31,770 nucleotides of DNA, taken from positions 1-31,770 of IMG/VR virus record IMGVR_UViG_3300030385_000040, one strand, 5' to 3'. The notes under the pieces were generated by a model. It did no database searches and had not been told where the DNA came from. It worked only from the letters and a program-made list of their open reading frames with translations. The first letter of the stretch is position 1. Every line of letters starts with the position of its first letter. Made by a program: the position numbers and the translations under genes. The DNA comes from a virus. Positions 1 through 31,770 of this stretch are shown here, one piece after another.

Positions 1-30
1 TTCAATCATGAAGGGTGGGACATTGATTAA
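1..30 (+). CDS. 3' fragment of the RHH-like gene that is complete at 31402-31701
   Basis: The first 30 bases read in frame as the last nine residues and TAA of the gene at the right edge. It is the same gene seen twice because of the circular overlap, not a separate or broken gene. Confidence 0.9.
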   Translation, partial: FNHEGWDID

Positions 31-44
31 AACATTTCTTTATT

Positions 45-79
45 TTGTGAAACATATTTGAATTTATTTATTAAGTTTG
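45..79 (+). promoter_or_regulatory. Candidate promoter of the terminase operon
   Basis: TAAGTTTG (72-79) fits the Bacteroidetes -7 consensus TAnnTTTG. The nearest suitable upstream TTG (45-47) is 24 bases away, longer than the usual 19-21 but equal to the spacing at 1781 and 20793. The ATG of the small terminase is 21 bases further on. Also present at 31716-31750. Confidence 0.5.
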
Positions 80-100
80 CCAAAACGAAAATGAAACAAA

Positions 101-502
101 ATGGCACACTCTAAAAAAAAGGAACAAAAGCGAACCGAAATCACAAAGGAACAATTATTAAAACAGTTGGAACAAAACATGGGAAATGTAACGTTGGCAT
201 GTCATTTTGGGAAATGTTCACGTTCGACGTTTTATCGTTATTACAAAAGCGACGAAGCGTTTGCAAAACAAGTGGACGACATTACGGAAATTGCAATTGA
301 CATTTGCGAATCCGAATTGTGGAAACAAATCAAAGACGGAAACGTTCCGTGCATTTTATTCTATTTAAAAACAAAAGGAAAAAAACGTGGTTATGTTGAA
401 CGTCAAGAATTAACCGGCATGGACGGCAAACCAATTAATTGGGTTGAAACAAAAACATATGCGGCCAATGGAATTGTCAATAAAGCAAACGACGGCAATT
501 GA
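101..502 (+). CDS. terS: Terminase small subunit
   Basis: A 133-residue protein that should recognise the packaging site on phage DNA and hand it to the large terminase. Residues about 15-60 form a helix-turn-helix of the kind found in small terminases (GNVTLACHFGKCSRSTFYRYY, where the second helix starts at SRSTFYR). It is followed by a helical stretch with ESELWKQIKDGN and FYLKTKGKKRGY, a block commonly seen in this family. It lies directly upstream of, and overlaps by 59 bases or fewer, a clear large terminase. Start chosen at the ATG after an A-rich leader. Function rests on the HTH plus position; DNA specificity cannot be read from sequence. Confidence 0.82.
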   Translation: MAHSKKKEQKRTEITKEQLLKQLEQNMGNVTLACHFGKCSRSTFYRYYKSDEAFAKQVDDITEIAIDICESELWKQIKDGNVPCILFYLKTKGKKRGYVERQELTGMDGKPINWVETKTYAANGIVNKANDGN

Positions 503-1775
503 TTATTTAGAAGACGCACACACCAACGTTGTTTTATTTGGCGGCGGTGCGGGTGGCGGCAAATCAATGTTGGGCGCATATTGGGTTTTGAAACAATGTT
601 TGAAATATCCGGAAACCCGTTATGTCATAGGACGTTCACGATTAAAGAATTTAAAAGAAACAACATTGCGTTCGTTATTCGAAGTTTGTCAAATGCAAGG
701 ATTGACGGCCAATGTAGATTTCACATATAACGAAACCAAATCGTTAATCACAATTCACGCGACACAATCCGAAATCATATTAAAGGATTTGTTTCACTAT
801 CCAAGCGACCCAAATTTTGATTCGTTGGGTTCAATGAATATCACCGGCGCGTTTATTGACGAAGCAACGGAAATCACACCAATGGCGTTCAATGTTATTC
901 AATCACGAATCCGTTACAAGTTAGACGAAAACAATCTATATCCAAAATTATTGTTAACATGCAATCCGTCGAAAGGTTGGATTTATTCGGAGTTTTACAA
1001 AAAGCATAGGGACGGGACAATGGACGAAAACAAAAAGTTTGTTCAATCATTAGTGACGGACAACCCGCATATTTCAAAACACTATATTAAACAATTGCAG
1101 CAATTGGACGTGTTGAATCAAAAACGTTTGTTGTTTGGCGATTGGGAATATTCGGACGAAGACACACAATTGTTTTCCATTGACGCGTTGAACGATATGT
1201 TCACAAACAATTTTGTTTCAAGCGTTGGCGCGAAATTTATTTCGGTTGACGTTGCGCGTTATGGCCGTGACATGTCCGTGATTTGTTTGTGGCATGGTTG
1301 GCGTGTTGAATCAATTAAAACATTGGACAAAAATTCCATTGACGAATTGGCAACGATTGTTGATAAGATAGCAAAAGACAACAACGTTCAACGTTCAAAC
1401 ATTGTCGCCGATTCGGACGGGGTTGGTGGCGGGTTCGTTGATATATTGAAGGGCTGCAAATCATTTGTCAATAATGCAAAGGCAATGGACAATGAGAATT
1501 TCCGAAACTTAAAAACGCAATGTTATTATAAGTTCGCGCAAAAAGTTATGAATGGACAAGTGTTTATTAATATCACCAACAAAGAATTGCAACAACAAAT
1601 AATTATGGAATTCGAAATGGTTAAACAACACGACGTTGATAAGGACAACAAATTAATGATTACACCAAAAGATAAAATCAAACAATTGTTGGGACGTTCA
1701 CCGGATATTGCCGACGCCTTAATCATGCGCTACTATTTTGAATTAAACAAAACGAAAATTTTATATTTCGGTTAA
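444..1775 (+). CDS. terL: Terminase large subunit (ATPase and nuclease)
   Basis: Packaging motor that pumps DNA into the prohead and cuts the concatemer. Numbered from the 444 start, Walker A is GGGAGGGKS at about 33-41 and Walker B is GAFIDEATEI with D139/E140. The C-terminal RNase H-like nuclease shows three acidic blocks: SVDVARYGRD, VADSDGVGGG and SPDIADALIM. Length of 443 residues is normal. The start is uncertain: ATGs at 444, 459 and 468 are all inside the end of terS, and 468 (MELSIKQTTAIDYL) puts the usual LxxKQ motif at the N-terminus. Overlap suggests translational coupling with terS. The copy is intact. Confidence 0.95.
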   Translation: MKQKHMRPMELSIKQTTAIDYLEDAHTNVVLFGGGAGGGKSMLGAYWVLKQCLKYPETRYVIGRSRLKNLKETTLRSLFEVCQMQGLTANVDFTYNETKSLITIHATQSEIILKDLFHYPSDPNFDSLGSMNITGAFIDEATEITPMAFNVIQSRIRYKLDENNLYPKLLLTCNPSKGWIYSEFYKKHRDGTMDENKKFVQSLVTDNPHISKHYIKQLQQLDVLNQKRLLFGDWEYSDEDTQLFSIDALNDMFTNNFVSSVGAKFISVDVARYGRDMSVICLWHGWRVESIKTLDKNSIDELATIVDKIAKDNNVQRSNIVADSDGVGGGFVDILKGCKSFVNNAKAMDNENFRNLKTQCYYKFAQKVMNGQVFINITNKELQQQIIMEFEMVKQHDVDKDNKLMITPKDKIKQLLGRSPDIADALIMRYYFELNKTKILYFG

Positions 1776-1780
1776 CTTAA

Positions 1781-1817
1781 AATTGCGACGCTTATATAAA
1801 AGAATTTTTTATTTTTG
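1781..1817 (+). promoter_or_regulatory. Candidate promoter with TTGCGACG box, tail operon
   Basis: AATTGCGACG at 1781-1790, exactly 19 bases, then TATTTTTG at 1810-1817. The same two blocks with the same 19-base gap occur at 20793-20829 before the amidase gene. It starts six bases after the terL stop and lies ten bases before the ATG at 1828, so the mRNA leader would be only a few bases long. Confidence 0.6.
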
Positions 1818-1827
1818 TAAATTCAAC

Positions 1828-2253
1828 ATGAATTTTAAAACGCTAAATAAAGAACACAAAGAAATTTTGGACGATTTTACAAACGACGTCGAAGGTTTCA
1901 TTTATAGAATTACGGACGACCAAAACCACAAAGCGTTCCGATATTTCAAACCCGTTATAACAAACGCAAAAACATTACACAACAACATTGGCAAAGAATT
2001 GAAACAAATGGACATTTTGGAATCGGATTGGATTTATATGTTTCCAAATTATTTGTTGTTTGCCGGAATTGGATTTGCGGCCGGAATAAAAAACAAAGAC
2101 AACGAACAATTCATTGAATATGAAACGGAACAATTGTTTGAATTAATACGCGAAACAATTAACGATTTGGAATTTATGAATGACAAACGCATTATGAAAA
2201 ACCAAGTGACGAACCAAAATAAAAAACCACAAACAAAAAAACAAAATGATTAA
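1828..2253 (+). CDS. Hypothetical protein, first gene of the tail operon
   Basis: A 141-residue protein, not recognised. It looks soluble and mainly helical, with one more hydrophobic stretch in the middle (MFPNYLLFAGIGFAAGI) and a very polar, Asn/Gln/Lys-rich tail. An in-frame ATG exists at 1783, but that would place the promoter inside the gene; the ATG at 1828 is preferred because TATTTTTG ends at 1817. The end overlaps the next gene by eight bases. Position at the head of the tail genes suggests a role in tail assembly. Confidence 0.7.
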   Translation: MNFKTLNKEHKEILDDFTNDVEGFIYRITDDQNHKAFRYFKPVITNAKTLHNNIGKELKQMDILESDWIYMFPNYLLFAGIGFAAGIKNKDNEQFIEYETEQLFELIRETINDLEFMNDKRIMKNQVTNQNKKPQTKKQND

Positions 2254-2953
2254 TTTAAAAGTCGGCGACCAACAATGCAAAATTCCGCAAGCGTGGAACG
2301 AAATCAATTTAAAAAATTACACAAAAATTTATGAAATAATAAATCAAAATATTTTTGTAGAACCAACGGAAGGCAACGAACCAACAACCGACGCGGACAT
2401 CAAGACATTAAACACGGAACGCGGGTTGCACAACATTCGAATTAATCGTCGCGTGTTTTCCGAATTTACGGGAATTGACAAACACACAATTAATCAAGTT
2501 GACGGAAACGAAATGTCCGAAACATTAATGTTAATGTCAAATTTTTTAAATTCAGAAATTAGCGCAAAAGCAATTGAACCGGAACAAAAGAAATCCTTTT
2601 CTTTAAAAGGAAAACAATATTTTTTTCCAATTGCTAAAATGAAAACGTCAACGTTCGGCGATTATATAGAAGCTTCGCAATTGGATTTGTTGGCGGAAAA
2701 AAACAAGGCCGGACGATTCGGAGTTATTGCCGAACAAATGGCGGTGTTGTGTCGTGAAAATGGTGAAAAATACGACGAACAATTAGTTGCAAAGAAAACA
2801 AAAATGTTTGGTGATTTAACAATGGACATTGTTTGGGAATTTCTTTTTTTTTTGACGAAACAAACGAACACGTTAAAAAAACATTCCCAAATGTATTCAA
2901 AGGCGGAAATCGAAACGACAACCGACACGCAACAAAACATTGGGACATTGTAA
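2246..2953 (+). CDS. Candidate tail assembly chaperone, short form (G-like)
   Basis: A 235-residue protein with no motif I can name. What makes it interesting is the run of ten T at 2844-2853 near its end, within frame codons CTT TTT TTT TTG. The -1 frame is open from 2815 to 3177, so slippage on the T run would swap the last 33 residues for a different 108-residue tail. A short product plus a -1 frameshifted long product, upstream of the tape measure gene, is the hallmark of lambda G/GT-type tail chaperones, which coat the tape measure during tail assembly. The assignment is by architecture and position, not by sequence similarity. Confidence 0.6.
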   Translation: MINLKVGDQQCKIPQAWNEINLKNYTKIYEIINQNIFVEPTEGNEPTTDADIKTLNTERGLHNIRINRRVFSEFTGIDKHTINQVDGNEMSETLMLMSNFLNSEISAKAIEPEQKKSFSLKGKQYFFPIAKMKTSTFGDYIEASQLDLLAEKNKAGRFGVIAEQMAVLCRENGEKYDEQLVAKKTKMFGDLTMDIVWEFLFFLTKQTNTLKKHSQMYSKAEIETTTDTQQNIGTL

Positions 2954-3177
2954 AACCATACGGTTGGTTAAATACATTGTATGACGTTGCGAAGGCGGGG
3001 TTGTTTACAACACAACCGTTGAACGCAATTGAATCAGTAAAGGCACAAAATATTTATACGGTGTTTACATATTTAAGTTGGAAGTCGGCGCAAAACGAAT
3101 ATGAAAACGAAGTTAAAAAAGCAATGCACGACGAAGCGGAACAAAAACAAAAAGCAAAAAGCAGAAAACGAAAATGA
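2815..3177 (+). CDS. -1 frame extension of the tail chaperone (T-like part)
   Basis: Open frame between a stop at 2812-2814 and TGA at 3175-3177. It has no good start of its own: the first possible one is a TTG at 2833, deep inside the 2246 gene. If ribosomes or polymerase slip by -1 on T10 (2844-2853) the product is about 310 residues: about 202 from the 2246 frame and 108 from this one. The extension contains GWLNTLYDVAKAG and ends in a Lys/Arg/Gln-rich tail. The alternative is one miscounted T in the assembly, which would make a single continuous gene of about the same size. Confidence 0.65.
   Translation, partial: FNNGHCLGISFFFDETNEHVKKTFPNVFKGGNRNDNRHATKHWDIVKPYGWLNTLYDVAKAGLFTTQPLNAIESVKAQNIYTVFTYLSWKSAQNEYENEVKKAMHDEAEQKQKAKSRKRK
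2844..2853 (+). promoter_or_regulatory. T10 slippery run, probable -1 frameshift site
   Basis: Ten T within zero-frame codons CTT TTT TTT TTG. It contains the heptamer T TTT TTT, in which both tRNAs can re-pair after a -1 slip. It lies in the window where both frames are open (2815-2953). I see no strong hairpin directly downstream. Confidence 0.6.
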
Positions 3178-3305
3178 TTATAATTGAATGGATAGGTTGG
3201 ACAATTGGCGTTTGTTCCGTTGTGGTGTTTGTGTTGGGAATAGCAATTGGAATATATGTTTCAAGTCAAATCAAAAAAGCAATTAACAAAAACATAAAAC
3301 AATGA
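3174..3305 (+). CDS. Small single-pass membrane protein
   Basis: A 43-residue frame that starts in an ATGA overlap with the previous stop and ends in another ATGA overlap with the next start, which argues that it is translated. Residues about 5-29 form one hydrophobic segment (WIGWTIGVCSVVVFVLGIAIGIYV) followed by a Lys/Asn-rich tail, so N-out/C-in topology is likely. The role is unknown; it is unusual to find a membrane protein among tail genes. Confidence 0.6.
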   Translation: MIIIEWIGWTIGVCSVVVFVLGIAIGIYVSSQIKKAINKNIKQ

Positions 3306-3799
3306 GTGCAAACGTAACAACAAATTTAATCGTTGACCGAATGAAATTTTATTGGGTTAATCAAACCGGCGGTGGTGGATTTTATTTTGGTTGGCCGCAA
3401 GAGGTTGACAACATACATTTAAAAACATTGCCGTTATTAGTTTTGAACCCGCCGGAAATTACTTTGTCGCCGAAGACATGGAACACAAACACAATTTTAA
3501 ACAATTCACATTGGACGTTTATTGCTTACGAAGTTTTGCCGACAGAATACAATGTCACGGACGATTTAATTATTTTGGAATTTTGGGACACATTAGAAGA
3601 CAAGGTTTTAAATTGGTTTTACAATTGGTGGTATTATTACGAAAACGTTTTGGGAATTGAATTTGTATTAACGTCACCAATTCAAATCACTAGAATTAAA
3701 GAAGCGTCCAACGATAGGTTGTTGGGTTTAAAAGTTACATTCGGATTTGACTTTTATAGATATTGCGCGACCATTTCCGATTTTCCAAACATTTCATAA
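3302..3799 (+). CDS. Probable tail-completion/terminator-type protein
   Basis: A 165-residue protein rich in aromatic residues (WNWWYYYENV region) and predicted to be alpha/beta. I do not recognise a motif. Between a chaperone-like pair and an HK97 gp10-like protein, and with this size, a tail terminator or head-tail joining role is the natural guess: such proteins cap the tail tube and join it to the head. The stop overlaps the next ATG by one base (TAATG). The function is inferred from place only. Confidence 0.6.
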   Translation: MSANVTTNLIVDRMKFYWVNQTGGGGFYFGWPQEVDNIHLKTLPLLVLNPPEITLSPKTWNTNTILNNSHWTFIAYEVLPTEYNVTDDLIILEFWDTLEDKVLNWFYNWWYYYENVLGIEFVLTSPIQITRIKEASNDRLLGLKVTFGFDFYRYCATISDFPNIS

Positions 3800-4329
3800 T
3801 GGACATGTCAAGAGTAAATACAATCGCGGTTCAAATTGAATCAATTTTAGGGCAACAATTAATTGCATTAAATCGAAGTGCGTCCGGCGCATTAATCAAT
3901 TCATTGCAACATGAAATAATTGGCAAAGGTGAATTTGGGTTGGATTTAAAAATTATGGCATGGAACTATTGGCGCGTTGTGGAATACGGCGTTCCGGCGG
4001 CCAACGTTCCGTTTGACGCACGGAAACGAAGTGGTGCGGCAAGTTCGGAATATATAAAAGGATTGATTAGTTGGGTTAAAACAAAGGGAATGGGGTCAAG
4101 TCAAGACGCGATTCGTTCAATCGCCTTTGCAATTGCAACAAAACAAACATCAACAAGTCGTGGCGGTTTTGGATTGGGAAATCCAATGAATAAAAATAAA
4201 TTGGGGTTTGTTAAAAAATCCGAATTATCAATAAACAATGAAATCAAAAAGATTTCAAAAATATATGAAAACGAAGTGTTGAAAATAATTGGACACGAAA
4301 TTCCAACCCAAATCGAAATTATAATTTAA
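3799..4329 (+). CDS. HK97 gp10-like tail/neck completion protein (probable)
   Basis: A 176-residue basic protein. A stretch at about 45-90 (WNYWRVVEYGVPAANVP followed by a basic segment and YIKGLISWVKTKGM) resembles the HK97 gp10 family, where a short VE(F/Y)G element precedes the end of the fold. Such proteins help finish the neck or tail. An in-frame ATG at 3763 exists, but the one at 3799 overlaps the previous stop as TAATG, which suits coupled translation. Confidence in the family is moderate. Confidence 0.6.
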   Translation: MDMSRVNTIAVQIESILGQQLIALNRSASGALINSLQHEIIGKGEFGLDLKIMAWNYWRVVEYGVPAANVPFDARKRSGAASSEYIKGLISWVKTKGMGSSQDAIRSIAFAIATKQTSTSRGGFGLGNPMNKNKLGFVKKSELSINNEIKKISKIYENEVLKIIGHEIPTQIEIII

Positions 4330-4339
4330 AAATAAAGAC

Positions 4340-5791
4340 ATGGCATTTACAGTTTTTGCGCAACCTTATACACTCAAAATGTGTTCAACAATTGTTCCGT
4401 TAGTTTGGCAAGTATGGGAAGACACGGCGGACACAACTAACATTATTGCTGAAGGGTGGTGGATTGATTCTACGTCGGGAACACCCGTTCACGCCCAAGT
4501 TGGCGGCCAATATAGAATGGCACCAAAATTAAACGTTCAATATCAATGGCGATTTGACGGTTCGGAATTATTTAACACGCTAACAAAATTCACATTGGAC
4601 GACGCACCAAACAATTGGAAATTGGGGTCAATTGACGGAATTATGAATTCAAATGAAATTTGGGAAAACGTTATGTCTTACGCAATTTATTGCAAATTTT
4701 ATCGTGAGTATTTAGACGCGGCGGACGGATTAATTAAAATTGACCCAACGCCATTAACCGCTTTCACAACAATGTGTTGTGAAGGTAGTCCCGAAAAGGA
4801 TTGGTTGGTTTCAATGGTTGATTCGAATGGATATTTGGCGGGAGAATCCATTTTTGAATTTTTCGACGCTGACTATCTAACGGGCGCGTTGGGAACGGGT
4901 AAACGTTATTATACAAACTATCCAATAAAAGTCCCGACGGCCGGTTTGTTGACGGGACAACCAACGTCCTACGTTACAATCCACGAATCCGAACAATATA
5001 TGTTGACGTTCCGTGCGAAAAAAACGGTGAATGGTGGTGATTTAACTAGCACCTACCGTTGGACAATTTCAACCTATGACGAAGCCGGTGTTGCATTGGG
5101 AACACATGTCGATTACATAGAAGAAGACACCAACCTTCAAACAATATCGGTTGGATTTCGCGATATTGTCGATAACTTAACACCAAACGGAACGGAGGCG
5201 GCGGGGTTCACGAACGTTGCTAGTTACTCATTTATTTTTGAAAGTTGTTCGTTAGTCGGAACGCCTTGCACGAATTGGGTGCAAGGATTGACAAATTATT
5301 CTTTTAAAGTTTCGCGGAAATGTATTACGAACGGCGGTTATTTACGATTTGCGTTTAAAAACATGGCGGGTGGTTTTGACATGGTAACAAGTGACGGAAA
5401 ATTCACACACAAAACAAAAAACAAATTCGAAGATTTCGAACAATCATTAGGTTATGAGGATTGGAACAACCCAATGGATTTTGGAAATTCAAATTGGGCA
5501 AATCAAAATGTCGAACGATACACCGTGACAACGGAATTAAAGAAAAAAGAAAACGCGATTCATTTTACGGAAATGCTATCGTCAACACAAGTTTATTTGC
5601 GCGTTCCAAATGAAAGTTATAAAAAAACCATTTACGACGATTCCGAGCTTGCCGCGTCCAAACAACCGTATTTTTTCATGCCAATTGTAATAAAAGGCGG
5701 AAACACCAACATTGAATTGTCGCAAGACAATTACGCGTCCATTAAATTTTCATTTGAAATGGCCGTCAACCAACGAAATCCAAGATATTAA
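4340..5791 (+). CDS. Large virion tail protein
   Basis: A 483-residue, Trp/Tyr-rich and beta-rich protein. The central part (about 220-330) alternates short strands like an Ig-like or carbohydrate-binding fold, and about 345-375 carries RFAFKNMAGGFDMVTSDGKF, a pattern I associate with tail proteins of Bacteroidetes phages. It stands directly before the 1185-residue tail protein and the tape measure. It could be a major tail or distal-tail protein; sequence alone does not decide. Confidence 0.6.
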   Translation: MAFTVFAQPYTLKMCSTIVPLVWQVWEDTADTTNIIAEGWWIDSTSGTPVHAQVGGQYRMAPKLNVQYQWRFDGSELFNTLTKFTLDDAPNNWKLGSIDGIMNSNEIWENVMSYAIYCKFYREYLDAADGLIKIDPTPLTAFTTMCCEGSPEKDWLVSMVDSNGYLAGESIFEFFDADYLTGALGTGKRYYTNYPIKVPTAGLLTGQPTSYVTIHESEQYMLTFRAKKTVNGGDLTSTYRWTISTYDEAGVALGTHVDYIEEDTNLQTISVGFRDIVDNLTPNGTEAAGFTNVASYSFIFESCSLVGTPCTNWVQGLTNYSFKVSRKCITNGGYLRFAFKNMAGGFDMVTSDGKFTHKTKNKFEDFEQSLGYEDWNNPMDFGNSNWANQNVERYTVTTELKKKENAIHFTEMLSSTQVYLRVPNESYKKTIYDDSELAASKQPYFFMPIVIKGGNTNIELSQDNYASIKFSFEMAVNQRNPRY

Positions 5792-5803
5792 AAACAAAAC
5801 AAA

Positions 5804-8800
5804 ATGGCGCAATATTCACCAAATTTTGAGTTCCAAATATTTAACGCGAAAACACGCGAAAGTTTCGATTTAGACGTTGAAAAAATAACGGATTTTCCAT
5901 TGGCGTTAACTTATTCAATTAAAGATGTCCAAGACCCGTCTTCGTCAAAAGGTTCGTATTCAAAAACATTTTCAATTCCGGCAACCGGACACAACAACAC
6001 CACATTAAAAGGTTTGTATTCAGAATCGCTTTACGATTCACACTTATACGTCGAAGATTACGACGCGTTGATTTTCATTGACGGAATGTCGGTGTTGTCC
6101 GGAAAATTTCAAATCAAAGGAACAAAATATAAAGGCGTTGCGCAATCCTATGAATGTCAAGTGTTTGGCGAAAATTTTAAGTGGGTTAATGCGTTGTCCG
6201 AATTAAATTTGTGCGACATTGATTTTACGGCCGGAAATTTTTTCCCATTAGCACCCGTAATCGCAACGTTTGACCGCGACGATATTATGGACACATGGGA
6301 ATTTGGCGAGGCCGGTGATATTCAAGGCGGGGTTCAAACACATTTTATTTATCCATTAGTAAACACGGGAAAATGGAATTTTGAAGACGCGTCAACCGGC
6401 GAGGGAATTCCAACGCCGTCCGATATGTCACCCGCATTTTATTTTTACAACATGTTGAAATGTATATTTGCCGCCCAAGGTTACACATTGCAATCAGATT
6501 TTTTTGAAACGTCGTGGTTCAAACGTTTGGTTTCATTTATTCCAATGGAAAGTTTTGTGAACAATCCGGCAATTATAATTCAATATTCATTCGAATATGA
6601 CACGAACGTGTCAACGCCATGGAAGACGCCGTTAGACTACTATCATCAAACCGGCGCGGATTTAACATGTCCAAGCACCGGCAACGATTGGCACGGACAA
6701 AGTTATGGGTTAACATTAACATGTCCAACGTGCGACCCGTCCGGACAAGTTACCGACCAAGATATTACGCCATTTATTAATTCGTCAACCCCGTTCAATG
6801 TTGATAGTCAACCATTTGACGACCCAATTTGGTTGGCGGGTTGGTATTGGGGGAATTATTCATTTTATTTGAACAATGGAATGTTTCAAAGTCACAACAC
6901 ACCATGGGCAGGGTTGAACAATCCATGTTTAATGATAAGTGGAACAACGATTTCCGAAGCATATCCGTGGCGAACATTGGGACACGATTGGTTTTGTGTT
7001 GATTGTGAACCGTGGTATTACAACCCCGCGATTGGTTTTCCTTATCCTTATCCGTATTTGGACAAAAAGGAAATTGAATGGAAAGACACGTCAATGTTTC
7101 AAACAACATATCATGGAATTTATGAATTTTCCGGTTCAATGACATTGAAAATGGACAATGATTACGAAATCGACAACGACGTTGCAACATACGACCCATG
7201 GCCAACCTATCCAACATCAGGAACAACGCCAGATATTCACGGAACAATGAATGGCGGTGTTGATTTTTTGCCACATTTTAACATTAGCGGAACGGACGTT
7301 TATACGGGAACGGCGTATGATTTCACTTTGTATTTAATGCACTACAAACATTCAACACGTTCAACACACACCGTCCACGTCGAAAGTTTCCGGCGTAAAA
7401 ATGCCAACAATCCAATGTCGTCGGCCGCGCCGCCTTTACAAAATAATTTTGCGTTATTTAATGACCTTTATCCATTAACAACGGGGGTTTCCAATTTAAG
7501 CAAAAAATTGTCATTTTCGGGAATTCAAATTGACATTTTAAACGACGAAGACCGCGTTTTTCTTTATGGCGAAGTTAACGCCGTTGGAATGACCGCAACC
7601 AATACGGCCGGTGAAAATATTTTCCAAACGTGTCAAATGAAATACAAAGCAAGTGGACAAGAGTTTTCCGGAACAATTGACCCGTTAATAATTCCGGGCG
7701 GTTCGGTTGATTTGGAATTGTTGTTGCCGTGCGACACGTCACAATTGGATTGGGTTAATGGTTTGACAGGGTTGTTCAATTTATTTTGGCAATCGGACGA
7801 ATCGAGCAAAACGATTATTGTCGAACCGCGGGACATGTTTTTTAATGACATTTTCGGCGACGGCGAGGGCGCGATTGATTGGACGTTAAAATTAGACCAC
7901 GGAAAACCGCAAATAAATAAATACATTTATGATTCATTGAAACGAAATCTTTGTTTCACTTATGAAAACGATTCGGCCGACGTTATGGTTGAGGAACGAA
8001 ATCGACGACGTGGACAAATTTGCGAATTGGGTTCACACGCGTTGAATTTAGGTGAATTATATTTAAACGACGACCAAAAAATTGGTTCGGATTATTATTC
8101 GCCAACATATATGTTTTATGATAAAACGGTTTCCAACAACATGGGGTCGTCCGGAAAACAACCATTTATTCCCGTGATACATTCGGAATATTCGTCCATT
8201 TGGGCAACACAATTGAACGCCGGATTGCCGGACAAATTAACCGAATTCGCGCCACGTCTTTTGGTATGGTATGGCAAACAACCAATCAACCAAGCCGACG
8301 GATTAACAAGCGCAAACACATGGCGTTGGGGTTACGACAATTTAGCAACACCACATCAAGATTTGCAATACTATCCGTTCGCCGGAGTTTATTGCGACCA
8401 AGACGGGTCATTGGGAGGAACACTAACAATGGGCGCAACCTTATATAAAAATCCGTCACTTTATTTTGAACAAAGCGAAATCAACGTTGTTCCAACCGCG
8501 CCGCCCTATGCTTTAACAAATGGGCTTTATCAAATGTTTTGGGAATATCACATTTTGTCATTGTTGAATCGTCCCGTTGTTAAAATGGCATATTTTAAAT
8601 TAACACCAAAAGATATTGCAAGTTTAAATTACCGACGATTAATTTATTTAGAAGGCGCGCAAGCGGACACTTATTGGATATTAAACAAAATTATTGATTA
8701 CAAGGCCGGAAAAAATGAAGTGACAAGGGTTGAATTGTTTGAATTTACAAACACGCGGCCGGTTAAAACGTCGAAATTGTCCAAATCATTTGGCGCAAAT

Positions 8801-9361
8801 TTAACACCACAATGGACGGATTTTAATTCGCAATTAGTCCAAGACGGCGAAATCTTAGTTGAACAGAAATATTTAACGTCTTCATTGCAAATTGCAAACC
8901 AAACGTTTATTAATACGCCAACAAATCAAGTTCAAAAATCCATTGCAACCGGAACACAATTGGGCGTGTCCGCTTTAAATTCAATTTATACAAGTGACGG
9001 AACAAAAATTCCAACACAATTGGGTGTTACAAGCGGAAACATTGGAAACAATTATAATGTTGGCGCGGGCGGAATATCAATCGGAAACAACATTCGTTCA
9101 ACAAGTGGAAACATTACGATTGGAAACGGGAACAATCCATTTTCAACACAACCGATTCAATTAACACAAAACGGAAAAACGGCGTTGGCAATTTCGTCAA
9201 ATGGTTTAATGTTAGAAGGTGGCGGCGGTGTTGTTTATTATGAAAATAGAGGTGGCGAAATAATGGAAGTTTTAACCGGAATTCCGTTTCACACAATGTC
9301 AGGATTAGGAACACCGGCGTTTCAATATGTTCGTGTTTTATTAAGCGAACCAATTATTTAA
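5804..9361 (+). CDS. Large tail tip / receptor-contact protein
   Basis: A 1185-residue protein. The first 150 residues (FEFQIFNAKTRESFDLDV, SKGSYSKTFSIPATGHNN, then DGMSVLSGKFQIKG) match a build common to big tail proteins of Bacteroidetes phages, in which a YSKTFxIP block precedes a beta domain. The middle is Trp/Tyr/Pro-rich. The last 130 residues change character: Gly/Asn/Ser-rich short repeats such as GGISIGNN and GNITIGNGNN, like a beta-solenoid or trimeric adhesin head. It is probably the tip or hub that touches the cell surface. It lies before the tape measure, whereas tip genes usually follow it. Confidence 0.65.
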   Translation: MAQYSPNFEFQIFNAKTRESFDLDVEKITDFPLALTYSIKDVQDPSSSKGSYSKTFSIPATGHNNTTLKGLYSESLYDSHLYVEDYDALIFIDGMSVLSGKFQIKGTKYKGVAQSYECQVFGENFKWVNALSELNLCDIDFTAGNFFPLAPVIATFDRDDIMDTWEFGEAGDIQGGVQTHFIYPLVNTGKWNFEDASTGEGIPTPSDMSPAFYFYNMLKCIFAAQGYTLQSDFFETSWFKRLVSFIPMESFVNNPAIIIQYSFEYDTNVSTPWKTPLDYYHQTGADLTCPSTGNDWHGQSYGLTLTCPTCDPSGQVTDQDITPFINSSTPFNVDSQPFDDPIWLAGWYWGNYSFYLNNGMFQSHNTPWAGLNNPCLMISGTTISEAYPWRTLGHDWFCVDCEPWYYNPAIGFPYPYPYLDKKEIEWKDTSMFQTTYHGIYEFSGSMTLKMDNDYEIDNDVATYDPWPTYPTSGTTPDIHGTMNGGVDFLPHFNISGTDVYTGTAYDFTLYLMHYKHSTRSTHTVHVESFRRKNANNPMSSAAPPLQNNFALFNDLYPLTTGVSNLSKKLSFSGIQIDILNDEDRVFLYGEVNAVGMTATNTAGENIFQTCQMKYKASGQEFSGTIDPLIIPGGSVDLELLLPCDTSQLDWVNGLTGLFNLFWQSDESSKTIIVEPRDMFFNDIFGDGEGAIDWTLKLDHGKPQINKYIYDSLKRNLCFTYENDSADVMVEERNRRRGQICELGSHALNLGELYLNDDQKIGSDYYSPTYMFYDKTVSNNMGSSGKQPFIPVIHSEYSSIWATQLNAGLPDKLTEFAPRLLVWYGKQPINQADGLTSANTWRWGYDNLATPHQDLQYYPFAGVYCDQDGSLGGTLTMGATLYKNPSLYFEQSEINVVPTAPPYALTNGLYQMFWEYHILSLLNRPVVKMAYFKLTPKDIASLNYRRLIYLEGAQADTYWILNKIIDYKAGKNEVTRVELFEFTNTRPVKTSKLSKSFGANLTPQWTDFNSQLVQDGEILVEQKYLTSSLQIANQTFINTPTNQVQKSIATGTQLGVSALNSIYTSDGTKIPTQLGVTSGNIGNNYNVGAGGISIGNNIRSTSGNITIGNGNNPFSTQPIQLTQNGKTALAISSNGLMLEGGGGVVYYENRGGEIMEVLTGIPFHTMSGLGTPAFQYVRVLLSEPII

Positions 9362-9371
9362 AAATAAAATT

Positions 9372-12300
9372 ATGGCAACATTAGACACAATATTAAACAT
9401 TCGGGTTGAAGGCACGGATTCAATGGTTAAATTAAAAACCGAAATTGATAAAACGGCAAAAGAATTAAAAGAATTACAAAAGGAAGGCAAAAAAGCCGGC
9501 GACACGCAAGCCCAATATACGGCAAAAGTTGTGACGGCCGAAACAAAATTAAAAGGATTGCGGGGTGAATTAAACAAAGGGAAAACCGAATTGATTAAAA
9601 ATGCAAAAGCGGCCGGCGATAATTCAAAAAGTTATAATTCATTAACAAAGGCAAACGCCAAATATTCGCAAGAGTTGCGGAAATTGGCCGACCCAATGGG
9701 AAAAAATAGCAAAGCATTTACGAAATTGTCCGGAAAAATAAGAACAAACACCGACCAATTAAAGAAAATGGACGCACAAATGGGACGTCACCAACGGAAT
9801 GTTGGAAATTACAAACAATCATTAACAAGTGTTGCAACGGGAATTGGTGCGGTCATTATTGCGTTCACCGCATTTCAACGTGTTTTGTCAACGTTTGTTG
9901 ATTTTCAATTTCAAATGAAACAAGTTGGTGTTATTAGTGGCGCAACAACGGAACAATTGCAAATGTTAACGGACACCGCAAAAGATTTGGGTTCAACAAC
10001 CGCGTTCACCGCCGGTGAAGTTGCCGCGCTGCAAACGGAATTGGCAAAATTGGGTTTTGACGCAACGGAAATAAATATAATGACCGAAAGTGTTTTAAAT
10101 TTAGCGTTTGCATTTGATAAAGATTTGGCGGCAACCGGTGAAACGGTGGCGATTGTTTTAAATTCTTATAAAATGGAAGCGACGGAAGCCGCCCGTGTCA
10201 CGGATATTTTAGCGACGGCATTTGCGTCAACGTCGTTGGATTTGGAAAAATTTAACACGGCATTTCCGAAAGTTGGTGCGATTTCAAAACAATTAGGGTT
10301 TTCATTAGAAGGGACAACGGCAATGTTGGGCGCATTAACAAACGCGGGGTTAGAAGCGTCAACGGCCGGAACGTCTTTGAAATCAATATTTTTGGAATTG
10401 GCAAATGAAAATTCCAAATTATCACAAAGGTTGGGCGGTTCGGTGAAATCAATTGACCAATTATTGCCGGCATTAGACAAATTATATAAAGACGGAACGG
10501 ACGTTGCCGACATGTTAAATTTAACCAACAAACGTTCGGTTGCGGCCTTTGCAACATTAGCGTCCGGCGCACCGGAAGTCCAAAAATTAACAAAATCATT
10601 TGAAGAATCAAGTGGAACGGCTGAAAAAATGTCCGAAGTAATGCGCGATTCATTGAAGGGTTCGTTGGACGAAACAATGTCGGCGGCGGGTGGTTTTGTA
10701 ATTGAATTAATGGAAGCATTAGAACCCGCATTAAATCTTATAATTGGCGCGGTTGGATTGTTGTTTTCGAGTTTATCATTTTTGGTTGAAAATTTCAAAT
10801 CGGTTGCAATTGGTGCGGCCGCGTATGGTGTTGTTTTATTAGCAACGGCCATAAATTCGGGAACATTAACGACCGCAATGATTGGACAAAAAATTGCGCT
10901 TTATGCAAGTGCCGCCGCGACATGGGTTGCGGACACGGCGACCAAAGCATTTAGTAAATCAATATATATGAATCCAATTGGAATTTTTATTGGTTTATTG
11001 ATTACGGGAATTTCGTTATTATGGGATTGGGGTTCGGCGTCAAGCGACGCGGCCGGTGAACAAAACAAGGTCACGGAAGCCGTTGCGGAAACGGCCACGG
11101 AGTTAACCGAATTGGAAAAAATAAAAGAAAAATATCACAAAAAACAATTAAATGAATTGGCAACCTTAAAATTATTGACGAAACAAATTCAAGACAGAAA
11201 TTTAACCGACCACGAACGCATGATGAGTTTAAAAGAATTTAATAAGCTTGCCGGAACAAATATCCGAAACTTAAAGGACGAAGCGCGATTGCAAGATATA
11301 TTGACGGCCGCAATGGAATCAACAATTGACGCAATAAAAAGACGAATAATTTTGGAAAGTTCGTCCGAAGAATTGACGGTCTTATTAGAACAACAATTGG
11401 CATTGGATTTAAAAATTGAGGAATCATTAGACCAACAAGCGGAAAACACAAAATCCGTAATTGTTGAAACTGAATTGTTGACCGCAGCCGACATTGAAAG
11501 GAAGAACGCGGGAGTTCGAAACATCAACAATTTAATTTTAGCCGGAAAGGAATTGGGCGCGCTTAACACACGGGGTCATAATACCGAAGAAGCAAATGCG
11601 GCGGGTTTTAGAGGCATATGGCAGATGAAATATCAAGTATTAAGGAATTATTCCAAGGCCGCAATGGGTGACGGTTATATGTCCGCCCAATTATACCAAC
11701 AAGAAAGCGTTTTAATTAATGCAAACATTACGGCGTTGGAAAACAAATCAATGGCACTAGAAAATACAACTTTAAAGACCGAAAATTTATTACTGTCAGA
11801 AAACGCGCAACACACAAATGCGTTGGCATTGCGTATAAAAGTTGGTGACGTATTACAAGCAAATAATAAATTACACGCAACCGAAGTTAAATTGCAAACA
11901 AAGTCGGACGCATTAGAAGGTCAAATAAATACAATTTACGAAGCGCGTGAAAAGGCATTAAACAAATTAGTTCCGTCAACGAAAAAAACCGGAAAGTCGG
12001 CGAAGGTTGCAAAAACCGCATATCAAAAATTGGCCGGCGAAATTGGGGTTTATGACGCGGCATTAAAAAAATCAGTAACGGAAGGCGAAATTGAAATGAA
12101 AACATTTGTTAATTCCGAGGAAGCAAAAGCAATGTCCGTCGAAGACAGAAACAAACGGATTGCAGAAATTGAACAAAGGACGGCCGACAAAGTTGCGATT
12201 GCAACGGGGTTAATAAAGCGAGCAAAAGCGGATTTAAAAGTTGTTGACGATAAGTTGGCCGAAGCATACGAAATAATAAATTTGAAGACCAACGTTTATA

Positions 12301-13475
12301 TTAATAGTTTAAAAGAGTTGGCGATAAAAACGCAAGGACAAATTGATATTGACAAACGACAATTGGTCGTCTTGCAAGAGTTAGAAGACGCGGGCGCGGA
12401 CGTCGCAAAGCAACGAATAACGTTGGCATTAAAAATCGCAAAAACCGAATTGGATTTGGCATTGAAAACCGCCGAAGCGTCCGACCTATCAACCGACGCA
12501 CAAATTGCAAATATCAAAAGATTGCAAGGCGAAATCGAAATTTTTGAAGAATTATTGGAAGACAAAGAATTAGACCCGTCCGGATTTTTAAATAAAGTTT
12601 TGTTTGGTTCAAATGAAGACGGCGAAGGGTTCACCGGTGAAGATTTAATTAATTCAATCCAAATTGGATTGGGCGTTGTGTCCGATATGATGTCAAGTTT
12701 TAACGAATTGCAAAATCAAAAATTAACAACACGGTTGGGTGTTATTACAAAGGAACGGGACGCCGAAGTTGAATTGTATAAAAATTCCGCACAATACGAA
12801 ATCGACACGGACGAAGAACGGTCAACGAAAATCGAAACCATAAAAAAGAAACACGACGACGAAATGTTGGCATTAAAAATTGACCAATTTAAAAAAGACA
12901 AAGCATTTCAAAAGGCGCAGGCCGTTATTGGTGGCGCAACCGCCATTATGAATATTTTAAAAGGACAAATTACGGGCAACCCGTTGGCGGACGCAATAAT
13001 AAAAGGAATTTTAATTGCGGCAACAATTGCAACAACAATAATGCAAATCGCAACAATCAACGCACAACCCGTTCCAACGGCCAAATTGGGTGGCGTGTTG
13101 GACGATTCATTTTTTGCTGACGGGGGAATGGTTGTTGGAAAATCACACAAACAAGGTGGTGAAAAATTTAGTGTTGGCGGACGTGTCGCCGAATTAGAAG
13201 GTGGCGAAGCGGTTATTAATAAACGTTCAACGGCAATGTTCAAACCAATGTTGTCCAAAATGAATGTTGCCGGTGGTGGAAAAAAATTCGGAAGTGGCGG
13301 AATGGTATTTGCCGACGGCGGAATGTCGTTTGACGCCGACACCATGTCGAACGAATCATTTATTGCCGACGCATTAGTTGACCAATTAAACAATCAACAA
13401 GTGTTGTTGGTTGAAGCGGACGTAACACAATCGCAAAAATCCGTTGAAACAATCCAATCGCGGGTTTCATTTTAA
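9372..13475 (+). CDS. Tail tape measure protein
   Basis: A 1367-residue protein that sets tail length and is ejected with the DNA. The N-terminal 150 residues are Lys/Glu-rich coiled coil. About 195-440 is the TP901-type core, with TAKDLGSTTAFTAGEVAAL, VTDILATAFASTSLDLEKF and GAISKQLGFSLEGTTAML. Hydrophobic segments follow at about 450-550 (LIIGAVGLLFSSLSFLV, IGIFIGLLITGISLLW region). Then comes a long coiled coil. The C-terminal 130 residues hold AQPVPTAKLGGV and the Gly-rich ADGGMVVG and LEGGEAVINKRST blocks usual at tape measure ends. The gene is intact and the longest in the genome, as expected. Confidence 0.93.
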   Translation: MATLDTILNIRVEGTDSMVKLKTEIDKTAKELKELQKEGKKAGDTQAQYTAKVVTAETKLKGLRGELNKGKTELIKNAKAAGDNSKSYNSLTKANAKYSQELRKLADPMGKNSKAFTKLSGKIRTNTDQLKKMDAQMGRHQRNVGNYKQSLTSVATGIGAVIIAFTAFQRVLSTFVDFQFQMKQVGVISGATTEQLQMLTDTAKDLGSTTAFTAGEVAALQTELAKLGFDATEINIMTESVLNLAFAFDKDLAATGETVAIVLNSYKMEATEAARVTDILATAFASTSLDLEKFNTAFPKVGAISKQLGFSLEGTTAMLGALTNAGLEASTAGTSLKSIFLELANENSKLSQRLGGSVKSIDQLLPALDKLYKDGTDVADMLNLTNKRSVAAFATLASGAPEVQKLTKSFEESSGTAEKMSEVMRDSLKGSLDETMSAAGGFVIELMEALEPALNLIIGAVGLLFSSLSFLVENFKSVAIGAAAYGVVLLATAINSGTLTTAMIGQKIALYASAAATWVADTATKAFSKSIYMNPIGIFIGLLITGISLLWDWGSASSDAAGEQNKVTEAVAETATELTELEKIKEKYHKKQLNELATLKLLTKQIQDRNLTDHERMMSLKEFNKLAGTNIRNLKDEARLQDILTAAMESTIDAIKRRIILESSSEELTVLLEQQLALDLKIEESLDQQAENTKSVIVETELLTAADIERKNAGVRNINNLILAGKELGALNTRGHNTEEANAAGFRGIWQMKYQVLRNYSKAAMGDGYMSAQLYQQESVLINANITALENKSMALENTTLKTENLLLSENAQHTNALALRIKVGDVLQANNKLHATEVKLQTKSDALEGQINTIYEAREKALNKLVPSTKKTGKSAKVAKTAYQKLAGEIGVYDAALKKSVTEGEIEMKTFVNSEEAKAMSVEDRNKRIAEIEQRTADKVAIATGLIKRAKADLKVVDDKLAEAYEIINLKTNVYINSLKELAIKTQGQIDIDKRQLVVLQELEDAGADVAKQRITLALKIAKTELDLALKTAEASDLSTDAQIANIKRLQGEIEIFEELLEDKELDPSGFLNKVLFGSNEDGEGFTGEDLINSIQIGLGVVSDMMSSFNELQNQKLTTRLGVITKERDAEVELYKNSAQYEIDTDEERSTKIETIKKKHDDEMLALKIDQFKKDKAFQKAQAVIGGATAIMNILKGQITGNPLADAIIKGILIAATIATTIMQIATINAQPVPTAKLGGVLDDSFFADGGMVVGKSHKQGGEKFSVGGRVAELEGGEAVINKRSTAMFKPMLSKMNVAGGGKKFGSGGMVFADGGMSFDADTMSNESFIADALVDQLNNQQVLLVEADVTQSQKSVETIQSRVSF

Positions 13476-13485
13476 AAAATAAAAC

Positions 13486-13671
13486 ATGTTTATAGTAGAT
13501 AAAAAGACACAACAAAAAAGAATGGCAATTTGTAAAAAATGCGACAAGCGTTCAAATAAATTTTTATCGTTGTTTAATTATGATTCGTGTTCACTTTGCA
13601 AATGTTTATTAAGTGCAAAAACAAGCGTGTCAAAAGAATTTGACGGCAAATGTCCAATTGGCAAGTGGTAA
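13486..13671 (+). CDS. Small zinc-ribbon protein
   Basis: A 61-residue protein with CKKC at 16-19, CSLCKC at about 36-41 and a final CPIGKW. The CxxC...CxxCxC...CPxGKW pattern is a compact zinc ribbon that I know from many phage genomes, where its function is not established. It follows the tape measure by ten bases and probably shares its mRNA. Confidence 0.75.
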   Translation: MFIVDKKTQQKRMAICKKCDKRSNKFLSLFNYDSCSLCKCLLSAKTSVSKEFDGKCPIGKW

Positions 13672-13706
13672 AATAAACATGTCTTTGTTAAAAAAAACTT
13701 TTATTT

Positions 13707-14018
13707 ATGACATTGCCGACCTATAAAAAAACTATTTTTGACACAATGGGAAACAAACAAACCGAATTTATTGCAAACACCATAACGCCGGAAGACCGCA
13801 AGGACGTCGAACGTTTAATGAAATTGTTTATTAAATACAAAGACGCACGCGGAAATTGGAAAATTCCAAATAAAGAAGGCAAAGAATTATTGGTTTACTT
13901 TCAAAAATACGTTGATAGGAACGCCCGCCCAAATATTTTTGGTTGTGGTGGTTGTGCAAAAAAAATGGTTGAATATATGTTTTCAATCTATCGATTATGG
14001 CAAAACCAAACAAAATAA
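13707..14018 (+). CDS. Hypothetical protein with CxxC motif
   Basis: A 103-residue, helical, basic protein, not recognised. The middle (ITPEDRKDVERLMKLFIKY) is amphipathic, and about 80-90 carries FGCGGCAKKMVEYM, whose CGGC pair could bind metal or form a disulfide. It overlaps the next gene by 22 bases. Placed between the tape measure and the HTH gene; could be regulatory or a minor assembly factor. Confidence 0.7.
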   Translation: MTLPTYKKTIFDTMGNKQTEFIANTITPEDRKDVERLMKLFIKYKDARGNWKIPNKEGKELLVYFQKYVDRNARPNIFGCGGCAKKMVEYMFSIYRLWQNQTK

Positions 14019-14380
14019 GTTTCATTGTCGATTTTATCGACATTATTTGGAATGAAGTCCAAACGCGATTTGGTGAACACGCGACAACAAAAGACGTTGT
14101 TTATCATTTAGTAGAAAAAGGATTGTGCGAACCAACACGAATCCGAAATTATTTAATCATTTATGATTTTGATACTATATTAAGACAAAACGAGGGTCAT
14201 GTTACACACACTTTTATGGATTTGTCCATTAAATACGACCTATCAGACCGCCAAATCCAAGGAATTGTATACAAATACCGTCCAAAATTCACCAAAAACG
14301 AAACAATTTTGGGTGATTACAAGGTTAAAATCAAGGAAAATCATAAAAAAACAAGGAAAAAAAGGGTTTTAAACTATTGA
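13997..14380 (+). CDS. HTH DNA-binding protein, candidate regulator of virion genes
   Basis: A 127-residue basic protein. The C-terminal half has FMDLSIKYDLSDRQIQGIVYKY, a classic helix-turn-helix of the kind seen in Mor-like activators and sigma-like regions, followed by a strongly basic tail ending KKTRKKRVLNY. The N-terminal half (FIDIIWNEVQTRFG, TTKDVVYHLVEKG) is helical. Its place between the tail and head modules would suit a positive regulator of virion promoters, but this is inference. It could also be a small structural DNA-binding protein. Confidence 0.7.
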   Translation: MAKPNKISFIVDFIDIIWNEVQTRFGEHATTKDVVYHLVEKGLCEPTRIRNYLIIYDFDTILRQNEGHVTHTFMDLSIKYDLSDRQIQGIVYKYRPKFTKNETILGDYKVKIKENHKKTRKKRVLNY

Positions 14381-14438
14381 TTCACTAGGTTAAAAGCAAA
14401 AAAAGTTTAAAAAAGTAAAAGAAAGTTTGATTTTTCCA

Positions 14439-14467
14439 TTGTCAAACGGGTTTTTCTTGTATCTTTA
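14439..14467 (+). promoter_or_regulatory. Promoter of the small gene at 14499
   Basis: TTG at 14439-14441, 18 bases, then TATCTTTA at 14460-14467, one base off the TAnnTTTG consensus. The upstream AGTTTGATTT (14424-14433) is also found at 23329. ATG follows 31 bases later. Confidence 0.6.
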
Positions 14468-14498
14468 CAGTATTAATAAACCAAAAGAAACCAAAAAC

Positions 14499-14717
14499 AT
14501 GACAAATTCAATCACAATCGCACAAGGGCAAAAATTAAGAACGGAAGGATTCAATATAATAACGAATCGAAACTTTACAAAAGTTTTAAGATATTCAAAA
14601 GAAACTTTAAAGCAAGGCAAAAACGAAAAATTATTCAATGCAATGATAAAAGTTGTTTATACGGCGGAAATGCAAAAAGCGGCATGGAATACACATTGTA
14701 AAATAAACAAAATTTAA
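14499..14717 (+). CDS. Hypothetical small basic protein in a one-gene unit
   Basis: A 72-residue Lys-rich protein, not recognised; mostly polar with two likely helices (KETLKQGKNEKLFNAMIKVVYTAEMQKAAW). A longer frame could start at 14427, but that start lies upstream of the promoter's -7 box, so the ATG at 14499 is taken. It has its own promoter (14439-14467) and terminator (14748-14773), unlike almost every other gene here, so it can be expressed independently. Confidence 0.7.
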   Translation: MTNSITIAQGQKLRTEGFNIITNRNFTKVLRYSKETLKQGKNEKLFNAMIKVVYTAEMQKAAWNTHCKINKI

Positions 14718-14747
14718 AAAATAAAATTCCAAAACAAACTTTAAAAG

Positions 14748-14773
14748 ACACGGGCAAACACCCGTGTTTTTTT
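14748..14773 (+). terminator. Rho-independent terminator
   Basis: Perfect 7-bp stem ACACGGG/CCCGTGT (14748-14754 with 14761-14767), six-base loop, then a T run broken once by A. It separates the tail and small-gene block from the head operon. Confidence 0.9.
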
Positions 14774-14783
14774 ATTCCTATTA

Positions 14784-14818
14784 TTTCGTAAAAGAAACTT
14801 TTATCATTTCTATTTTTG
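14784..14818 (+). promoter_or_regulatory. Promoter of the head operon
   Basis: TATTTTTG at 14811-14818 is a full match to TAnnTTTG and is directly preceded by a terminator. The upstream element at the 24-base spacing used elsewhere is TTTCG (14784-14788), a weaker form of TTGCG. The ATG at 14824 is only five bases after the box, so the transcript should have almost no leader. Confidence 0.6.
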
Positions 14819-14823
14819 TCGCA

Positions 14824-15906
14824 ATGGCAAATTCAAATTGGTTCGATATTCAAAACAACGCAAAATCCGACACGGCGGACGTTTATATTTATTCCGAAAT
14901 CGGAAGTTTTGACGTAAACGCCAAATCATTTATTGACGAATTAAAAACAATCAAGGACAAAAACATTGACGTCCACATCAATTCATTGGGTGGTTCGGTT
15001 TTTGACGGATTGGCAATTTATAACGCATTAAAAAACCATTCTAAAAAAGTGACAACGAAAGTCGAAGGAATCGCGGCGTCGATTGCGTCGGTTGTTGCAA
15101 TGGCGGGTGACAAAATCGAAATGGCGGAAAATTCTTTGTTTATGATTCACAATCCATTTGCAATGTCGGGTGGTGACGCCAACGAATTAAGAAAAACCGC
15201 AAGCATTTTAGATAAAATTAGAAATGAAATTGCGTCAATTTATGCGTCGAAATCAAAACACGATTCCGAACATTATATTAGTTTAATGGACGTTGAAACG
15301 TGGTTCAATTCGGACGAAACATTGGAATTGGGTTTGATTAATGGAATCACGCAACCAATAAAAATCGAAAACAATTATGATATTTCAAAATTCGAAAATA
15401 TTACAAGCGAACAAATAAACACAATTATTAATAAATCAAAAACAAACGTTATGGCGAAAACGCAAAATGAAAATGTTGTTGAAACAAAAGAAGTTTCAAA
15501 CGACGAAAGTTTAATTGGAAAAATAAAATCAATGTTGGGTGTTGTAAAAAATGCAGAAGGCGACGAAGACGAAAGCGAAGCGGAAAAAACGGATTGGGCG
15601 GAATCTTACGAAGAATTAAAATCAAGGGTTGACAATTTAGAAAACGCAATCCATGACATTGAAGAAAAAATGGGGTTGACGGAAGAAGTAAAAGAAGAAG
15701 AAGAAGAAGCGGCGGACGCAATGGCAAACGCATTAGCAAACGCGGATTCCCAAATTGAAGAATTAACGGCGAAAATTTCTAAAATAAAAGCCGGAAAAAC
15801 GGACGTGACGCCAAATGGCGACCCAAGTATAATTGAAAACACAACAGTTGACCCAAACGCGGCATTTTTTAACGCAATGGTTGCAACCTTAAAGCGTAAA
15901 GCATAA
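14824..15906 (+). CDS. Prohead protease (ClpP type) fused to scaffold domain
   Basis: A 360-residue protein that should shape and then mature the capsid. Residues about 15-200 are a ClpP-like serine peptidase: NSLGGSVFDG at 53-62, nucleophile S86 in GIAASIASV, and H109 in MIHNP. From about 210 it becomes acidic and helical, with a Glu-rich coiled coil and ending VATLKRKA, as in scaffolds fused to phage proteases. An upstream in-frame ATG at 14764 lies in the terminator/promoter, so 14824 is chosen. A second in-frame ATG at 15451 may give a free scaffold. Confidence 0.9.
   Translation: MANSNWFDIQNNAKSDTADVYIYSEIGSFDVNAKSFIDELKTIKDKNIDVHINSLGGSVFDGLAIYNALKNHSKKVTTKVEGIAASIASVVAMAGDKIEMAENSLFMIHNPFAMSGGDANELRKTASILDKIRNEIASIYASKSKHDSEHYISLMDVETWFNSDETLELGLINGITQPIKIENNYDISKFENITSEQINTIINKSKTNVMAKTQNENVVETKEVSNDESLIGKIKSMLGVVKNAEGDEDESEAEKTDWAESYEELKSRVDNLENAIHDIEEKMGLTEEVKEEEEEAADAMANALANADSQIEELTAKISKIKAGKTDVTPNGDPSIIENTTVDPNAAFFNAMVATLKRKA
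15451..15906 (+). CDS. Possible nested scaffold protein (internal start)
   Basis: In-frame ATG (residue 210 of the protease) exactly where the peptidase domain ends. It is preceded by an A-rich stretch like the gene leaders of this genome. It would give a 151-residue acidic coiled-coil scaffold, as lambda Nu3 is made within gene C. Supported by position only. Confidence 0.4.
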   Translation: MAKTQNENVVETKEVSNDESLIGKIKSMLGVVKNAEGDEDESEAEKTDWAESYEELKSRVDNLENAIHDIEEKMGLTEEVKEEEEEAADAMANALANADSQIEELTAKISKIKAGKTDVTPNGDPSIIENTTVDPNAAFFNAMVATLKRKA

Positions 15907-15942
15907 TAAAAAACAAATTAATAATCATAAAAAAATAAAATT

Positions 15943-16920
15943 ATGGCAAATGTAGCATTGGACAATATAAGCGCAACGTATTCGGGCGCAAATTTTAGCG
16001 AATTGTTTTTAGAACCAATCTTTAGAGATTCGGATTTAATGCAATTTAGAGTTATTCCAAACGTAAAATATAAAATGAATCTTTATACGGCGGACGCATT
16101 ATCATGTATTGTTCAAAAATACACAACATGTGGTGGTGACGAAAGTGGCGATTTTAATGTTAACGACAAAGTAATTACGGCGGGACGTATGCGTGTTGCG
16201 GTTTCACAATGTCAAGACGCATTTTTTGGAACGTATTTAGAAGAAAGTTTCAAAAATGGAATCAATGTATTTAATTTAGAAGGCACGGCATTAATGGACA
16301 CAATTTTGGCAAACGTTAGACAAGGAATTGCGAGTGACATTGTAAAAATCGCATGGTGGGGTGACACGGCGGAAGCGGGCGCAAGTGCGGCATGTTACGA
16401 TTCAACCGACGGTTGGTGGAAACTATTAAAAGCGGACGCAACGGTTGACGGAAACAAAGTAACAATTGCGAACGGCGTATTAACGGCGGCGGCATGTTTA
16501 ACGGCATTGCGTGCAATGTGGGCAGCAGCACCAAGCGCGTTGCAAGGAGTTGACGCAAGAGAAAAAGCAATTTATTGCACACGTTCAATTTATGAAGGTT
16601 ATTTGGAATCAATCGAAGACTTAGGAAACGCGGAAGGTTATTCAACGCTAGTTGACGGTCTTGTAAAAGTTTATTTCCGTGGCGTTGAGGTAATTCCAAT
16701 GTATGGTTGGGACACGGCAATTTCACAACGAGCAATCGCGGACGACAATTGCGCATGTTATACGGCGAAACAAAATATGGCGGTTGGAACGGACACGAAC
16801 GACCCCGAAGGTGAATTAAAAATGTTTTACGACGATTTGACGGAAAAAGTTTATGTTCGTGCATATTTCAAATTGGGCGTTCAGTTTTTACACGATTCAA
16901 TGGTTCAAATAGGATATTAA
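15943..16920 (+). CDS. Major capsid protein
   Basis: A 325-residue protein following the protease/scaffold gene, as usual for HK97-fold capsid genes, with a long A-rich leader suited to strong translation. N-terminal FSELFLEPIFRDSDLMQFRVIPNVKYK resembles the N-arm and start of the shell domain in capsid proteins of Bacteroidetes phages; the C-terminal part ends VRAYFKLGVQFLHDSMVQIGY, a typical beta-hairpin ending. It has an unusual number of cysteines for a capsid protein (several between 90 and 270). I see no obvious cleavage site. Assigned from position, size and general pattern. Confidence 0.82.
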   Translation: MANVALDNISATYSGANFSELFLEPIFRDSDLMQFRVIPNVKYKMNLYTADALSCIVQKYTTCGGDESGDFNVNDKVITAGRMRVAVSQCQDAFFGTYLEESFKNGINVFNLEGTALMDTILANVRQGIASDIVKIAWWGDTAEAGASAACYDSTDGWWKLLKADATVDGNKVTIANGVLTAAACLTALRAMWAAAPSALQGVDAREKAIYCTRSIYEGYLESIEDLGNAEGYSTLVDGLVKVYFRGVEVIPMYGWDTAISQRAIADDNCACYTAKQNMAVGTDTNDPEGELKMFYDDLTEKVYVRAYFKLGVQFLHDSMVQIGY

Positions 16921-16959
16921 AAAAAAAACAAATTATTAATAAAATAAAAAAATAGAATT

Positions 16960-17526
16960 ATGAGTTTAACAACGGGACACAATGTAATTTGTTGCGATAG
17001 AAATAGACGTGGCGGATTAAAGGCAATACATTTAGCAAACACGGACGACATTGCGTCGTTCACATTAGACGCAACGGCGGGTTCACACGGATATACGGCG
17101 GTGACAATGACGGCGTTGGCGGTTTTCTACGCATGGGAATTTGATAGAGGGACGGCGGGTTTCACGGCGGCAGCAACAAGAGAAAACGGGTCAACATTAA
17201 TTGAAGTTTCATTGGAATTTTACATTCCAAAAGTGACGGGAGTTGTAAACCATGATTTAATGGAATTGGTTACAAGTTGTGGAATAACGGCGATTGTTGA
17301 AAGTTATGCGGACGATTGTGGTGACGGTGCGTCATCACCAATTGCGGAAACATATTTGTTTGTGTTAGGTTGGGACGAAATTTTCGAGGAAACGGCATAC
17401 ATGGAATTTACAAGTGGTGAAGAAACAACGGGTGTTGGGCTGCAAGACGCAAACGGAACGGCGATTGTTATGACAACGCAACAAGGAGAATATCCAAGAC
17501 AATTCACGGGAACAATTCCGGTTTAA
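16960..17526 (+). CDS. Virion protein, candidate tail tube protein
   Basis: A 188-residue beta-rich protein right after the capsid gene with a similar long A-rich leader, so it is probably made in large amount. AWEFDRGTAGFTAAATRENGSTLIEVSLEFYIPK resembles a pattern I associate with tail tube proteins of Bacteroidetes phages, in which a beta strand is followed by an ENGS turn. A head decoration protein is the main alternative. A strong terminator follows, so it ends the capsid transcript. Confidence 0.6.
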   Translation: MSLTTGHNVICCDRNRRGGLKAIHLANTDDIASFTLDATAGSHGYTAVTMTALAVFYAWEFDRGTAGFTAAATRENGSTLIEVSLEFYIPKVTGVVNHDLMELVTSCGITAIVESYADDCGDGASSPIAETYLFVLGWDEIFEETAYMEFTSGEETTGVGLQDANGTAIVMTTQQGEYPRQFTGTIPV

Positions 17527-17579
17527 TAGTTATTTGATATTTGAAGCGGTTTCATAATTCAATTTGAAATTAAAATTAG

Positions 17580-17615
17580 ATTGGGAACATTTTAAAAGTG
17601 TTCCCAATTTTTTTT
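17580..17615 (+). terminator. Strong rho-independent terminator
   Basis: Perfect 10-bp stem ATTGGGAACA/TGTTCCCAAT (17580-17589 with 17599-17608), nine-base loop, then a run of T. It limits read-through from the abundant capsid mRNA into the portal genes. Confidence 0.93.
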
Positions 17616-17643
17616 GACACTATACAATTTTTTTGTATTTTAG
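17614..17643 (+). promoter_or_regulatory. Promoter of the portal operon, abutting the terminator
   Basis: TTG at 17614-17616 (the last bases of the terminator T run plus G), 19 bases, then TATTTTAG at 17636-17643, one base off consensus. The ATG is 32 bases downstream. Terminator and promoter share bases. Confidence 0.6.
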
Positions 17644-17675
17644 CAAAAACAAATTAATCATTTAAAAAAAAACAA

Positions 17676-17876
17676 ATGGCAAATTATAAGTTACACAAAG
17701 ACGTTGCGGGTTCGAAATCATTTCGACACAACGGAACAAAATATTCAACACATTTGGTCAACCAAAAGATATTGAAAAAATTATATAATGACGGATTCGA
17801 ATATGTTTCGGAATCCAAGGAATCCAAAAAACCCGCAAAAAATGAGCAAAAAGAAGACAACAACGGCAACGATTAA
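17676..17876 (+). CDS. Hypothetical small protein before the portal gene
   Basis: A 66-residue basic protein with a charged, disordered C-terminus (KESKKPAKNEQKEDNNGND). Not recognised. Its end overlaps the portal start by 35 bases, so translation of the two is probably coupled. Could be a small head factor. Confidence 0.7.
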   Translation: MANYKLHKDVAGSKSFRHNGTKYSTHLVNQKILKKLYNDGFEYVSESKESKKPAKNEQKEDNNGND

Positions 17877-19077
17877 AGCGGTTGCACAAAAAGTTGGATT
17901 TACGAAGTTTGATATTTTTAATGTTGGCGTCAATGAAAAGGTGCGCGAAAATGTAGATTTAAAAAACTTAAAAACACCTTTTATTCCTTTTGGCGAAGAC
18001 AATTTATTTCCGCAATTTTTGGCCGAAATCGCAAGACAATCACCAACGCACCGTTCAATCCTAGGTCAAAAGAAAATTTTATCTATTGGCAAGGAATTTC
18101 ATTCAGAAAATCCAAACGTCCAAAATTTTATTGACGACGTAAACACCGGCGAATCAATGCGTGAAGTTTACGGCCGAATTATTGACGATTATTATTCGTT
18201 TGGGAATTCTTATATGCAAATTGTCCAACATAAAACCGGAATAAATTTATTTCATATTGACGCGACGAAATGTCGAGTTTCAAAAGACGAAAAATATATT
18301 TATATTCACCCAAATTGGGCAAAGTATGGAACAACAAAAGAAGACACGGTTATAATTCCCGTTTATCCAAATTTTGAAAAAAACACGTCAATTGTTCAAT
18401 TTAAAGATTACGAACCGACATTTAATTATTACGGTTTACCGGATTTTGTGGCCGCAATGTCATGGTTGGCGATAGATTGGGAATTGCAAACTTATAATGA
18501 ATCCAAGTTCAAAAATAATTTTACACCTAGCGCAATCGTTGAAATCAACGGTGACATGGGCGAAGAAGAAGCCGAAAAATTAGTAAAAGAAGCGCAACAA
18601 AAATGGACGGGCAAAGGCAATAATTCCAAAATTTTGTTTTTGGTTAAAAATGGCGACACATCACCGGCAAATGTTACGATTTTAAACGACGGTTCGGACG
18701 GTTCGTTTATGGAATTACAAAAATTGACGTCCCAAAACATAATCACCGCGCACCGTTGGCAACCGGCAATGTCGGGAATTGTTAGTTCGGGAAAATTAAG
18801 TTCAACCGGAAATGAAATTCGCGTTGCATGGGAAATGGTTATGGGAACAATCATTAAAGACGTCGAAGGGTTGATTTTTGGGAAAATTAAAAAAATAATA
18901 AAAGACAACACGTCGTTGGACATTGACGATTTCGAAATTATTTACGAACCGCCGGTTTCGTTTTTATCGGACATTGTTCCGGCAGCCGTTTTAACAATAA
19001 ACGAACAACGTTTGGTGTTAGGTTTCGAAGCGACGGAATTTGGCGACATAATGTTGTCCACAAAAAAAGAAATATAA
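17842..19077 (+). CDS. Portal protein
   Basis: A 411-residue protein that should form the 12-fold ring through which DNA enters and leaves the head. It has the layout of HK97/PBSX-type portals: FIPFGEDNLFPQFLAEIARQSPTHRSI near the N-terminus, SFGNSYMQIV and LFHIDATKCRV in the wing, YYGLPDF and FKNNFTPSAIVEING in the middle, then the stem helices. The ATG at 17842 is preferred over one at 17788 because of the A-rich leader and the lysine-rich N-terminus typical of these proteins. It sits after the capsid gene and far from terL, which is unusual. Confidence 0.88.
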   Translation: MSKKKTTTATIKAVAQKVGFTKFDIFNVGVNEKVRENVDLKNLKTPFIPFGEDNLFPQFLAEIARQSPTHRSILGQKKILSIGKEFHSENPNVQNFIDDVNTGESMREVYGRIIDDYYSFGNSYMQIVQHKTGINLFHIDATKCRVSKDEKYIYIHPNWAKYGTTKEDTVIIPVYPNFEKNTSIVQFKDYEPTFNYYGLPDFVAAMSWLAIDWELQTYNESKFKNNFTPSAIVEINGDMGEEEAEKLVKEAQQKWTGKGNNSKILFLVKNGDTSPANVTILNDGSDGSFMELQKLTSQNIITAHRWQPAMSGIVSSGKLSSTGNEIRVAWEMVMGTIIKDVEGLIFGKIKKIIKDNTSLDIDDFEIIYEPPVSFLSDIVPAAVLTINEQRLVLGFEATEFGDIMLSTKKEI

Positions 19078-19078
19078 A

Positions 19079-19621
19079 ATGGCAATTACAAATAATTATT
19101 TAGGATATGACCCAATAATCACACCGGCAAAAGTGATTGAATTGGCGTTCACAAATCAAAACACCGACCCCGTTTTAATTTCAAGTAATTTGATTCAAAT
19201 GGCGGAATTGGCTCATTTAAAAAGCGCAATTGGTGATGACCTTTATTTGCGTTTAAAACAAGTATTAAACACCCCGCCAACGGGAACAATTACGGCGGCG
19301 GAAACCACTTTATATGACGATTGGTTAAAACCAACATTTGCGTGGTTTGTTCGGTTTGAAGTTATAAACGAAATCCAAGACAATTCAACGTCAAGCGGAA
19401 TCGTTACGGCAATGCCGGAATTTTCAAAAGCGGTTGACGCCAAAACATTAAACGTTTACAAACAAGACACATATCGACGCGGAAATGTTATGTTAAAAGC
19501 AATGATTGAATTTTTAGACGAAAACGCAACGGATTTTCCGGAATATCAATCGTCGAATTCCGTTGATTGTGGGAACACGTCAAATAATGTCAGCAAACAA
19601 CACGGAATGATTATTTATTAA
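19079..19621 (+). CDS. Head-tail connector (adaptor) protein, probable
   Basis: A 180-residue helical protein right after the portal (one base gap). NLIQMAELAHLKSAIGDDLYLRLKQVL followed by YDDWLKPTFAWFVRFEVI fits the helical adaptors of Bacteroidetes phages (IGDxLYxxL then LKPxxAWxxxxE), equivalent to gp6-type proteins that bind beneath the portal. Function from pattern and place. Confidence 0.68.
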   Translation: MAITNNYLGYDPIITPAKVIELAFTNQNTDPVLISSNLIQMAELAHLKSAIGDDLYLRLKQVLNTPPTGTITAAETTLYDDWLKPTFAWFVRFEVINEIQDNSTSSGIVTAMPEFSKAVDAKTLNVYKQDTYRRGNVMLKAMIEFLDENATDFPEYQSSNSVDCGNTSNNVSKQHGMIIY

Positions 19622-19624
19622 ATT

Positions 19625-19795
19625 ATGCCATTACCGACACCAAATAAAAACGAACAAAAAGACGCGTTTATTTCGCGTTGTATTGAAACGGAAATAATGA
19701 ATGAGGATTTCCCAAATTTAACACAACGGATTGCCGTTTGTGTTTCACAATGGGACAATAAAAACAAACCAAAAACAAAAAACAAAACAAAATAA
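19625..19795 (+). CDS. Small protein of the PxPxxxExxxxFIxRC...FxxxxQRxAVC family
   Basis: A 56-residue protein with MPLPTPNKNEQKDAFISRC and a later NLTQRIAVCVSQW. This pattern occurs in many phages, alone or as a tail of head protease/portal region proteins, with no established function that I know. It fits between the connector and the next gene with no spare bases, and its two Cys and Trp are at the conserved places. Role in head assembly is plausible. Confidence 0.78.
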   Translation: MPLPTPNKNEQKDAFISRCIETEIMNEDFPNLTQRIAVCVSQWDNKNKPKTKNKTK

Positions 19796-19796
19796 T

Positions 19797-20432
19797 ATGT
19801 CAAATTTACACAAAGATTTAGAGGACGCACAAATTCATGTTCCAAAAGGATTTGCGGCGGCTTCAAACACAACAAAATTAACAAAAGACGGGACGGGCGC
19901 GTTGGTATGGGCAACCGATAGTGGCGGCGCGTCAAGTGGTGCAGTTGCAATTCACAATAAATGCGCACGGAATACGGATTTTCCAAATATGAACACATAT
20001 TGTCAAGAATCCGCCGCCGGAAATAACGAACATAAATTTACAATAGATTTGGGCGCGTCCCCGACGGATATATTGCCAAAAAATACCATAAAAGGTGCGG
20101 TTTATACGGCAACAAGAGCCGGCGAAAATGCGGCGGGTTGGAGTGGACACGTCTATGGAACAGCGGGGTTGATTGTTAATTTTAAATTGTGGAAAGTGAC
20201 ATGGGGTGCGTGTCAATCGACGTCAGCCGTAAAAACACTTTGTGAGGTTGCAACGTCGGGCGATTTATTATTGTCGGGCAATAATACGCCAATTTGTTTC
20301 ATTGTGTCGTCGTTTACAACGTGCGTTCCCGCCGTGGTTGTTGGTGATGTTTTTGTTTTGACGGTAACACCGACCGGCGATTTGGTAGGTAGCACGTTTT
20401 CCGTTGAAACAACGGTTCGATATGACGTTTAA
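19797..20432 (+). CDS. Virion-associated protein, possibly appendage or decoration
   Basis: A 211-residue beta-rich protein. The start LHKDLEDAQIHVPKGFAAASN with TKLTKDGTGALVW follows a pattern I know from structural or appendage proteins of Bacteroidetes phages, and the rest is Gly/Ala/Thr/Cys-rich strands. It might be a surface fibre, a decoration protein or a receptor-contact protein. An in-frame ATG at 19731 is rejected because it lies inside the previous gene; 19797 follows that gene's stop by one base. Confidence 0.6.
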   Translation: MSNLHKDLEDAQIHVPKGFAAASNTTKLTKDGTGALVWATDSGGASSGAVAIHNKCARNTDFPNMNTYCQESAAGNNEHKFTIDLGASPTDILPKNTIKGAVYTATRAGENAAGWSGHVYGTAGLIVNFKLWKVTWGACQSTSAVKTLCEVATSGDLLLSGNNTPICFIVSSFTTCVPAVVVGDVFVLTVTPTGDLVGSTFSVETTVRYDV

Positions 20433-20444
20433 CTAAAAATAAAA

Positions 20445-20645
20445 ATGAATTTACAAATGCAATCAATAATTGAACGGTTTTGTCCAATGACAATTTTTTT
20501 AAACGTTGGCGCAATTGGAATAAGCATGACGGAAATGGAAATGACACTAAAATTAATATCGTATTCGGTTGCGATAATTTGGACAACAATAAAAGTAATA
20601 AAAGAAATAAAAAATTGGAATGAGCAAAAGAAACGGCAAAAATAA
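20445..20645 (+). CDS. Small membrane protein, possible holin
   Basis: A 66-residue protein with two hydrophobic stretches (MTIFLNVGAIGIS at 15-27 and LKLISYSVAIIWTTI at 35-49) and a basic C-terminus ending NWNEQKKRQK. Size and topology suit a holin or holin partner. It opens the lysis module. A second holin candidate is at 21347. Confidence 0.65.
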   Translation: MNLQMQSIIERFCPMTIFLNVGAIGISMTEMEMTLKLISYSVAIIWTTIKVIKEIKNWNEQKKRQK

Positions 20646-20787
20646 AATCCGATTGGAAAATTTAAACAAAATTAATCAGATTGACAAAAGATTAAAAAGA
20701 AAAAAAGTTCGTGACAATCAAGACGAAACATCAAGATTAATTTCGCAAAGAAAAACAATTCAACAAAAACTAAAAACAAGTCGTTAA
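20620..20787 (+). CDS. Small basic coiled-coil protein
   Basis: A 55-residue frame starting inside the end of the previous gene (26-base overlap). It is rich in Lys/Arg/Gln/Asn with heptad-like spacing (IRLENLNKINQIDKRLKRKK). No known motif. The overlap and lack of other coding in this stretch support it; function unknown. Confidence 0.55.
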   Translation: MSKRNGKNKIRLENLNKINQIDKRLKRKKVRDNQDETSRLISQRKTIQQKLKTSR

Positions 20788-20792
20788 CCAAC

Positions 20793-20829
20793 AATTGCGA
20801 CGATAAGATTAAACCAATGTTTATTTTTG
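20793..20829 (+). promoter_or_regulatory. Promoter of the lysis genes with TTGCGACG box
   Basis: AATTGCGACG at 20793-20802, 19 bases, TATTTTTG at 20822-20829: same parts and gap as at 1781-1817. The ATG of the amidase is at 20834, only four bases after the box, so the mRNA would be leaderless or nearly so. Confidence 0.65.
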
Positions 20830-20833
20830 TCTT

Positions 20834-21319
20834 ATGGCAAAATTGAAATATCTTGTTATTCATTGTTCGGCAACATACGAGGGTGTTGATATACGGCCGG
20901 AACAAATCAAAGAATGGCACATGGGAAAAAATGGCCGTGGTTGGTCGCGTGTTGGTTATTCTGATTTAATTACAATTGACGGGGTTTTACACAATATGCA
21001 CTTTGCAAAAGGGACAAATCCAAACGACGAAATAATCGAAAGTTCGGAACGAACATGGGGTGTTCGCGGTATTAATAGCGAATCAAAACATGTTTGTTAT
21101 GTTGGCGGGTTGGATAAAAAGACAAAGAAACCCAAAAACACATTAAACAACGAACAATGCGACACGCTGCAAATTTACATTAAACACGAAATTTTGCGTC
21201 ACCCCGACATTTTAGTTGCCGGTCACAATCAGTTTTCAAACAAGGCGTGTCCGTCTTTTATTGTTTCCGATTATTGCACACAAATTGGATTGAAAATGAA
21301 AAATATTTATTTCAATTAA
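20834..21319 (+). CDS. Endolysin, N-acetylmuramoyl-L-alanine amidase (T7 lysozyme type)
   Basis: A 161-residue enzyme that should cut the amide bond between muramic acid and the peptide in the cell wall at the end of infection. Zinc ligands of the amidase_2 family are visible: H10 in YLVIHCSAT, H131 in AGHNQFSNKACPSF and C139, with the H-to-C gap of eight as in T7 lysozyme. K137 matches its catalytic lysine. There is no signal peptide, so it needs a holin to reach the wall. Confidence 0.93.
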   Translation: MAKLKYLVIHCSATYEGVDIRPEQIKEWHMGKNGRGWSRVGYSDLITIDGVLHNMHFAKGTNPNDEIIESSERTWGVRGINSESKHVCYVGGLDKKTKKPKNTLNNEQCDTLQIYIKHEILRHPDILVAGHNQFSNKACPSFIVSDYCTQIGLKMKNIYFN

Positions 21320-21346
21320 AATAATTAATTAAAAAAAAATAGAAAA

Positions 21347-21571
21347 ATGAAAAATATATTGGGTTTATTAACATCAAAAAGGGCAATCATGACAACAACA
21401 ATGATTGTTTGTTGGATTGTTTTTGGTTTAAAAGGAATTAACAACGGGTCAAATTTAACGGAATTGGCAACATATTTCGCCGCCTTGTCACCATTTGTGA
21501 TTGGTTATATTTACGGCGAAACGAAACGGCCGTCCGGTTGTTGCAATAAAGATGAAAATTGTAAAAAATAA
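21347..21571 (+). CDS. Probable holin
   Basis: A 74-residue protein with two transmembrane segments (about 14-29 MTTTMIVCWIVFGLKG and 42-58 YFAALSPFVIGYIYGE) and a charged C-terminus with a CC pair. It lies between amidase and spanin, the usual place for a holin, which makes the pores that let the endolysin out. Its end overlaps the spanin gene by 20 bases. Confidence 0.72.
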   Translation: MKNILGLLTSKRAIMTTTMIVCWIVFGLKGINNGSNLTELATYFAALSPFVIGYIYGETKRPSGCCNKDENCKK

Positions 21572-22028
21572 AATATTAGCAATTTTATTATTGTTTGTTT
21601 TAACGGGGTGTTGTTCGTTAAAATCACCCGTTAATCGTTATGAATGTCAAAAGCAAAAGGCAAAGGAACAAATTTTTGTATTAACAAAGAAGTTTCCCGA
21701 ATTGTTACAACCAACGGACACTATCCGATTGTCGGACACTATATTTTTCAACAACGTTTCGGTTGACACGTCTTTTGTTTTTGGCAACGTTAACGACACA
21801 ATCATTATTGAACGCGATAAAATTAAAATCAAATACGTTCGCGTTGATTCGGTTGTTTATTTAACCGGCGAATGTATCGCGGACACGGTTTATATTACAC
21901 ACGAAATTCCGATTGAACAAATCATTGCAGAAAAACCGCCCATTTCAAAAGAAATGAAAAATTGGGCGTTTATTATTGCGGTTTTTTTGATTGGGTTTTT
22001 TGTGTTGAAACGTTTATTTAAAAAATAA
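21552..22028 (+). CDS. Unimolecular spanin (u-spanin), probable
   Basis: A 158-residue protein with a lipoprotein signal at the N-terminus (KIVKNKILAILLLFVLTGC, lipobox Cys20) and one transmembrane segment at the very C-terminus (about 139-153, AFIIAVFLIGFFVL, then KRLFKK). A protein anchored by lipid in the outer membrane and by a helix in the inner membrane is the definition of a u-spanin, as T1 gp11, which fuses the two membranes in the last step of lysis. The part between is rich in beta strands (DTIRLSDTIFF, SVVYL), not coiled coil, again as T1 gp11. ATG at 21552 gives the signal; a longer frame from 21501 would bury it. Confidence 0.8.
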   Translation: MKIVKNKILAILLLFVLTGCCSLKSPVNRYECQKQKAKEQIFVLTKKFPELLQPTDTIRLSDTIFFNNVSVDTSFVFGNVNDTIIIERDKIKIKYVRVDSVVYLTGECIADTVYITHEIPIEQIIAEKPPISKEMKNWAFIIAVFLIGFFVLKRLFKK

Positions 22029-22030
22029 TT

Positions 22031-23275
22031 TTGCGGCAAAAACACAAACAATTTAGGCCGCATTGGACAACGGAATTGCAATCGTTGATTTTACAATTAC
22101 GAAAATTTCCAAAACATATCCAAAAACATTGTTTGGATTTGGCGGTTCGTTCGGCAAATAGTGGAAACGAAATCATTTTTGACGAAAACAAAAAGGGCGC
22201 GACAATTGAAACGCCGCGTTCGTCAAGGATTCGAACAATCGACGATTTAATTAATCATTGTGAAATTGATTTGGACGTTTGGGAAATTGAACGTTATGTT
22301 GTGAACAAATGGGAAGTTGGGTCAAGTGTCGAAGGGACAATTATTGTTGAACCTTTGTTTCAAATAAAGGCGTGGTTAAAAAAGCACACGGACATTTTAA
22401 ACATTAAAAAATTACGCGACGAATTAATTAATGAAGTTCAAACATTTGCGCCGAAATATCCAAAATTTAATTATAAAAAAATTGACAACGGACATTTGTT
22501 GGAAATTAACATTTTTGATTTGCATTTTGGCAAATTGTGTTGGGGGTTGGAAACCGGCGACAATTACGACACAAAGATTGCCGCCAAACGGTTTTTAAGT
22601 GCCATTGACGCCATTATAAAACGTTCAAAGGGTTATGACATCAAACGGATTGTTTTTCCCGTTGGCAACGATTTTTTTAATTCGGACACAAGATTGAACC
22701 AAACAAGCGCGGGAACACCACAAGACGAAGACGTCCGTTGGCAAAAAACATTCAAGGCGGGACGGGAATTATTAATCGGCGGAATTGATTTATTATCTAA
22801 GGTTGCGCCCGTTGACGTTGTTATTGTCCAAGGGAATCACGATTGGGAACGTTCGTTTTATGTTGGTGACGTGTTGTCGTGTTGGTATCACAACAACCCA
22901 AACGTTGACGTTAACAACGAACCAACACCACGGAAACATTATAAGTTCGGAAATTGTTTAATCAGTTACACACACGGAAACAATGAAAAAATTATTGATT
23001 TGCCTTTATTAGTAGCGTCAGAAGTTCCAAAATTATGGGCGTCAACGCAATTTCGCGAAATTCATATTGGACATTTGCACCATAAAAAGGAAATTAAATT
23101 CATGGCAACGCAAGAACACAAAGGAATGGTTATTCGTTTCATGCGTTCACTAAGCGGAACGGACGCATGGCACAATTTCAAAGGTTATAAGGGCGCAATT
23201 CAAGCGTGCGAAGCGTTCGTTTGGGACGAAAACGAGGGTTTAATATGCCAATTTTCACATAATTTGATTAAATAA
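22031..23275 (+). CDS. Calcineurin-like metallophosphoesterase with N-terminal HTH region
   Basis: A 414-residue protein. Residues about 158-350 hold the metal-binding blocks of the family: DLHFGK (D163, H165), GNDFFNSD (212-219), GNHDWE (269-273), YTHG and GHLHHKK. Such enzymes cleave phosphodiesters using two metal ions. The first 100 residues are different and include RTIDDLINHCEIDLDVW...NKW, a helix-turn-helix-like block, suggesting DNA binding. There is no ATG in the first 300 residues; the start is TTG at 22031, two bases after the spanin stop. Probably a DNA nuclease or repair enzyme, but substrate unknown. Confidence 0.85.
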   Translation: MRQKHKQFRPHWTTELQSLILQLRKFPKHIQKHCLDLAVRSANSGNEIIFDENKKGATIETPRSSRIRTIDDLINHCEIDLDVWEIERYVVNKWEVGSSVEGTIIVEPLFQIKAWLKKHTDILNIKKLRDELINEVQTFAPKYPKFNYKKIDNGHLLEINIFDLHFGKLCWGLETGDNYDTKIAAKRFLSAIDAIIKRSKGYDIKRIVFPVGNDFFNSDTRLNQTSAGTPQDEDVRWQKTFKAGRELLIGGIDLLSKVAPVDVVIVQGNHDWERSFYVGDVLSCWYHNNPNVDVNNEPTPRKHYKFGNCLISYTHGNNEKIIDLPLLVASEVPKLWASTQFREIHIGHLHHKKEIKFMATQEHKGMVIRFMRSLSGTDAWHNFKGYKGAIQACEAFVWDENEGLICQFSHNLIK

Positions 23276-23295
23276 TGAATTTATTTTAACCTAGT

Positions 23296-23310
23296 AAATG
23301 AAAGTTTTTT
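23296..23310 (+). repeat. 15-mer AAATGAAAGTTTTTT, copy 1
   Basis: One of three exact copies (others 28782-28796 and 28846-28860), all in non-coding gaps before early genes. Here it stands 20 bases upstream of a -33 element. Candidate operator or activator site. Confidence 0.6.
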
Positions 23311-23330
23311 GCATATTTAATGAAAAAAAG

Positions 23331-23360
23331 TTTGATTTAATAAAAAAACGTTTATCTTTG
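23331..23360 (+). promoter_or_regulatory. Early promoter
   Basis: TTTG at 23331-23334, 18 bases, TATCTTTG at 23353-23360: full match to the Bacteroidetes pattern. It drives the gene at 23432 after a 71-base leader. Confidence 0.75.
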
Positions 23361-23431
23361 TCCCAACAAACGAAATAATAAAAACGATTTGTTAACGGCA
23401 ATTTTGCCAAACCAAAAAAAACCAAGTTAAG

Positions 23432-24079
23432 ATGAAAAAAACAACAACAACAAGTTTCACCAACAATCAAAGTTCAAAATTCCCAACACCATTGGAAGTT
23501 TTTAAAAAGAATGAAGCGGCAACAAAAGTTATTAAGGAAGTAAAAACAAATGTGTTCATGATTTTAGACGAAGACCGAATGGAAATCGTTAACCAAACAT
23601 TTGGTTTTGAATATGGAAGTTTTTTCCATAACGAAAAACCAACGCCAATGTTGTTTGCAACAAAAAAAGAAGCAAACGAATTCGCGGCGGGAAAATTAGA
23701 AATTTGGGACATTGTAAATTCTAAGTTCAACCACAAATTCATTCAACACAAACAAAACACACAACCGGAAGTTGTGAAAGTTGAAACCGGACGAATGATT
23801 GACACGGACAACCAAGTGTTGAACGTGAAAATTAGATTTGGAAAATGGTTGATGGATTTCGGTTGGACAATTAACACAAAAACAAATTGGGTTCACACGG
23901 ACAACGACCCAACACATTTGGACGGAATGGAAATTGAGGAAATTGTTTGTGACGCAATTGTTGAAGACAATCGTTCCCAACAAATCACAAAAGACGCACA
24001 CATAATTTTGAACCATTTTGATTTTGAAGACGCGGTTGTTGGCAAAGAAATCGAAGACCGCAAACACATGATTGAATAA
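23432..24079 (+). CDS. Hypothetical early protein
   Basis: A 215-residue soluble protein, not recognised. N-terminal part is Thr/Asn-rich and disordered, the rest alpha/beta with a Trp-containing centre (KIRFGKWLMDFGWTINTKTNW). It is framed by a full-consensus promoter and a GC-rich hairpin, so it may be a strongly expressed early gene. Confidence 0.75.
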   Translation: MKKTTTTSFTNNQSSKFPTPLEVFKKNEAATKVIKEVKTNVFMILDEDRMEIVNQTFGFEYGSFFHNEKPTPMLFATKKEANEFAAGKLEIWDIVNSKFNHKFIQHKQNTQPEVVKVETGRMIDTDNQVLNVKIRFGKWLMDFGWTINTKTNWVHTDNDPTHLDGMEIEEIVCDAIVEDNRSQQITKDAHIILNHFDFEDAVVGKEIEDRKHMIE

Positions 24080-24098
24080 ACAATAAAATTGACAAATA

Positions 24099-24125
24099 CC
24101 CCGTTGCCGTTTGGCGCGGGGTTTT
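24099..24125 (+). terminator. Terminator-like hairpin
   Basis: CCCCG (24099-24103) pairs with CGGGG (24117-24121); an inner GCC/GGC stem is separated by a TT/G bulge; TTTT follows. GC-rich in an AT-rich genome. The T run is short, so termination may be partial. Confidence 0.65.
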
Positions 24126-24152
24126 CGTGGTATAAACCAAAAAAAACTAATT

Positions 24153-24593
24153 ATGAATAGAAACATGAAATGGATAAAAGAAGACGGCGGACGCAAGGAC
24201 GCGTTTCCAAATCAAAAATTAAAAACACACGTTGGTGATTGTGTTGTTCGTGCGTTGTCAATTGCAATGGAACAAAAATATAAAACCACAATGAATGATT
24301 TGTTTGCGTTGGGGTTGGAATTGGGTTGCATGCCAAACACCGACCAATGTTGGCGTGAATATTTGTCGCGCAAAGGTTGGATTGAAAACAAGTTTGGAAA
24401 ACAATTGGTTCGTATTAATTCAATAAAAATTCCGCGTGACCAATTTGTGTTGTGTCAAACGGCGGGACATTTGGTTGCAATTAATGACGCCGAATTATAT
24501 GATACTTTCGACGCGCGTAAAAATTCACGTCGCGATTGGAAACGCGTGTTTCGTTATTATGTTGGCAACAAATCATTCAACGGTCTTTATTAA
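24153..24593 (+). CDS. Papain-like (C39-type) cysteine protease-like protein, candidate
   Basis: A 146-residue protein. C30 in GDCVVRALSIA at the start of a helix, H106 in AGHLVAI and D117 in YDTFDAR are placed as a Cys-His-Asp triad in papain-like folds, where HxxAxxDGxxxDT is usual. Size fits a minimal domain. It could cut a host or phage protein early in infection, or be a transglutaminase-like or inactive member. The start is ATG 24153 after a conserved A-rich leader; ATG 24165 is possible. Confidence 0.6.
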   Translation: MNRNMKWIKEDGGRKDAFPNQKLKTHVGDCVVRALSIAMEQKYKTTMNDLFALGLELGCMPNTDQCWREYLSRKGWIENKFGKQLVRINSIKIPRDQFVLCQTAGHLVAINDAELYDTFDARKNSRRDWKRVFRYYVGNKSFNGLY

Positions 24594-24601
24594 AAAAATA
24601 T

Positions 24602-24811
24602 ATGATAAACGCACATTCAAAAGAACGTCAAAAGCAATTGCAACAACGCGTTCGTGAATTAAAGAAACAAGGCGCAAAAGTTATTGAAGTTTATGTTTGT
24701 TTGTTTACGTCAAACATTACAATCACGTTTGAATATGAAGGCAAAAGACACGCGGCAAAATTAAGTGAATTTGCCATTGATATAAAAGAAACAATAAAAA
24801 AAATTAATTAA
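24602..24811 (+). CDS. Hypothetical small basic protein
   Basis: A 69-residue protein with a charged helix (SKERQKQLQQRVRELKKQG) followed by two or three beta strands (IEVYVCLF, NITITFEYEG). Not recognised. A longer frame starting inside the previous gene is rejected in favour of ATG 24602, eight bases after that stop. Confidence 0.65.
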   Translation: MINAHSKERQKQLQQRVRELKKQGAKVIEVYVCLFTSNITITFEYEGKRHAAKLSEFAIDIKETIKKIN

Positions 24812-24829
24812 CCAAAAAACCAAATTATT

Positions 24830-24979
24830 ATGCAAAATTTATTTCGTTCAATTTACAACATTTTTAATCGACACCAAGTTGTCGCAACAAATCATTTATT
24901 AACCGGAATCGTTTGTGTTCACACGTTGGACGCGTGGCGTGGTGTTATTACTATCAACACAAAAAAAATAAGACAATGA
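24830..24979 (+). CDS. Hypothetical 49-residue protein
   Basis: Short frame with an A-rich leader and an ATGA overlap with the next gene, which supports translation. Contains NIFNRHQVVATNHLLTGIVCVHTLDAW; no known motif. Confidence 0.5.
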   Translation: MQNLFRSIYNIFNRHQVVATNHLLTGIVCVHTLDAWRGVITINTKKIRQ

Positions 24980-25176
24980 AGCAACAAACGGAAAATTTAA
25001 TAAACGAAGTAAAAGCGCAACAAAGTGCGCGAAAACGCGAAAAATCGAAAGTAATTGATTCCGAAACGTATTTAAAAGGAAACAAAAAGCCGATTCAATA
25101 TTCGTGTTGCAACGACGAAATCACGCCAATGGTTAAAGATTACGGACATTGCCCGACATGCGGCGAACACCTTTAA
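24976..25176 (+). CDS. Small zinc-ribbon-like protein
   Basis: A 66-residue protein with a Lys/Gln-rich helix and then SCCNDEITPMV...HCPTCGEHL. The CC and CPTCG clusters look like a zinc ribbon. Start in an ATGA overlap. Function unknown. Confidence 0.7.
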   Translation: MKQQTENLINEVKAQQSARKREKSKVIDSETYLKGNKKPIQYSCCNDEITPMVKDYGHCPTCGEHL

Positions 25177-25188
25177 AATAATAAAACA

Positions 25189-25452
25189 ATGAATAAAAAA
25201 TTTCACTACAAAAACCAAAAATCCGTTCCGTCACAAAAGACGGGCGGAACAATGTATTATTTATTTTTTAACGACGGCGAAAAATCATTCCGAACGTGCG
25301 TGGATTCCGGATATAGGAATTTCCACAAATGGGAACGTCTTATAAAAAACGCAACGCGTGGCGATATTGTTAACGGATTGCGTGTTGTTAGTAAAGGAAT
25401 CATTGACGCCGATTCAACACCTAGTTATGGCGGAAATATTTATAAAAAATAG
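25189..25452 (+). CDS. Hypothetical basic protein
   Basis: An 87-residue protein with Tyr/Phe-rich strands (TMYYLFFNDGEKSFRTCVDSGYRNF), perhaps a small beta domain. Not recognised. An early promoter follows directly. Confidence 0.65.
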   Translation: MNKKFHYKNQKSVPSQKTGGTMYYLFFNDGEKSFRTCVDSGYRNFHKWERLIKNATRGDIVNGLRVVSKGIIDADSTPSYGGNIYKK

Positions 25453-25482
25453 TTGCACAATATAAAATTTTTATTAACTTTG
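25453..25482 (+). promoter_or_regulatory. Early promoter
   Basis: TTG at 25453-25455, 19 bases, TAACTTTG at 25475-25482: full consensus. It begins at the base after the previous stop and precedes the ATG at 25506 by 23 bases. Confidence 0.8.
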
Positions 25483-25505
25483 TAAAACCAAAAAAGAAAA
25501 AACCA

Positions 25506-25913
25506 ATGGAAAATAAAAAAGTAAAGCGGGACGAATTAAAACGAATGTATTTGGATTTTAATTTGTGCGAATCGGACGTGTTTCAACACAAAAATTATTT
25601 AATATTAACCCGTTCGGGAATCGAAAAAATTATGGCAAAATCCGGTGTAACGGTTAGTTATGAAATCATAAAAAGTGAACCAAATTTTGCGTCCGTTAAA
25701 GCAACGTCACATTATAACGACAAAACGTTGGAAACAACGGGTTCGGCATTGCGTGGCGCAACATACAAGGACGGAAATACTTTGTCGCATTATGTTTTGG
25801 AAATGGCGGAAAAACGTTCAATGGCACGGGCGGTTCTCAAAATTTTAAATCTTTACGAATACAACGTGAAATCCGTGGACGAATCCGACGAATTTGTGGA
25901 TTCCGATTATTAA
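25506..25913 (+). CDS. Conserved-looking early protein with AEKRSxARAVLK motif
   Basis: A 135-residue protein. LILTRSGIEKIMAKSGVTVSYEI and the late MAEKRSMARAVLKILNLYEY recall phage proteins from recombination or ssDNA-handling loci, in which a helix with AEKRAxxRAxLK closes the domain. It ends in an acidic tail. It leads an operon with SSB and replication genes further down, which fits DNA metabolism. I cannot name the family with confidence. Confidence 0.65.
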   Translation: MENKKVKRDELKRMYLDFNLCESDVFQHKNYLILTRSGIEKIMAKSGVTVSYEIIKSEPNFASVKATSHYNDKTLETTGSALRGATYKDGNTLSHYVLEMAEKRSMARAVLKILNLYEYNVKSVDESDEFVDSDY

Positions 25914-25941
25914 AATAAAAAATTAATTTAAAACAAAAAAC

Positions 25942-26274
25942 ATGTTATTATTAAAAATCATTATTATTATTTTATCAATTATTTTTTTCGTTTTTATTAT
26001 TGCCGTTTGTTTTTCGGCCGGTCTAATGCGTGGGTTGAAAATCATGTCCGTTCGCGATTTAAAGCGTTCGGCGTTCGAAACGGTTGTGGTTCAAAAAGTA
26101 TTTAAGGACGACCCAAACGTTGACCCGTTTTTTTATTCCTTATATTTAAAAGATAAAAGAAAGGAAGAAGCGGACGCGTTTAAAAAAGAAGTTGTTAGAT
26201 TGCAAAAGGAAATCGCCGTTAATAAAACTTTATCGAAGCCGCAAAAAAAGAAAAAAAGCAATGGCAAAAAATAA
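25942..26274 (+). CDS. Membrane-anchored early protein
   Basis: A 110-residue protein with one strong N-terminal transmembrane segment (about 2-28, many Ile) and a cytoplasmic, very basic helical part (DKRKEEADAFKKEVVRLQKEI...KKKKSNGKK). It could tether phage DNA or proteins to the membrane; function unknown. It overlaps the next gene by 14 bases. Confidence 0.7.
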   Translation: MLLLKIIIIILSIIFFVFIIAVCFSAGLMRGLKIMSVRDLKRSAFETVVVQKVFKDDPNVDPFFYSLYLKDKRKEEADAFKKEVVRLQKEIAVNKTLSKPQKKKKSNGKK

Positions 26275-26554
26275 AAACGAAACTTTTATTGACGATTTGT
26301 TGGAAAATTTAGACAATCCAATTGTTATGGAAACTCATTCATATAATTATTTAGGATTTGTTGAATCATTAATATTAAATTCATTATTTCCGGTGTCCTA
26401 TCAAAACCATTTGTTGTCAAAGATTGACGCCATGCGTAAAAATGAAATGGATTTGTTGGTTATTGAATTAAAAGAAAATCAAAAAATAAATGACCCGCAA
26501 AACCAATTTAAAGAAATGGCGAAGGCCGGAGTTTTTACAAATCGTTCCGACTAA
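26261..26554 (+). CDS. Hypothetical helical protein
   Basis: A 97-residue protein, acidic in the first third, helical, not recognised. An in-frame ATG at 26192 lies deep in the previous gene, so ATG 26261 is taken. Confidence 0.65.
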   Translation: MAKNKNETFIDDLLENLDNPIVMETHSYNYLGFVESLILNSLFPVSYQNHLLSKIDAMRKNEMDLLVIELKENQKINDPQNQFKEMAKAGVFTNRSD

Positions 26555-26571
26555 AATTAAAATTTAAAATT

Positions 26572-26787
26572 ATGACAAAAAACAAAGACAATCAATTTAC
26601 AAAAACATTAAGATTTCACGGCGTTTCAAAACGTGATTTGGGAACGGAATTAAATTTGTCGCAACCAACGATTAAAAGTTATTGCGAAAATCCACAATTG
26701 TTTCGTTTGAACCAATTGAAAACAATTGGAAAATTAATGGAAAAAAACATAAATGAATTGGACGAATTAATAAATTCCGAAAAATGA
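26572..26787 (+). CDS. XRE/Cro-like HTH protein
   Basis: A 71-residue protein that is almost only a Cro/CI-type helix-turn-helix: VSKRDLGTELNLSQPTIKSYCENPQLF, followed by LNQLKTIGKLMEKNINEL. Likely a small repressor of early genes. No divergent partner gene or integrase is seen, so a lysogeny switch is not indicated. Ends in an ATGA overlap with the next gene. Confidence 0.78.
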   Translation: MTKNKDNQFTKTLRFHGVSKRDLGTELNLSQPTIKSYCENPQLFRLNQLKTIGKLMEKNINELDELINSEK

Positions 26788-27008
26788 AAATTTCATATTC
26801 AGAATTAACGGAAGGCAAAAAAAATAAAATTTTAAAAAACATTCAAAGACAAGGGTTGTCCATTAAGACGGCGGCCGAAATTTGGAATGTTTCAACGTCA
26901 ACAATTAACAAAATATTCACAGAACGTTTTGGTTCGCGTGAACGTAAGGTTCAACAATTAAAAGACGAAAGGATTAATCAATTTACTAAAATCAAAAACA
27001 ATGACTAG
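26784..27008 (+). CDS. Second small HTH protein
   Basis: A 74-residue basic protein with IQRQGLSIKTAAEIWNVSTSTINKIFTERFG, an AraC/psq-like helix-turn-helix. It is made in tandem with the Cro-like gene (4-base overlap) and overlaps the SSB gene by eight bases. Probably a DNA-binding regulator. Confidence 0.72.
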   Translation: MKISYSELTEGKKNKILKNIQRQGLSIKTAAEIWNVSTSTINKIFTERFGSRERKVQQLKDERINQFTKIKNND

Positions 27009-27285
27009 CAAAGAAAAAATTTTTATGAATGGAATTTTCGTTCGCGAAAAAACATTTGAAAACGGCGGTTCGGTTTTAAATTGTGATATTGTCAACGTCA
27101 ATGAGTTTTGCGAGCAATTACAAAAACACGCAAAAGGTGACGGAAAAATTACATTGGAAATAAAATCAAGGCGTGAAAAAGCCGACAACGGATTGACGCA
27201 TTATGTAGAGGTTTCGCAATTTGTTCCAACGCCAAAAAAAGAAACTAACAATTCATTTGAAACCGGCGACGACGTTCCGTTTTGA
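27001..27285 (+). CDS. ssb: Small single-stranded DNA-binding protein (SSB-like)
   Basis: A 94-residue protein. The C-terminus ETGDDVPF copies the SSB tip (DDIPF) that docks replication and repair proteins. The body (FMNGIFVREKTFENGGSVLNCDIVNVNEFCEQL, ITLEIKSRRE, YVEVSQFVP) reads as a small OB-fold barrel, much shorter than E. coli SSB. It lies next to replication genes. It should coat ssDNA during replication. Confidence 0.75.
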   Translation: MTSKEKIFMNGIFVREKTFENGGSVLNCDIVNVNEFCEQLQKHAKGDGKITLEIKSRREKADNGLTHYVEVSQFVPTPKKETNNSFETGDDVPF

Positions 27286-27306
27286 TTTAAACATTTCGTA
27301 TATTTA
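27275..27306 (+). promoter_or_regulatory. Weak candidate promoter of the replication genes
   Basis: TATATTTA at 27299-27306 resembles the -7 box, as at 28882. The -33 side is poor: TTC at 21 bases or TTTTG at 14 bases. ATG 27336 is 29 bases downstream with an A-rich leader. Confidence 0.4.
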
Positions 27307-27335
27307 CAAACTAAATAAAACCAAAAAAAACCATT

Positions 27336-28037
27336 ATGAAAAAACAACAAGTCAAAGAAACCCGCCAATTTTTAGGAATTTGGATTCCGCGTGAAATTTA
27401 TTTGAACCAAAAATTAAATTGGACGGACAAAATTTTGGTTGTGGAAATCAATTCATTAGACAACGAACGCGGGTGTTTTGCGTCCAATGAATATTTCGCC
27501 GAATTTTTATCAGTTTCAACAACAACCATTTCAACATCAATTTCAAAATTAAAAAGTTTGAATTTAATTGAACAAGTTTCTTTTGACGGCCGGACGCGAA
27601 TTTTAAAGGCAGCGTTTAAACAAATAAAAAACCCGCCTTTAAATAAAGTTAAAGGCAGCCGCAAAGAAAATTTAAAACATAATAAAACAAACAATAAAAC
27701 AATTAACATATCTAATATTGAAATCCGAAAATTAAAATTTATAAATGACATTTCTTTAATAAACAAAAACAAAGAAACATCAAAACAATTCGAATCATAT
27801 TGGACGGAAGAAAATTCAAACAAAACCAAAATGCGTTTTGAAATGGAAAAAATTTTTGATATTAAAAAACGTTTTGCGCGTTGGGAATCAAACGAATTAA
27901 AATGGAATAAAAAAACAACCGAAGGCAAATCATATTATTTAAAGAAAAAAGGGGTGAACAAAACCAAACAAAACATTAACACATGGCAAGACGCGCGCAC
28001 CATGTTGGACAATCTAAATTTGCCAAATGGAAATTAA
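27336..28037 (+). CDS. Replication initiator-like protein with winged helix
   Basis: A 233-residue basic protein. Residues about 12-95 (FLGIWIPREIYLNQKLNWTDKILVVEI, CFASNEYFAEFLSVSTTTISTSISKLKSLNLIE) form the HTH/winged helix seen at the N-terminus of phage replication initiators. About 150-190 (FESYWTEENSNKTKMRFEMEKIFDIKKRFARW) is a C-terminal block often found in such proteins in phages of Bacteroidetes. It would bind the origin and load host replication enzymes. A transcription factor is the alternative. Confidence 0.7.
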   Translation: MKKQQVKETRQFLGIWIPREIYLNQKLNWTDKILVVEINSLDNERGCFASNEYFAEFLSVSTTTISTSISKLKSLNLIEQVSFDGRTRILKAAFKQIKNPPLNKVKGSRKENLKHNKTNNKTINISNIEIRKLKFINDISLINKNKETSKQFESYWTEENSNKTKMRFEMEKIFDIKKRFARWESNELKWNKKTTEGKSYYLKKKGVNKTKQNINTWQDARTMLDNLNLPNGN

Positions 28038-28419
28038 AAACATTGACATTAAAAGGTTGCGCGAACAATGTGTTGATTTAATGTCGCAATCATACATGGA
28101 ATTGGGACAACGACCAAGCAAAGACGACATTGTTTCGTTTGCATTAATTTTGGCAACCGATTTAAAAATTGATTTTCCAAATTTAACGTTCGACGATATA
28201 CGTCAAAGTTTCCGGCAAGGAATTCGCGGTGGTGAAATTTTCCATTTGAACGTGCAAAATTATTACAAATGGATTAAAGCACACCGACAAATTATTTGGA
28301 ACAACGAATCAATTGAACCACAACAACGGGACAAACGGTTGAATTATAGAAACAAAAAAGGAGTTGGAACAAAATCAATAGGCGAACACATTAAAAAAAT
28401 TAGTTATGGCACAAAATGA
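28027..28419 (+). CDS. Hypothetical replication-associated protein
   Basis: A 130-residue helical protein overlapping the initiator-like gene by 11 bases and the nuclease gene by 14. Contains FDDIRQSFRQGIRGGEIFHLNVQNYYKWIKAHRQII. Size and neighbours suggest a helicase-loading or initiator accessory factor, but no motif (for example Walker A) is present. Confidence 0.65.
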   Translation: MEIKNIDIKRLREQCVDLMSQSYMELGQRPSKDDIVSFALILATDLKIDFPNLTFDDIRQSFRQGIRGGEIFHLNVQNYYKWIKAHRQIIWNNESIEPQQRDKRLNYRNKKGVGTKSIGEHIKKISYGTK

Positions 28420-28759
28420 ATTGAAGGTTCAAATTGCCGTGGTTAATTGGTTGCGAATAAATTTTCCGGAAATTCTTTATTGTGCGTCGGCGGGCGGCAT
28501 GCGAACGTCGTTGTCCGTTGCAAAGAAAATGAAGGCGTCCGGATATGTTAAAGGCATGCCGGATTTGGGAATTTTTCACCCAACAATGAAACACCATGGA
28601 ATGTTTGTCGAATTAAAAGCCGATAAAAAAGGATATGCGTCAAAGGAACAAAAGGAATGGATTGAAATGTTGAATCGTCGCGGTTATTATGCGGTTGTTT
28701 GCAAGGGTTTTGACGCTGCAATCGACGAAATAACGGAGTATTTGAACGAAAATGTTTGA
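28406..28759 (+). CDS. VRR-NUC domain nuclease
   Basis: A 117-residue protein of the PD-(D/E)XK superfamily. GMPDLGIF (D53), FVELKADKKG (E69, K71), SKEQKEW (Q82) and the end GYYAVVCKGFDAAIDEI are the ordered motifs of stand-alone VRR-NUC proteins of phages. Such enzymes are thought to process branched DNA such as Holliday junctions or flaps; it may resolve replication intermediates before packaging. Confidence 0.88.
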   Translation: MAQNELKVQIAVVNWLRINFPEILYCASAGGMRTSLSVAKKMKASGYVKGMPDLGIFHPTMKHHGMFVELKADKKGYASKEQKEWIEMLNRRGYYAVVCKGFDAAIDEITEYLNENV

Positions 28760-28781
28760 AAAAATGGGTGTTTTTTGTAGA

Positions 28782-28796
28782 AAATGAAAGTTTTTT
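28782..28796 (+). repeat. 15-mer AAATGAAAGTTTTTT, copy 2
   Basis: Exact copy of 23296-23310, in the 134-base gap after the nuclease gene, 49 bases before copy 3. Confidence 0.6.
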
Positions 28797-28845
28797 TTAA
28801 ACGTAACGTGTTGATAATCAAAGACAAACAAAACAATGTTAAAAT

Positions 28846-28860
28846 AAATGAAAGTTTTTT
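28846..28860 (+). repeat. 15-mer AAATGAAAGTTTTTT, copy 3
   Basis: Exact third copy. Its last two T with the next G form the -33 TTG of the promoter at 28859, so a protein bound here would touch the promoter directly. Confidence 0.65.
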
Positions 28861-28889
28861 GTATTATATGCAAAAAACTTGTATATTTA
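28859..28889 (+). promoter_or_regulatory. Early promoter, leaderless type
   Basis: TTG at 28859-28861, 20 bases, TATATTTA at 28882-28889. The ATG at 28894 is four bases further, so the mRNA should begin at or next to the start codon. Confidence 0.65.
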
Positions 28890-28893
28890 CGCC

Positions 28894-29199
28894 ATGAAAA
28901 CAACAACAAAAAACAAAAGAATCCAATTAACATTCAGTATTCACGGCGATTGGTTGTTCGGCGATTCAAAATGGGCGGTGGTTTGCAATGAAACAACAAT
29001 GTTAATTGGTTGTTCAACACGCAAAGAATGTCGCGATTTGAAAAACGATTGGACACAATGGGAATTTGTAGACCAAACAAGATTGCCGAAAGGACAAACA
29101 ATTGAATTTTACGACAACAAGGGGTTAACGGAAACAATTGATTACGGCGAAAACACCGGACAAGATTGGCAGCCGACAACATACGAATTTTTAAAATAA
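28894..29199 (+). CDS. Hypothetical early protein
   Basis: A 101-residue, Trp-rich, mainly beta protein (FSIHGDWLFGDSKWAVVCNETT, NDWTQWEFVDQTRL). Not recognised. The start at 28894 is chosen because an upstream in-frame ATG (28879) overlaps the promoter. First gene of the last early operon. Confidence 0.7.
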   Translation: MKTTTKNKRIQLTFSIHGDWLFGDSKWAVVCNETTMLIGCSTRKECRDLKNDWTQWEFVDQTRLPKGQTIEFYDNKGLTETIDYGENTGQDWQPTTYEFLK

Positions 29200-29221
29200 A
29201 CCAAACCAAAAAAAACTAATT

Positions 29222-29530
29222 ATGTATATCAGTAAAAAACCAAACCAAAAAATCAAAGCAATTTTATTAATGGAATTTCGCGTTTACGGAAGCGAAAGAA
29301 ATATCGGACGTCACTATTGTTTGTATGAAGACACCGAAAACAAAGATTTAATTTGTTGGACAAAATACAAATCCGAAATGTTGGAATATATAAAAGACAA
29401 CAACATTAGTATTTCGAAATCGTCAAGCCTTACGAAATACGACGATTATATTGATTGGAAAAAACACGAACATAAATGTGAGGGTTATTATCAATTCAAG
29501 TTTCAAGTTCAGAAAAAAACAAAATCATAA
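29222..29530 (+). CDS. Hypothetical early protein
   Basis: A 102-residue protein with a basic N-terminus and many Tyr/Lys/Asp; no motif recognised. Its leader (CC, eight A, CTAATTATG) is identical to that of the 24153 gene. Stop and next start overlap as TAATG. Confidence 0.68.
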   Translation: MYISKKPNQKIKAILLMEFRVYGSERNIGRHYCLYEDTENKDLICWTKYKSEMLEYIKDNNISISKSSSLTKYDDYIDWKKHEHKCEGYYQFKFQVQKKTKS

Positions 29531-29976
29531 TGTCAGAATTCAAACAACAATTAAAAGACAACGACGGTTCACATGAAATTGAAGTTGATTCGTTAACAAT
29601 AGACAACGAAACGTGTTCCCTTTATTACTTTAAAGACGCGGACGCAATCCAAATAATCTTTTGGGACGAACACCACGGCGACGAACAAAAATTCATTACA
29701 ACGCACAAATTTGGTTCGTTCAAAGAATATGCAGAAAACAACGATTATTTAATAGTATCAACGGAACAATGGGACGCACAAACGGAATCAGTTTTTCAAA
29801 AATACGATTCAATAGAATTTGACGAATGGATTTATGAAGACAAAGCCGAAGATTGTTTGGTTGATTTTATGAATGATTCATTATTAATTCACGGGACGCA
29901 ATATGTTAAACGTAGTTTGTGCGATAGGGTTTCACGTTGGGTCAATTTAAAAATGTATAATTTAAAGAATTTATAA
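29530..29976 (+). CDS. Hypothetical acidic early protein
   Basis: A 148-residue protein with about twice as many Asp/Glu as Lys/Arg (DEHHGDE, EFDEWIYEDKAEDCLVDFMND). Not recognised. Strong negative charge in a small early phage protein raises the possibility of DNA mimicry, but no ArdA or Ocr signature is evident. Confidence 0.7.
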   Translation: MSEFKQQLKDNDGSHEIEVDSLTIDNETCSLYYFKDADAIQIIFWDEHHGDEQKFITTHKFGSFKEYAENNDYLIVSTEQWDAQTESVFQKYDSIEFDEWIYEDKAEDCLVDFMNDSLLIHGTQYVKRSLCDRVSRWVNLKMYNLKNL

Positions 29977-29977
29977 A

Positions 29978-30379
29978 ATGGAATTCACAACACACACAAG
30001 CGAACACAAGGAAATTGATTTTGATTTAACGGGGTTTGAAACATTTTTAAAAACAAACAAGGGGTTGAAAATTTATGAAATTGATTTAATAACAAACGCG
30101 GCAATAATTGATTGGCAATTTTATTTTGAAGCACGGTCATGGGGGGTCAAAGACGTTGGCGCATTTGCAACCCACGTTAAATGGTTGGACATTAATGTTG
30201 AGTATTGGAAAACAAAACAAGATTATGAAGACGGAAACGAAAATGAAATCAATTATGATTTAACCAACGACATTCAGGATTTCAAAGTTAATTCCGAAAA
30301 CGATTCGGGCGGAAAAATGTTTTCGATTCAACGGGTTGAAATTGATTTTGAAGACAAAACAATTACAATAATTTTTTAA
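29978..30379 (+). CDS. Second hypothetical acidic early protein
   Basis: A 133-residue acidic protein directly after the previous one (one base gap). Aromatic and Asp/Glu-rich (WKTKQDYEDGNENEINYD). Not recognised; net charge strongly negative as in its neighbour. Confidence 0.7.
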   Translation: MEFTTHTSEHKEIDFDLTGFETFLKTNKGLKIYEIDLITNAAIIDWQFYFEARSWGVKDVGAFATHVKWLDINVEYWKTKQDYEDGNENEINYDLTNDIQDFKVNSENDSGGKMFSIQRVEIDFEDKTITIIF

Positions 30380-30381
30380 AA

Positions 30382-30750
30382 ATGGAAATAATAAATTCAG
30401 AATTTAGAAAAAACGTTTTATCACTTTGTTGTGAAAAAAAGGTTTATTTAGGAACGCAAGATTGTTCCGGTTGTTTGAAACAATGCGCATTTGTAATTGA
30501 AAAACAAATTGCATTTCATAAATGGTTGTTTGAACAAAGCAAAGGACAAAGCAAGCCCGTTGAATTTTTAACCGAATTATTACGCACGCTATTAATTGAA
30601 GACCAAAACGCGTCGGCGTTTCAATTGTTAGACATGACGGATATTGGCGAACAACATTTCAATCGCGAATCATTAGGCCGTGCGGCGCAAATGATATACG
30701 ATACAAACTGTAAACTTTTTTTTACAAAAAAAAATAATAAATTAAACTAA
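30382..30750 (+). CDS. Hypothetical protein with Cys cluster
   Basis: A 122-residue protein with LCCEKK and then CSGCLKQC in the first 40 residues, a possible metal site, followed by a helical region (KPVEFLTELLRTLLIEDQNA). Not recognised. Two bases after the previous stop. Confidence 0.7.
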   Translation: MEIINSEFRKNVLSLCCEKKVYLGTQDCSGCLKQCAFVIEKQIAFHKWLFEQSKGQSKPVEFLTELLRTLLIEDQNASAFQLLDMTDIGEQHFNRESLGRAAQMIYDTNCKLFFTKKNNKLN

Positions 30751-30763
30751 AATCAAAATCAAA

Positions 30764-31228
30764 ATGGGAAAAATTAAAGCATTAGGAAAATCCGGAGAAG
30801 AACAAAAACGATTAAAGCGGTTGCACAACGAAAAGGAAGCATGGTATAAAAAAAACATACCTTTAAACGCACGCGACCAAATGTTAAAAATTTGCAATAC
30901 GATTTGGACGTCAAGGCAACCGGAACAAATAAAGGGTTGTGAAAAAATGTTAACAACGTATATCAAAGCAAATGGCAAAGACAATATTGGCGTCACGTTT
31001 ATTCAATTGGAATTGTCGCGACAAATAAGATTGAACGCGTTGTTTGCTAAAATGGGACAAGTCCAAACCGCATTGCAAAAAGAAAATGCAGCAAAGGCGG
31101 CGACACAAAGTAAAGTGAAATTTGACAAACCATTAACAACGGACGAATTAAAAGCGGCAAACATAAAACGGGTTGAAAGTGAACAAACGAAAATCATGAA
31201 TAAAAAGATTAAACCGAATGGACAATAA
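30764..31228 (+). CDS. Hypothetical basic helical protein
   Basis: A 154-residue Lys-rich protein, nearly all helix, with a long Ala/Gln/Lys stretch at about 90-115. Could bind nucleic acid. It ends the early operon; about 173 bases without a convincing gene follow. Confidence 0.68.
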   Translation: MGKIKALGKSGEEQKRLKRLHNEKEAWYKKNIPLNARDQMLKICNTIWTSRQPEQIKGCEKMLTTYIKANGKDNIGVTFIQLELSRQIRLNALFAKMGQVQTALQKENAAKAATQSKVKFDKPLTTDELKAANIKRVESEQTKIMNKKIKPNGQ

Positions 31229-31255
31229 CAGCGTCAACGGGCGTGATTCCCTATG

Positions 31256-31291
31256 TTGCGATGTTATATTGGAAAAACAAACGTATTTTTA
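31256..31291 (+). promoter_or_regulatory. Weak candidate promoter, TTGCGATG variant
   Basis: TTGCGATG at 31256-31263, 20 bases, TATTTTTA at 31284-31291. Close to the TTGCGACG-N19-TATTTTTG pair at 1781 and 20793 but with three differences. It would drive the gene at 31402 and terminase. Confidence 0.4.
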
Positions 31292-31326
31292 CAATTCTTT
31301 AATTGGCGTTCGTTTTGTTTGTTTTC

Positions 31327-31345
31327 CCGAACGTCGGTTTTTTTT
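31327..31345 (+). terminator. Weak terminator candidate
   Basis: Short stem CCGA/TCGG (31327-31330 with 31334-31337), three-base loop, then eight T. The T run is good but the stem is only four pairs. Confidence 0.35.
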
Positions 31346-31350
31346 GGTTG

Positions 31351-31375
31351 AAGGGGTGGCGTGGTTGCCGCCCTT
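31351..31375 (+). terminator. Terminator-like hairpin at the end of the early region
   Basis: AAGGG (31351-31355) pairs with CCCTT (31371-31375); inner GGC/GCC stem across a GT/G bulge; six-base loop. A T-rich but broken tail follows. The plan (5-bp outer stem, 2/1 bulge, 3-bp inner stem) matches the hairpin at 24099. Confidence 0.55.
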
Positions 31376-31401
31376 TCTATTTTCTATTAAACACAAACAC
31401 A

Positions 31402-31701
31402 ATGGCAAACGAATTTGACAAATATAAATCAAAAGACGATTTCAAAAAATACGAATCGTTAAATGATTATTTAGCAGAAGACAAAACAAAGGATTTCACA
31501 AAAGAAAAATTTGACAAAGTTATTACATTAAAAGTCACAAAAGAAACCTTTGACATGTGGGAACAATTATGCGACAATTGGGGTGACGTGTTAGGATATG
31601 ACAACAAGTCAAAGATATTTGAATTCGCAATCGTCGAAGCATTGAACGTTCCGATTAGTTCGTTGGGCGGATTCAATCATGAAGGGTGGGACATTGATTA
31701 A
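31402..31701 (+). CDS. Ribbon-helix-helix-like protein upstream of terminase
   Basis: A 99-residue protein. The C-terminal half KVITLKVTKETFDMWEQLCDNW...SKIFEFAIVEALN has the strand-helix-helix layout of RHH/CopG-type DNA-binding proteins; the N-terminal 40 residues are charged and helical. It may regulate late genes or help in DNA packaging, being the last gene before terS around the circle. ATG 31402 is preferred to the 31303 frame start, whose N-terminus (Phe/Gly/Pro/Trp-rich) falls across hairpins. Confidence 0.72.
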   Translation: MANEFDKYKSKDDFKKYESLNDYLAEDKTKDFTKEKFDKVITLKVTKETFDMWEQLCDNWGDVLGYDNKSKIFEFAIVEALNVPISSLGGFNHEGWDID

Positions 31702-31770
31702 AACATTTCTTTATTTTGTGAAACATATTTGAATTTATTTATTAAGTTTGCCAAAACGAAAATGAAACAA
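31672..31770. repeat. Right copy of 99-bp terminal direct repeat
   Basis: Exact copy of bases 1-99; removing one copy gives a unique circle of 31,671 bases. It contains the 3' end of the 31402 gene and the promoter region of the terminase operon. Confidence 0.95.

What the first reader, a model, noticed from the sequence alone, without database searches (positions are those of the whole stretch)
1..31770. No GATC site anywhere in the genome
I read every GAT in the window by eye and found it followed by T, A or (rarely) G, never C. By base composition about a hundred GATC would be expected in 31.7 kb (my rough estimate). The loss is not only a codon effect: Gly-Ser pairs use GGT/GGG before TCN instead of GGA, and Ile ATC is common after A but absent after G. 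No methyltransferase gene is visible. This suggests long exposure to hosts with GATC-cutting (DpnII/MboI-like) restriction, solved by site removal.
Basis: partly seen in the sequence, partly recalled or inferred. Interest (0 to 1): 0.82.

Follow-up and report, generated by a model that had tools for sequence, protein, structure and literature searches.

The report
Marine phages purging different restriction sites
This marine bacterial virus has removed every copy of the DNA word GATC, and its close relatives have each removed a different set of such words, most of them targets of bacterial DNA-cutting enzymes, so each genome looks like a record of the defences its lineage has met.

Summary
In detail: GATC occurs 0 times in 31,770 bases, against 40.5 expected (second-order Markov) and 55 ± 7 under synonymous codon shuffling, in all three codon phases. 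But it is one item of a larger pattern. The window also lacks GTAC and GGNCC and almost lacks GGNNCC, CCNGG, CCAG and GGGAT. About 40 relatives in this uncultured marine Bacteroidota-phage clade erase other words (CATG, CCGG, GGCC, TCGA, CTAG, GCGC, TTTAAA, AATATT, GAAGA, GCNGC, GACC), up to 11 per contig; chromosomal (prophage) relatives erase almost none. The sets turn over quickly: a relative with 81% DNA identity has plentiful GATC, and none of its 82 aligned GATC sites survives in the window (54% expected). That relative lacks GACC instead. Because Asp-His, Asp-Gln and Asp-Pro must be written GATC or GACC, no phage can purge both. Best explanation: changing sets of host restriction enzymes, answered by site removal. 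This is a known strategy in unusually extreme, fast-turnover form; the host is unknown. Separately, where GATC is only thinned, the remaining sites are unusually evenly spaced: GATC-specific, partly replicated, unexplained.

The parts
1..31770 (.). Whole phage contig: the stretch in which GATC is absent on both strands; also GTAC 0, GGNCC 0, GGNNCC 1, CCNGG 1, CCAG/CTGG 1, GGGAT/ATCCC 1
1..99 (.). 99-nt direct terminal overlap, copy 1
31672..31770 (.). 99-nt direct terminal overlap, copy 2
101..502 (+). terminase small subunit (PHROG 4044)
462..1775 (+). terminase large subunit (Pfam Terminase_3/Terminase_6N); used to find relatives, 58-93% identity
14824..15906 (+). ClpP-type protease (probably the prohead protease); in relative G019 a C5 methyltransferase gene lies just upstream
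15943..16920 (+). putative major capsid protein (inferred from its position after the ClpP protease; no Pfam hit); used for the tree
17788..19077 (+). conserved 429-aa structural-region protein (78-92% in the clade); function not tested
22052..23275 (+). DNA repair exonuclease-like protein (PHROG 704)
27336..28037 (+). replication initiation protein-like (PHROG 2880, HTH_36)
28406..28759 (+). VRR-NUC domain nuclease

Best explanation
The window is a phage of marine Bacteroidota whose genome has been purged by selection of the recognition words of several restriction enzymes in its recent hosts, GATC among them. Unmodified phage DNA carrying such a word is cut on entry, so variants without it are favoured until none is left. 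The clade meets different enzyme sets over time. When a pressure is lifted the word returns by mutation, and when a new one starts it is purged by point changes, so close relatives carry different complete 'taboo' lists. Shown here: the erasure, its frame independence, the bias to palindromes, the different sets in relatives, and the site-by-site replacement. Inferred: that host restriction enzymes are the cause, and the identity of the host and its enzymes.
For: GATC 0 vs 40.5 (Markov) and 55.3 +/- 6.6 (codon shuffle). Erased tetramers (obs/exp <= 0.05) in the clade: 59 of 365 palindromic genome-word pairs vs 23 of 3232 non-palindromic; in Bacteroidota chromosomal relatives 4 of 417 vs 0 of 3230. 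The erased palindromic words are, from general knowledge, Type II recognition sites; degenerate or asymmetric known specificities also come out (GGNCC, GGNNCC, CCNGG, GCNGC, GAAGA, GGATG; GAATC and GACTC, part of GANTC, in L041). Obs/exp for GATC, CCGG and CATG is strongly split between about 0 and about 1 in the clade. Aligned sites: 0 of 82 GATC of G002 kept in the window and 0 of 62 GACC of the window kept in G002, while an average tetramer is kept 54% of the time. GATC restriction-modification genes occur in Flavobacteriaceae: DpnII Pfam in 8 of 397 genomes; a Sau3AI-like REase (E 2e-74 to the Sau3AI structure) beside a C5-methyltransferase-like ORF. A sea-ice metagenome study lists GATC and GGCC among the commonest restriction-modification specificities and a Polaribacter MAG with CCWGG, CCGG and GGCC (PMC12570018).
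Against: No host is known, so no erased word has been matched with an enzyme in a real host. DpnII-type genes are found in only 2% of sampled Flavobacteriaceae. Several erased words (GACC, CCAG, CAGG, CCCG, ACCGT) are asymmetric and do not correspond to a restriction enzyme I know; the published survey finds avoidance mainly for orthodox Type II sites (PMC6286503). In some genomes GATC is thinned and evenly spaced rather than erased, which simple site purging does not predict.
Confidence: 0.8

Rival explanations
1. Avoidance of GATC to escape (or because of damage from) Dam/MutH methyl-directed mismatch repair, as discussed for phage phiX174.
For: phiX174 is GATC-free and adding GATC lowers its mutation rate (PMC5014478). 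Evenly spaced GATC in some relatives, with few long gaps, would fit a repair system that needs a GATC nearby.
Against: Many other words are erased in the same way. MutH-family proteins in Flavobacteriaceae are rare (9 of 249 genomes); eight of the nine best hits lie in 465-481-aa ORFs and the one checked against solved structures is Sau3AI-like. GATC is abundant in close relatives.
Confidence: 0.05
2. A mutational process (for example deamination of methylated C, or a biased repair system) removes GATC without selection.
For: T/C differences (GATC vs GACC/GGTC) are the commonest difference between G002 and the window, 26 of 74 sites.
Against: C-to-T loss (GATC to GATT) accounts for only 10 of 74 sites vs G002. 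The same GATC/GACC choice is resolved in opposite directions in different relatives. Mutation bias would not reach exactly zero for up to 11 words, a different set in each relative.
Confidence: 0.04
3. Codon or oligonucleotide usage bias of the phage or its host explains the zero.
For: The genome has strong codon bias (CAG 10 of 396 Gln, CTN rare) and low CAG, CTC and GTA trimers, which lowers some other words.
Against: With codon usage held fixed, 55 GATC are expected and 0 seen, in all three phases; CATG, TGCA and ACGT match the shuffle. Close relatives have GATC at or above expectation.
Confidence: 0.03
4. GATC is avoided because of another host function that reads GATC: a phosphorothioate (Dnd/Ssp) system, a modification-dependent (Type IV) nuclease, or a regulatory methylase.
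For: Asymmetric erased 4-mers (GACC, CCAG) and the evenly spaced residual GATC are not typical of orthodox Type II enzymes.
Against: The palindrome bias and the match to Type II specificities across the clade. No direct evidence for any such system was found; not tested.
Confidence: 0.08

Closest known systems
Recognition-site avoidance by phages (Rusinov et al. 2018, PMC6286503)
   Same: Elimination of Type II recognition words in dsDNA phages (compositional bias < 0.1); complete or nearly complete elimination was reported for about one tenth of viral genomes.
   Different: Here up to 11 words are erased in one contig, the set differs among relatives of one clade, and the loss is followed site by site between relatives. 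In the parts of that paper I read, the unit is the genome-site pair and turnover within one clade is not treated.
phiX174 GATC absence (PMC5014478)
   Same: A phage genome without a single GATC.
   Different: 5.4 kb ssDNA coliphage, discussed as mismatch-repair avoidance; here 31.8 kb with several other words erased and GATC-rich relatives.
Taboo-free sequence theory (PMC7560954)
   Same: Phage evolution under sets of forbidden words; four well-chosen taboos can disconnect the allowed space.
   Different: Theoretical. This clade gives natural examples, including a coding-level conflict (GATC vs GACC) forced by the genetic code.
Flavobacterium phage 11b and Cellulophaga phage phi10:1 (nearest isolates)
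   Same: Terminase 46% and 44% identical; Bacteroidota hosts.
   Different: No capsid match in the phage collection, so only distant relatives. Word erasure in them was not examined.

Membership tests
Restriction-site avoidance (eliminated site, PMC6286503 criteria) | Observed/expected below 0.1 with more than 15 expected | tested here: met
   GATC 0 of 40.5 (Markov) and 0 of 55 (codon shuffle); my expectation differs from the Burge method used in the paper
Restriction-site avoidance | The word is the recognition site of an orthodox Type II enzyme | tested here: met
   GATC enzyme genes of DpnII and Sau3AI type found in Flavobacteriaceae; specificity itself from general knowledge
Restriction-site avoidance | A host of the phage encodes that enzyme | not testable with these tools
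   host unknown; nearest chromosomal relatives are Bacteroidota prophages with 42-51% terminase identity
Restriction-site avoidance | Preference for palindromic words over other words of the same length | tested here: met
   59/365 vs 23/3232 in the clade, 4/417 vs 0/3230 in chromosomal loci
Restriction-site avoidance | Non-temperate phage (stronger elimination) | not tested
   no integrase noticed in the ORF list, but no systematic search; chromosomal relatives show almost no erasure
Self-protection by phage methyltransferase (alternative) | A DNA methyltransferase gene in the phage | tested here: not met
   no N6/N4 or C5 methyltransferase family hit in the window; D12 searched in relatives only; one relative, G019, has a full C5 methyltransferase
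Dam/MutH mismatch-repair avoidance (phiX174 type) | Host has MutH-dependent mismatch repair | tested here: inconclusive
   host unknown; MutH-family hits in 9 of 249 Flavobacteriaceae, eight in 465-481-aa ORFs; the one checked is Sau3AI-like

The most novel reading that the evidence does not exclude
In relatives where GATC is thinned but not erased, the remaining sites are placed at regular distances of about 1-2 kb, with too few close pairs and too few long gaps, while individual sites turn over (G008/G009 share only 5 of 12 and 11 aligned sites; L192/L173 share 1). This would mean that some host system reads the distance between GATC sites, for example a two-site, DNA-looping GATC endonuclease of Sau3AI type that tolerates isolated sites, or a system that needs a GATC every couple of kilobases. 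Genome-wide site spacing would then be a new anti-restriction strategy beside full erasure, readable from sequence.
Probability: 0.3. Interest if true: 0.82.

Novelty: new variant of a known kind. Interest (0 to 1): 0.62.

Why it matters
If host restriction is the cause, each uncultured phage genome in this clade carries a readable list of enzymes its lineage recently met, which could help to find hosts and to date shifts in host range. The clade shows that complete purging of many words can be gained and lost within the span in which orthologous proteins stay about 80% identical. It also shows a hard limit: because Asp-His, Asp-Gln and Asp-Pro must be spelled with GATC or GACC, a bacterium with enzymes against both words cannot be evaded by site removal alone unless the phage gives up these dipeptides. 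Such code-level conflicts suggest testable combinations of restriction specificities that phages cannot escape this way.

Tried and rejected
Codon bias as the whole explanation: rejected by synonymous shuffling. Phage methyltransferase: N6/N4 and C5 family searches gave nothing in the window; D12 gave only weak hits, in two distant relatives. An exact match of the phage among public isolates: none by DNA (first 25 kb only); terminase at 46% or less, capsid none. Host by chromosomal relatives: only distant Bacteroidota prophages, which hardly erase words. DpnII genes in seven genomes with related prophages: none. Recombination as the source of residual GATC sites: positions are spread, not clustered. 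AGTC never shared between G002 and G011 (0 of 30 and 0 of 29 sites): no longer motif found by looking at contexts; left open. CpG avoidance is suspected in L055/L062 (Pro before G always CCA) but was not tested; the window is not CpG-poor in these words.

Full report
Observation. GATC occurs 0 times in the window. The expectation is 102.7 by base composition, 64.2 by first-order and 40.5 by second-order Markov models. Shuffling synonymous codons among 47 predicted genes, with protein sequences and overall codon usage kept, gives 55.3 ± 6.6, spread over the three codon phases (18.1, 17.5, 19.6), against 0 observed in each. The first and last 99 bases are identical, so the contig is probably a whole genome.

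Not only GATC. In the window GTAC is 0 of 16, GGNCC 0 of 32, GGNNCC 1 of 27, CCNGG 1 of 27, RGCGCY 0 of 10, CCAG/CTGG 1 of 15, GGGAT/ATCCC 1 of 22 (Markov). GATG/CATC is 24 of 113. Codon-shuffle expectations agree for GTAC (43), GGNCC (18), GGNNCC (29), CCNGG (14) and CCAG (75). CATG, TGCA and ACGT are at their expected numbers.

What it is. The genome has terminase small and large subunits, a ClpP-type protease, an exonuclease, a replication initiator and a VRR-NUC nuclease. Relatives in IMG/VR share these genes. The nearest isolates are Bacteroidota phages: 11b at 46% terminase identity and Cellulophaga phi10:1 at 44%. A scan of bacterial genomes brings in Bacteroidota prophage regions.

Relatives. 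Six scans with the terminase and the putative capsid protein gave about 40 clade members and many more distant ones. Each member has its own erased list. G002: GACC 0/94, GTAC 0/16, with GATC 90/60. G003: GACC 0/77, CCGG 0/72, CATG 0/70, GGCC 0/36, ACCGT 0/36, GTAC 0/32, TTTAAA 0/28, with GATC 200/111. G010: CATG 0/77, TCGA 0/54, GAAGA 0/32, AATATT 0/23. G050 (locus L050): 11 words. Of 24 chromosomal control loci of at least 12 kb, two show one erased word each and the rest none. Palindromic tetramers are erased in 59 of 365 genome-word pairs, others in 23 of 3232; in the chromosomal loci 4 of 417 and 0 of 3230. On a capsid tree of 39 rows GATC changes state at least 6 times, and other words 3 to 6 times. 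Support in parts of that tree is low, and some rows are near-identical contigs.

Tempo and site fates. L043 and the window are 85.5% identical over 11.3 kb, G002 and the window 81.0% over 23.8 kb. Of 82 aligned GATC sites in G002 none is kept in the window, and of 62 GACC sites in the window none is kept in G002. The mean tetramer is kept 54% of the time, and these two words are the lowest of all. G008 and G009, 89.9% identical over the aligned 15.7 kb, differ in ACCGT (0/19 vs 47/66). In codon alignments 26 of 74 GATC sites of G002 are GACC or GGTC in the window. Pairs of contigs above 94% identity did not differ in any tested word.

A limit set by the genetic code. Asp-His, Asp-Gln and Asp-Pro can only be written GATC or GACC. 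Genomes that erased GATC use GAC there without exception (window 35 of 35), and genomes that erased GACC use GAT (G002 45 of 45, G003 55 of 55). Of the genomes tested, 55 had erased GATC, 6 GACC, none both. With these numbers the absence of double erasure is not significant by itself; the constraint is logical. Similarly Pro before a G-codon is CCC in 41 of 41 cases in G003 and CCA in 56 of 56 in L055; the latter may reflect CpG avoidance.

Mechanism. Selection by host restriction fits best: palindromes preferred, recognised Type II specificities recovered from an unprompted word scan, strong on/off distribution, all codon phases, no N6/N4 or C5 methyltransferase in the window, and GATC restriction-modification genes in a plausible host family (DpnII type in 8 of 397 Flavobacteriaceae; Sau3AI type with a neighbouring C5-methyltransferase-like ORF). 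An independent study reports GATC and GGCC among the commonest restriction-modification specificities in sea ice, and CCGG, CCWGG and GGCC in a Polaribacter MAG (PMC12570018). The causal step is inferred: the host is unknown. Asymmetric erased words such as GACC and CCAG have no enzyme I can name.

Evenly spaced GATC. While checking genomes with intermediate GATC counts I saw that the remaining sites are evenly spaced. Among 3560 word-genome tests the four most regular were all GATC, two of them from the related G008 and G009. For genomes with obs/exp below 0.6 the combined test gives 133.8 on 50 df, with no such signal for ten other palindromes (includes related genomes). I then fetched new loci as a further test: 9 independent clusters, combined P = 0.009 for GATC, none for the controls. 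Over all 23 clusters P = 8e-7. The pattern survives a null that draws from near-GATC positions. Both close pairs and long gaps are too rare. Individual sites turn over between relatives while spacing stays even. The idea arose from the same data, the replication is small and rests largely on one locus (L255), and I have no mechanism I trust. A two-site enzyme of the Sau3AI type is one candidate; that Sau3AI needs two sites is from my own knowledge, and a paper search did not settle it.

Position relative to the literature. Site elimination is known; the survey of about 4000 viruses reports complete or near-complete elimination in about a tenth of genomes (PMC6286503). What appears new here is the number of words per genome, their turnover among relatives seen site by site, the code-level GATC/GACC conflict, and possibly the spacing. 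I searched the literature only in an open-access library, so 'new' is provisional.

Noticed in passing
G009 (loci L030+L031), G008 (L038), G012 (L034+L035), L173, L192, L154, L255: GATC sites that remain are evenly spaced (for example G009: 19 sites, gaps 590-2848, P about 1e-4); specific to GATC among the palindromes tested.
   Followed up: partly
L041: 1541, 5331, 6814, 9065, 11312 (partial copy at 2763): All six GATC of this contig lie in GGATCCGG; five are full CCGGATCCGG palindromes 1.5-3.8 kb apart, in genes and between genes, and they hold most of the contig's CCGG. Not found in any other held locus.
   Followed up: partly
G002 (L002+L025) vs G011 (L015+L033), word AGTC: About 30 aligned AGTC sites in each genome, none shared (0 of 30 and 0 of 29) although the mean tetramer is shared 45% of the time; no longer motif explained it.
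   Followed up: partly
L232 (contig of L053, G019): 1447-2499: A complete C5 methyltransferase gene (nearest solved structures 8yf3 and M.HaeIII) directly upstream of the ClpP protease gene, in a relative that erased CTAG (0 of 87).
   Followed up: no
clade-wide; for example L055, L062, L063, L070, L150: Asymmetric words (GACC, CCAG, CAGG, CCCG, ACCGT) are also fully or almost fully erased in some genomes; I know no restriction enzyme for them.
   Followed up: partly
window and relatives, GATG/CATC: GATG is strongly reduced (24 of 113 in the window) and the remaining copies are mostly TGATG followed by T or A; several longer words seem to be avoided.
   Followed up: no
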